DNA of 64,000 nucleotides, taken from contig NC_088297.1 in the NCBI RefSeq assembly GCF_032854445.1, positions 25,725,915 through 25,789,914 of the forward strand. The letters run 5' to 3'. How positions within the stretch are numbered: position 1 is the first letter of the stretch; every line of letters begins with the position of its first letter. This DNA comes from Liolophura sinensis. Its lineage: Eukaryota; Mollusca; Polyplacophora; Chitonida; Chitonidae. The notes beneath the pieces were generated by a model. The model was not told the DNA's origin. It worked only from the letters and a program-made list of their open reading frames with translations, and made no database searches. The translations under genes and the position numbers were made by a program. Positions 1 to 64,000 of this stretch are shown here, piece after piece.

Positions 1-120
1 ATGTCACTGTCCATTCCAATCTCCCACCACACGTGTACGCCGTTGCAGATAAGGCGTACCAGACACTGCGTCTGACAGGTGTCAATCAGTGCTGTGTCGT
101 TAGTGGTGAATCAGGGGCAG
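1..120 (+). CDS. Myosin exon: pre-P-loop and P-loop start
   Basis: The reading frame is open from base 3. It encodes [13 protein letters not shown] followed by the P-loop GESGAG, which is completed by KT in the next exon. The exon ends in phase 1 before GTAAGA. Its 5' end may lie outside the window, so this is a partial exon. Confidence 0.9.
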
Positions 121-3100
121 GTAAGAAAACTTGAGGAGATCATTTAACTTTGTCAGGTTGTACAGGTAATGATTGTCAACATTATGTAACTGCACTGCAG
201 TATTTGTGTCTGGGTTTGAAAAATGCTTTCCTTATTTCTTAATGTTTTTTTATGTTATTTTAATTTCCATTGATTGTAGGTAAAACAGAAACGACAAAAT
301 GGCTTGTCCAGCACATTGTGTTCCAGTGCCGCTATCAAAACTCCAACCTACACACAAGGATTATCCAGGTGAGTGATGATAAAATGCTTTGTCTAGCTAC
401 AGTACTGCCTGATCCTAACGGTATACTGTACACGCATCATCCACCCATCCTACGCACATCTTGATCGGACGCGGGGTGGATCCTGCACAGAACTTGATCG
501 GATGTGCGGCGGATCCTATCCGAATCTTGATCAGATGTGGGGCAGATCGTGCGCAAATTATACGATCATGTTGGGTGGGCCATGCGCGGATGGTGGCACC
601 ATCCTCATTGCATCTTACGCTGATCTTGATCGACCGGTACATGCAGACACGTTTACACCATTTTATGGCACATTAGTCTTTGCCTACACGTTAGCTATAA
701 ACATAACACGATGTATCATCAGTTTGCTTACATGGTGACGAGAAAAGTTTTAGTGAATGGTCTATCACTTGGCCAACTCTCATTCATCTAAGCCAGTAAA
801 AGGGTGATCATAGATGGATGGTACACCCATCTTGACCCTATAATCAGCGTGGGTTGTGAACATCTTCCTGTGATATTACGCCCTTCTTACACGAATGTAC
901 TGGTTCACATCCCAGCCAGATATATCTTTAGGATCAAGCAGAACTGTGCTGTTATCCAGCGTCACCATCAAAACTCCAATCTTAACAAGCATTATACAGG
1001 TGAGTGACCAATTGTCTTGGTTACATCAACACATTTACATGAACATTTTTACACCAAACACATTAATATTAAACATGTTTACATCAAACACATGTACACT
1101 CAGCATGTTTACATCAAACACATTTACACTTAACATGTTTACATCAAACACATGTACACTCAGCATGTTTACATCAAACACATTTACACTTAACATGTTT
1201 ACATCAAACACATTGAATCTCAGCATGTTTACATCAAACACATTTACACTTAACATGTTTACATCAAACACATTTACATTAAACATGTTTACATCAAACA
1301 CATTTACACTCAGCATGTTTACATCAAACACATTTACACTTAACATGTTTACATCAAACACATTTACACTCAGCATGTTTACATCAAACAGATGTAAACT
1401 TACCATGTTCACATCAAACAGATGTAAACTCAGCATGTTTATGCAAACACATTTACACTTAACATGTTTACATTAAACACATTTAACTTAACATGTTTGG
1501 ATCAACAACATTTACATGAAACATGTTGGAAGTTATGAAGTAAGGTACATGTAGGTATTAAAAAGCTTTGCCTGTTTGTTTCTGATTATAAGTTTTGTTC
1601 TGACAACATCCATGAGTTTTTACCAGAATTAAAAGCATATTAATTAACTACAGGTAAATCCTCTCCTGGAGGCGTTTGGCAATGCAGAGACATTGATGAA
1701 TAGAAACTCCAGTCGCTTTGGCAAATTCATAGAACTCTCCTTCACGCAAGATGGCTCCCTATACAGAGGTGGGTTTAGACAACTTATGTGGGTGAATACT
1801 GTGAAAAAATAATTGATAAAACCAGACTTCTCCATTAATTCAGTTATGCAACCTTAAAGTCGGCTAAATGACAGCTCTTGTTGTGTTCAAAACATTGGGT
1901 ATTGATGTGTTTTAAGAAAAAAGAACGCCATACACACATTTGGATATAAATATCCCCTCCCTCCTTCCTCCAATATAGTGTCAACATGACAGCAGTCGGA
2001 TAAGAGAAAAATTCCCACATAAACGGCCAAAAAGAAAGTGAAAAAGGATGCTGATAAAGTCATGTTTGTTTTTATACATTCAGCCAAATTGGACGAGTAT
2101 TTGTTGGAGAAAAGTCGAGTTGTCTCTCAAGGTAAAGATGAGAAAAACTTCCACGTGTTTTACGCCATGTTTGCTGGACTTACCTCCCTTGAGCAGAGAA
2201 AATTGGCATTGGAACCTCCTGACAACTACAGGTATTGCTAATCTTAGCCCTAAACTTAATCCTGTTTAAATTAGAAACAAGCATTTAAATTAATTTTCAA
2301 GTTTTAACTTAAGTCAAAACTGGTTCATGGAATCATAGAAAGTGTAAATTCCCCAAAATGACAGTATTATAACCTGAATGTACTTAAAGGAAAAGGTCTC
2401 CAGAAATCGCAGTAGGCTTCACTAAATAAACCCCTCAAAACTATGCATAAACATGTTTTCATATATTTTTTTAGATTTTTGTGAAAGGAGTTAAAGGTGT
2501 TCCAACATTTGAATTCTAGTTATTCTAAATTCTAGAGTTTAGGAACTCTGATGTCACTGGAAGTTTTTTCAACTTCACAACACTGAATGTTGGATTAACA
2601 CTTTTTACCCAGGAGTAAATGATTACTGAAATAAAATTTCCAAAAATTTCTTCCTTCTGGTTAACAATAGGATAAAAATGATGTGACGTCAGAGTTTCCA
2701 GATAACGTCAGTTTGGCTCACAAAGCCCACCGTAGCAGTCAAATATTTGAATGCCTTTCAGCACTCAAACATCTTGAAAAATAAATGAAAGTATTTGTAC
2801 GCAGAGTTTTCAGTTGTCTGCATGATGAACTTCATATTTTAGCTTTCTTTTACTTTAAACAATATTCTAAAATGACGTCCATCAATCTGCTGTTTTCTGA
2901 GTTTGTCTCGTTTCTGTTCCAGAATACTGCGGTCTCTACGCAGTGGGCCCGTGTTCCCAACAGATGACGTGTACCTGAGCCACAAGGAGCAGTACGCCCA
3001 CCTGTACAGGGTTATGGAGGACGTGGGCTTTAACCAGCAGGTAGGGTACGCTATACCATACAGAACAAATAGAACCATCTACCTGGACTGGCCTGCTATA

Positions 3101-6100
3101 TTTGCGACTTTAGTTTCAAATAGGAAGACAGAATAAACACCCTTTATACCTCATGGTCAAGTTTTCGTCCATACCAAATTATTGTATGCTTTTAACCTGA
3201 CCCTACAACCCGTGTTGCTTCTTACGATGAGGGCAGTCCTGATTTGCTCAGGTTGTGACAAAAGCCACGTTTTCCAACTGAAACAAATCCATTACAAGAC
3301 GTCCATTTAAAACATAGGCTTCATTATGATGTGTTTTAATTTTTACCCTGTATGTTCAGTTGATACTCTGTGATATTTGTCAGTGTATCTCTCATCTTTC
3401 TTTGACATAGTAAGACAGCCATTTAACCACCTGAGCCACCATAGGCAACAAGTTCTCTGATGAATCACAAAATACCGATCTGCCTGTCTGTTGTAGGACA
3501 TCAATATGATATATGCGCTGCTGGCTGCTGTGTTACACGTGGCTAATATAGACTTCATTCCCGAGGAAGATAACGAAGGGGTTTATATTATCAATGAGTA
3601 TGAATTGGACATAGGTAAGGGCTAACGAGTTAAAGGTGACTATCTAATCACTAAATCTGAAAAATTGTTGTCCTAAATAATTCATTGTTTCTGGGGTCTT
3701 GATGTATTTACACGGTTAACAGCACCTATTGGTGTGGTTTTCCATGAAGGTCTCATGTGACAACTTGCCTTTCATGCGAGTGTGTCACATGTGGCCAGGT
3801 TCGTCAGTGATGTTCCAAAGCCCTTTACTTTGCTCATGACCAGGCACTCAGGTTTTTCCACTCATAAAAATGACCCGTATCACATATTTAAGTTGAGAAA
3901 TTCTCGAATAGAACAATGTTAAGCAATCAATCCATCAATCAGGCTACTCAATTAATCGACATGCTAGCCTAGGTTTGTATATAATCATATTCTCAGGTTC
4001 TCAATTGGCAACTGTTACCATAGAACTGAATTCTTTATTTACTGTTGGGTTTAGATTTTCAGTTTTGAGAGAGAGAAGGTTGTGCATTTTCTCCTTTACA
4101 CTTTTTTTTTCTTGACTGTGTGTACATGTATATGAATTGCATTGATTGTATATACAAAGCCCTCACACCATAATGTGGACATTGGTGTTCTCTTGAGTAT
4201 GGCGTAAAACACCAATGAAATAAATAAATATGTAAATAAATATATACATGTATACCTGTGTGTACACTCTGTGTACAAATCTTACTTGTGTTTATGAATG
4301 TGATGAAAATGACAGTTTCCTTAGCAGTGCTTGGGTTGCTTTTCAGCCTCGAGTTTGCTGGGCTTAAATGTGGAGGATCTGATCAACGTGCTGATATCAA
4401 ACACAGCTACAGTGAGAGGTAATTAAGGAACAAATGCTTGTCTAAAGAGTTACAATAACATATACAGTGTTCTAACATTTGATTATTTCACACTTTCACA
4501 AACAGCAAGGAGTACACAAATTAATTTGGAGCTGTCTGTCCGTTAGTTTGTCTGTTGGTTTGTCTGTCTGTTGGTTTGTCTGTCCGTTAGTTTGTCTGTC
4601 TGTTAGTTTGTCTGTCCGTTAGTTTGTCTGTTCAACTTTGATCTCCATGCAGATAATGTCTCTGCAACTATTGACTAATTTTGGTAAAACTAGGTTTGCA
4701 GTTTCATTTCTTGGTCTTTTACGTTTCTATTTAACCTGAACAGATTATTTTGGTTTGAATGCTGTACCTTTTGTTTTTGTTAATGTTCACTTTCAGGGGA
4801 AAGAATCATGAGCATGAAAAATCTCCACCAGGCAAATGATGGGCGTGATGCCCTGGCTAAGGCGGTCTACAGTCGCCTGTTCAGCTGGATCGTCAGGCAA
4901 ATCAACCTCCTGTTGGAACCCTCAGAGGACAGGTAAAGTGGTGGATACAGCATTTCACCTTAAGTTTGCTACATTTTGCTTCACTCTTACTGATTGATCC
5001 ACTATGGAGGACTACTACAGAGTAAACCTCCTGTTGGAACCCTCAGAGGACAGGTAAAACATTGGATACTGCATTTCACCTTAAGTTTGCTACGTTTTGC
5101 TTCACTCTTACTGATTGATCCACTATGGAGGACTACTTCAGAGTAAACCTCCTGTTGGAACCCTCAGAGGACAGGTAAAGTGGTGGATACTGCATTTCAC
5201 CTTAAGTTTGCTACGTTTTGCTTCACTCTTACTGATTGATCCACTATGGAGGACTACTTCAGAGTAAACCTCCTGTTGGAACCCTCAGAGGACAGGTAAA
5301 ACATTGGATACTGCATTTGCCCTTAAGTTTGCTACGTTTTGCTTCACTCTTACCGATTGATCCGCTATGGAGGACTACTTCAGAGTAAACCTCCTGTTGG
5401 AACCCTCAGAGGACAGGTAAAGTGGTGGATACAGCATTTCACCTTAAGTTTGCTACATTTTGCTTCACTCTTACTGATTGATCCACTATGGAGGACTACT
5501 ACAGAGTAAACCTCCTGTTGGAACCCTCAGAGGACAGGTAAAACATTGGATACTGCATTTCACCTTAAGTTTGCTACGTTTTGCTTCACTCTTACTGATT
5601 GATCCACTATGGAGGACTACTACAGAGTAAACCTCCTGTTGGAACCCTCAGAGGACAGGTAAAGTGGTGGATACTGCATTTCACCTTAAGTTTGCTACGT
5701 TTTGCTTCACTCTTACTGATTGATCCACTATGGAGGACTACTTCAGAGTAAACCTCCTGTTGGAACCCTCAGAGGACAGGTAAAGTGGTGGATACTGCAT
5801 TTCACCTTAAGTTTGCTACGTTTTGCTTCACTCTTACTGATTGATCCACTATGGAGGACTACTTCAGAGTAAACCTCCTGTTGGAACCCTCAGAGGACAG
5901 GTAAAGTGGTGGATACTGCATTTCACCTTAAGTTTGCTACGTTTTGCTTCACTCTTACTGATTGATCCACTATGGGGGACTACTTCAGAGTGTTTTGTGA
6001 ACTTTGATTAGTGGCTTATCAGAAAATCATAGATGTAGGTGTTGGCCTGAGATGTATTATATCATGGCCATTATGTGCTTTTGACAGCTGATTTTTACAT

Positions 6101-9100
6101 ATACCAAACTTTAGGTGAAATAGGGTAATGATAATAACACAGTGTGGCTATAATAATAATAACGGTACAAATAATAATAATACAGTATGGTTATAATAAT
6201 AATAACTATACAAATAATAATAATAATAATACAGTATGGTTATAATAATAATAACTATACAAATAATAATAATACAGTATGGTTATAATGATAATAACTA
6301 TACAAATAATAATACACTATGGTTACAATAATAATAGCTATACAAATAATAATAATACAGTATGGTTATAATAATAATAGCTATACAAATAATAATAATA
6401 ACTATAATAATCCAAAATTTTGTTAAAACGTCTCATCCCAATTTTTCTTCTGTAGGCCAGTGGTTGACAAGAGAGATCTTCGGCACATTGGAATCTTAGA
6501 CATGGCTGGATTTGAAAACTTCCCCATCAACAGTTTCGAGCAGCTTTGTATCAACATCGCCAATGAACAGCTTCAGTTCTATTTCAACCAGCATGTGTTT
6601 TCATGGGAGTTTCAGTCGTACCTGAATGAAGGCATCAAGCACCCAAAGATAAAGTACAACAACAACAAGCCTCTGCTGGACCTGTTTTTGGAGGTACATG
6701 TACTGATTTGTGTTTTGTTGCAAAGGATATTGGTTAAGCTCCTTACATTTGACCAAATTGACCCTGAGTTCAAATCCAGCTGTTGCTGACTTAACATTGT
6801 CTTTTGTACACATGCATACCAAGCACAGATATTTCCCTGTCTATCCTATTAAATGATTACTAGATAAAAGAAATGTTCTTGAGCACAATGTTCAAACCAG
6901 TAACACAGACAAATTTGTACATCTAGGATTCTCTCTGATGGTTGCATTGAGACATTGTGGCAGGAGGTTTGTTTCGTTCTGTGCGTGCATTATTTTGTAT
7001 TTTCAAATTCTCAAACCTACACAAAGGTAGATTTCCTTTTATTTTGTTGACGTTGTTGACGAGCAGGTTTTACATGTATTTCAGTGGTAAGGAGGACATG
7101 ACACCCAGCCACCCAGGCACATGAGGTGTGAGTTTAACCCTGGCCTAGGACAGGGAATTTGTAGATTCCCAGCAATCATTGTTTATGATGGTGCGTGGTT
7201 ACCATTGGTAACTTGCCAAATAAATGTGATTTAACTGAGAGACTCTCAAACCCTCGGTTTCCTCCAACCATAAAACTGATTGCTATTGAATACAAGTGAA
7301 AACGGTAAAACTACAATCATATATATATATATAAATGTTTACATGTATTTATGAACAGCGCCCCCTGGGATTGTTCAGCCTTCTAGATGAAGAGTGCAAG
7401 TTTCCAAAATCTACTGACAGCACGCTGGTGGACAAGCTCAACAAGAACCTGACCAAGAGTGCTTACTACAAAAAATCTAAACACAGAGATCTGGCCTTCA
7501 CAATACAGCATTATGCAGGACAGGTAATGAGGAATTCTGGGATTGAATGCATGGGAATGACCTTAGAAAACCTTATCTTTTCTCAGCCAGTTAAGATGGA
7601 TGTACCGTCCACTTACATATTAATTACTAATCATGATTTTGTCATCATTTTATCAATTTATTAGACACTTTTAATTACATATATGGTATCAGTAGTCCTC
7701 CTGCCTCACCCAATATGAAGGTGACTGACACCGTATATTTCTGTATCCTATCACTGAGTAATCATGTAACAAATTTATCCTGCAAAGACCCATCATTTCA
7801 GTGCAGAAGACAGCTTCAGCTACATGTTACCATTGTATTCACAATCCATGGAAGGGAGATAACCAACTCACCAGACATATTTGAGGTTGTCCGCAGGATT
7901 AGAGAATATATCTGCACCCCACGTGACCATTGTTGTCCAATGAAAAGCGGAGTGTTGTGTATGATGTGGGATAAATTCATATACATGTATATAAGACCTC
8001 TGATGGATACACATCAGGCTACATATATGTCCCTTCTAAAAAGTAGAAAATTTTGTATTGAACTATGGGCGACTGATAAATTAATGTAAAAGTGGCCATT
8101 AACAAGATTCCTTTTTATTGCCGGAAGATGAAAGACAGGCAGTCTACATGTAAATCTTATCAAAAGGGATTAAAAGATTCAGCAAGGAACATGTGTTCAC
8201 CAGAGCAAGTTACAAATCAAGTTCAAGTAGAGAGCTGTTTCGTCTGTTCTCAACAAAATTGTGTCCAATTTATTCTGTTCTATTGATGGCTCAAGTCAAG
8301 TGGGGGCATGTATTTCAATAGCTATACATAGAGAATGTTTGCTACTGAAGGATTGTAGGAAGATGGTCAGTATAATCTGTGTGTTTGTCATCCATTTTAG
8401 GTTCGCTACGAAGCTGCAGGTTTCCTGGAGAAGAATCGCGATACGTTAAGTTTGAACCTGATAGATATTCTACAGCGTAGTGCCAGCTGGATCGTACATG
8501 ACCTGTTTACTGCCAGGCTCAGTGATACAGGCACTTTAGATGTCAGGTAGGCACTACTTTGTTTTTACTTTTTGAAATTGTCGAAATAATTTCTTGGTCA
8601 ATGTGACGAAAATAATCTCAATTTCAGATCCACACATTGAAGAGTTTGTGGTACAAATAGTATATTGTCTGAATATACGTATAGAAAAAAAAAAGTCAAA
8701 TTTGGAATATTTCCTGTAAAGCCCTTGGAATTTAAATGGGGCTTTCTCAGTCTCTTCTTTATGAAAAAAAATTTACATTACATGTACATGTAGCTTCTGT
8801 GTTTAATGAGAATGTCTTTCAAACTAAGTATGGGATATACATAAAATATATTTCACTTTTCATTTATTATAAATATCCATTGAGTACTTTTCAAGTGAAG
8901 CATTGGTCATTTTGATTTTAGAGCGTTTGCTCGTGGGAGAAGCAAAGACGCCATCTTGGAATGCAAACCACCGGACATGGCTAAATACGCAGACCAGAGT
9001 TTGTCGCGGAAAGCCAGTAAAAAACTCAAACAAAAGTAAAAATACCCACATAAAAGTTACTTCTTCCACCTCATGGAAAAGTCTCAGATACCTCGTCCAA

Positions 9101-12100
9101 AAGCTCGTCCAAAACCTTTATAAAAGTCATTCAGAAATGTCGTGTTACATCTGTATGAATGATTATGGCTGATCACTATTTCAGTGAATTGCAAATTGTT
9201 TTTTTTTGTCTGTGAATGTGTTGTTACCATTTTACGTGAAGTTGAACGTTATTTAGCAGGCCAAATTTTAGTTGTTATTGTTTTATTTGTGAGTAGATTC
9301 CATTACTGGTAAAGTCATTTTTGTCTATCTTAAAATATGTATAGAAATATAAATTAAATGTTATATGCTAACCTGAAATAACTTTAAGGATATCTTTCAA
9401 ATGAGAATTTTATAATGGTTTGAGGAGGCTATATGTGAATTGATGCCAAAAAGAGGGTTCAAAACCAAGGGGAGATCTCCACCCTTTTCAAACAAGCATG
9501 TAATTATGATATATGTTAGTACGTAAGAGATAAAAGATTTTGTAAAAAATTTGAAACAGTTAAAAATCGGAAAAATTTTGTTTATATTATCTGAGACTTG
9601 ACCAGAGGTGTCATAATTATCTCCCCTGTCACTCCACTCTCCTGGCTTGGGGCTCTGTTATATACTCACCCACTATAACCTGACTGTATTCACATCTCTT
9701 CCTGCTGCTTGTTCAGTATCGTAGGTAGCCTTAATAATTATAATATTAATGATAATAATAATATTAATAATTGAGCAGAAATGAGTCCATATACGTATAT
9801 TTATATATTTAGATTGGTGACCATCGGTAAGAGAAGTTACTGTCTCATATGTGCACCCCACCTTATTAGATGAAAACCTTTCTGTTTTTTTTATTTATTT
9901 ATTTGATTGGTGTTTTACGCCGTACGTAAGAAAATTTCACATATACGACGGCCAGCATTATGGTAGGAGGAAACTGGGGAGAACCAGGGGAAACCCACGA
10001 CCATCCACAGGTTGCTGGGAGATCTGTGTTTTTTGTATTTGAGAAGAAGAATATTTCAAGTCAACTTGCCATGTTTGGTGGCGCTGATTTTGATGTAAGA
10101 GCATATCCTAGCCTTCCAGAGAACCGAGAACTAAGATGCATCTGTTCTATGCATCTGAAAATTCTAAACCAGCATGGAAATGCTTATGATAATGTCTAAA
10201 TGAAGAGGATGTCTAAACATCAGTGACAATCTTAAAATTAAAATTAAGGAAGGCTTGTCAGCAAATGAAGATGACAGCCAATCTCAGGAGTGGCAATCTC
10301 GAGACAAAATTACATCAAGCAGAAATCACAAAGTCCATAGGAAAATAACGTATTAAAATATGAATGAAAATATCTAAATGAAGGTGACATCCAATATTAA
10401 TGACAATCTATTGTTGAAGCGACATCATCAAAACATGAAGGACATTGGCCAAATGGTGGTAATGTCATCAAACATTCAGCACAGCTCATATGTTAGCCGT
10501 CTTCCTCCTCAGCCATACGTGGGAAGGTCTGGCAGCAACCTGTGTATAATCGTGGATTTCCCCAGGGTCCTGCCGAGTTTCCTCCCACCACAATGTGGAA
10601 GACTGTTGTCTAGATGAAATATATGCATTATTGAGTATGGCATAAAACACCAGATAAAAATAAATAAATAAACGAATGAAATGAATTATCGCTGCTTAAT
10701 GCTTTGCATGTGAAGTTGCATGTACCTGCTGTATAATGATGCTTACCAGAGACTCTCACATGAACAGTCACAGAATTAAAGTGCAATTGAACTAATCTGA
10801 AAAGTTCATGTCGCTCGTACCATACGGTAAATCTCAATCAAACAATACTAACCAGACAGTCAGCTGAAGCCTAAACTAACCTGTTTCAATACTAGGTTTT
10901 GTCGGCTACTACGTCAGTATCTTCCATTTTTTTGATTAATCATACAAGGTATGAGGGGGTTAGCATGCCAGTGTGGCGCAGTGACCCAGGAGCCTCCGTG
11001 GCCGAGGGGGTTAGCATGCCAGTGCAGCACAGTGACCCAGGAGCCTCTCACCAATGCAATCACTGCATGTTCAATTCCAGCTGGCTTCCTCTCCGGCCGT
11101 ACATTGGAAGGCCTATCAGCAACCTGAGGGTGGTCCTGGGTTTCCCTCTGGGCTCTGTCTGGTTTCCACTCACCAGTTTCCTAAGTACAAGCCTATTGGG
11201 TCAGTCGTGGAAGCAAGAATGTTTTCTGACTCAAACAGATAATCACATTGTAGTGAAAATCATGTACATCATTGGTCATGATTTTGGAAGTTTGGAAGCT
11301 CTCTGTATTGAAGTGCTAAATGATATAGTTATAAACCTCTTAACATTTTTATACCTCTGCGGTTCCTTGCTGGCCAAGTGGCAGAGTGTGTTCTCATCTG
11401 AGTCCACTGTCCAGTTTCTGACCAGCAAATCGTTCATGTACTCAATTGCATAGTTAACCTTTAACAGTGACCATGACTCTGCCATTCCTCTCTGACCAGG
11501 TGGTCTAAAGTGTTCTTATTTGAGACCACCAGTTTCTGACCATTGAGATTTTCAAAGCAATCTCTTCAGTTGCTCAAGTACAGAGTTATTTGGGCTTGAA
11601 GAATGGTTTTTTTTTTTTTTTTTTTCGTCTGAATTTAGGAAACAAAAAAAACTTTCCATCTTGTATTTAACTGGGTATTAAGAGGGTGGATTAATTCTGG
11701 TAGGGCCAGGTATGTCCATGTGTGGACTGTCCACATGTTTTTTCCCTCGTGTGGGCTGTCCACATGTGGGCTACCCATGTGTGGACTGTCCACGTGTGGG
11801 CTACCCGCATGTGGACTGTCTGCGTGTGGGCTGTCCACGTGTGGGCTACCCGTGTGTGGACTGTCCACGTGTAGGCTACCCATGTGTGGACTGTCCACGT
11901 GTGGGCTACCCGCATGTGGACTGTCTGCATGTGGGCTGTGTGGACTGTCCACGTGTTGGCTACCCGCATGTGGACTGTCTGCATGTGAGCTGTGTGCGCT
12001 GTCCGCATGTGGGCTTTCCGCGTGTTCGAGAATACCTGTACAGTACATAAATAAATATAAACAAATACATAAGTATATATACGTGGAGATTTTGTGGTCT

Positions 12101-15100
12101 CTCACCTAATTTGCTTTTGTCTTATTTATCAGCTGATTTTTTATAGTGAGGGTATTAAATGAATATTTATAGAAGAGTAACACAATCTGGTCAAGTACAC
12201 TTACTCGTTCTGATCATTTCAAACTGTCTATGGTTGAAACAAGTAAGATGAACCTCTTTTAAATGTCTTTGAGCTGTTACTAGCTGTATGCGTTAAGGTT
12301 TATTAACGTTTTCCATATTTTCTCATACCTTAAGGAATCACCTTCAATCAAATCGATCTTTATCAAACTGTATGAGTAGAAATATGAGAGATAAATCTTT
12401 GTTGTGTAATGAGAAAATGTTGCACAGTTTGTATTTGGTGTTATCCAGGATGAAGCAGTCTAAGGGATTCCTGGACTCCCCACCCCCGGGGCAAGCCACA
12501 GCAAGCCTTCACTTCAGGGTAAGGACCCTTATGTACATGTACATGCACAGAGTCTGATACAACAACGACAAAACTTTTCATGAAATACCCACAATAAACC
12601 ACTCACCTTTGGCAGGTAAATCCCCACGATAAACCACTCACCTTTGGCAAGTAAATCCCCATGATAAACCACTCACCTTTAGCGGGTAAATATCCACAAT
12701 AAACCACTCACCTTTGGCGGGTAAATATCCACAATAAACCACTCACCTTTGGCGGGTAAATATCCACAATAAACCACTCACCTTTAGCAGGTAAATCCCA
12801 CCGATAAACCACTCACCTTTGGCAAGTAAATCCCCATGATAAACCACTCACCTTTGGCGGGTAAATATCCACAATAAACCACTCACCTTTGGCAGGTAAA
12901 TCCCCACAATAAACCACTCACCTTTGGCAGGTAAATCCCCACGATAAACCACTCACCTTTGGCAAGTAAATCCCCATGATAAACCACTCACCTTTGGCGG
13001 GTAAATATCCACGATAAACCACTCACCTTTAGCAGGTAAATCCCCACGATAAACCACTCACCTTTGGCAGGTAAATAATTAATAAACGGTTAAATGAATG
13101 ATGTAATGGTACGTAAGTAAGTATAATGGTGAAAGTCAGCTGTTAGACAAGATACAGATCAGTCACACAAGCATTGTTCGTTGCATAATGGAAATTCTCA
13201 CTGAGGCTTTACAAATGATTACAAAGGACGATCTACAAATGCCCTACTTGAGGTTGGGATGGAACCACATCCTGTGTGACTCGTCAGTGTTAATGTGGGA
13301 TTAATAGTGTTGTTTGACGAAAAAGATCAAATGAAAAATATATCACATTCTTATGTATTTGTGAGGTACACGAATGTCAATTTAATTCTGTTGTTTTGTC
13401 ATTCAGAATTCCTTGACAGACCTCACAGAGAAGCTGCTACAGGCAGATCCACAGTTTATCAGGTAATCATCTCTGAGGGTAAAACTGTACACCTAGAACA
13501 AAGGGGAATAACCTCTATTGCAAAGGGGGATAACCCAAAAGCGCCACTCAAAATGAAGAGGTACAAGCAAAACATATAGTTTGACTTTTTTCTTGTGTGT
13601 GTTCAGTTGATTGTCTTGGATGACAAGGGACAAGGCTTTGAAGGAAAAGAAAATTTAAAAAAATGACACTATAGGCTGAAAAGAGCCCATTTTTTTCTAT
13701 CTGGTAGGGTCTGCTGCATAATTTTGCGATTTTTTCTCGCCATACACATAAAGACTGAAAACGGCTAAGCAGGCATTAATCGCTGGGGGTGTGTTGCCTC
13801 TCAGCCAGAGAGAGAGTTGTTAAACTTGGAACCTACGTCCAAGATTCTGGTTTCCTTATCGTCAAGCAGAAAAAGAACTGTACTGTTCACTACCTTCTGG
13901 GAAGAAGAGTTCTACTGGAATTTGTACGAACTGCACTTTGGCAGTTTCTGAGGCGCACTGTGGTACATGCAAGAGTGTTTCCCTTGGGTTCTGCCCGGTT
14001 TCCTCTCAGCATTATGCTGGCTGCTGGCGCACACTGGTACATGCAAGAGTGTTTCCCTTGGGTTCTGCCCGGTTTCCTCTCAACATTATGCTGGCCGCTG
14101 GTGCACACTGGTGCATGTAAGAGTGTTTTCCCTGGGTTCTGCCCGGTTTCCTCCCAACATTATGTGGGCCGCTGGCACACACTGGTACATGTAAGAGTGT
14201 TTCCCCTTGGTTCTGCCCGGTTTCCTCCCAACATTATGCGGGCCGCTGGCACACACTGGCACAGGTAAGAGTGTTTCCCCTTGGTTCTGCCCGGTTTACT
14301 TCCAACATTATGCTGGCCGATGGCGCACACTGGTACATGTAAGAGTGTTTCCCCTTGGTTCTGCCCGGTTTCCTCCCAACATTATGCTGGCCGCTGGTAC
14401 ACACTGGTACAGGTTAGAGTGTTTCCCCTGGGTTCTGCCCTGTTTACTTCCAACATTATGCTGGCTGCTGGCGCACACTGGTGCATGTAAGAGTGTTTCC
14501 CCTTGGTTCTGTCCGGTTTCCTCCCAACATTATGCTGGCTGCTGGCGCACACTGGTACCTGCAAGAGTGTTTCCCCTGGGTTCTGCCCGGTTTCCTCTCA
14601 ACATTATGCTGGCCGCTGGCGCACACTGGTGCATGTAAGAGTGTTTTCCCTTGTTTCTGCCTGGTTTCCTCCCAACATTATACGGGCCGCTGGTACACAC
14701 TGGTACAGGTAAGAGTGTTTCCCCTGGGTTCTACCCTGCTTACTTCCAACATCATGCTGGCTGCTGGCTTACACTGGTACATGTAAAAGTTTATTATTCT
14801 GGAGTACAGCGTAAAACACCAATCAAATGAATAAAAGACAATTATACATGTAAATATTATATAGTGGAATGAGAAATAATTTATCTTAGTTCCGCAGTTT
14901 TGTGTCACCACTTCGTTGTTTTATTGGTCAACCTCTTCATGTGTGAACCCAAACATAAATCTGCCATCCTGTCAGACAGTCTCTTGTGCCTTTGCCAGGT
15001 GTATCAAACCAAACGCTGACAAAGCGGCTAGACTGTTTGTCCCTGAGCTCGTTATGGATCAGCTTAGATACACAGGTGTGTTAGAGACAACACGGATCAG

Positions 15101-18100
15101 GAGGAAGGGCTATCCCACACGGCTCCCCTTCCAAACCTTCCTGGACAGGTAGGTTAATGTTTGTCCTTTAGCTCGTTATGGATCAGCTTAGATACACAGG
15201 TGTGTTAGAGACGACACGGATCAGGAGGAAGGGCTATCCCACACGGCTTCCCTTCCAAACCTTCCTGGACAGGTAGGTTAATGTTTGTCCCTGAGCTCGT
15301 TATGGATCAGCTTAGATACACAGGTGTGTTAGAGACAACACGGATCAGGAGGAAGGGCTATCCCACACGGCTCCCCTTCCAAACCTTCCTGGACAGGTAG
15401 GTTAATGTTTGTCCCTGAGCTCGTTATGGATCAGCTTAGATACACAGGTGTGTTAGAGACAACACGGATCAGGAGGAAGGGCTATCCCACACGGCTTCCC
15501 TTCCAAACCTTCCTGGACAGGTAGGTTAATGTTTGTCCCTGAGCTCGTTATGGATCAGCTTAGATACACAGGTGTGTTAGAGACAACACGGATCAGGAGG
15601 AAGGGCTATCCCACACGGCTTCCCTTCCAAACCTTCCTGGACAGGTAGGTTAATGTTTGTCCCTTAGCTCGTTATGGATCAGCTTAGATACACAGGTGTG
15701 TTAGAGACAACACGGATCAGGAGGAAGGGCTATCCCACACGGCTCCCCTTCCAAACCTTCCTGGACAGGTAGGTTAATGTTTGTCCCTGAGCTCGTTATG
15801 GATTAGCGTAGATACACAGGTGTGTTAGAGACAACACGGATCAGGAGGAAGGGCTATCCCACACGGCTCCCCTTCCAAACCTTCCTGGACAGGTAGGTTA
15901 ATGTTTGTCCCTGAGCTCGTTATGGATCAGCTTAGATACACAGGTGTGTTAGAGATGACATGGATCAGGAGGAAGGGCTATCCCACACGGCTCCCCTCTC
16001 AAACCTTCCTGGACAGGTAGGTTAGTGAGCAGCACACAGTGCTGCTGAGTTTAAACTCCTGATTTTGGCGTTTTGTCTGATCAAAAGGTTACACTTGGCT
16101 CTGTCAAGATTTCTTTAAAGATGCTATAACAAAGATTTGTGGCAAAAATTCATATAAGGTTATGAAATCAAATTTTCTGTAATTACCAAGAGTAGCAGAA
16201 ATTGTTGCCTACAGTGTGCCTGTAAATATAACACTCGTACCTGTACTATTTATAGTCGTAAAATGATTAAAACTTATAGTGTCACTAAGTTATAGTGTTA
16301 CCCGCTTTTTAAATTTTTTGGAACTTTATTATTAATTTCGTAAATTTGGCCTCCTTCCACTATTTTCCTCAGTTTGATTCTTCCAATGTACGCCTACTGT
16401 ACGTGGACTTTTCAATACGAGGTGTTGATAATGCCCATAGCCAGTAAGCTATTGTCATTTCTGGTCTGAAAATTTTACCATTGATACATTCAAACTGTGT
16501 GAATGCTGTTTGTGCATGTAGGTACAAGATCATAGCCTTCCCGGTACTGAGTAGCCTGAAGGGGACAGCTGAGGAATGTGCGGCAGTTCTCAGGAAAACT
16601 GGCCTACAAGACTGGCAGATTGGCAAGACAAAGGTGAGAGTAGTTATCATGGCAACCAGCAAATTTTAACCTGCGGAATAGTGTTGGCTTCTTTGAAGAA
16701 ATCTTCATCGATTTGCCTGTAACATTTCCAACTAACCTATTACAGTGTTAAAACTACTGGTCCACACATGAGAGCACTTCAGCACTATAACCGAGCAGAG
16801 AGTTGATGTTCAAAGTGTCATGCCAGTAACTCACCACTAGTACACTTGTAGGGAGCCTGTAGCATGCCATTCTGATTCCTCTTGCCTGCAGCTTCTGAGG
16901 GTGTAGAGTTAAACTCAAAGCAAGCAAAGAAGGAACCAAACAAATGATCTACTTACTTTCCCAGTTTTGTTTTTATGAGAATCCGATACACGTAAAAATG
17001 TCCATTACACTCTTGGTCTGTAAAACGCTACAAATGTGTTAATGTCCCTCACAGGTGTTCTTGAAATACTGGCATGTGGAGACGTTAAATCTGACTGTGC
17101 AGCGCTGCCTGGAAAGCGTGCGCACACTTCAGAAATCCGTACGCGCTTTCATCGCTAGGAAGAGGTACAAGCAGTTGCAAGCTCGAGTGATGGCACAGAC
17201 GAAGCAAACCGAACTGTTCTGCGTGATGGTACAACAACAACTGGAGCAGATCACAACGATGGTAGAACAGCAACAAGAATATGATGCCAAACGGCATGTT
17301 CGCAAGGTGAGGTTTGCGAAAATTAAAGAAATCAATTTTTCCTTGGAGTGCACTTTGTAGACATTGTCTGTGATATATGTGTAGAGCTGTTGAGCTAAGA
17401 ATGAATTTCTCACTTTGAACATGAGGTGTGGTTGCCTGCTGAAATATTACCTCCCATTCACCTGGATCAACCCTCAAACCTTGTGTCTGAATGTGCAAAA
17501 CACACTGAAAACTAAGAAGAAATGTAAGTAAACAAAAACAATAATAATAATAATATGGAAAATGACACAAAAACTTGCCCCAAAAAGTGCATATTTGGAG
17601 GCAGATAAATGTCAAAAGTATTACTGTTGGTGACAAAACATTTTTCCCAAATCATGGTATTTAACTCTTCAAGCCAAACAGACCTAAAAACTCCTTTCTG
17701 AGATCAATAGAATTCTGAGGAAGGAAGTGAAGAGTTTATTTATTATAGTTCTCAGGGGATTTAATATTGAACAGTAAATTACATACACTCTGCATGTAGA
17801 TGATTTCTGTTTTTTTTTGTTTTTCAGCGTGCGGAACGGTACCCAAGAAATGGACAACCTATTAGGTTGCCTGGTTTGACCTCTGAACTGATTGACAACA
17901 ATGGTTACCATGGATACGACAGAAGCAGGTAATGTTACTTTATGTTTTTGTTGTTAATGGACACCAGCATCAGCGTAATTTAATGCACAGTCCCTAGCTG
18001 TGAAGGCTCATGGGTTGAGATTGTCCATGTGACTTCACAGGGTTTTCCCATTCACATTTATGTGAACACATGGACATGGACCCATCAGGTCTCGTAATTT

Positions 18101-21100
18101 GGACAAAGCAGCCAGATCTTTCATGTATGAAGTTTTTGTGTATGTACTTGCCATGCTTGAAGTGTTAGTTAGTGAACTGTCAATGTGAACTATCCTCATG
18201 TGACCTATCGACGTGTAACCTATTTGCGTGAGGACTATCCACTTGTTAACTATCCATGTGAAATATCCACACGTGAACTGGTCATGTGTGAAATTGCCAT
18301 ATGTTAACTATCCACATTTGAATAATCCATATGTGAACTATCCACATTTGAATAATCCATGTGTGAACTATCCACATTTGAATAATTCACGTGTGAACTA
18401 TCCACATTTGAATAATCCACATGTGAACTATCCACATTTGAATAATTCACGTGTGAACTATCCACATTTGAATAATCCGCGTGTGAACTATCCACATTTG
18501 AATAATCCACGTGTGAACTATCCGCATTTGAATAATCCATATGTGAACTATCCACATTTGAATAATTCACATGTGAACTATCCACATTTGAATAATTCAC
18601 ATGTGAACTATCCACATTTGAATAATTCACATGTGAACTATCCACATTTGAATAATCCACGTGTGAACTATCCACATTTGAATAATCCACATGTGAACTA
18701 TCCACATTTGAATAATCCACATGTGAACTATCCACATTTGAATAATCCACATGTGAACTATCCACATTTGAATAATCCACGTGTGAACTATCCACATTTG
18801 AATAGTCCACGTGTGAACTATCCACATTTGAATAATCCATGGTGAACTATCCACATTTGAATGATCCACATGTGAACTATCCACATTTGAATAATCCACA
18901 TGTGAACTATCCACATTTGAATAATCCACGTGTGAACTATCCACATTTGAATAATCCATGTGTGAACTATCCACATTTGAATAATCCATATGTGAACTAC
19001 CCACATTTGAATAATCCAGGTGTGAACTATCCACATTTGAATAATCCAGGTGTGAACTATCCACATTTGAATAATCCAGGTGTGAACTATCCACATTTGA
19101 ATAATCGGCGCATGAACTTGCCATTCATTACCTTTTCAGGTGAACTGTCTAAACATATAAGTTATCTATTCATATGTGAACTGGCCATAGCTGAACTGGC
19201 CTTAGCTGAACTGGCCATAGCTGGACTGGCCATAGGATTGCTCGGATGTGTAAGATATGTGAGATATAATTAAGATAAAGTATCTGGAGGAGGCCATGCC
19301 ACATGTACATCATCTCAGAAACTTGCATCAGAAACCAGGGCCCTCCCTTTGTGGTGGACCTCTGAGTGATTAGCATTCAGTCTCAAACTGGCGTGAGGAA
19401 CCTCCCTATGTGAGTGGTTAGCATTCAGTCTCAAACTGACATAGGGAACCTCCCTACCTGAGTGGTTTACATTCAGTCTCAAACTGGCATCAGGAACCTC
19501 CCTATGTGAGTGGTTAGCATTTAGTCTCAAAACTGGCATCAGGGACCTCCCTATCTGAGTGGTTTACATTAAGTCTCAAACTGGCATCAGGAACCTCCCT
19601 ATGTGAGTGGTTAGCATTTAGTCTCAAAACTGGCATCAGGAACCTCCCTATCTGAGTGGTTTACATTCAGTCTCAAACTGACATCAGGAACCTCCCTATG
19701 TGAGTGGTTAGCATTTAGTCTCAAAACTGGCATCAGGGACCTCCCTATCTGAGTGGTTAGCATTAAGTCTCAAAACTGGCATCACGGACCTCCCTATCTG
19801 AGTGGTTTACATTCAGTCTCAAACTGACATCAGGAACCTCCCTATTTGAGTGGTTAGCATTCATTCTCAAACTGGCATCAGGAACCTCCCTATTTGAGTG
19901 GTTTACATTCAGTCTCAAACTGACATAGGGAACCTCCCTATCTGAGTGGTTTACATTAAGTCTCAAACTGGCATCAGGGACCTCCCTATCTGAGTGGTTT
20001 ACATTCAGTCTCAAACTGGCATCAGGAACCTCCCTATTTGAGTGGTTAGCATTCATTCTCAAACTGGCATCAGGAACCTCCCTATTTGAGTGGTTTACAT
20101 TCAGTCTCAAACTGGCATCAGGAACCTCCCTATGTGAGTGATTTACATTCAGTCTCAAACTGACATAGGGAACCTCCCTGTCTGAGTGGTTTACATTCAT
20201 TCTCAAGCTGGCATCAGGGACCTCCCTATCTGAGTGGTTTACATTCAGTCTCAAACTGACATCAGGAACCTCCCTATGTGAGTGGTTAGCATTAAGTCTC
20301 AAAACTGGCATCAGGGACCTCCCTATCTGAGTGGTTTACATTCAGTCTCAAACTGACATCAGGAACCTCCCTATGTGAGTGGTTAGCATTAAGTCTCAAA
20401 ACTGGCATCAGGGACCTCCCTATCTGAGTGGTTTACATTCAGTCTCAAACTGGCATCAGGGACCTCCATATTTGAGTGGTTAGCATTCAGTCTCAAACTG
20501 ACATAGGGAACCTCCCTGTCTGAGTGGTTTACATTAAGTCTCAAACTGGCATCAGGGACCTCCCTATCTGAGTGGTTTACATTCAGTCTCAAACTGGCAT
20601 CAGGAACCTCCCTATTTGAGTGGTTAGCATTCATTCTCAAACTGGCATCAGGAACCTCCCTATGCGAGTGATTTACATTCAGTCTCAAACTGACATAGGG
20701 AACCTCCCTGTCTGAGTGGTAAGCATTCATTCTCAAGCTGGCATCAGGGACCTCCCTATCTGAGTGGTTTACATTCAGTCTCAAACTGACATAGGGAACC
20801 TCCCTATGTGAGTGGTTTACATTAAGTCTCAAAACTGGCATCAGGGACCTCCCTATCTGAGTGGTTTACATTCAGTCTCAAACTGACATCAGGAACCTCC
20901 CTATGTGAGTGGTTAGCATTAAGTCTCAAAACTGGCATCAGGGACCTCCCTATGTGAGTGGTTAGCATTCATTCTCAAACTGGCATCAGGGACCTCCCTA
21001 TCTGAGTGGTTTACATTCATTCTCAAACTGGCATCAGGAACCTCCCTATGTGAGTGGTTAGCATTCATTCTCAAACTGGCATCAGGAACCTCCCTATGTG

Positions 21101-24100
21101 AGTGATTTACATTCAGTCTCAAACTGACATAGGGAACCTCCCTGTCTGAGTGGTAAGCATTCAATCTCAAACTGGCATCAGGAACCTCCCTATCTGAGTG
21201 GTTTACATTCAGTCTCAAACTGGCATCAGGAACCTCCCTATGTGAGTGGTAGCATTAAGTCTCAAACTGGCATCAGGAACCTCCCTCTCTGAGTGGTTTA
21301 CATTCAGTCTCAAGCTGACATCAGGGACCTCCCTATCTGAGTGGTTTACATTCAGTCTCCAACTGGCATCAGGAACCTCCCTATGTGAGTGGTTAGCATT
21401 AAGTCTCAAAACTGGCATCAGGGACCTCCCTATGTGAGTGGTTTACATTAAGTCTCAAACTGACATAGGGAACCTCCCTGTCTGAGTGGTAAGCATTCAT
21501 TCTCAAGCTGGCATCAGGGACCTCCCTATCTGAGTGGTTTACATTCAGTCTCAAACTGGCATCAGGAACCTCCCTATGTGAGTGATTTACATTCAGTCTC
21601 AAACTGACATAGGGAACCTCCCTGTCTGAGTGGTAAGCATTCATTCTCAAGCTGGCATCAGGGACCTCCCTATCTGAGTGGTTTACATTCAGTCTCAAAC
21701 TGACATAGGGAACCTCCCTGTCTGAGTGGTAAGCATTCATTCTCAAACTGGCATCAGGAACCTCCCTATCTGAGTGGTTTACATTCAGTCTCCAACTGGC
21801 ATCAGGAACCTCCCTATGTGAGTGGTTAGCATTAAGTCTCAAACTGGCATCAGGAACCTCCCTCTCTGAGTGGTTTACATTCAGTCTCAAACTGACATAG
21901 GGAACCTCCCTGTCTGAGTGGTAAGCATTCATTCTCAAACTGGCATCAGGAACCTCCCTATCTGAGTGGTTTACATTCAGTCTCAAACTGGCATCAGGAA
22001 CCTCCCTATGTGAGTGGTTAGCATTAAGTCTCAAACTGGCATCAGGAACCTCCCTCTCTGAGTGGTTTACATTCAGTCTCAAACTGGCATCAGGGACCTC
22101 CCTATGTGAGTGGTTAGCATTCATTCTCAAACTGGCATCAGGAACCTCCCTTTTTGAGTGGTTTACATTCAGTCTCAAACTGACATAGGGAACCTCCCTA
22201 TTTGAGTGGTTAGCATTCATTCTCAAACTGGCATCAGGAACCTCCCTATCTGAGTGGTTTACATTCAGTCTCAAACTGACATCAGGAACCTCCCTATGTG
22301 AGTGGTTAGCATTTAGTCTCAAAACTGGCATCAGGGACCTCCCTATCTGAGTGGTTAGCATTAAGTCTCAAAACTGGCATCAGGGACCTCCCTATCTGAG
22401 TGGTTTACATTCAGTCTCAAACTGACATCAGGAACCTCCCTATTTGAGTGGTTAGCATTCATTCTCAAACTGGCATCAGGAACCTCCCTATTTGAGTGGT
22501 TTACATTCAGTCTCAAACTGACATAGGGAACCTCCCTGTCTGAGTGGTTTACATTAAGTCTCAAACTGGCATCAGGGACCTCCCTATCTGAGTGGTTTAC
22601 ATTCAGTCTCAAACTGGCATCAGGAACCTCCCTATTTGAGTGGTTAGCATTCATTCTCAAACTGGCATCAGGAACCTCCCTATTTGAGTGGTTTACATTC
22701 AGTCTCAAACTGGCATCAGGAACCTCCCTATGTGAGTGATTTACATTCAGTCTCAAACTGACATAGGGAACCTCCCTGTCTGAGTGGTTTACATTCATTC
22801 TCAAGCTGGCATCAGGGACCTCCCTATGTGAGTGGTTAGCATTAAGTCTCAAAACTGGCATCAGGGACCTCCCTATCTGAGTGGTTTACATTCAGTCTCA
22901 AACTGACATCAGGAACCTCCCTATGTGAGTGGTTAGCATTAAGTCTCAAAACTGGCATCAGGGACCTCCCTATGTGAGTGATTTACATTCAGTCTCAAAC
23001 TGGCATCAGGGACCTCCATATTTGAGTGGTTAGCATTCAGTCTCAAACTGACATAGGGAACCTCCCTGTCTGAGTGGTTTACATTAAGTCTCAAACTGGC
23101 ATCAGGGACCTCCCTATCTGAGTGGTTTACATTCAGTCTCAAACTGGCATCAGGAACCTCCCTATTTGAGTGGTTAGCATTCATTCTCAAACTGGCATCA
23201 GGAACCTCCCTATGCGAGTGATTTACATTCAGTCTCAAACTGACATAGGGAACCTCCCTGTCTGAGTGGTAAGCATTCATTCTCAAGCTGGCATCAGGGA
23301 CCTCCCTATCTGAGTGGTTTACATTCAGTCTCAAACTGACATCAGGAACCTCCCTATGTGAGTGGTTTACATTAAGTCTCAAAACTGGCATCAGGGACCT
23401 CCCTATCTGAGTGGTTTACATTCAGTCTCAAACTGACATCAGGAACCTCCCTATGTGAGTGGTTAGCATTAAGTCTCAAAACTGGCATCAGGGACCTCCC
23501 TATGTGAGTGGTTAGCATTCATTCTCAAACTGGCATCAGGGACCTCCCTATCTGAGTGGTTTACATTCAGTCTCAAACTGGCATCAGGAACCTCCCTATG
23601 TGAGTGGTTAGCATTCATTCTCAAACTGGCATCAGGAACCTCCCTATGTGAGTGATTTACATTCAGTCTCAAACTGACATAGGGAACCTCCCTGTCTGAG
23701 TGGTAAGCATTCAATCTCAAACTGGCATCAGGAACCTCCCTATCTGAGTGGTTTACATTCAGTCTCAAACTGGCATCAGGAACCTCCCTATGTGAGTGGT
23801 AGCATTAAGTCTCAAACTGGCATCAGGAACCTCCCTCTCTGAGTGGTTTACATTCAGTCTCAAGCTGGCATCAGGGACCTCCCTATCTGAGTGGTTTACA
23901 TTCAGTCTCCAACTGGCATCAGGAACCTCCCTATGTGAGTGGTTAGCATTAAGTCTCAAAACTGGCATCAGGGACCTCCCTATGTGAGTGGTTTACATTA
24001 AGTCTCAAACTGACATAGTGAACCTCCCTGTCTGAGTGGTAAGCATTCATTCTCAAGCTGGCATCAGGGACCTCCCTATCTGAGTGGTTTACATTCAGTC

Positions 24101-27100
24101 TCAAACTGGCATCAGGAACCTCCCTATGTGAGTGATTTACATTCAGTCTCAAACTGACATAGGGAACCTCCCTGTCTGAGTGGTAAGCATTCATTCTCAA
24201 GCTGGCATCAGGGACCTCCCTATCTGAGTGGTTTACATTCAGTCTCAAACTGACATAGGGAACCTCCCTGTCTGAGTGGTAAGCATTCATTCTCAAACTG
24301 GCATCAGGAACCTCCCTATCTGAGTGGTTTACATTCAGTCTCAAACTGGCATCAGGAACCTCCCTATGTGAGTGGTTAGCATTAAGTCTCAAACTGGCAT
24401 CAGGAACCTCCCTCTCTGAGTGGTTTACATTCAGTCTCAAACTGACATAGGGAACCTCCCTGTCTGAGTGGTAAGCATTCATTCTCAAACTGGCATCAGG
24501 AACCTCCCTATCTGAGTGGTTTACATTCAGTCTCAAACTGGCATCAGGAACCTCCCTATGTGAGTGGTTAGCATTAAGTCTCAAACTGGCATCAGGAACC
24601 TCCCTCTCTGAGTGGTTTACATTCAGTCTCAAACTGGCATCAGGGACCTCCCTATGTGAGTGGTTAGCATTCATTCTCAAACTGGCATCAGGAACCTCCC
24701 TTTTTGAGTGGTTTACATTCAGTCTCAAACTGACATAGGGAACCTCCCTATTTGAGTGGTTAGCATTAAGTCTCAAAACTGGCATCAGGGACCTCCCTAT
24801 GTGAGTGGTTTACATTCAGTCTCAAACTGACATCAGGAACCTCCCTATTTGAGTGGTTAGCATTCATTCTCAAACTGGCATCAGGAACCTCCCTATCTTA
24901 GTGGTTTACATTCAGTCTCAAACTGGCATCAGGAACCTCCCTATCTGAGTGGTTTACATTCAGTCTCAAACTGACATCAGGAACCTCCCTATTTGAGTGG
25001 TTAGCATTCATTCTCAAACTGGCATCAGGAACCTCCCTATGTGAGTGATTTACATTCAGTCTCAAACTGACATAGGGAACCTCCCTGTCTGAGTGGTAAG
25101 CATTCATTCTCAAACTGGCACCAGGAACCTCCCTATCTGAGTGGTTTACATTCAGTCTCAAACTGGCATCAGGAACCTCCCTATGTGAGTGGTTAGCATT
25201 AAGTCTCAAACTGGCATCAGGAACCTCCCTCTCTGAGTGGTTTACATTCAGTCTCAAACTGGCATCAGGGACCTCCCTATCTGAGTGGTTTACATTCAGT
25301 CTCAAACTGACATCAGGAACCTCCCTATGTGAGTGGTTAGCATTAAGTCTCAAAACTGGCATCAGGGACCTCCCTATCTTAGTGGTTTACATTCAGTCTC
25401 AAACTGACATCAGGAACCTCCCTATGTGAGTGGTTAGCATTTAGTCTCAAAACTGGCATCAGGGACCTCCCTATCTGAGTGGTTTACATTAAGTCTCAAA
25501 CTGGCATCAGGAACCTCCCTATCTGAGTGGTTTACATTCAGTCTCAAACTGGCATCAGGAACCTCCCTATGTGAGTGGTTAGCATTTAGTCTCAAAACTG
25601 GCATCAGGGACCTCCCTATCTGAGTGGTTTACATTCAGTCTCAAACTGGCGTGAGGAACCTCCCTATGTGAGTGGTTAGCATTCAGTCTCAAACTGACAT
25701 AGGGAACATCCCTATCTGAATGATTAGCATTAAGTCTTAAACTGGCATCAGGAACCTCCCTATGTGAGTGGTTAGCATTCAGTCTCAAACTGGCGTGAGG
25801 AACCTCCCTATCTGAGTGGTTAGCATTCAGTCTCAAACTGACATAGGGAACATCCCTATCTGAATGATTAGCATTAAGTCTTAAACTGGCATAGGGAACC
25901 TCCCTGTCTGAGTGGTTAGCATTAAGTCTTAAACTGGCATAGGGAACCTCCCTGTCTGAGTGGTTAGCATTAAGTCTTAAACTGGCGTGAGGAACCTCCC
26001 TATCTGAATGATTTACATTCAGTCTCAAACTGGCATCAGGAACCTCCCTATCTGAGTGGTTAGCATTCATTCTCAAACTGGCATCAGGAACCTCCCTATG
26101 TGAGTGATTTACATTCAGTCTCAAACTGACATAGGGAACCTCCCTGTCTGAGTGGTAAGCATTCATTCTCAAGCTGGCATCAGGGACCTCTCTACCTGAG
26201 TGGTTTACATTAAATCTCAAACTGGCATCAGGGACCTCCCTATGTGAGTGGTTAGCATTAAGTCTCAAAACTGGCATCAGGGACCTCCCTATCTGAGTGG
26301 TTTACATTCAGTCTCAAACTGACATCAGGAACCTCCCTATGTGAGTGGTTAGCATTAAGTCTCAAAACTGGCATCAGGGACCTCCCTATGTGAGTGGTTT
26401 ACATTCAGTCTCAAACTGGCATCAGGAACCTCCCTATGTGAGTGGTTAGCATTAAGTCTCAAAACTGGCATCAGGGACCTCCCTATCTGAGTGGTTTACA
26501 TTCAGTCTCAAACTGGCATCAGGAACCTCCCTATGTGAGTGGTTAGCATTAAGTCTCAAAACTGGCATCAGGGACCTCCCTATCTGAGTGGTTTACATTA
26601 AATCTCAAACTGGCATCAGGGACCTCCTATGTGAGTGGTTAGCATTTAGTCTCAAAACTGGCATCAGGGACCTCCCTATGTGAGTGGTTAGCATTTAGTC
26701 TCAAAACTGGCATCAGGAACCTCCCTATCTGAGTGGTTTATATTAAGTCTCAAACTGGCATCAGGAACCTCCCTATCTGAGTGATTTACATTCAGTCTCA
26801 AACTGGCATCAGGAACCTCCCCATCTCAGTGGTTAGCATTCATTCTCAAACTGGCATCAGGAACCTCTGTATCTGAGTGGTTAGCATTAAGTCTTAAGCT
26901 GGCATCAGGAACCTCCCTATCTGAGTGATTAGCATTAAGTCTCAAACTGGCATCAGGAACCTCTCTATCTGAGTGATTTACATTAAGTCTCAAACTGACA
27001 TAGAGAACCTCCCTATCTGAGTGGTTAGCATTCAGTTTTAAACTGGCATCAGGAACCTCCCTATGTGAGTGATTAGCATTCAATCTCAAACTGGCATAGG

Positions 27101-30100
27101 GAACATCCCTATTTGAGTGATTAGCATTAAGTCTTAAACTGGCATCAGGAACCTCTTTATCTGAGTGATTTACATTAAGTCTCAAACTGACATAGAGAAC
27201 CTCCCTATCTGAGTGGTTAGCATTCAGTGTTAAACTGGCATCAGGAACCTCCCTATGTGAGTGATTAGCATTCAGTCTCAAACTGGCATCAGGAACCTCC
27301 CTATTTGAGTGGTTAGCATTTATTCTCAAACTGGCATCAGGAACCTCCCTCTCTGAGTGGTTAGCATTCAGTCTCAAACTGACATAGAGAACCTCCCTAT
27401 CTGAGTGGTTAGCATTCAGTTTTAAACTGGCATCAGGAACCTCCCTATCTGAGTGGTTAGCATACTAACCCAGCACAACCACCTACATGGAGGAGCCTCT
27501 CACCAATGCAGTGGCTGTGTGAGTTCAAGTACAGCTCATGCTGTCTTCTATTCGCTCGTACATGGAAAGATCTGTCAACAACCTGAGGATGGTGATGGGT
27601 TTTCCCGGTGGTCTGCCCGAATTCACCCCCCACCCTCTTTATGCTGGTCGCCATCGTACAAGTGAAGTATTAGAAATCTCCAATCAAAGAAATAAATCCT
27701 ATTTCTTTTGCAGATACTTAGAGTACAGAAGCATGGATAATGACCTCGGACCCAGTTCCCCACCCCTCCAGAGACTCACCTCGCGCTCTCACACCTTCAC
27801 ATCGTGTCAACAGTTCTACCAGGTAAGAAATGGACCACAATCCCACACCCAGTCCTCTGCCCCTCCAGAGACTCACCTCATGCTGCCACACCTTCACATT
27901 GTGGCAACAGTTCTACCAGGTAAGAAATGGACCACAATCCCACACCCAGTTCCCCACCCCTCCAGAGACTCACCTCGCACTCTCATACCTTCACATCGTG
28001 TCAACAGTTCTACCTGGTAAGAAATGGACCACAATCCCACACCCAGTCCCCCGCCCCTCCAGAGACTCACCTCATGCTGCCACACCTTCACATCGTGTCA
28101 ACAGTTCTACCAGGTAAGAAATGGACCACAATCTCACACCCAGTCCCCCGCCCCTGCAGAGAACCACCTTACCCTCCCTCACCTTCATGTCCTGTCAAGA
28201 GTTCTACAACCCTACACCCAATCCCCCGCCCCTCTGGAGACTCACCTCATGCTCCCACACCTTTACTCCCTGTCAACACTTATACCAGGTAAGAAATGGA
28301 CCAAAATAACCACACCCAGTCTCTCACCCGTCCCATCCTGCCAACAGTTCTACCAGGTAAGAAATGGACCACAATCCCACACCCAATCCCCCACCCCTCC
28401 AGAGGCTCACCTCACACTCCCACACCTTCACATCCCATTAGGAGTTCTACCAGGTAAGAAGTGGACCACAATCCCACACCCAGTCCCCCTCCCCTCTAGA
28501 GACTCACCTCATGCTCCCACACCTTCACTCCGTGTCAACACTTATACCAGGTAAGAATTGGACCAAAATACCACACCCAGTCTCCCACCCGTCCAGAGAC
28601 TCACCTCATGCTGACACACCTTCACACGCTGCCAACTGTTCTACCAGGTAAGAAATGGACAACAACCCCACACCCAATCCCCCACCCCTCCAGAGGCTCA
28701 CCTCACACTCCCACACCTTCACATCCCATTAGGAGTTCTACCAGGTAAGAAATGGACCACAATCCCACACCCAGTCCCCCTCCCCTCCAGAGACTCACCT
28801 CGTGCTCTCACACCTTCACATCCTGCCAACAGTTCTACCAGGTAAGAAATGGACCACAATCCAACACCCAGTCCCCTGCCCCTCCAGAGACTCACCTCAT
28901 GATGCCACACCTTCACATCCCATCTACTAGGTAAGAAATGGACAACAACCCCACACCCAATCCCCCACCCCTCCAGAGACTCACCTCACACTCCCACACC
29001 TTCATATCCCATTAGGAGTTCTACCAGGTAAGAAATGGACAACAACCCCACACCAAGTCCCCCACCACTCCAGAGAACCACCTTACCCTCCCTCACCTTC
29101 ATGTCCTGTCAAGAGTTCTACCAGGTAAGAAATGGACAACAACCCCACACCCATTTCCCTACACCTGCAGAGAACCACCTTACCCTCCCTCACCTTCATG
29201 TCCTGTCAAGAGTTCTACCAGGTAAGAAATGGACAACAACCCCACACCCATTTCCCTACACCTGCAGAGAACCACCTTACCCTCCCTCACCTTCATGTCC
29301 TGTCAAGAGTTCTACCAGGTAAGAAATGGACAACAACCCCACACCCATTTCCCTACACCTGCAGAGAACCACCTTACCCTCCCTCACCTTCATGTCCGGT
29401 CAAGAGTTCTGCCAGGTAAGAATGAATTCTCAAGGTTGCATATTTTTTTTAAATGAAGAATTAGGAATAAAGAAGTATCGGTATCCTGTGTAAACTTTTT
29501 CCCAACATGTGAACATTAATAAAGGCACATCTCCACTTCAACCAAAGAAAATTTTTATACGTTTGCAAAGGTATTTTTATTGTGTGGAGCTTTCATTGGC
29601 TAATAGGAATTACATCACTTTTCAGAGGTGTCAGAAATCCTCCCAGACAAAACTTTGGGTGGATAGATTTGGATGGTCTGTTGTTGGAGAGAGTACAATC
29701 TGTAGAGTTTGAACACATATCAAAGAAACAGTTCACTATGGGTGTTGACTATAAATGGGATATCACATGTTCTAGTTCGTGTTGGCCAAGATGCCACCTT
29801 AATTGAGAGGTTTTTTGAATGTGGTCACTGACAGTCTCATCGTATATCTTCAAACATGATAGAATATGTTAAAATGAAAATGCTGTTTTTGCTATCAGAC
29901 GATCATTAAGGACGTGATGGAGAAGAGGTCGGAGCTTAATGACGGAATATGGTGCAAGATGATGTACATGGAGAGAAATAACATGGTGGCTAAATTCTAC
30001 GTGGAAGAGCCCGAGATCATCATTGATGGGTCATCGGAAAGATTCGAAGGCGAGAGGTCGGGAAAGATGATGTGTGATTGTGAAATTATGAACTTAATCT

Positions 30101-33100
30101 TTTGAAAATCCACAACACACGTGTTCAAGGATAATACAGACGAAACAAAGTATTTGTAGGGAAATTCTGTTTAATGAAATAACAAGACCTAGTTTAATTT
30201 TTAAATTGAAACTGGAATTCTTATAATGTACCTGTAGCTTATGTGTAATCAGTTACCCTAAATGACCTAAAAATTCAACAGCAAGAAACATTTTGGGATA
30301 CAAATAAATGTCATAAGGTGTTTCCTGTGGTGCTAAAATTTACATTTCCCAGCTGGACATCACCGTATCTTCCAAACAAACATCAAAACATCTTTTTGAA
30401 ATCAGTAGAACTCCCAGAATCTGGATAAATAGAGCAGCTTAGTCATGTAGGAAATTTTAGGTCATTTAGGGTAAATACAAAGAACACAAGACTGTTACTG
30501 ATTATGACAGCATTCAGGTGTGTAACACCATTATTGATAATGACAGCATTCAGGTGTGAAATACCATTATTGATAATGACAGCATTCAGGTGTGAAATAC
30601 CATTATTGATAATGACAGCATTCAGGTGTGTAACACCATTATTGATAATGACAGCATTCAGGTGTGAAATACCATTATTCATAATGACAGCATTCAGGTG
30701 TGTGAGATTTTGGAATATATAGAGCATCAGCCTCAACAGCCTTTGTCTTTCCTTTTAGGGTTGGTTTGGGGTATTTTAACCACAGCAGGAGGGATGAAGT
30801 CACCAAACGAGTTCGGCACCAGATAGGAAAGGTGAGAGTGACCAGAAATTAAAACCTACAGTCATAACAAAGTGGTCCTCAGTGACATACCAGTAGCTCA
30901 CTTCTAGCACACTATCAGCACACTTACAGCAGGAATTTTATACTCTACTATTCCTGTTCCTTGGGTTCCCAGGTAGTATATACAGTAGAGCTACCTCCCA
31001 GCTGAACCTCCTCTGCCCATCATGGCTCCACGGCCAGTGTATGATGAGCTCACTATGGTGTGCCATCATGGCCAGACCATGCGAGTCTCATTTCTGTGAC
31101 ATTCCATCGTGCATATAGCTGCTACCTTTGTATGATCTTGGAGCGATGGAGTCAGCATGGAATCTCTACAACAGACTCTATCAACTATTTTGATATCTGC
31201 AGATTATTCACTGCAGCCAGTTATGACATCACAGTATCATTCGCCTATATTCCCAATCTGTACAAGCGTGCAAAAATCTACATTGTATTATAGGCCTACA
31301 TGTATATACTTGGTGTAAGCGGACACAATAGTCCCCAGTAGTAGGCTACAAACACTGTGGCTACATTTTGCGTGAAGTTGTTGAGCAGCAAAAAATAGTT
31401 CTTGTCTATGCATGAATACATGGCATATTTGAGGTGAATAATTTCATAACAAACACAGCATGAAAATGGACAAGTTCTATTCAGGATGGCATGATGGTCC
31501 ACCATGTGCAGACGATCATGTCTGGATGACAATGGGGAGTGGAACAAGTCCACGTGTGATGGCTGGACCATACGCGGGTGGTGGGTGTAGGATATTTGGC
31601 TAGAATCCGGCTGTACTGTACATGCCTTATGTTATGCTCACAGTATTTCTATGATACACGTTTGTTTGTGGGAATTATTAGAACGATTTCTGTTGCAGGG
31701 TATTAAGTTACATCAGGCCAATGATGGCAGTATCATGGCCACGCGACTGGGGTACTCAGACGTCATTGTGCAAGGTCATAGGGACCCTCAGAATCATTGC
31801 ATATCAGAGGATGTTGTGGTACAGCGAGGTAGACTTGAGTACAACAGACCTCTGAAGGTACGTCCTCTAGCTACAGTGGGTCAGTTTGCCTACCCTAATA
31901 ATACTGGACATGGACATTTTTACTGCAACAGACATTTTCCCCTACTTAACATTGTTTCCAACAGTGCCCATACCCCAGGCAGCAGACATTTTCCCCTACT
32001 TAACATAGTTCCTAACAGTGCCCATACCCTAGGCAGCAGACATTTTCCCCTACTTAACATAGTTCCCAACAGTGCCCATACCCCAGGCAGCAGACATTTT
32101 CCCCTACTTAACATAGTTCCTAACAGTGCCCATACCCTAGGCAGCAGACATTTTCCCCTACTTAACATAGTTCCCAACAGTGCCCATACCCTAGGCAGCA
32201 GACATTTTCCCCTACTTAACATAGTTCCCACCAGTGCCCATACCCTAGGTAACAGACATTTTCCCCTACTTAACATTGTTCCCAACAGTGCCCATACCCT
32301 AGGCAACAGACATTTTCCCCTACTTAACATTGTTTCCAACAGTGCCCATACCCAGGCAGCAGACATTTTCCCCTACTTAACATAGTTTCCAACAGTGCCC
32401 ATACCCTAGGCAGCAGACATTTTCCCCTACTTAACATTGTTCCCAACAGTGCCCATACCCTAGGCAACAGACATTTTCCCCTACTTAACATAGTTCCCAA
32501 CAGTGCCCATATCCTAGGCAGCAGACATTTTCCCCTACTTAACATTGTTTCCAACAGTGCCCATACCCAGGCAACAGACATTTTCCCCTACTTAACATTG
32601 TTTCCAACAGTGCCCATACCCCACGCAGCAGGCATTTTCCCCACCGGACATTTTCTGCTGCAAACCTTTCCCCCTCCAGAACTTTTAGAACAGACTGGAA
32701 ATTATCTCCCAGTTTAATGTAACATTGTACACATACATCCCAGATATTTTTCCCTTCTTCACATTGTTCCCAACAAACTCCTCAAAAAGGAAGCCCTCAA
32801 CAAACTCCCATTAATCCCACTCAGGCAGTTTATGCTTCAGATATTCTCTCATCATCAACCCTTACATGTATCTAATGTCAAACGGATTCCAGTTGTCAAA
32901 GTGAAATATTCTGACTGGAGTATGTTGTAAAACAACAGTCAAGTGAATAAATAAATTGAAACGTGACATGATCAATTACAGTCAGATTTTCTTGTACTGT
33001 ACCTTTCAGATTTATGACATGAAGGAGTTGAAAAGTCACATGGCGCTGGAAATGAGTCGGGACTTTGTAAACACAGATCGATTGCGTCGACTGAGCATCG

Positions 33101-36100
33101 TTTGCCTCAGCTTCATGACTGATGAGCATGAAGAACTCCAAACACCATGTTGGCTGTGTGTGGTGAACTTTGCAGCATTTGATGCCATTCAGAGTCCCTC
33201 AGGTGAGCGGCTCAAACCCATCCTTGGACACAGAACATTTTATTTTCTTTCTCCTTTCTGTTTGAAACAACAGTGGTGATGAACAGTCAATAATTAACAC
33301 TTTCAGGACTTCTTGCATGAATTTCATATTAGATAACATACCTTAACCCACCTTGATTTGATTTCAGTCTTGTATGCAGGTGGCACGTGGGAAAGTCCGT
33401 CCGTCACATGCCATATGATGGTGGTTAGGGGTTAAGGTGTTTGCCTTTAAATTACTACGATGCACACATAGTGGGTTCAAATCCAGCCTTGAACAGGGAG
33501 TTTGTAGAATTTCTTGCTCCATGTGGGAAAAATTGTTCTGTAACTTGCAAAAACTTCCTTTTCCTGCACTCATAAATCTGACCAAAAGTATGAAAAATTC
33601 ATGAATTTAAAACAACAATGAAATATTGAAATGAACAAATAAATCCTCCAGCCACAAAATGTGACTTCTTTCACACATTCAATTTGGAATTCATTTTAAG
33701 GCGTATATGACCTACACATCATCCATTTATTGTCTTTGTTCTTTCATTTTTTTTATTAGTTTTGCTCAAACCATATTCCATTCCATTGGTAATTATGTAT
33801 ACAAGAATTTGTTTTTTTGTTAGTGCTCAGAGAAATTCGTTCCTCGCTTGTCTCCCTTGTGCAGCGGAAACGTGAAGAGGACATTCTGGAAAAGAATAGA
33901 AAACGAGTGAGCATTTTAGCGATGTATGTTTCGAATTATATACATGTATATTCCCACCTGGGCATGTTGATGTGCTTACATAAATATATCCTTTAAGTGC
34001 ACATGTATTTTAAGGTAATGTTGTCAGCTTCATTATTATACCTGAGCTTCCAGCTGGATTTTACAGGTATGGTCCAGGCAGGTAAATAATCAAAAGGCAG
34101 CATTTCTTCCAACTAATAATATTATAGCATATCAGCAATTTAAGAAAAATGAAAATTAAATGATTTTAAATATTCACTTGTTGCAAACTGTTCGTGAAAA
34201 TTATTCAAAAGAAATGTTGTGAAGCTGTACAGCTAAACTAAGCTCTTGTCGATGTACACTCTTTCAGGAGTCCAGGCCATGGTCCAAGATTGTCCAGCGG
34301 CGCTCAGCGGTCCTAGATGTCCCTAGCAAACCTCAGAAAAAGTCCCGTCAGGTAAACAAAGGTAAGAAGGGGTTTCTGTTACATGTTACCTTTTGGCAGG
34401 TATGAATGTGGACAGAAAAAGTCCTGTGAGGTAAACAAAGGTAAGAAGGGGATTTTGTTACATGTTACATTTTGGCAGATATGAAGGTGGACAGAAAAAG
34501 TCCCGTCGGGTAAACAAAGGTAAGAAGGGGTTTCTGTTACGTGTTACCTTTTGGCAGGTATGAATGTGGACAGAAAAAGTCCTGTGAGGTAAACAAAGGT
34601 AAGAAGGGGATTTTGTTACGTGTTACATTTTGGCAGATATGAAGGTGGACAGAAAAAGTCCTGTGAGGTAAACAAAGGTAAGAAGGGGATTTTGTTACGT
34701 GTTACATTTTGGCAGGTATGAAGGTGGACAGAAAAAGTCCTGTGAGGTAAACAAAGGTAAGAAGGGGATTTTGTTACGTGTTACATTTTGGCAGGTATGA
34801 AGGTGGACAGAAAAAGTCCTGTGAGGTAAACAAAGGTAAGAAGGGGTTTCTGTTACGTGTTACCTTTTGGCAGATATGAAGGTGGACAGAAAAAGTCCTG
34901 TGAGGTAAACAAAGGTAAGAAGGGGATTTTGTTACATGTTACCTTTTGGCAGATATGAAGGTGGACAGAAAAAGTCCTGTGAGGTAAACAAAGGTAAGAA
35001 GGGGTTTCTGTTACATGTTACCTTTTGGCAGGTATGAAGGTGGACAGAAAAAGTCCCGTGAAGTAAACAAAGGTAAGAAGGACTTTCTGTTACATGTTAC
35101 CTTATGGCAGATATGAAGGTGGACAGAAAAAGTCCTGTGAAGTAAACAAAGGTAAGAAGGACTTTCTGTTACGTGTTACCTTTTGGCAGATATGAAGGTG
35201 GACAGAAAAAGTCCTGTGAGGTAAACAAAGATAAGAAGGGGTTTCTGTTACATGTTACATTTTGGCAGATATGAAGGTGGACAGAAAAAGTCCCGTCAGG
35301 TAAACAAAGATAAGAAGGGGTTTCTATTACATGTTACCTTTTGGCAGATATGAAGGTGGACAGAAAAAGTCCTGTGAGGTAAACAAAGATAAGAAGGGGT
35401 TTCTATTACATGTTACATTTGGGCAGGTATGAAGGTGAACAGAAAAAGTCCTGTGAGGTAAACAAAGGTAAGAAGGGGTTTCTGTTACGTGTTACCTTTT
35501 GGCAGGTATGAAGGTGGACAGAAAAAGTCCTGTGAGGTAAACAAAGGTAAGAAGGGGTTTCTGTAATACGTTACCTTTTGGCAGGTATGAGGGGGGACAG
35601 GTATGAAGGTGGACAGAAAAAATCCTGTGAGGTAAACAAAGGTAAGAAGGGATTTCTGTAATACGTTACCTTTTGGCAGGTATGAGGGGGGGATAGAAGT
35701 CCTGTGAAGTAAACAAAGGTAAGAAGGGGTTTCTGTAATACATTACCTTTTGGCAGGTATGAGGGGGGGCAGGTATGAGGGGGGGGGGGGGGCAGGTATG
35801 GTGCCTATATGGTCCATCATGTTATAACTCCAATCCCCTCATAGTTCATGACTGGTATCACATTGAAAATCACAGCTAATAATAATCCTTCCCTGGAAAT
35901 ATTTTGCACAAATGACCAGACAAGATATGTGACGGCTCACTACTTCATGTAGCCTACATGTAGATGTGACGGCTCACTACTTCATGTAGCCTACATGTAC
36001 ATGTGACAGCTCACTACTTCATGTAGCCTACATGTACATGTGACGGCTCACTACTTCATGTAGCCTACATGTACATATGACGGCTCACTACTTCACATAG

Positions 36101-38837
36101 CCTAAATGTACATGTGACAGCTCACTACTTCATGTAGCCTAAATGTACATGTGACGGCTCACTACTTCATGTAGCCTACATGTACAGGTAGCTTACAAGG
36201 ACGTCAGGTCATCTTGTAAAAATTGTTTGTTGGTCACGTTTCAACCCTACCCGTCAGAAGAATTAGTGAGGGCTCAGTTGGGAATTCCTTTCATTTTTTA
36301 AATTTGCCAAGCGGTAATAAAAAAGATATAGGCAGTATTAAAAGAACTGAATGTGGAGAGGGGGAAAAAAAAGGAAGATTTCTATCAAAATCTCAAGATA
36401 AATTTCACAGTACCAGATGTCCCGTGTTTGGAGAATCGGTGATTTATGGCCAACGAGACAAAAAATTATAGTTCAGCTGAAAAGACTGCAGCTATTGTGT
36501 GTATATGAGAAGATTTTGAGCGTTTAGCCAGTAATCTTTAGCAGATCAAAATCTTGGGTCACTTTGATAAAAACTTCAGATGTCATATATTTGGTACATT
36601 TTTGGTAAATAATATTGCCTGTAGGTTATAGTGCCATTGCCAAGAAAACATTGCCTGTAGGTTATAGTGCCATTGCCAAGAAAACTTTGCCTGCAGCTTA
36701 TAGTGCCATTGCCAAGAAAACTAGCCTACAGCTTATAGTGACGTTGCTAAGAAAACATTGCCTGTAGGTTATAGTGCCATTGCCAAGAAAACATTGCCTG
36801 TAGGTTATAATGCCATTGCCAAGAAACATTCCCAGTAGGCTATAGTGCCATTGCCAAGAAAAACTATGGAATATTTATTTATGAAGTTTTGTGCACGTGG
36901 CCAAAAGACTGTCTTTGGTAAACTGAGTGTTCTCATCATAAAAAAATCCCAACATCTTCATACTCAGGCACCAGATGACTGAGCCATGATACATTTATGG
37001 TGAACAAGTGGCTCACGTGCTAAAATCCCTTTTTTTTTCAGCCATTTTAAATCCTGCCAGCCCCAGCCTATCAAAAAGTGGGCAGAACAATGTGACGTCC
37101 AATGACAGCTTTAACTTTCAGAGTTCAAGGGATTTCTTCGCCAATCTAGGTTTGTGTCCTTCTGGTTGAATTTCCATCTGTCTAATTTTCTGTGTGATCT
37201 GATTGTAAATATATTTATGTAACAGGGTGATACATAGCTGCAATCTACCTCTGGGCTGGAGGTAATTTCTCTTCAGGGTAGAAGCGTCGACTCCAAGCCC
37301 AGAGATTGCTGGCTCAAATCCCACGTGATTTACATTTACTTATGTAATTATATTTAAAGATTTTTTTACTGAAATGATGGTGATGAGTTTTATTTTTGGA
37401 AGAAACTGAAGTGCCAGGAGTAAACCATCGACATTTGGCAGACTACTGACAAACATTTCCACATACAGGCGATCTGTGAGGAATATTACACTGTGGAGAC
37501 AGCCACATGAGCAGTGTCAATCACTTTATACTGTACTGTGCCAGGAGTAAACCACCCACCTTTGGCAAGTTACTGACAAACATGTCCACATACAGGCGGT
37601 CTGTGAGGAATATTACACTGTGGAAACAGCCACATGAGCGGTGTCAGTCACTTTATACTGTACTGTGCCAGGAGTAAACCACCCACTTTTGGCAAGTTAC
37701 TGACAAACATTTCCACATACAGGCGATCTGTGAGGAATATTACACTGTGGAGACGGCCACATGAGCAGTGTCAATCACTTTATACTGTACTGTGCCAGGA
37801 GTAAACCACCCACCTTTGGCAAGTTACTGACAAACATGTCCACATACAGGCAGTCTGTGAGGAATATTACACTGTGGAAACAGCCACATGAGCAGTGTCA
37901 ATCACTTTATACTGTACTGTGCCAGGAGTAAACCACCCACCTTTAGCAAGTGAATTGTTGACAAATTTTACCATATTTGTTGAATTGTAAAACAAACTCT
38001 CTTTAGGAAATGTTAGACAGTGCAAATGTGAACAATGGTATAACAAATTTTTTTCAGCATAACAACTTGAGAATGTTTGACTATAGTATACTATGATGAT
38101 TTCTGGCATGTTTGGGTAAGAACTATAGCCCAGCCCTGGAGAGAATTTGAAATATTACATATCATGTTTTTCTGTCAACACCAAGTGGATGGGTGCACAT
38201 ATTTCTGCCATTGTAAAATTTGTATGGTATAAATTTAATATTGCTGGTTGGTGTATTCTGTAACTGTTCGGTGTATTCTATTACTGATTGGTGTATTAAT
38301 ATTACTGGTTGGTGTATTAATATTACTGGTTGTGTATTCTATTACCAGTTAGTGTATTCTATTACCCGTTGGTGTATTCTGTTACTGTTTGGTGTATTCT
38401 ACCAAACTCCAGAATATTTCTTCTGGAGACTGACACCAGTTGAGTGACTGGTGTCAGTCAGGATTTATGGTTGGGCTCAGCCAGAGCTGGGTTTGAACCG
38501 ACAACCTCGGTGATCAGTGCTAGGTGGAGAAACAGAACTGTCCACAGAAGTGTCATTATTAAATGGTCATGGGTTTGGCTGGTGCAGCCAAGTGTGTAAC
38601 ACTAGCATTTTTGTTCATTTGTTCAGAAATTTCTGACAGACTTTATCTGGTACATGCACATTTGAATGAGAAATGTATGAATTATTTTGATTGACAGATG
38701 ATGGGAGGAGCGTGGCACCCTCGGTGATCAGTATCAATCCCCAAGCTCCACGACAAAACTGGGCTAAAGTCAAAGCGCTGCAAAAACTTCAGGAGCAGGA
38801 ATCTGTGGAAAAGATTCAGAAATCTCGGAAAGCTTGA
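1..38837 (+). CDS. Unconventional myosin with MH2-like tail domain (27 exons, 5' partial)
   Basis: Actin-based motor fused to a SMAD-type MH2-like domain. Exons: 1-120, 280-368, 1654-1768, 2084-2231, 2923-3040, 3497-3614, 4347-4418, 4797-4932, 6456-6693, 7359-7523, 8401-8546, 8922-9017, 12449-12518, 13407-13462, 14999-15148, 16522-16633, 17055-17306, 17828-17928, 27714-27822, 29899-30056, 30759-30831, 31699-31857, 33010-33202, 33824-33906, 34268-34361, 37042-37149, 38698-38837. Every junction is GT-AG and the phases chain to 3417 coding bases (1138 residues plus TGA). Visible domains: motor residues 1-649 with P-loop, switch I, switch II, relay and converter; one IQ motif about 674-687; linker to about 803; MH2-like about 818-997; basic tail to 1138. 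The motor looks closest to class III-like myosins from its text (for example [15 protein letters not shown]), which is inference. No kinase domain is visible because the window starts inside the motor. The protein probably acts on actin in the cytoplasm; cargo and class are unknown. Confidence 0.9.
280..368 (+). CDS. Myosin exon: P-loop lysine and following helix
   Basis: Opens with GT after a TTGATTGTAG acceptor and encodes [15 protein letters not shown] then RIIQ, ending in phase 0 before GTGAGT. KT completes the Walker A motif GESGAGKT. A degraded copy of the 3' end of this exon lies at 952-1005. Confidence 0.9.
952..1005 (+). pseudogene. Degraded duplicate of myosin exon 2 end plus donor
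   Basis: The stretch ATCAAAACTCCAA then ATTATACAGGTGAGTGA matches the 3' end of exon 280-368 (ATCAAAACTCCAA then ATTATCCAGGTGAGTGA), with a 2-base deletion between the blocks. The donor GTGAGT is kept. No convincing acceptor or full-length exon is present, so it is most likely a dead partial duplication and not an alternative exon. Confidence 0.55.
1030..1500 (+). repeat. 30-bp minisatellite, about 15 copies
   Basis: Units read like CATGTTTACATCAAACACAT followed by TTACACTTAA, period 30. The array lies in the intron between exons 280-368 and 1654-1768, starting about 30 bases after the degraded exon copy. Because 30 is divisible by 3, both strands stay open; these open frames are not genes. 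Confidence 0.9.
1654..1768 (+). CDS. Myosin exon: switch I
   Basis: Follows the acceptor AACTACAG and encodes [14 protein letters not shown] then switch [11 protein letters not shown], which coordinates ATP phosphates and Mg in myosins. Ends in phase 1 before GTGGGT. All canonical switch I residues are present. Confidence 0.93.
1769..2083. other. Intron with no visible feature
   Basis: Intron of the myosin gene. I see no repeat, SINE or conserved coding segment; it ends in the acceptor TACATTCAG. Confidence 0.7.
2084..2231 (+). CDS. Myosin exon: upper 50K after switch I
   Basis: Encodes [13 protein letters not shown] and [12 protein letters not shown], both strongly conserved in myosin motors. 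Enters in phase 1 and leaves in phase 2 before GTATTG. Confidence 0.93.
2232..2922. other. Intron with no visible feature
   Basis: AT-rich myosin intron without a recognisable repeat or transposon; it ends in the acceptor TTTCTGTTCCAG. Confidence 0.65.
2923..3040 (+). CDS. Myosin exon: upper 50K
   Basis: Encodes [20 protein letters not shown], the motor segment before the ATP-site helix. Enters in phase 2, leaves in phase 0 before GTAGGG. Confidence 0.92.
3497..3614 (+). CDS. Myosin exon: upper 50K helix
   Basis: Encodes [16 protein letters not shown], matching the conserved myosin helix often written as iLaavLHLGNi. Followed by an acidic loop and exit in phase 1 before GTAAGG. Confidence 0.92.
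4188..4240 (+). mobile_element. SINE 3' tail fragment
   Basis: GAGTATGGCGTAAAACACCA followed by ATGAAATAAATAAA is the 3' tail of the common SINE of this window (compare full copy 59590-59846). Intronic fragment; the head is missing. Confidence 0.7.
4347..4418 (+). CDS. Myosin exon: cardiomyopathy-loop entry
   Basis: Short 72-base exon encoding [14 protein letters not shown] and ending VRG, phase 1 to phase 1. Together with the next exon it forms the actin-binding surface loop. Confidence 0.9.
4533..4640. repeat. 16-bp TTTGTCTGTC microsatellite
   Basis: Runs of TTAGTTTGTCTGTCYG and close variants, about 6 copies, in the intron before exon 4797-4932. Confidence 0.8.
4797..4932 (+). CDS. Myosin exon: actin-surface loop and helix
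   Basis: Encodes [12 protein letters not shown], then [17 protein letters not shown], and ends NLLLEPSED plus AG in phase 2. Counting 16 residues back from DALAK gives Glu at the TEDS position, which by the TEDS rule suggests no need for activating phosphorylation there (inference). The last 31 bases and the donor are the seed of the 121-bp array that follows. Confidence 0.93.
4933..5990 (+). repeat. 121-bp array carrying exon end and donor, about 8.7 units
   Basis: Donor-equivalent exon ends fall at 4932, 5053, 5174, 5295, 5416, 5537, 5658, 5779 and 5900, exactly 121 bases apart. Each unit holds AACCTCCTGTTGGAACCCTC then AGAGGACAG and GTAAA, plus about 90 intronic bases that include ACTCTTACTGAT (branch-point-like) and TTCAG or TACAG. 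From that AG to the donor is 33 bases (5021-5053 and every 121 after), which joins in frame to both neighbouring exons. See findings. Confidence 0.95.
6120..6410. repeat. ATAATA-rich imperfect repeat
   Basis: Interspersed AATAATAATA, ACTATACA and CAGTATGGTTATA with a period near 50 bases, about 6 units, just upstream of the switch II exon. Confidence 0.8.
6456..6693 (+). CDS. Myosin exon: switch II and relay helix
   Basis: Largest motor exon. Encodes switch II as [10 protein letters not shown] (DxxGFE intact) and relay [18 protein letters not shown], then [16 protein letters not shown]. Enters in phase 2 and leaves in phase 0 before GTACAT. Catalytically complete. Confidence 0.96.
7083..7300 (+). 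mobile_element. Second SINE-like family, copy 1
   Basis: GTGTGAGTTTAACCCTGGCC resembles a tRNA B box. It is followed by ACAGGGAATTTGTAGATTCC, which matches the same arrangement in the copy at 33419-33645 (ACAGGGAGTTTGTAGAATTT). Likely a tRNA-derived SINE remnant in a myosin intron. Confidence 0.45.
7359..7523 (+). CDS. Myosin exon: lower 50K
   Basis: Encodes [25 protein letters not shown] and FTIQHYAGQ. The run LLDEEC.FP and the HYAG motif are diagnostic of myosin motors; the wording is near class III-like motors. Phase 0 on both sides. Confidence 0.94.
7524..8400. other. Intron with no visible feature
   Basis: 877-base myosin intron. Two open frames occur (7715-8089 and 8092-8286) but they have no recognisable protein text and the flanking exon phases join without them. 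Confidence 0.6.
8401..8546 (+). CDS. Myosin exon: lower 50K after HYAG
   Basis: Encodes [19 protein letters not shown], the standard continuation of the HYAG strand, then [15 protein letters not shown]. Starts in phase 0 and ends in phase 2 before GTAGGC. Confidence 0.93.
8922..9017 (+). CDS. Myosin exon: loop 2 part 1
   Basis: Follows TTTGATTTTAG and encodes [14 protein letters not shown], ending in an ESQ that is completed by the next exon. The donor CCA|GTAAAA was chosen because it ends in phase 2 just before an in-frame TAA and links correctly to exon 12449. Loop 2 is variable in sequence, so homology gives little support here. Confidence 0.7.
9890..10022 (-). mobile_element. SINE, partial, minus orientation
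   Basis: Starts TTATTTATTTATTTGATTGG then GTTTTACGCCGTACG, CCAGCATTATGG and ACCATCCACAGGTTGCTGGG. It is the reverse complement of the SINE at 59590-59846, lacking the tRNA-like head. Confidence 0.8.
10478..10672 (+). mobile_element. SINE, head-truncated
   Basis: Contains GGGAAGGTCTGGCAGCAACC, TTTCCTCCCACCACAATG, and the tail GAGTATGGCATAAAACACCA followed by AATAAATAAA. Confidence 0.8.
10951..11180 (+). mobile_element. SINE with tandemly duplicated tRNA-like head
   Basis: The head GAGGGGGTTAGCATGCCAGT and CAGTGACCCAGGAGCCTC occur twice in tandem, about 52 bases apart. GTGGCCGAGGGGGTTAG fits an A box and GTTCAATTCCAG a B box of a tRNA promoter. The body continues to TTTCCACTCACCAG. The duplicated head is important for the origin of the 48-bp satellite at 19325-27462. 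Confidence 0.8.
11708..12020. repeat. 30-bp minisatellite, about 10 copies
   Basis: Units like GTGTGGGCTACCCGTGTGTG followed by GACTGTCCAC. Divisible by 3, hence open in several frames on both strands; repetitive Cys/Gly/Leu and His/Thr peptides are not evidence of a gene. Confidence 0.9.
12449..12518 (+). CDS. Myosin exon: loop 2 part 2
   Basis: Encodes [15 protein letters not shown] then ASLHFR. The motif before the next exon corresponds to the FR.SL segment after loop 2 in myosins. Enters completing a CAG codon and leaves in phase 0 before GTAAGG, the only donor that keeps the next exon open. Confidence 0.85.
12575..13075. repeat. 35-bp minisatellite, about 14 copies
   Basis: Units read ATAAACCACTCACCTTTGGC then AGGTAAATCCCCACG. 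Each unit contains CAGGTAAAT, a donor-like string, in the intron after exon 12449-12518. I cannot show clear descent from the exon end. Confidence 0.9.
13407..13462 (+). CDS. Myosin exon: SH-helix entry
   Basis: Small 56-base exon encoding [19 protein letters not shown] with the final Arg split. This is the conserved segment right before RCIKPN in myosins. Ends in phase 2 before GTAATC. Confidence 0.93.
13965..14838 (+). repeat. 74-bp array amplified inside a SINE, about 11 units
   Basis: Each 74-base unit contains CCCGGTTTCCTCCCAACATT then ATGCTGGCCGCTGGCGCACA, the internal part of the SINE. The last unit continues into a normal SINE tail, GGAGTACAGCGTAAAACACC and AATCAAATGAATAAA. So the array arose inside one SINE insertion in the intron before exon 14999. 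Confidence 0.88.
14999..15148 (+). CDS. Myosin exon: SH1 region and converter start
   Basis: Encodes [14 protein letters not shown], then [33 protein letters not shown]. This is the conserved actin-proximal and SH helix region. Ends in phase 2 (GACAG) before GTAGGT. The last about 114 bases plus donor are tandemly copied downstream. Confidence 0.95.
15149..16020 (+). repeat. 124-bp array of exon 3' part plus donor, 7 extra units
   Basis: Units are exactly 124 bases (exon-end equivalents at 15272, 15396, 15520, 15644, 15768, 15892 and 16016). Each contains the terminal 114 bases of exon 14999-15148, near-identical, plus GTAGGTTAAT. There is no convincing acceptor in most units. Two units have TTTAGCTC or CTTAGCTC where the exon has CTGAGCTC, but splicing there would hit TAG. 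So these are not usable cassettes. Confidence 0.95.
16522..16633 (+). CDS. Myosin exon: converter
   Basis: Encodes [24 protein letters not shown] and DWQIGKTK, the converter that drives the lever arm. Phase 2 entry completes Arg; leaves in phase 0 before GTGAGA. Confidence 0.93.
16634..17054. other. Intron with no visible feature
   Basis: 421-base myosin intron; no repeat or transposon seen. Confidence 0.6.
17055..17306 (+). CDS. Myosin exon: lever arm IQ motif and Gln-rich helix
   Basis: Starts [12 protein letters not shown] (end of the converter) and then has one IQ-like light-chain site, [14 protein letters not shown], about residues 674-687 of the visible protein. The rest is Gln/Glu-rich and helical, with [16 protein letters not shown], perhaps a short single helix or coiled coil. 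Phase 0 on both sides. Confidence 0.92.
17828..17928 (+). CDS. Myosin exon: linker
   Basis: Encodes [18 protein letters not shown] and [11 protein letters not shown]. No domain recognised. Assigned by the strong TTTTTCAG acceptor, open frame and phase match to both neighbours (0 in, 2 out). Confidence 0.75.
18230..19110. repeat. 30-bp minisatellite, about 29 copies
   Basis: Units read AACTATCCACATTTGAATAA then TCCACGTGTG. Very homogeneous. Open in both directions because of the 30-base period (Tyr-Pro-His-Leu-Asn repeats on +), with no start context, signal or flanking gene structure. Confidence 0.95.
19325..27462. repeat. 48-bp satellite, about 8.1 kb, about 169 copies
   Basis: Units read CAGGAACCTCCCTATGTGAG then TGGTTAGCATTCAGTCTC and AAACTGGCAT, period 48 with occasional 49-base units carrying an extra A. 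Many units contain GTGAGT, a donor-like string. Minus-strand frames are open for up to 320 codons because 48 is divisible by 3. Higher-order structure with a 2550-base shift is visible (for example 21215-21418 versus 23765-23968). It merges into a SINE at its right end. Confidence 0.95.
27450..27690 (+). mobile_element. SINE body continuous with the 48-bp satellite
   Basis: The last satellite unit, GAGTGGTTAGCATACTAACC, reads straight into CAGCACAACC, GAGCCTCTCACCAATGCAGT, GAGTTCAAGTACAGCTCATG and later TATGCTGGTCGCCATCGTAC. This is the normal order of the SINE seen at 59590-59846, so the satellite unit sits where the tRNA-like head should be. Confidence 0.82.
27714..27822 (+). CDS. Myosin exon: Ser/Thr-rich linker before MH2-like domain
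   Basis: Follows TTTCTTTTGCAG and encodes [19 protein letters not shown] then [17 protein letters not shown]. Phase 2 in, phase 0 out before GTAAGA. Its last 51 bases, starting after CCCCTCCAG, are the part copied in the array downstream. Confidence 0.85.
27823..29416 (+). repeat. 97-bp array with exon end, acceptor-like and donor signals, about 16 units
   Basis: Most units contain a pyrimidine tract ending CCCCTCCAG or CCTGCAG, a 51-base segment such as AGACTCACCTCATGCTGCCA through TTCTACCAG, and GTAAGAAATGG. The segment stays 51 bases even where its sequence has drifted, for example the last units encoding [17 protein letters not shown]. Splicing any of them in would add 17 residues in frame. 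A few units, such as near 28200, have lost the donor. Confidence 0.93.
29899..30056 (+). CDS. Myosin exon: MH2-like domain part 1
   Basis: Encodes [18 protein letters not shown], then [22 protein letters not shown]2 domains start with a WC..-Y.E-N-.VGE-F pattern followed by a strand ending VDG; both are matched here in order and spacing. Ends in phase 2 before GTCGGG, a weak donor, chosen because it joins R to the next exon exactly as in MH2 (ER then GLG). Confidence 0.85.
30495..30712. repeat. 36-bp minisatellite, 6 copies
   Basis: Units read GATAATGACAGCATTCAGGT then GTGAAATACCATTATT. Intronic, inside the MH2-like coding region. Confidence 0.92.
30759..30831 (+). CDS. Myosin exon: MH2-like domain part 2
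   Basis: Encodes [19 protein letters not shown] then HQIGK. The MH2 counterpart is the segment GL.sNvnR..t.e.TRrHIGKG; the R-H-x-I-G-K core is preserved. Phase 2 in, 0 out before GTGAGA. Confidence 0.88.
31699..31857 (+). CDS. Myosin exon: MH2-like domain part 3
   Basis: Encodes [20 protein letters not shown] then DVIVQG, matching the MH2 stretch of G-V-x-L-Y, G-x-V-Y-A-x-x-L-S and S-I-F-V-Q-S. Continues with a divergent insert-like segment [19 protein letters not shown]. Phase 0 both sides. Confidence 0.88.
31926..32640. repeat. 54-bp minisatellite, about 13 copies
   Basis: Units read CAGACATTTTCCCCTACTTA then ACATAGTTCCCAACAGTGCC and CATACCCTAGGCAG. Begins about 70 bases after the exon and does not include the exon end. 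Open frames on both strands come from the 54-base period. Confidence 0.93.
32899..32960 (+). mobile_element. SINE 3' tail fragment
   Basis: GTGAAATATTCTGACTGGAG then AAACAACAGTCAAGTGAATA matches the tail of the common SINE. Confidence 0.6.
33010..33202 (+). CDS. Myosin exon: MH2-like domain part 4 (C-terminal core)
   Basis: Encodes [18 protein letters not shown], then [17 protein letters not shown] and [20 protein letters not shown]2 has the same order: i-fn-e-F--lL, then CtiRmSFvKGWG, then tPCWiEi-l--plqwLD. TPCW is exactly retained. Phase 1 exit before GTGAGC. Confidence 0.9.
33419..33645 (+). mobile_element. Second SINE-like family, copy 2
   Basis: Has TGGTTAGGGGTTAAGGTG and GTGGGTTCAAATCCAGCC (B-box-like), then ACAGGGAGTTTGTAGAATTT. 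Shares the 3' arrangement with 7083-7300 and differs from the common SINE. Confidence 0.5.
33824..33906 (+). CDS. Myosin exon: basic tail helix
   Basis: Encodes [18 protein letters not shown] then DILEKNRKR. Positively charged, probably helical, just after the MH2-like domain. Phase 1 in, 0 out before GTGAGC. Confidence 0.82.
34268..34361 (+). CDS. Myosin exon: basic tail
   Basis: Encodes [18 protein letters not shown] then [11 protein letters not shown]. Two donors are possible, CAG|GTAAAC at 34351 and AAG|GTAAGA at 34361. Only the second (phase 1) keeps the next exon open; the first would give an immediate TAA. The exon end and both donors are repeated in the array that follows. Confidence 0.8.
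34362..35800 (+). repeat. 79-bp array carrying exon end and donors, about 18 units
   Basis: Units hold GACAGAAAAAGTCCTGTGAG, GTAAACAAAGGTAAGAAGG and TGTTACCTTTTGGCAG. The last is acceptor-like, so each unit resembles a 41-base exon, but 41 is not a multiple of 3 and the frame meets TAA. The right end degenerates into poly-G (14 G near 35781-35794). Copy number includes partial units. Confidence 0.93.
35925..36188. repeat. 37-bp minisatellite, 7 copies
   Basis: Units read GTGACGGCTCACTACTTCAT then GTAGCCTACATGTACAT. Intronic, period 37. Confidence 0.93.
36615..36868. repeat. About 37-bp minisatellite, about 7 copies
   Basis: Units read CATTGCCTGTAGGTTATAGT then GCCATTGCCAAGAAAA. More diverged than the neighbouring arrays. 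Confidence 0.88.
37042..37149 (+). CDS. Myosin exon: Ser/Asn-rich tail
   Basis: Follows CTTTTTTTTTCAG and encodes [20 protein letters not shown] then [13 protein letters not shown]. Low complexity, likely disordered. Phase 1 both sides. Confidence 0.78.
37411..37935. repeat. 127-bp array, about 4 copies
   Basis: Starts of GTGCCAGGAGTAAACC at 37411, 37538, 37665, 37792 and 37919 are exactly 127 apart. Includes CCACATACAGGCGATCTGTG and ATTACACTGTGGAGACAGCC. Intronic. Confidence 0.93.
38240..38405. repeat. About 20-bp repeat
   Basis: Repeated GGTTGGTGTATTAATATTAC and GGTGTATTCTATTAC words, about 8-9 copies, in the last intron. Confidence 0.8.
38698..38837 (+). CDS. Myosin terminal coding exon and stop
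   Basis: Follows TTGATTGACAG and encodes [20 protein letters not shown] then [19 protein letters not shown] and TGA at 38835-38837. Helical, charged C-terminus. Phase 1 entry matches the previous exon. There is no SMAD-like SSxS tail. Confidence 0.85.
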
Positions 38838-38849
38838 GTCCCGGGACTT

Positions 38850-39055
38850 GTGTTGTCTGTTTGTCTGGCTAAGCACTTGTACATCTTATTTGTCCATCTG
38901 TCTGGCTAAGCACTTGTATATCTTGTTTATCTGTGTGTCTGTCCGACTAAGCACTTATACATCTTGTTTGTCTGTCTGCCTGTCTGTCCGGCTAAGCACT
39001 TGTACATCTTGTTTGTCTGTCTGTCTGTCAGGCTAAACACTTGTACATCTTTACA
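38850..39055. repeat. 37-45-bp repeat right after the stop codon, 5 copies
   Basis: GGCTAAGCACTTGTACATCT then TGTTTGTCTGTCTG, starting about 15 bases past TGA. Probably in the 3' UTR. Confidence 0.85.
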
Positions 39056-39779
39056 GCATATCTGTGGATTTTTACAGGACAGATGCGATGTACATTTCTA
39101 AATCTTGATTATTATGTCTACACCAAAGTGTCTTTCTATAGTTTTTGTAAATTTGCTCCCTGCATAGTTTGAACCACTTTACATAGCTTATACACAGCAA
39201 TTATGAATGGCTTTAATACGAGACATTGTGATTTACAGTCACTGAACTGATGTTACACCATTAGTCATGGTGGGATATGGTTTTGTCAAAGTGACAGTTG
39301 CTCACTGTATCATACATTGTGTAAATTGTCCATTTAATACTGGACAGATACTGTATGTGCGAGATACTGTTACTATGTGAAATAATGTGAGATATCGTTA
39401 TGATATTGTTACAATATTTTTTTTTCAAAATTTAATGTTGAATGTGTTACCTGTACATGCAGTTTACCAAAGGTGCTTTGTTATATAAAACATGTATGTG
39501 ATCTATATGTTTGGTATATAAAACAAGCTTGCAGATGCACATGAATTGATTTTACTTTATGATATTTTTTATTCACTTGTTGAGTACATGAGAGAGGCTG
39601 CATGTGTTGTACTGTTTTAAACGAGGTATTATCTATGCAATATACTATTGTAAATGTATAATTACAACATGGACAGTCATTGGTCATTTATCTATAATTG
39701 ACTGGCCAATGAGTTTCTTTTTACAGACGTAATTCTAGCTGTCACAGATTATGTGAATTATATGATTACTTCATGACCA

Positions 39780-41500
39780 AGCCTCTTCCTCCCTCCCCTC
39801 CTCCCTCCCTTCCTCAGTGCCTCCTCCCTCCCCTCCCCTTTGCCTCCTCCCTCCTCCCTCTCCTCCCCCCAGTGCCTCCTCCCTCCCCTCCTCTCCCTCC
39901 CCCCAGTGCTTAATTATTATAATTGTTTGTGTCTTTTTTCAAAGTATTGGAACCTCCTCCTTCCCCTCCTCCCTCCCCTCCCCTTTGCGTCCTCCCTCCC
40001 CTCCTCCTCTCCCTCCCCCCAGTGCTTACTTATTATAATGTCATTTTGGAATGATATTCCTCTCTGCTTTGTAAATGTGTATTTTGTATTGACTGACTCG
40101 GAATCGTTTGTTCACATGAGTATTGTTTGTGTCGTCTATCAAAGTATTGGAACCTCCTCCTTCCCCTCCTCCCTCCCCTCCCCTCCCCTTTGCGTCCTCC
40201 CTCCCCTCCTCCTCTCCCTCCCCCCAGTGCTTACTTATTATAATGTCATTTTGGAATGATATTCCTCTCTGTTTTGTAAATGTGTATTTTGTATTGACTG
40301 ACTCGGAATCGTTTGTTCACATGAGTATTGTTTGTGTCTTTTTTCAAAGTATTGGAACCTCCTCCCTCCCCTCCCCTTTGCCTCCTCCCTCCCCTCCTCC
40401 TCTCCCTCCCCCCAGTGCTTACTTATTATAATGTCATTTTGGAATGATATTCCTCTCTGTTTTGTAAATGTGTATTTTGTATTGACTGACTCGGAATCGT
40501 TTGTTCACATGAGTATTGTTTGTGTCTTTTTTTCAAAGTATTGGAACCTTCTCCCTCCCCTCCTCCCTCCCCTCCCCTTTGCCTCCTCCCTCCCCTCCTC
40601 CTCTCCCTCCCCCCAGTGCTTACTTATTATAATGTCATTTTGGAATGATATTCCTCTCTGCTTTGTAAATGTGTATTTTGTATTGACTGACTCGGAATCG
40701 TTTGTTCACATGAGTATTGTTTGTGTCGTCTATCAAAGTATTGGAACCTCCTCCTTCCCCTCCTCCCTCCCCTCCCCTCCCCTTTGCGTCCTCCCTCCCC
40801 TCCTCCTCTCCCTCCCCCCAGTGCTTACTTATTATAATGTCATTTTGGAATGATATTCCTCTCTGCTTTGTAAATGTGTATTTTGTATTGACTGACTCGG
40901 AATCATTTGTTCACATGAGTATTGTTTGTGTCGTCTATCAAAGTATTGGAACCTCCTCCTTCCCCTCCTCCCTCCCCTCCCCTTTGCGTCCTCCCTCCCC
41001 TCCTCCTCTCCCTCCCCCCAGTGCTTACTTATTATAATGTCATTTTGGAATGATATTCCTCTCTGCTTTGTAAATGTGTATTTTGTATTGACTGACTCGG
41101 AATCATTTGTTCACATGAGTATTGTTTGTGTCGTCTATCAAAGTATTGGAACCTCCTCCCTCCCCTCCTCCCTCCCCTCCCCTTTGCGTCCTCCCTCCCC
41201 TCCTCCTCTCCCTCCCCCCAGTGCTTACTTATTATAATGTCATTTTGGAATGATATTCCTCTCTGCTTTGTAAATGTGTATTTTGTATTGACTGACTCGG
41301 AATCGTTTGTTCATATGAGTATTGTTTGTGTCGTCTATCAAAGTATTGGAACCTCCTCCTCCCTCCCCCTCCCCTTTGCGTCCTCCCTCCCCTCCTCCTC
41401 TCCCTCCCCCCAGTGCTTACTTATTATAATGTCATTTTGGAATGATATTCCTCTGTGTTTTGTAAATGTGTATTTTGTATTGACTGACTCGAAATCGTTT
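39780..41500. repeat. 200-bp array with pyrimidine-only blocks, about 8 copies
   Basis: Each unit (189-207 bases) has a CT-only block like CCTCCCTCCCCTCCCCTTTG and CTCCTCCTCTCCCTCCCCCC, then GTGCTTACTTATTATAATGT and TTGACTGACTCGGAATCGTT. Length variation is in the CT block. Overlapping open frames here are repeat artefacts. Confidence 0.93.
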
Positions 41501-41694
41501 ATTCACACGAGTATTGTTTGTGTCTTTTTTCTTTTTTTATTTCTTTACAAGACAACTGGTAATGTGTATTCTACATTGTATGTCTCACCATGGCTTATAG
41601 ATATATAAATACATGCATGACAAATGTGCAATTTTACTTGATTTGAACTCTTCATATGTGACATTCCTTCAGAGATGTCTTTCAAGAAGGGAGA

Positions 41695-42160
41695 TTTCTG
41701 TGCAAGCATTGTGTAACTGTTTTACCCATTGTGTTGGTTTGCTGACGTCACACACAAGTGTAAAAAAGCAAGCATTGTGTAAGTGTTTTACACATTGTGT
41801 CGGTTTGCTGATGTCACACACACACACGTCTAAAGAAGCAAGCATTGTGTAAGTGTTTCACCCATTGTGTTGGTTTGCTGACGTCACACACAAGTGTAAA
41901 AAAGCAAGCATTGTGTCAGTTTGCTGATGTCACACACACACGTCTAAAGAAGCAAGCATTGTGTAAGTGTTTCACCCATTGTGTCGGTTTGCTGATGTCA
42001 CACACACAAGTGTAAAAAAGCAAGCATTGTGTAAGTGTTTTACACATTGTGTCGGTTTGCTGATGTCACACACACACACGTCTAAAGAAGCAAAAATTGT
42101 GTAAGTGTTTCACCCATTGTGTCGGTTTGTTGATGTCACACACAAATCTAAAGGAGGAAT
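41695..42160. repeat. About 60-90-bp array, about 6 copies
   Basis: Repeated AAGCAAGCATTGTGTAAGTG, TTTCACCCATTGTGTCGGTT and TGCTGATGTCACACACACAC. Length varies through the CA run. Confidence 0.88.
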
Positions 42161-42331
42161 ATTTGTGTTAACATGAACATGGCATATTATTGACCTCAAT
42201 GTGTCAGCTTATTTTTATCTATGCAGTCAGCACCTCGAAAAGCTCTTTTGTTTTCCAGAAAAATTAGTCTAAATTTCCAGAATTATAAAAACTAAGATAC
42301 TGAACACCTCTGACAGATGATGCAGAGTTAA

Positions 42332-42438
42332 CCTACAGATGGTCGTGGGTTTCCCCCGGGTTTCCACCCACCATAGTGCTGGTGGAAATATAAGTGAAAT
42401 ATTCTTAAGTATGGCATAAAATACCAATGAAATAAATA
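42332..42438 (+). mobile_element. SINE 3' half
   Basis: ACAGATGGTCGTGGGTTTCC, TTTCCACCCACCATAGTGCT and AAGTATGGCATAAAATACCA then AATAAATAAAC. Confidence 0.75.
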
Positions 42439-42835
42439 AACAAATCATTCAGAGTTATTGATTTCCACAAAACATGGTATCATTTGTTAATGTGTTTGCA
42501 TGACTTAAAGCAGAAGTGAAGGCGACAGAAAATGGCTTATTTTTTCAGGGGGGGAGGGGGTGGTAGGGTTCTCGATGATCCAACAAAAGAGGTATTGTTG
42601 ATACCCAGCAATATTGGTTGTACATGTGCATGTAATTTGGCAAGCTAATTTAGATTTTCCTAATTATTATCATTTAATCTCACAGGCGGCATAAAACACA
42701 AATCATCATCAAAACATACAGACTTTGGACCTGGGGAACCTTTTCAGTATGACAGTCAAATGCTTGTATTATTATGTAAAGATTAATTATGTGTTATTTA
42801 TAACTGTTATATTATATTTAATGCTAATTTAAGAT

Positions 42836-42841
42836 AATAAA
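42836..42841 (+). terminator. Candidate polyadenylation signal
   Basis: AATAAA on the + strand, downstream of the myosin stop and not inside a SINE tail. One of several candidates (another at 44352-44357); only its motif and position support it. Confidence 0.25.
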
Positions 42842-43382
42842 CCTTTCCAAACTGTCAGTCAAGAACATGCAGTTGACCAATCATAAGCAGTATTGTTGCA
42901 AATAGGTTAACTGGATGTTCCACACATTGTTTACAAATGTTCAATCTTTCTGCGGCGCCACGGACATCACAATTGTGTTCACTGGGAATGGAATCAAACA
43001 TAACTGTGATGAGGAGGAGCTGTATCCATATTGGCCTATAACAGCCCAAGGCAGAAAAATCGTGCCACACCAGCATTTTTCATGTGCTTAATCAAAAGAT
43101 CTCCTACAGATCACAAACTCATCAGTATTTCGATGTATGCACAGGTAAATAAGAAACTGGTGCCGATTATTTCTAGTTTACTTACATCTTTTGAAGTTAG
43201 TTTTGTTTATATGTGTCATTTTGAAGACCTTAATGTGGCATCTTTCATGTGGGTGACAAAAATTTTCAGAAACTGGTGTCACATAGTTGCATGTAGATTT
43301 TGGAAGTAGATGTGGGCTGCGGTATATTCCTGTTGGACAGGATTTTATCAATACAGTATTATCATCAGCATTTTTGTTCAGT

Positions 43383-43945
43383 ATTGTATTGTCTGCAAAT
43401 AGGTCAGCTATGGGACTTTCCCAGCTGTTACACACAAACAAGTGTGACAAAGCCAAAGCAATATTGTCTGCGAATAGGTCAGCTGTGGGACTTTCCAAGC
43501 TGTTACGCACAAACAAGTGTGACAAAGCCAAAACAATATTGTCTGTAAATAGGTCAGCTATGGGACTTTCCCAGCTGTTACACACAAACAAGTGTGACAA
43601 AGCCGAAACAATATCATCTGTAAATAGGTCAGCTATTGGACTTCCCAAGCTGTTACGCGCGAACAAGTGTGACAAAGCCAAAACAATATCGTCTGTAAAT
43701 AGGTCAGCTATGGGACTTTCCCAGCTGTTACACACAAACAACTGTGACAAAACCAAAACAATATCGTCTGTAAATAGGTCAGCTATTGGACTTTCCAAGC
43801 TGTTACGCACAAACAAGTGTGACAAAGCCAAAGCAATATTGTCTGCAAATAGGTCAGCTATGGGACTTTCCAAACTGTTACACACGAACAAGTGTGACAA
43901 AGCCAAAACAATATTGTCTGTAAATAGGTCAGCTGCAGGGTTCAT
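43383..43945. repeat. 75-bp array, about 7.5 copies
   Basis: Units read AATATTGTCTGTAAATAGGT, CAGCTATGGGACTTTCCCAG and CTGTTACACACAAACAAGTG. Divisible by 3, so both strands are open for more than 200 codons; no start context or known domain. Confidence 0.93.
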
Positions 43946-45554
43946 ACATTGGTTTAATATGTGTGTGTATATCCAATGATTTTGTGATGTCCTGATCTGA
44001 CACTGACTTTACTGAGAATGGTACATGTGAACTAGCATCTAGTATCCAAGACTTTATAATTTGTGTGACACTTTCTGTGGAAACACGTGTGGGAGAGAGG
44101 TTCTGGGAGGTATTCCAAATAAGGTCCTCAGGACTGTTGATATAACACCTTGTGGTGACAAAATGTTTGCTGTATGTTGGGGTTTTTTTTTCCCAATGGA
44201 CAGACCCGTCTCTCTGGTTGTGAGTACATGTTTTTATGCATAAATATAATTCTATTTTTATACAGAAAGTGAGAACTGTTCTTTATTTTTCTAATCCCGG
44301 TAAAGAATGTACTGAATTGCTACTAAACTGAAATTTTGTACAATTAACCCTAATAAAGCGATAAAATTAACGCAAACAAGAATTTGAGTATTTCTGGTCA
44401 TTCTTAGATCATAATTTGAATTGACAGTTAATTTTGTGAGAGCATGCACAAAGTACATGAAGGCCTCCTGTATGTCACTTAAAGATTAGCATTTTTCAAG
44501 TGACACATTTTGCTTGAGTTTGAATGATTCATCCAGATAATAGGGCCCGATGGAAACCCACAACCATCTGCAGGTTGCTGGAAGACCTTCCAAGTACGGC
44601 CGAAGAGGATGCCAGCATGAGCTGAACTTGAACTCACAGCGATTACATTGGTGAGAGGCTCCTGAGTCATTATGCTGGGCCAGCGCACTAAACTAATGGG
44701 CTCCTATACTCTACGAGTCTGAATCCTTGCAAATGTTTCTGTGGACTAAATGGCTCCTGCAAGTGTGGAAGAACATGCAAAAAATGAACTGAGCCTTCAG
44801 AGCATGGATCCATCACTGTTTTATATATGAAAGTATTATATACATTTCGTTTGGGAGGCAAAGTTATCATTACAATCTTACTGCACAAAATTATTTAGCA
44901 CTATTGAATTTTTTTCAAGTCATCATAAAATGAGAGTTCATACAACAAGAAAATGTACGTTAAAAAAAAATACACCTTGTGAAATACAACAGACAGCCGA
45001 AGCCTTCTGCAGACAGTCAACAGTTATATGATGTAAAACACGTAAATATTTGTATCAAGTATTACATGACTTGAGAAGTCACTGATTATGGCACAAGTAT
45101 TGTCTACTCAGTAATAAAGGTATTATTAAAATTAAACATCTCGCTAAATCAAAAGTCCCCATCAAAATATATTGTACAATTTAACAAAACACCTTGTGAA
45201 AAGTAGCACGAGATATGCTGGTAAATTGATCCAAACTTAACAAAGAGATAAACATTTGTATTCAGTGTTTTAACATTTTGGTGGAGAAAAATCAACTCAT
45301 TACAATAATAACGATTTACAGACCATTGTCAGTTTTGTAATTAACATATTTAAAATTAAACACCTTGCCATAAATAATGGAGATATTAAATGGGTACTAA
45401 AAACAATCTAAAGTTAACCAAGAGTTGCCCTGAGGGTGTATGCTGAGCAGAACAATTCCAACCACATGTCTACAGACATTACAAATTATACTGCTCTGTC
45501 TGCTGGATGATTAGCATATTTAAAATTTGAAACAATTTAAATGAAAGCTCAGGC
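43946..45554. other. Intergenic spacer and reductase 3' flank
   Basis: Apart from a minus-strand SINE at 44538-44700 I see only AT-rich unfeatured DNA. The reductase 3' UTR must start at 45554 and run toward lower positions; its end is not identifiable. Confidence 0.5.
44538..44700 (-). mobile_element. SINE with tRNA-like head, minus orientation
   Basis: Reads GAAACCCACAACCATCTGCA, GGTTGCTGGAAGACCTTCCA, GCCAGCATGAGCTGAACTTG and GTGAGAGGCTCCTGAGTCAT. Reverse complement of the standard copy. Confidence 0.8.
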
Positions 45555-45614
45555 TCATCCTCTCCAGGGAGAAGTTGTGGGGTCCCATGTACAACTCTTT
45601 TGTGGCAACTTGTC
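45555..45614 (-). CDS. Reductase last coding exon
   Basis: After the acceptor AATTTCCAG it encodes DKLPQKSCTWDPTTSPWRG and TGA. W-D-P is the usual AKR C-terminal tail. Too short for ordinary ORF calling. Phase 0 entry matches MAVL at the end of the previous exon. Confidence 0.85.
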   Translation of the reverse strand, partial: DKLPQKSCTWDPTTSPWRG

Positions 45615-48600
45615 CTGGAAATTTAAGTGGAAAATGAATATGTTTTAAATATAAATTCCAGATCTGAATTCAGATTTTAAGTGATTTATTTATTTATTTG
45701 ATTGTTGTTTTACGCCGTAATGAAGAATATTTCACTTACACGATGGCAGCCAGCATTATGGTGGTAGCAAACCGGGCAGTGCTCGGGGGAAACCCAGGAC
45801 CTTCTGCAGGTTGCTGACAGACCTTCCCATGTATGTCCGGGTAAGTTTTATGGATGGAGGAAACCAGAGTGAGTGGCAGATCAAACAGAGATTCAGGAGT
45901 AATACCACAAGTTAAAACAGTCTTGGATCTATAAACAGATTTCTGATCCTGAGGCCAAGTGATCCGTGGATTGAAGGATTGGATGTGCTATGAGCAGAAC
46001 ACATATCAGTGTGATACACGTCAGCGTTTGATAGAGCCAACCATGGAACTTACCTTAGCTAAACGAATCTTAGGGGTAAACTTAAGTCTTATGAGACAAC
46101 ATGCCACCAATTCATTACAAAAATTTTTTAAAAAGTTTACAATATATTATACAATTTTACTTATGTATGTACTTATTTGATTGGTGCTTTATGCCATACT
46201 CAAGAATATTTCACTTATATGGCGGTGGCTAGCTTTATGGTGGGAAGAAACCAGGCTCTGCCTGGGGTGGAAGCCCATAACCACCTGCAGGTTGATGGAA
46301 GGCCATCCCACGTATGGCCGGAGAAGACGCCAACATCAGCTGAGCTCACAGCAACTACATTGGTGGATATGCATTTTTAAATGACAAATGTTATAACCAG
46401 CGTTATGATGGCTTACCAGCACAGCCATGTCAGCATCAGATATTGACCAATCAAACACCTGTGCATTCTCCACGATTCTGGCAGGTTTCGCTGACTTGGG
46501 TATTGTGATGTATCCCTTCTGTACACTCCAACGGATCATCACCTGGGCAGCGGTCTTCCCATAACTGAAACAATGAATTCAAACACATGGTTTTTCTTTG
46601 TTAGAGAAATACATGTACAAAACCACATTAACATCTCTGAGTGGAAGTGACTTATGACGAATGAGAAGGGTGGGCCTGAGATCACTGAGCCACTGAAGGT
46701 GTGCCCCACCAACCTTCACTGCACACCCGACAAATCTTCTGGTCCCCAGGTCATGGAGCAATGTTACAGGCTTGAGTCAAAGTTTTAATTATAAAATTTG
46801 GTATGTTCCTTTGTGTTATTTTAGCTGAAATTTGTTGCCCAATAACCTTCCAAGTATCTGCATTGTCAATCAATATTTTGACAGAAAAAAACAATTTTAA
46901 AGTGATTTGAAAATTTGACTTTAGTCTGAGATAACTTCGTGATCACTGGATATGGCCTATTTTATGCCAAAGCAGCAAAGAGCTTGATTTAAACATACAG
47001 TCTCATTGGCTAACAAGAGGATATAGAATCAAATTTGATTGGTTAGAGTGAGAGATACATATAGGCATGTCCAGGCCATGCCTAGCCAAAACTGAATTTT
47101 AGGTATTGTAGATTTATTCAAGTGTGACCACGGATGCAGGGTTAGACCAAGGAAACCCTGTCTCCACTGTCAGCCAATCAGCATTGACTGTACACTTTTA
47201 AAGGCCTGATAGTTAAAGTCAGCCTGCCTTCAGGCATTCTTAGATGTTATAAGAACCTTTAAGTAATTCTCTTGTAAATTGTTCTACAACGCCTATCTAT
47301 TCCCACACCTCGACAACAGCTGTAGTGTCCAGGGTAAGAGCTCAGCAGCAAACATAGAGAAGCTTACCAAACTATAGAAAAGAGCTGCTCGAATTATACT
47401 AAGTGCTAATATAACTGTCCCTAGTACAACCTTCTTGGTCAACTGCAATGGATGCCTTATCGTAGCAGAGTTAATTTTGGAGTTCTTTGTCTCTTATTTA
47501 AAACCGTCAATAACACAGCTGCAACTAAGGAATGGTTTTTGCCAAACAAATTCATGTGTGTCCAAACTGCGGGTCTACGAGCTATAACACTCTTAGATTC
47601 AGAACAAAGTGTCTTCAAAATGGTTTCTCAGTGCTGGGTGCAGCATTATGGAATTCTAGGCCAACTGAAATAAAAACAGCATTGTACAAATTGACTGTTA
47701 CCTTCAGTACAGATATTTTTATATAATAAACTCACCGTTCTGATAGTTTTGTTAGAATTGGCTCAGAAAATCGCTGCCCTTTTGCCAAAGGGCTGTAGCC
47801 CATGACGGCTATCCCATTCTCTCGACAGTACTTGACGACCTCAGATTTGTGTTGCCAGGGGTGGAGTTCAATTTGATTGACAGATGGGGTTGGTAACCCA
47901 GCAGTTTTCAACCCTTCCAGGTGCTGTATTCCGTAGTTAGACACTCCACAAGATCTGCATCAAAAACAACATTTGAAACTTTTTATTTTGAGTACATTTT
48001 GATGAATTTGACATTTTTATAAAGGAGAAGACCGTACAATAGTCAGCATCAGTGGAAAGGTCGCTGAAAACTCTCTCTCAAAAGCAAATAATAATAATGC
48101 TTTTAGATTGTTTTCATGGAATTAACTTGTAAATAGGGCCTTTATGGACCACACTGCCCTTGGGAAGGTACTCTGACATCACATCACCTTTTTCTTTCAC
48201 TTCACATCCACAGATCAATTTGTTTATATAGCTTAATACTTAATAGGCATCTTAAACACGTAGGCAAGATTAAGTCATATCCCCAACATCAATAGCAGTG
48301 TTGAGATTGGAAACAATTTCTAGTGATGTGAAAGTACAGTACTTAAATACCAGCTATAGGCTTCATGAAGCAAATGGCAGAGTTCAAACATTTGATTGTA
48401 TTTAACTATGAAAAAAAACAAAAAATGAATATTTTTCAGTATATTTGTCTGATGAATCTGATGAATGTTGCCTCATTTCCTTTCACATTACAGATTTATT
48501 TCGCACGTTCAGTTAACAGATATGAGGCAGTATACCTTACTTATCAGATCTTGTGTTTGTACGTGCAGGCATAGCCCTCTATGTACCACAATTGTCACAC

Positions 48601-51600
48601 AGCACACCTACCTTATCAGGCCTTCTTTCTGTAGGTCTAACACAGCCCTATATGTACCACAGTTGTCACATAGCACACCTACCTTATCAGGCTTTGTTTC
48701 TGTAGGACTAACACAGCCCTGTATGTACCACAGTTGTCACACAGCACACCTACCTTATCAGGCTTTGATTCCGTAGGTCTAACATGGCCCTGTATGTACC
48801 ACAGTTGTCACACAGCACGCCTACCTTATCAGGCCTTGTTTCTGTAGGTCTAACATAGCCCTGTATGTACCACAGTTGTCACACAGCACGCCTACCTTAT
48901 CAGGCCTTGTTTCTGTAGGTCTAACATAGCCCTGTATGTACCACAGTTGTCACACAGCACACCTACCTTATCAGGCCTTGTTTCTGTAGGTCTAACACAG
49001 CCCTGTATGTACCACAGTTGTCACACAGCATGCCTACCTTATCAGGCCTTGTTTCTGTAGGTCTAACACAGCCCTGTATGTACCACAGTTGTCACACAGC
49101 ACACCTACCTTATCAGGCCTTGTTTCTGTAGGTCTAACACAGCCCTGTATGTACCACAGTTGTCACACAGCACACCTACCTTATCAGGCCTTCTTTCTGT
49201 AGATCTAACACAGCCCTGTATGTACCACAGTTGTCACACAGCACACCTACCTTATCAGGCTTTGTTTCTGTAGGTCTAACACAGCCCTGTATGTACCACA
49301 GTTGTCACACAGCATGCCTACCTTATCAGGCCTTGTTTCTGTAGGTCTAACACAGCCCTGTATGTACCACAGTTGTCACACAGCACACCTACCTTATCAG
49401 GCCTTCTTTCTGTAGGTCTAACATAGCCCTGTGCGTACCACAGTTGTCACACAGCACGCCTACCTTATCAGGCCTTCTTTCTGTAGGTCTAACATAGCCC
49501 TGTATGTACCACAGTTGTACCACAGCACACCTACCTTATCAGGCCTTGTTTCTGTAGGTCTAACACGGCCCTGTATGTACCACAGTTGTCACACAGCACA
49601 CCTACCTTATCAGGCCTTGTTTCTGTAGATCTAACACAGCCCTGTATGTACCACAGTTGTCACACAGCACACCTACCTTATCAGGCCTTGTTTCTGTAGG
49701 TATAACACAGCCCTGTATGTACCACAGTTGTCACACAGCACACCTACCTTATCAGGCCTTCTTTCTGTAGATCTAACACAGCCCTGTATGTACCACAGTT
49801 GTCACACAGCACACCTACCTTATCAGGCCTTGTTTCTGTAGGTCTAACACAGCCCTGTATGTACCACAGTTGTCACACAGCACACCTACCTTATCAGGCC
49901 TTCTTTCTGTAGATCTAACACAGCCCTGTATGTACCACAGTTGTCACACAGCACACCTACCTTATCAGGCCTTGTTTCTGTAGGTCTAACACAGCCCTGT
50001 ATGTACCACAGTTGTCACACAGCATGCCTACCTTATCAGGCCTTGTTTCTGTAGGTCTAACACAGCCCTGTATGTACCACAGTTGTCACACAGCACACCT
50101 ACCTTATCAGGCCTTCTTTCTGTAGGTCTAACATAGCCCTGTGCGTACCACAGTTGTCACACAGCACGCCTACCTTATCAGGCCTTCTTTCTGTAGGTCT
50201 AACACAGCCCTGTATGTACCACAGTTGTCACACAGCACACCTACCTTATCAGGCTTTGTTTCTGTAGGTCTAACACAGCCCTGTATGTACCACAGTTGTC
50301 ACACAGCATGCCTACCTTATCAGGCTTTGTTTCTGTAGGTCTAACACAGCCCTGTATGTACCACAGTTGTCACACAGCATGCCTACCTTATCAGGCCTTG
50401 TTTCTGTAGGTCTAACATAGCCCTGTGCGTACCACAGTTGTCACACAGCACGCCTACCTTATCAGGCCTTCTTTCTGTAGGTCTAACATAGCCCTGTGCG
50501 TACCACAGTTGTCACACAGCACGCCTACCTTATCAGGCCTTCTTTCTGTAGATCTAACACAGCCCTGTATGTACCACAGTTGTCACACAGCACACCTACC
50601 TTATCAGGCTTTGTTTCTGTAGGTCTAACACAGCCCTGTGTGTACCACAGTTGTCACACAGCATGCCTACCTTATCAGGCCTTGTTTCTGTAGGTCTAAC
50701 ACAGCCCTGTATGTACCACAGTTGTCACACAGCACACCTACCTTATCAGGCCTTCTTTCTGTAGGTCTAACATAGCCCTGTGCGTACCACAGTTGTCACA
50801 CAGCACGCCTACCTTATCAGGCCTTGTTTCTCTAGGTCTGACATAGCCCTGTATGTACCACAGTTGTCACACAGCATGCCTACCTTATCAGGCCTTGTTT
50901 CTGTAGGTATAACACAGCCCTGTATGTACCACAGTTGTCATACAGCACACCTACCTTATCAGGCCTTGTTTCTCTAGGTCTGACATACCCCTGTATGTAC
51001 CACAGTTGTCACACAGCACGCCTACCTTATCAGGCCTTGTTTCTGTGGGTCTAACACAGCCCTGTATGTACCACAGTTGTCACACAGCACACCTACCTTA
51101 TCAGGCCTTGTTTCTGTAGGTCTAACATAGCCCTGTATGTACCACAGTTGTCAGATCCCATTGGGCTATGGATCAGGTACAAATCTATATAACCTATATC
51201 CATTCTGGAAACAGAAGAAAAAAATTTATGGTTAAATTATTTCATTTACAGCCACATGAGGTATCCAATCAAAACAGCTGTAATAAGAGAGTCATATTTG
51301 GTATCTGCTGGCATATATAATCTTTTCTGTAATAACTGAAATACTGCCAACGTTTTTGGTTTTTTTTCCCCACAAATGTAGAGTTAGATACACTATAATG
51401 TCTGACCTAAAGTTTTGACTATGAATATGATGTTCACCTTAGAGAAATATTTTACTGCTTGTACTGAACTACCATAACATGTACCCTGATCAACACATAA
51501 CATGTATCCTGATCAACACATAACATGTACCCTGATCAACACATAACATGTATCCTGATCAACACATAACATGTACCCTGATCAACACATAACATGTATC

Positions 51601-54430
51601 CTGATCAACACATAACATTACATGTTATGGCAATTTAGTGCAAGCAGTAACACACAAAAGTGTAAAGGTTAGCAATTTGATAATTTCCATTAATTAACAC
51701 ACATGCTGGGCACTAAGGAGCACATAGCCCCTCCTCTCCCCACAACCCCCACCCCCACCACGATGTTACTGTGCTGTACAACTATACAAAACCTGAGCTA
51801 AATACATGCTGTACTTTGTTAAAATGTACGTGGTAAGGTCTGCCAGCGGCCTGCAGATGGTCGAAGGTTCCCTCCAGGCTGTGCACGGTTTCCTCCCACC
51901 ATAATGCTGGCCGCCGTCGTATATGTGGAATATTCTTGAGTACGGTCACCAGTCAAATAAACATTTTACCTTAACACTGATTGTATCATACACAAGACAC
52001 TAAGTCATGAATTTTTGTACTTCACGATAATTCAGATGCAGGACATCAACAGTGGAACATTCCTCTCATGTTATTGTGCTTTACACCTATGCAGATGGAA
52101 GCAGCACTTGTTAGGGCACCACCCCAACATTACTTCCAACGTTATTTGATGCTTGGGGTAGTCTTATTCCACACCACTAAACACATTGCGTCCTACACAG
52201 TCACTTTGATTAAGCTAATAGCAAACACATAAAAAAATCACAAACTTTTTAAAAGCTTCGTTGAAGAGCTTCCTGCAATAATCATATCCGTTTGCATCCC
52301 AAATTTTTGACACAACGAATACATCTTCTCTTTTTAAGCCAGCCTTTTTCACCCCTCTTCCCACATCAGCTTCATTCCTGAAAAAGCGATGAGAATTATA
52401 CACTTTAGACAATCATTAAAAACTTGTTTGTTTGTGGCAAGCTGACTGACAATCATTAAAAACTTGTTTGTTTGTGGCAAGCTGACTGACTCTCCAAAAA
52501 GAAAAGGGTCCAGCTATAAAGTCTTTATTGCACATGTACTTTTGATAGAATTTCTCAATGAAATTTCTCTTTTTTTTGTTTTTACTTTTTTTTTAGCCAG
52601 AATAAAAAAGAAACTTTTCCAAGCAACCAAGCATATAATTTCTGATTAGTTAGGTTATCTGCAACAAGAATTTGCTAAGGATTGAGTCAATAAGATTGTA
52701 TGCATGATTAACACTTGTGGGCTTGCTCTGGGAGTGATATCAGTGACATTAATTATACTGGGAGTGGTATCAGTGACATTAATGATACTGGGAGTGGTAT
52801 CAGTGACATTAATGATACTGGGAGTGGTATCAGTGACATTAATGATACTGGGAGTGGTATCAGTGACATTAATTATACTGGGAGTGGTATCAGTGACATT
52901 AATGATACTGGGAGTGGTATCAGTGACATTAATGATACTGGGAGTGGTATCAGTTACATTAATGATACTGGGAGTGGTATCAGTGACATTAATGATACTG
53001 GGAGTGGTATCAGTGACATTAATTATACTGGGAGTGGTATCAGTGACATTAATGATACTGGGAGTGGTATCAGTGACATTAATGATACTGGGAGTGGTAT
53101 CAGTTACATTAATTATACTGGGATTGGTATCAGTGACATTAATGATACTGGGAGTGGTATCAGTGACATTTATTATACTGGGAGTGGTATCAGTGACATT
53201 AATGATACTGGGAATGGTATCAGTGACATTAATTATACTGGGATCAGTGACACTTGTTGGCTTGCTCTGGGAGGGGTATCAGTGACATTAATTATACTGG
53301 GAGTGGTATCAGTGACAATGATACTGGGAGTGGTATCAGTTACATTAATGATACTGGGAGTGGTATCAGTGACATTAATGATACTGGGAGTGGCATCAGT
53401 GACATTAATGATACTGGGATCAGTGACACTTGTTGGCTTGCACTGGGAGTGGTATCAGTTACATTAATGATACTGGGAGTGGCATCAGTGACATTAATGA
53501 TACTGGGAGTGGTATCAGTTACATTAATGATACTGGGATCAGTGACACTTGTTGGCTTGCACTGGGAGTGGTATCAGTGACATTAATGATACTGGGAGTG
53601 GCATCAGTGACATTAATGATACTGGGATCAGTGACACTTGTTGGCTTGCACTGGGAGTGGTATCAGTGACATTAATGATACTGGGAGTGGTATCAGTGAC
53701 ATTAATGATACTGGGATCAGTGACACTTGTTGGCTTGCACTGGGGGTGGTATCAGTGACATTAATGATACTGGGAGTGGTATCAGTTACATTAATGATAC
53801 TGGGAGTGGTATCAGTGACATTAATGATACTGGGAGTGGTATCAGTGATGGCAATGATACTAGGAATGATGATAGTAATTGTAATACTACTGGGACTGGT
53901 AACAGTGATGATAATCAGACGAGTTATATCAGCCATATCAATAATACTGTAAGTGATATCGGCGACACTGAAGTTCACAAATGAGACTGTACATTGATTC
54001 TGTACATTGAGACTGTACATTGAGACTGTACACTGAGACTGTACACTGAGACTGTACATTGAGACCATACACTGAGACTGTACACTGAGACTGTACATTG
54101 AGACTGTACACTGAGACTGATTATGTTGACGCTAATCAAGGATCATTTTAGCGCTGATAACAGCCACATAATGTGGTAAAAAGGTTACAAAGTCACACTA
54201 ATGATTGTTGTAATCATGGGGATCGGGAGAATAGTTAGTATGTACGAGTAAAACTCAGCCGTGTCGATCAGCCGGTAGCCATATTGGAGGGCGTGGATTA
54301 CAGCTTTCTCCGCCTCTCCGTTGTCTCCTGAAGCGGCTTTGTACACACCCAATCCAAAAAGTGGCATCTCAAACCCACTGTTCAGGGTTACCCTAGAGTC
54401 CAGGCTTGTTGCCACGGTAACTGCAGCCAT
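45555..54430 (-). CDS. Aldo-keto reductase, complete coding region (6 exons)
   Basis: NAD(P)H-dependent carbonyl reductase of the AKR superfamily, probably cytosolic. Coding exons in order: 54430-54246, 52377-52246, 51204-51097, 47954-47736, 46564-46417, 45614-45555. All junctions are GT-AG and sum to 852 bases, 283 residues, at the short end for the family. The (alpha/beta)8-barrel signatures are present: GFEMPLFGLGVYKA, the catalytic Asp and Tyr in DTAEFYSNE, the catalytic Lys in VVSKIW, the catalytic His in LYLIHSP, then VSNYGI, NQIELHPW, GYSPLAKG, IPKSAKP and the C-terminal WDP. Start ATG has a strong context (AACCATGG) and lies 4 bases after an acceptor, so a non-coding first exon (58541 upward) is likely. 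The substrate cannot be told; the text looks nearest to the AKR5-like, short C-terminus group (inference). Confidence 0.93.
45682..45860 (-). mobile_element. SINE, minus orientation
   Basis: TTATTTATTTATTTGATTGT, GTTTTACGCCGTAATGAAGA, GCCAGCATTATGGTGGTAGC and TCTGCAGGTTGCTGACAGAC. In the last reductase intron. Confidence 0.82.
46155..46374 (-). mobile_element. SINE, minus orientation
   Basis: TTATTTGATTGGTGCTTTAT, ACTCAAGAATATTTCACTTA, AACCACCTGCAGGTTGATGG and AGCTGAGCTCACAGCAACTA. Ends 42 bases from the 3' end of exon 46564-46417. Confidence 0.82.
46417..46564 (-). CDS. Reductase coding exon 5
   Basis: Encodes YGKTAAQVMIRWSVQKGYI, TIPKSAKPARIVENAQVFD and WSISDADMAVL. IPKS and the following Arg/Asn bind the 2'-phosphate and adenine of NADPH in this family. 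Donor GTAAGC. Confidence 0.93.
47270..47725 (+). mobile_element. Non-LTR retrotransposon 3' remnant
   Basis: Decayed reverse transcriptase C-terminus spread over several frames: FPHLDNSCSV, then KRAARIIL, and FRTKCLQNGFSVLGAALWNS with RPTEIKTA. These match the order Y..y..PHldY-----W, KRAARlI and R---G--SF---gp-lWNsLP--i found at the end of LINE pol proteins. Stops and frameshifts make it inactive. It ends about 10 bases before reductase exon 47736. Confidence 0.75.
47736..47954 (-). CDS. Reductase coding exon 4
   Basis: Encodes SCGVSNYGIQHLEGL, PTPSVNQIELHPWQHKSEVV, YCRENGIAVMGYSPLAKG and PILTKLSER. Contains the NADPH-contacting SN, NQ and YSPL positions of the barrel. Completes Arg from exon 3 (phase 2) and leaves in phase 2. 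Confidence 0.94.
47955..48565. other. Intron segment with no visible feature
   Basis: AT-rich part of reductase intron 3 between exon 47954 and the 71-bp array. Nothing recognisable. Confidence 0.6.
48566..51096 (-). repeat. 71-bp array of reductase exon 3 end plus donor, about 35 units
   Basis: On the minus strand each unit has TGACAACTGTGGTACATACA, GGGCTATGTTAGACCTACAG, AAACAAGGCCTGATAAG and GTAGGTGTGCTGTG. The first 57 bases are the 3' end of exon 51204-51097. The unit starts right at the exon donor. From ATACAG to the donor is 36 bases and in frame, but the AG has no pyrimidine tract. Confidence 0.95.
51097..51204 (-). CDS. Reductase coding exon 3 (catalytic His)
   Basis: Encodes MDIGYIDLYLIHSPMGSDNC then YRAMLDLQKQGLI. 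His in LIHSP is the fourth catalytic residue. Phase 2 in and out. The exon lies at the edge of the array, and its last 57 bases are copied there dozens of times. Confidence 0.93.
51478..51617. repeat. 23-bp minisatellite, 6 copies
   Basis: CATGTACCCTGATCAACACA then TAA, alternating CCC and TCC. In a reductase intron. Confidence 0.92.
51835..51968 (+). mobile_element. SINE 3' two-thirds
   Basis: GTCTGCCAGCGGCCTGCAGA, TTTCCTCCCACCATAATGCT, GGCCGCCGTCGTATATGTGG and TTGAGTACGGTCACCAGTCA then AATAAA. Confidence 0.82.
52246..52377 (-). CDS. Reductase coding exon 2 (catalytic Lys)
   Basis: Encodes NEADVGRGVKKAGLKRED then VFVVSKIWDANGYDYCRKLF and NEAFKK. Lys of VVSKIW is the third catalytic residue. 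Donor AA|GTTTGT is weak, but phase 2 links correctly to MDIGY. Confidence 0.92.
52735..53860. repeat. 30-bp minisatellite, about 36 copies
   Basis: GGGAGTGGTATCAGTGACAT then TAATGATACT. From 53240 a longer insert with CACTTGTTGGCTTGCACTGG recurs between runs, giving a secondary period of roughly 90-150. Open frames on + are repeat artefacts. Confidence 0.95.
53993..54118. repeat. 13-bp minisatellite, about 9 copies
   Basis: GAGACTGTACATT and GAGACTGTACACT alternate. Lies in reductase intron 1 of the coding region, next to the first coding exon. Confidence 0.9.
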
Positions 54431-54434
54431 GGTT
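54246..54434 (-). CDS. Reductase first coding exon (coding 54430-54246)
   Basis: Acceptor TTCTCTGATTCAG then AACC and the ATG. Encodes MAAVTVATSLDSRVTLNSGF, EMPLFGLGVYKA and YRLIDTAEFYS; Asp and Tyr of DTAEFY are catalytic. Donor GTACAT, phase 2. Confidence 0.93.
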
Positions 54435-54594
54435 CTGAATCAGAGAAGAATTGAGAGGATTTTATTGTTTTACACTGTATATATATACTGCACACAGTAA
54501 AACTGGCCAAAGTAAGATTCAGTACCCCTGAGACAGTTCATGTATTGTGAAATTCCATTTCTCAACGTGAATTTCCTTCAAAATGGCAGACAGG

Positions 54595-56115
54595 ACTGAC
54601 ACCTCCAGACATATCTAATACTATACTAATTTACTGCCTCAGTGGATTCCATGCTGAAGACAAACTCAACAGGACTGACACCTTCAGACAAATCTAATAC
54701 CATACTAATTTACCGCCTCAGTGGATTCCATGCTGAAGACACTCTCAACAGAACTGACACCTCCAGACATATCTACACTAATCTGCTGCCTCAGTGGATT
54801 CCATGCTGAAGACACTCTCAACAGGGACTGACACCTTCAGACAAATCTAATACCATACTAATTTACTGTCTCAGTGGATTCCATGCTGAAGACACTCTCA
54901 ACAGAACTGACACCTCCAGACATATCTACACTAATCTGCTGCCTCAGTGGATTCCATGCTGAAGACAATCTCATGCAGGACTGACACCTTCAGACAAATC
55001 TAATACCATACTAATTTACTGCCTCAGTGGATTCCATGCTGAAGACACTCTCAACAAGACTGTCACCTTCAGATAAATCTAATACTATACTAATTTGCTT
55101 CCTCAGTGGATTCCATGCTGAAGACACTCTCAACAGGACTGACACCTTCAGATAAATCTAATACTATACTAATTTGCTTCCTCAGTGGATTCCATGCTGA
55201 AGACACTCTCAACAGGACTGACACCTTCAGATAAATCTAATACTATACTAATTTGCTGCCTCAGTGGATTCCATGCTGAAGACACTCTCAACAGGACTGA
55301 CACCTTCAGACATATCTACACTAATCTGCTGCCTCAGTGGATTCCATGCTGAAGACAATCTCAACAGGGCTGACACCTTCAGACATATCTACACTAATCT
55401 GCTGCCTCAGTGGATTCCATGCTGAAGACACTCTCAACAGGACTGACACCTTCAGACATATCTACACTAAATTGCTGCCTCAGTGGATTCCATGCTGAAG
55501 ACACTCTCAACAGGACTGACACCTTCAGACAAATCTAATACCATACTAATTTACTGCCTCAGTGGATTCCATGCTGAAGACACTCTCAACAGAACTGACA
55601 CCTCCAGACATATCTACACTAATCTGCTGCCTCAGTGGATTCCATGCTGAAGACACTCTCAACAGGACTGACACCTTCAGACATATCTACACTAAATTGC
55701 TGCCTCAGTGGATTCCATGCTGAAGACAATCTCATGCAGGACTGACACCTTCAGACAAATCTAATACCATACTAATTTACTGCCTCAGTGAATTCCATGC
55801 TGAAGACACTCTCAAAAAGGACTGACACCTTCAGACATATCTATACTATTTTACTGCCTCAGTGGATTCCATGCTGATGACACTCTCAAAGAGGATGACA
55901 CCTCCAGACATATCTACACTAATTTGCTGCCTCAGTGGATTCCATGCTGATGACACTCTCAAACAGGAATGACACCTTCAGACATATCTATACTATTTTG
56001 TTGCCTCAGCGGATTCCATGCTGAAGACAATCTCATACAGGACTGACACCTTCAGACAAATCTAATACTATACTAATTTACTGCCTCAGTAGATTCCATG
56101 CTGAAGACAATCTCA
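54595..56115. repeat. About 68-80-bp array, about 19 copies
   Basis: GACTGACACCTTCAGACAAA, TCTAATACCATACTAATTTA, CTGCCTCAGTGGATTCCATG and CTGAAGACACTCTCAACAG. Two length classes differ by presence of TAATACCA. In the 5' UTR intron of the reductase. Confidence 0.92.
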
Positions 56116-57824
56116 CTACATCACAACCTGCTTAGTCAGGCTTTAACTGCAAAACAGTTTACCATATTAATGATAAACTACTATACATATTAGTAGTAAT
56201 AAAATATTTAATATTTATAAAGAAACTTTCATTTGTCCAGAAGGACCCAACCCTAACAAACAAACCTCAAAGTACCTTTCTACGATCCATAGAGCTCCCA
56301 AAATCTGGTAAACTTGGCATTTTCTGGGATGACAGAACCATGTACCAAATGTACATTCTATGTGTATGTATGTGCGAATGTATGTTGTGAAAGAACAGAC
56401 CAGTGAAGGATTTTACCTTTGTATCGTACATGTACTAATAAAAATGTTCTTTTTTTTCCATAATATATTTTTTTATTCATGTATGTATAAAATAATAACC
56501 ATTAACAAGAGCTTTACAAGAACTGTCTCATGATCAGTCCGTGTCTTCTTTCTTGTATTTATAATTCAGCAATTGTTAACAGCTCAAGGTGGTTTCCGGT
56601 CTTCAGAAAGCCTGACTACCCTAAGTCTTCAACCTTTTCAACCACCTCAGCCACTACTGTAATATTCTGAAACATTTTGAGTGACCTAGAAGGGGGTAGG
56701 GAAATAATTAGCACCGTTTCATGAGCCTTGGATCTCTAGTGACACCAAGAAATAATTTCATTGTTATTTTCACAATAATTGCATGCTTAAGATGTTCTGT
56801 ACATGTTTGTGGGTCTGTCCCATTTGGTCTATGTAACAATACCTGGAGAATTAGAGACTTCAATTTGCCATTTTTTTTTAAAAATTATAATGTGCAAACA
56901 TTTTTTATAATATTACCTTTTTGTGAGAAACGAGGGTTTCACAGGTGACACAAGCAGTGTCCAGATGCGTCTCATATAATGTCCAGCTGGAGACAAAGAT
57001 AAAACCTAAGATATGTAGTACATACAGGTAGGTCAGACATGCAGGATCGTCCAAAGACTGAGCAATATCCACTTCTATGCTCTACTTCTATGCTAGTGAT
57101 GATAACAGATTATGCACTGTCATACAGAGGTACCACAGGGTATTTTTGACTTGGGTGTGATTTTTTTTCTATGGTGTTTTTTTTTTTTTTGGTGGAGGAG
57201 GGGGGGGGGGTCTATATCATCATCCAATCCAACCTTATGCAAGAGTCCAGGGGTCATCCTGGCAGGCCCACACTCCTAGATCCCTGGGGGACATGTTGTG
57301 GCAAATTTTAGGCCTATAAATTTTGTGTGACTCAGTGATCATAAATAGTATATAAATAAATGACTTCTATCAGTCAATTCAATTCTGAGTTCATCACAAC
57401 AACAAAAAAAACAAAAAAAATTCCCAACACTAAATTGGGTGGGGGTTATGTGTGTGTGTGTTGGGAAGGAGGGCGGGGGGAGGTATTGGAGGTATAAGTT
57501 ATGTATGATCAGAATGAAAGTGTTGGAAAATTACACCTGACAGAGGCCACTGTGAATGCGATATCAGTAAAGGGAGAGAACTGTTCAATGCACAAAAAGA
57601 CTTAAAATGGGTTCAACCCACATTCTCAAAACAGAAACATTTGACTTCATCTATCATCACATGGAGTGATTATTTGTAAAAATAATGGCAACATGTATGC
57701 TGATCACTTACATACCCAGTTTTTGAAAAGCAACAAACAACCTGTTATCTTAAACCTTGTTGTCTGCTTGCGCCTCCTCATCCAAGAAGTTCGCAGTCTC
57801 GAAAACATAAGTAAATGACAGTGT
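56116..57824. other. Reductase 5' intron, mostly unfeatured
   Basis: AT-rich, with homopolymer runs near 57170-57210 (T then G). No exon, SINE or array seen. Confidence 0.6.
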
Positions 57825-57997
57825 ATGATTTATTTATTTATTTGATTGGTGTTTTACGCCGTACTGAAGAATATTTCACTTATACGGCGGTGGCCAGCAT
57901 TATGGTGGAGGGAAATCCATGACCATCTGCAGGCTGCTGGCAGATCTTCCCACATACCGTTGGAGTGGAAGCCAGCATGAGCTGAACTTGCCCAGTG
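57825..57997 (-). mobile_element. SINE, minus orientation
   Basis: TTTATTTATTTATTTGATTG, GTGTTTTACGCCGTACTGAA, GGCCAGCATTATGGTGGAGG, ATCTGCAGGCTGCTGGCAGA and GCCAGCATGAGCTGAACTTG. Head missing. Confidence 0.85.
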
Positions 57998-58540
57998 TAC
58001 GTTGTAAAAACTTGATGTGATGTAACTGCATGGTCACATATGGTGAGAACAGGCCACTGAAGAACCCACACAATGTTTCAAAAGCATATTAATTTAATTG
58101 ATTGAAAGCATTCTAAAAAAAAAGTGAATATATATACACTATTTTCGTGGACAGTACATACTTCATACTAGCCAGCGTTTCCTTTGCCTGGGAAAAGCAA
58201 AGAATGCAGCCTCCTGTCTTCTGTGTTTGTCTGCAACTTGGTGAGTGTGACATAACACACATGTGACATAGGAGTGTGACATACATGTACCGCATGTGGC
58301 ATACGAGTGTGAAACACATGTACCACACATGACATACGAGTGTGACATACAAGTACCGCTCAAATGACATACAAGCAGTCAGACTTTTTGCACTCTGTCG
58401 CTGGCCCACAACAGCCTGCGCGCGTACAGATAAGTCAGTCCGATTTTTGGCACTGGACAGATATAGAATAATTACCGATCTAAAAATTGCGCTTATCGTG
58501 TTTTTTTTAATCTCCCAAGTACATCTAGCTGCATACTCAC

Positions 58541-58690
58541 CTCTTCTCGATTGATACAGTTGCTTCGCTGGAGTGATAGCAGTTGATTCGAACGCAAAAA
58601 CTTTCGTAGGATGTTGATGTTGTCGCGAGTAAACTAGCCGTCCCAAAACTAGAACCTGAATTTTTTCCGGACAAGACCTAAACTCTGTGT
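58541..58690 (-). other. Probable reductase 5' non-coding first exon
   Basis: The minus strand has AATCGAGAAGAG|GTGAGTATG, a near-perfect donor at 58541. Joined to the acceptor at 54434 this gives a leader without an upstream ATG. The 5' end is only estimated. Confidence 0.55.
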
Positions 58691-59203
58691 TACTTTAATT
58701 TGCTGGTTTACTAGAAATACATGTAGCTATAAATAATGGAAAATGAGGGCTGAATTCTTTTCTTTCTTCGCTGTGTTCGGTTTGATGCTAATGTCCCATG
58801 CGATAAACTTTTTCTGCTCCGAATGAAAATATAATACCAAGTAATTTCCTGTCTTTAAAACAGAATAAGTTCACATTTAGACCTTGAGCACTGCTTTTTC
58901 TGAAACCATTTTCCAGATTTAAATTAATTACAGTCTAGTTTTTATTCATTAAGAAACCGGGAATTTGCTCCATGTCCACATATATAACATTGGCATAGCT
59001 ACTTAGTCCTTAATAAATATTATATTTCAACTTTGCATTCAAGAGGTTTACTTGTAACCGCGAGTAAGCCGACAATGACGTCATAATAAGTTTCACTGGC
59101 GGCACCACATTAAACAGAGCGAGGCATGTTTCTAGTTTGATGCCAGAATAAAATCTTAAAAATGCATTGTATATAGACCGATTTTGACCACGACAAGGAT
59201 ATC
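58640..59203. promoter_or_regulatory. Divergent promoter region
   Basis: Lies between the minus-strand reductase leader and the + strand start at 59204. TATAAATA occurs on + at 58728-58735. No other defined element can be assigned, and whether it drives the + gene is inference. Confidence 0.4.
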
Positions 59204-61017
59204 ATGGGGAAATTGGATATTGATATGCTAAACTACCCATACGGCCAAGGCGGTCTATTCAATGCAAAAAAGTCTAACGTAAGTTCAGAATTAACAAAAA
59301 CCATACGACAGAAGTGGGAAAACGTGGAAAAACCAGGTAAGTTTGTGTTCACATTCTCTTTCTTTATACTGTTAGTGTTTTTTTGTTTTGCTTGTTTTTT
59401 TTTTGTTTTGCTTGTTTTTTTGTTTAGTTTTTTTTTTCTGACTTTTGTTTTCGACTTAGTACATTAAGTGCATTGATAATGGCTTCAGTATTTACATTTA
59501 CACGTTTTTGTTATGATTTATTTATGAATCCGAATCATATGGAATGAAAGTAGTAGAACTAGAAGCCAAACTACACGTAGACTTGGGAGTCCGACCTCTG
59601 TGGCCTGGGGTTAGTGTGCTAGCTAGCGCAGCACAATGACCCAGGAGCCTCTCACCAATGTAGTCCCAGTGAGTTCAAGTCCAGCTCATGCTGGCTTCCT
59701 CTCGTAGGTGGGAAGATCTTCCAGCAACCTGTGGAAGGTCATGGGTTTCAGGCCATTTCCCTCTTACCATAATGCTGGCCGCCATCATTTAAGCAAAAAA
59801 TTCTTGAGTACAGCATCAGACAACAGTCAAATAAATAATTAGATTAAGCTGACAATTCAAATTCTTAAATTAGAATAGACTGACAAACTTGGAAGTCTCT
59901 ATAAGGACAGATTTTAGACATTTTTAAGTTAGACTTACGTAGACTAAGTGGAAGACAACATTCTGATCCCACAATCTGGTGTATTTGTATTGCAGAATTT
60001 TTCTTGGTGAAATTTTAAACTACAGTACTTATTGACCTAAAGTTTGGTAGGCAAATATACACATTCACAGACACAGGAAGGCCTACAAATACTTTTGATG
60101 CCAACTCTCAAGTTTTGTCCAATAAAAAATTTAATTCAATAAAATTTCACAAAAAGACTCTTAAATGACAATTTAAAGTTGAATGCTAAATTTCAGGTGA
60201 AAACACAATTCATAACATTGTATTCTCATATCTGGTATCCATTTTCATAATGAAACAATATCTGATGAGACAAACAGAAAGCATTATAATGAAGATCTTT
60301 ATCCCCTTGGCTGCAGCACGCTATGTTGTACACAAAGTCACATGTAGGACATCGGACCAATTGATCCTGGCTGAAAACAAATCTTGCTGGACCAAAAACT
60401 ACAAACGTCGTCAGCAGAATCTTCAAATTGGATTTTTCAACCCGATTCAACGACCGTATCAGTGTCTAGGAGGAGATTTCACGCTTGACCCAAAGGAGTT
60501 AATTCAGGATGTTTACAACAAAACACTTTCAAAGAAGGTAGGAGAAGCGCAGGACAGTTCTTCACATGAATACAGCAGTCTGTTTTCAAACATAATTCAT
60601 AATTTTCCTCCAGCTGTAAAAATTCATTTGTTTGCTTAAAAATTTGCTGTACATATTCAAACTGGAACATTTAGGCCAACAAAGTCATTTTCTTCTATCT
60701 TAAACACAAACATGTAATTTCTCATTGAAACTGATGAGATATTGACTCTCATTTTTCAACAACTGAGGCACTAGGGGAAAAGTTTAAAAAAGTTAAAAAA
60801 AAAAAAAAGCTATTAACTTTCTTTTTGAGGATGTAGTTTTGTGGAAGCTAGCTAACACACAAGTACACACAATTCACCTTTCACCTTTATCTTTATTTTT
60901 TAGTTTTGTTTAATGAGTTTATTGGCATTTTTTCTCTAGCAGTCAAAAGAGCGACCAGTGAAGAATAAATGCAAGGATGACACACCTACATGTATATCGT
61001 CGATGGAAACAGAACCT
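59204..61017 (+). CDS. Unrecognised gene, first three coding exons (3' partial)
   Basis: Exons 59204-59336, 60317-60537 and 60943-61017 join in phase (1, 0, 0) to 143 residues. Start MGKLDIDMLNYPYGQGGLF has A at -3 and G at +4. Exon 2 encodes ARYVVHKVTCRTSDQ, NKSCWTKNYKRRQQNLQIGF, NPIQRPYQCLGGDFTLD and ELIQDVYNKTLSKK. Exon 3 is short and basic, SKERPVKNKCKDDTPTC. No signal peptide or membrane segment, Tyr/Lys/Gln-rich. I do not recognise the family; short basic proteins of this style are common among ciliary proteins, but that is only a guess. An alternative acceptor 3 bases upstream at exon 3 would add Gln. The gene continues beyond 61017 and probably beyond the window. Confidence 0.65.
59590..59846 (+). 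mobile_element. Full-length SINE with tRNA-like head
   Basis: Best complete copy: CTCTGTGGCCTGGGGTTAGT (A-box region), GAGTTCAAGTCCAGC (B-box), TTCCAGCAACCTGTGGAAGG, CATAATGCTGGCCGCCATCA and tail AGTACAGCATCAGACAACAG then TCAAATAAATAA. In intron 1 of the unrecognised gene. Confidence 0.88.
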
Positions 61018-61849
61018 GTGAGTTTATTCCTTCATTTGACAAACTGCTCTGTTGTATGTGATACTTTTTAGTATATTCACATACATACGTTGAACATTTG
61101 TTTCTGGCAGCTTTCAGTGGCAATTAGAAGGTGGTAGGTGACCAATAACTGTTCATGATTAAAGGCAAAGAAAACACTAACATAAATTCTATATCAGATG
61201 AAGGACCATAAAATAGTTCAATATGTTTTTAAAAAATTTTTTTAACCTGGTGAGCTGCCTTAAAATTCTAGCAATATTGGGCCATATTTTGACGTCACAT
61301 CAGGATTTTGTTATATTAACACACACAGAGTAACATTTCATTGATGAAAAGGGATATAAATGTAGATATATACATACATTCACTGAATGGACGTTGAAAC
61401 AAACTACATGTATTTCAAACAAAAAGTACATATTTGACGTCACTGATACCCTCTGGTTCACTACAAACCACCATAGAATCTGATGTTTTAAAACCATTTT
61501 GTTTGGTTGCAAAAATTATACAAAAATAAATTCAACTATTTTCTTGGACAGTTTGTAATGATCTTTCATCGACATATACTTCATTTTAGCGTTTTCTTTG
61601 CCTTAACAAATGGTCTTCTTGTATTGGTGACGAATTCTGACTGATTCAGAGTTGTATTTTCATTATCCACCCTGTCGCCAATAAATAAAACAGTTGTTAT
61701 CCATAAGCAATACATTTTTTACATGCATTCATTTCTGAAGGAAACAAAAACTTTAGAAATTTTTCCTTTGTGTATCTAAAACTGTAGAACAAGATACATA
61801 CATGTATGAGGATCAGATGCAGAACATACATATAGCACTATCCTCCTTT
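61018..61849. other. Intron with no visible feature
   Basis: AT-rich DNA after exon 60943-61017; no repeat or exon recognised. Confidence 0.55.
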
Positions 61850-63285
61850 CTTCGTACACCTGCTACTGCACTATCCTCCTGTGTTTGCACTACTGATACA
61901 TGTAGCACTATCCTCCTTTGTTTGTACACGTGATATATGTATCACTATCCTCCTTTGTTTGTACACCTGATACATGTACCAGTATCCTCCTTTGTTTGTA
62001 CACCTGATACATATAGCGCTATCCTCTTTTGTTTGTACACCTGATACATGTACCACTATCCTCCTTTGTTTGCACACCTGATACATGTAGCACTGTCCTC
62101 CTTTGTTTGCACACCTGATACATGTAGCACTATCCTCCTTTGTTTGTACACCTGATACATGTAGCACTATCCTCCTTTGTTTGTACACCTGACACATGTA
62201 GCACTGTCCTCCTTTGTTTGCAGACCTGATACATGTACCAGTATCCTCCTTTGTTTGTACACCTGATACATGTAGCACTATCCTCCTTTGTTTGCATGCC
62301 TGATACATGTAGCACTATCCTCCTTTGTTTGCACACCTGATACGTGTATCACTATCCTCCTTTGTTTGCACACCTGATACATGTAGCACTATCCTCCTTT
62401 GTTTGTACACCTGATACATGTAGCACTATCCTCCTTTGTTTGCATGCCTGATACATGTAGCACTATCCTCCTTTGTTTGCATGTCTGATACATGTAGCAC
62501 TATCCTCCTTTGTTTGCATGCCTGATACATGTAGCACTATTCTCCTTTGTTTGCATGCCTGATACATGTAGCACTATCCTCCTTTGTTTGTACAGCTGAT
62601 ACATTTAGCACTATCCTCCTTTGTTTGTACGCCTGATACATGTAGCACTATCCTCCTTTGTTTGTACACCTGATACATGTAGCACTATCCTCCTTTGTTT
62701 GTACACCTGATACATGTAGCACTATCATCCTTTGTTTGTACACCTGATACATGTAGCACTATCCTCCTTTGTTTGCATGCCTGATACATGTAGCACTATC
62801 CTCCTTTGTTTGCATGCCTGATACATGTAGCACTATCCTCCTTTGTTTGCAGACCTGATACATGTAGCACTATCCTCCTTTGTTTGTACACCTGATACAT
62901 TTAGCACTATCCTCCTTTGTTTGCACACCTGATACATGTAGCACTATCCTCCTTTGTTTGTACACCTGATACATTTAGCACTCTCCTCCTTTGTTTGTAC
63001 ACCTCATACATGTAGCACTATCCTCCTTTGTTTGTACACCTGATACATGTACCAGTATCCTCCTTTGTTTGCACACCTGATACATGTAGCACTATCCTCC
63101 TTTGTTGTACACCTGATACATGTAGCACTATCCTCCTTTGTTTGTACACCTGATACATGTAGCACTATCCTCCATTGCTTGTACACCTGACACATGTAGC
63201 ACTATTCTCCTTTGTTTGTACACCTGATACATGTAGCTCTATCCTCCTTTGTTTTGTACACCTGATACATGTAGCACTATCCTCC
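61850..63285. repeat. 37-bp minisatellite, about 38 copies
   Basis: Units read ACACCTGATACATGTAGCAC then TATCCTCCTTTGTTTGT. Very regular. Open minus-strand frames cycle through the three frames of the unit. Confidence 0.95.
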
Positions 63286-63358
63286 TAATCCTCCTGCATG
63301 AAATAAGCTACATGCAGTGTTTTATTTATTTATATATTTATTTATTTATTTATTTTCA

Positions 63359-64000
63359 GTCTGCTCCATGTGGCATTTCAGTTTACTTCTTGTGGTATTT
63401 GTGTCTGTAATTTCAGTACACTGCATGTGGTATTTGTTTCTGTAATTTCAGTCTACTCCATGTGGTATTTGTGCCTATAATTTCAGTCTACTCCATGTAG
63501 TATTTATGTCTATAATTCTAGTCTACTCCATGTGGTATTTGTATCTATAATTCCAATCTACTCCATGTGGTATTTGTTTCTGTAATTTCAGTCTACTCCA
63601 TGTGGTATTTGTATCTTTAATTTCTGTATACTGCATGTGGTATTTGTTTCTGTAATTTCGGTCTACAGCATGTGGTATTTGTGTCTATAATTTCAGTGTA
63701 CTCCATATGGTATTTGTGCATATAATTTCAGTCTACTCCATATGGTATTAATGTCTATAATTCCAGTCTACTCCATGTGGTATGTTTGTCTATAATTGTA
63801 GTGTACTCCATGTGGTATTTATATTTATAATTTCAGTATACTCCATGTGGTATTTGTGTCTATAATTCCAGTCTACTCCATGTGGTATTTGTGTCTATGA
63901 TTTCAGTGTACTCCATGTGGTATTTGTTTCTGTAATTCCTGTCTACTCCATGTGGTATTTCTGTCTGTAATTTCAGTCTACTCCATGTGGTATTTGTGTC
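63359..64000. repeat. About 35-bp array with acceptor-like strings, runs off the window
   Basis: Units read TCTACTCCATGTGGTATTTG then TGTCTATAATTTCAG. The first unit follows TTTATTTATTTATTTTCAG, a strong pyrimidine-rich acceptor context. About 17 copies are visible. Confidence 0.9.

Follow-up and report, generated by a model that had tools for sequence, protein, structure and literature searches.

The closest described relatives of the gene treated here are myosins with an MH2 tail, the myosin-chitin synthases, and the fly proteins Expansion and Rebuf. Kollmar and Muhlhausen grouped the MH2-tailed myosins of Ambulacraria as class 80 and noted orphan myosins of lophotrochozoans with the identical domain order, which, in the parts of their 2017 paper available to us, are polyphyletic and either sister to class 36 or grouped with it (PMC5583752). 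Sebe-Pedros et al., in the accessible portion of their text, described choanoflagellate and sponge myosins with a C-terminal MH2 and suggested that MH2 had begun on myosins (PMC3942036). The tail of the class-36 myosins is a chitin synthase, and the synthase motors were placed by Zakrzewski et al. with myosins III and XVI (PMC3942024, in part).

Expansion belongs to a different literature. Its structure, according to the available sections of PMC4388265, has neither a positive patch nor the surface through which SMADs trimerise (sections 3.3.2–3.3.4), has an L3 loop of 11 residues versus 17 in SMAD, and possesses an N-alpha segment that is reported to block trimers. In flies, Expansion, Rebuf (Exp/Reb), and their N-alpha-MH2 are required for Kkv chitin export (excerpts of PMC9894549).

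The window analysed is a stretch of 64,000 nucleotides from the chiton Liolophura sinensis. A gene model was built manually from the window plus the 18.9 kb that precede it and was then checked by script. It comprises 27 exons on the plus strand (contig C3:25709620-25764751), with 26 of its 26 junctions GT-AG and in phase, and it gives 1135 codons followed by a stop; exons 1 and 2 and the first 18 bases of exon 3 lie 5′ of the window. Except for the first two, the exons are listed by window position:

Exon 1, C3:25709620-25709727, plus strand: with exon 2, about 14.8–16.3 kb upstream of the window
Exon 2, C3:25711018-25711083, plus strand: with exon 1, at that same upstream distance
Exon 3, 1..120 (true start 18 bases earlier), plus strand: motor, P-loop GESGAG; Pfam Myosin_head covers 8-686 of the model
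Exon 4, 280..368, plus strand: motor, remainder of the P-loop, KTETTK
Exon 5, 1654..1768, plus strand: motor, switch I
Exon 6, 2084..2231, plus strand: motor
Exon 7, 2923..3040, plus strand: motor
Exon 8, 3497..3614, plus strand: motor
Exon 9, 4347..4418, plus strand: motor
Exon 10, 4797..4932, plus strand: motor, glutamate 16 residues before DALAK (TEDS site)
Exon 11, 6456..6693, plus strand: motor, switch II DMAGFE and relay helix
Exon 12, 7359..7523, plus strand: motor
Exon 13, 8401..8546, plus strand: motor
Exon 14, 12449..12518, plus strand: motor, loop 2 region
Exon 15, 13407..13462, plus strand: motor
Exon 16, 14999..15148, plus strand: motor, RCIKPN and SH helix region
Exon 17, 16522..16633, plus strand: motor, converter
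Exon 18, 17055..17306, plus strand: end of motor and one IQ-like motif, under the Pfam cut-off
Exon 19, 17828..17928, plus strand: linker without a domain, placed by splice sites and phase only
Exon 20, 27714..27822, plus strand: linker; the match to the N-alpha helix region of Expansion starts in its last residues
Exon 21, 29899..30056, plus strand: putative N-alpha segment and start of MH2
Exon 22, 30759..30831, plus strand: MH2 (73 bases)
Exon 23, 31699..31857, plus strand: MH2
Exon 24, 33010..33202, plus strand: end of MH2, short L3 loop
Exon 25, 33824..33906, plus strand: basic C-terminal tail
Exon 26, 34268..34361, plus strand: basic C-terminal tail
Exon 27, 38698..38837, plus strand: end of tail and stop codon

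The earlier note on this DNA had read a complete-looking motor joined to a SMAD-type MH2-like domain. Its four MH2 exons (29899-30056, 30759-30831, 31699-31857, and 33010-33202) stand, being bordered by AG and GT and joining in frame both among themselves and to the motor exons upstream, and so does its end point, 38837, where the stop codon finishes. The motor is complete in the 27-exon model, where the full Myosin_head is found, but not within the window, since exons 1 and 2 and part of exon 3 lie upstream. Likewise, one gene model does join a motor to a domain of the MH2 family, but this domain is not of the SMAD type. There is no internal stop in the real exon order, whereas none of 1000 shuffled exon orders left the frame open, and a chance chain of splice sites was rejected on this basis.

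A Pfam scan of the 1135-residue model gave Myosin_head at 695 bits over all 679 profile positions and MH2 (PF03166) at 90 bits (E 2.4e-25, residues 853-1018), so that the search of the joined exons proposed in the earlier note yields a significant match in the whole protein. In scans of the first, third, and fourth of the MH2 exons by themselves, the open frame of the first scored 26 bits, just above the Pfam cut-off of 25, that of the fourth reached an E of 0.02, and the third had no Pfam family at E ≤ 1. The IQ match is weak, at 13.9 bits against a cut-off of 20.3. The P-loop (GESGAGKT, residue 100), switch I (150), and switch II (DMAGFE, 385) are intact, and the residue at the TEDS site is a glutamate. 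The last 105 residues are basic, with 27 K+R versus 12 D+E. No MH1 match was obtained in the model at E 1 (Pfam), and the protein ends in KSRKA, with no SSxS tail, which agrees with what had been said of both features. The Pfam scan of the model also gave no chitin synthase domain, unlike the class-36 myosin-chitin synthases. The gene is single-copy in the genome: a search with its own MH2 returned six matches, namely its four MH2 exons and two weak SMAD exons.

To what does this MH2 belong? Of the solved structures, 4r9p (RE28239p) matches best, at 110.5 bits, versus 48.2 bits for the best SMAD; we take 4r9p to be Drosophila Expansion, an identification made through the subject of the structure paper, PMC4388265, of which a part was available. 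When seven MH2 domains were compared all against all, those of the myosin and Expansion were reciprocal best matches at 109–110 bits (32% identity over 190 aligned residues), whereas the scores were 14–49 bits between the myosin and the SMADs and 6–31 bits between Expansion and the SMADs. In a tree of these seven taxa, the split that separates the myosin and Expansion from the SMADs had a support of 99.8/100, which was unchanged without the N-alpha and L3 columns; there is only one Expansion sequence in this tree, and long-branch attraction is therefore possible. Lengthening the query extends the Expansion match by eight residues at its start, into the end of exon 20, which supports the splicing of exon 20 to exon 21. 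In 4r9p the match sets in at position 36 of the chain, which means that it spans the N-alpha region (the residue numbering is inferred), and the N-alpha segment of the myosin aligns to that of Expansion along its whole length in the sequence alignment. Finally, both the myosin and Expansion have an L3 loop six residues shorter than that of SMADs, without KGWG.

The SMADs of the chiton itself provide a further comparison. Besides the myosin, four genes with a SMAD-type MH2 were found (C2, C8), one each like 6/7, 1/5, 4, and 2/3, these names being assigned by sequence resemblance; the MH2 of the SMAD 6/7 lies within a single exon. The L3 motif KGWG..Y.R is kept in all four of them, and SMAD-type phospho-binding by the myosin tail, in which this loop is missing, was rejected. 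One intron of the myosin MH2, between PLK and IYD, is identical in position and in phase (0) to the intron between YIK and VFD of the chiton's SMAD4 (L005); the introns near IGKG in its SMAD1/5 and SMAD2/3 are near misses and not identical to those of the myosin MH2. This shared intron may be an ancient MH2 intron, and shared introns are graded here as weak evidence. The likeness to SMADs consists in the MH2 family and this one intron of SMAD4, and the differences consist in the absence of MH1, of the L3 motif, and of SSxS. The likeness to Drosophila Expansion and Rebuf, on the other hand, includes the best sequence match, a putative N-alpha segment, and a shortened L3 that lacks the SMAD motif; the difference is that Expansion is motorless and carries the domain at its N-terminus, whereas here the domain follows a motor. 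On these sequence comparisons, the SMAD reading of the tail should be replaced by an Expansion reading: the SMAD-type domain proposed in the earlier note is not upheld by the scores, nor is its suggestion of phosphorylated partners, given that the SMAD phosphate-binding L3 loop is missing, as it is in Expansion. No stand-alone gene of the Expansion type was found in this genome, and the myosin tail is the only Expansion-type MH2 found in it.

The motor points in a related direction. Within this genome, its sister group consists of three motors that are linked to chitin synthase genes, with supports of 98.2/99 and 98.6/100 under two models when 16 other loci and three PDB myosins were included, and of 98.1/94 once the tree took in every one of the 19 other motor loci found (3 of the 19 were left out of the first tree and the AU test and were added in the later tree, in which the motor rows are partial, with 64 to 368 of 368 columns). 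This census of motors is a lower bound, 65 of 213 and then 62 of 151 candidates having been scored. Each of the three sister motors is followed, on its own strand, by a Chitin_synth_2 match, at a distance of about 8, 12, and 54 kb, and none was found within 100 kb of the other 16 motor loci; the link of the 54-kb motor to its synthase is drawn from distance and the tree alone. For five alternative placements of the motor, the AU p values are 0.017, 0.006, 3e-28, 0.0001, and 0.043, so that the four placements elsewhere are rejected (p ≤ 0.017), while nesting beside one chitin-synthase motor has a p of 0.043. For the same five, the SH p values are 0.12, 0.08, 0.07, 0, and 0.32; this stricter test fails to reject four of the five (p 0.066–0.32) and is not decisive. 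By plain identity the chitin-synthase motors do not stand out: they are 48.9–51.4% identical to the MH2-myosin motor, versus 50.5% for C8_33.92M and 49.5% for C4_1.23M. Switch II reads LDM[AS]GFE in the MH2-myosin motor and the three chitin-synthase motors (4 of 4) but in none of the 17 others covered (two loci are uncovered); its methionine was rejected as an exclusive mark, the very divergent motor C10_15.37M also having LDM. Together with this shared motif, the position as nearest motor relatives in the genome makes up the likeness to the class-36 myosin-chitin synthases, from which the gene differs in its tail of N-alpha-MH2 and a basic stretch.

The gene very probably encodes, as judged from its sequence, an actin-based motor neighbouring class 36, followed by a light-chain site, a linker, an Expansion-type N-alpha-MH2, and a basic tail. 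The motor-MH2 architecture is already published and is not new. The suggestion in the earlier note, which could name no myosin class with this layout, that it is either poorly described or new is contradicted by the class-80 myosins and the lophotrochozoan orphans, as given in the available parts of PMC5583752. The chiton gene shares with these a motor, a C-terminal MH2, and a motor that stands beside the class-36 motors; class 80 proper has so far been described from Ambulacraria, and the likeness here is one of layout, the motor tree comprising one genome and three PDB myosins. As far as the accessible portion of their paper goes, Kollmar and Muhlhausen draw no connection between this MH2 and Expansion. 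Three points were not found in the literature among the matches listed, which are mostly open-access: that the tail of an MH2 myosin is of the Expansion type, that the motor of an MH2 myosin is sister to chitin-synthase motors within one genome, and that no stand-alone Expansion-type gene is found beside an MH2 myosin. Myosin, MH2, and chitin synthase were found together only in Kollmar and Muhlhausen and in Sebe-Pedros et al., and the word myosin is absent from the Expansion and chitin texts PMC4388265, PMC9894549, PMC4305360, and PMC12431666.

An Expansion-like tail on a chitin-synthase-like motor suggests a role in laying down chitin. The motor would move along, or anchor to, the actin of the apical cell cortex, and the N-alpha-MH2 would act as in fly Expansion and Rebuf, that is, as a monomeric protein-interaction module that neither binds phosphate nor forms SMAD trimers. 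The motor would thereby bring this module to, or hold it at, the actin-rich apical membrane where the chitin synthases on the sister motors would work, and the module may help to organise the synthase at the membrane so that completed chitin leaves the cell; one sister motor would carry the synthase and the other the export partner. The whole chain is put forward tentatively, at somewhat less than an even chance, and the mechanism is its uncertain step. Several fly results weigh against it: Reb was not found to contact Kkv physically, the two mostly occupy complementary apical areas, and the N-alpha-MH2 on its own shows no activity (all from the available parts of PMC9894549); moreover, Chs2, the synthase of the gut, has no need of Exp/Reb (PMC12431666, in part). 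The position of the domain also differs, N-terminal in Expansion and C-terminal of the motor here.

The strongest rival to the chitin role is a myosin that carries cargo or serves as an anchor and uses its Expansion-type MH2 to bind non-chitin partners, such as trafficking proteins or receptors; it would then resemble Expansion in fold and ancestry only. This is likewise put at somewhat less than an even chance, hardly above the chitin chain. MH2 myosins occur in Ambulacraria, a choanoflagellate, and a sponge, and hence more widely than in the animals that make cuticle (available parts of PMC5583752 and PMC3942036); Rebuff mutants have trafficking defects of a luminal protein (PMC6176944, in part); and the myosin MH2, being nearer to SMADs (≤49 bits) than Expansion is (≤31), may keep older binding habits. 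However, the nearest motors in this genome are chitin-synthase motors and the nearest match of the tail is a chitin-export factor, which are two independent pointers towards chitin.

Another possibility is that there are two genes or transcripts, with the motor ending after exon 18 or 19 and an Expansion-like gene running from exon 20, which offers a methionine some 30 residues ahead of the N-alpha segment. No domain is recognised in exon 19, the intron that follows it (9.8 kb) is full of tandem repeats, and Expansion stands alone as a protein, its N-alpha-MH2 at the N-terminus (PMC4388265, sections available). Yet the junction between exons 19 and 20 is in phase 2, with the frame open to the stop, and the joined layout is published for lophotrochozoans and Ambulacraria (in the accessible text of PMC5583752), which makes two genes improbable. 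From phase, order, and this published architecture, we infer that the motor and MH2 exons are probably in a single transcript.

Least credible, and disfavoured to the point of being very improbable, is a module of the SMAD type, forming oligomers or binding phosphorylated or receptor-type partners: the MH2 family match is significant and the MH2 motif order is retained, but the phosphate-binding L3 is missing where four of four of the chiton's SMADs have KGWG, the putative N-alpha segment is of the kind reported, in the part of PMC4388265 available, to block trimers in Expansion, and Expansion is ahead of the best SMAD by 62 bits.

The sequence around the exons is rich in repeats. The 3′ ends of exons 10, 16, 20, and 26, with their splice donors, are tandemly repeated into the next intron (arrays at 4904-5991, 15034-16024, 27750-29422, and 34334-35762, with periods of about 121, 124, 97, and 79), and the repeated donors are possible decoys. 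The window contains 24 donors and 24 acceptors of the gene, of which 4 and 0, respectively, fall inside the 15 arrays taken; these arrays cover 18176 of 38837 bases, and gene junctions are therefore under-represented in them. The intron between exons 19 and 20 is filled by about 168 copies of a 48-base unit (at 19361-27458), and the long minus-strand open frames in this repeat are probably artefacts of it. None of four further open frames in the window had a Pfam match exceeding the cut-off. The plus-strand open frames at 59177-59464 and 60190-60636, likewise without such a match, partly resemble coding exons of a neighbouring gene.

As to where Expansion came from, the old animal form may have been a motor with an N-alpha-MH2, kept in this lophotrochozoan, and Expansion and Rebuf would then be a myosin tail that lost its motor in ecdysozoans, with synthase and export factor on twin motors. 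This is a rather unlikely scenario as matters stand. It fits the occurrence of MH2 myosins in a choanoflagellate and a sponge (PMC3942036) and in Ambulacraria and lophotrochozoans (PMC5583752, both in part), and that of Expansion orthologues in arthropods and nematodes (accessible parts of PMC4388265 and PMC4305360); the conclusion of the structure paper also names molluscs and annelids, without giving a gene in the sections available (PMC4388265). It also fits the start of the N-alpha-MH2 core near a phase-0 exon border in the MH2 myosin, and it is in keeping with the failure to find a stand-alone Expansion-type gene.

The MH2 domains of the published MH2 myosins have so far been filed as SMAD-like. 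Reading the tail as Expansion-type would tie together three literatures, those on function-orphan myosin classes, on an insect chitin-export factor, and on the myosin-chitin synthases of molluscs and annelids. Both this reading of the tail and the chitin-synthase side of the motor are worth following up, as they offer a testable guess as to where Expansion came from and another as to how chitin export may couple to actin in shell, radula, or chaeta.
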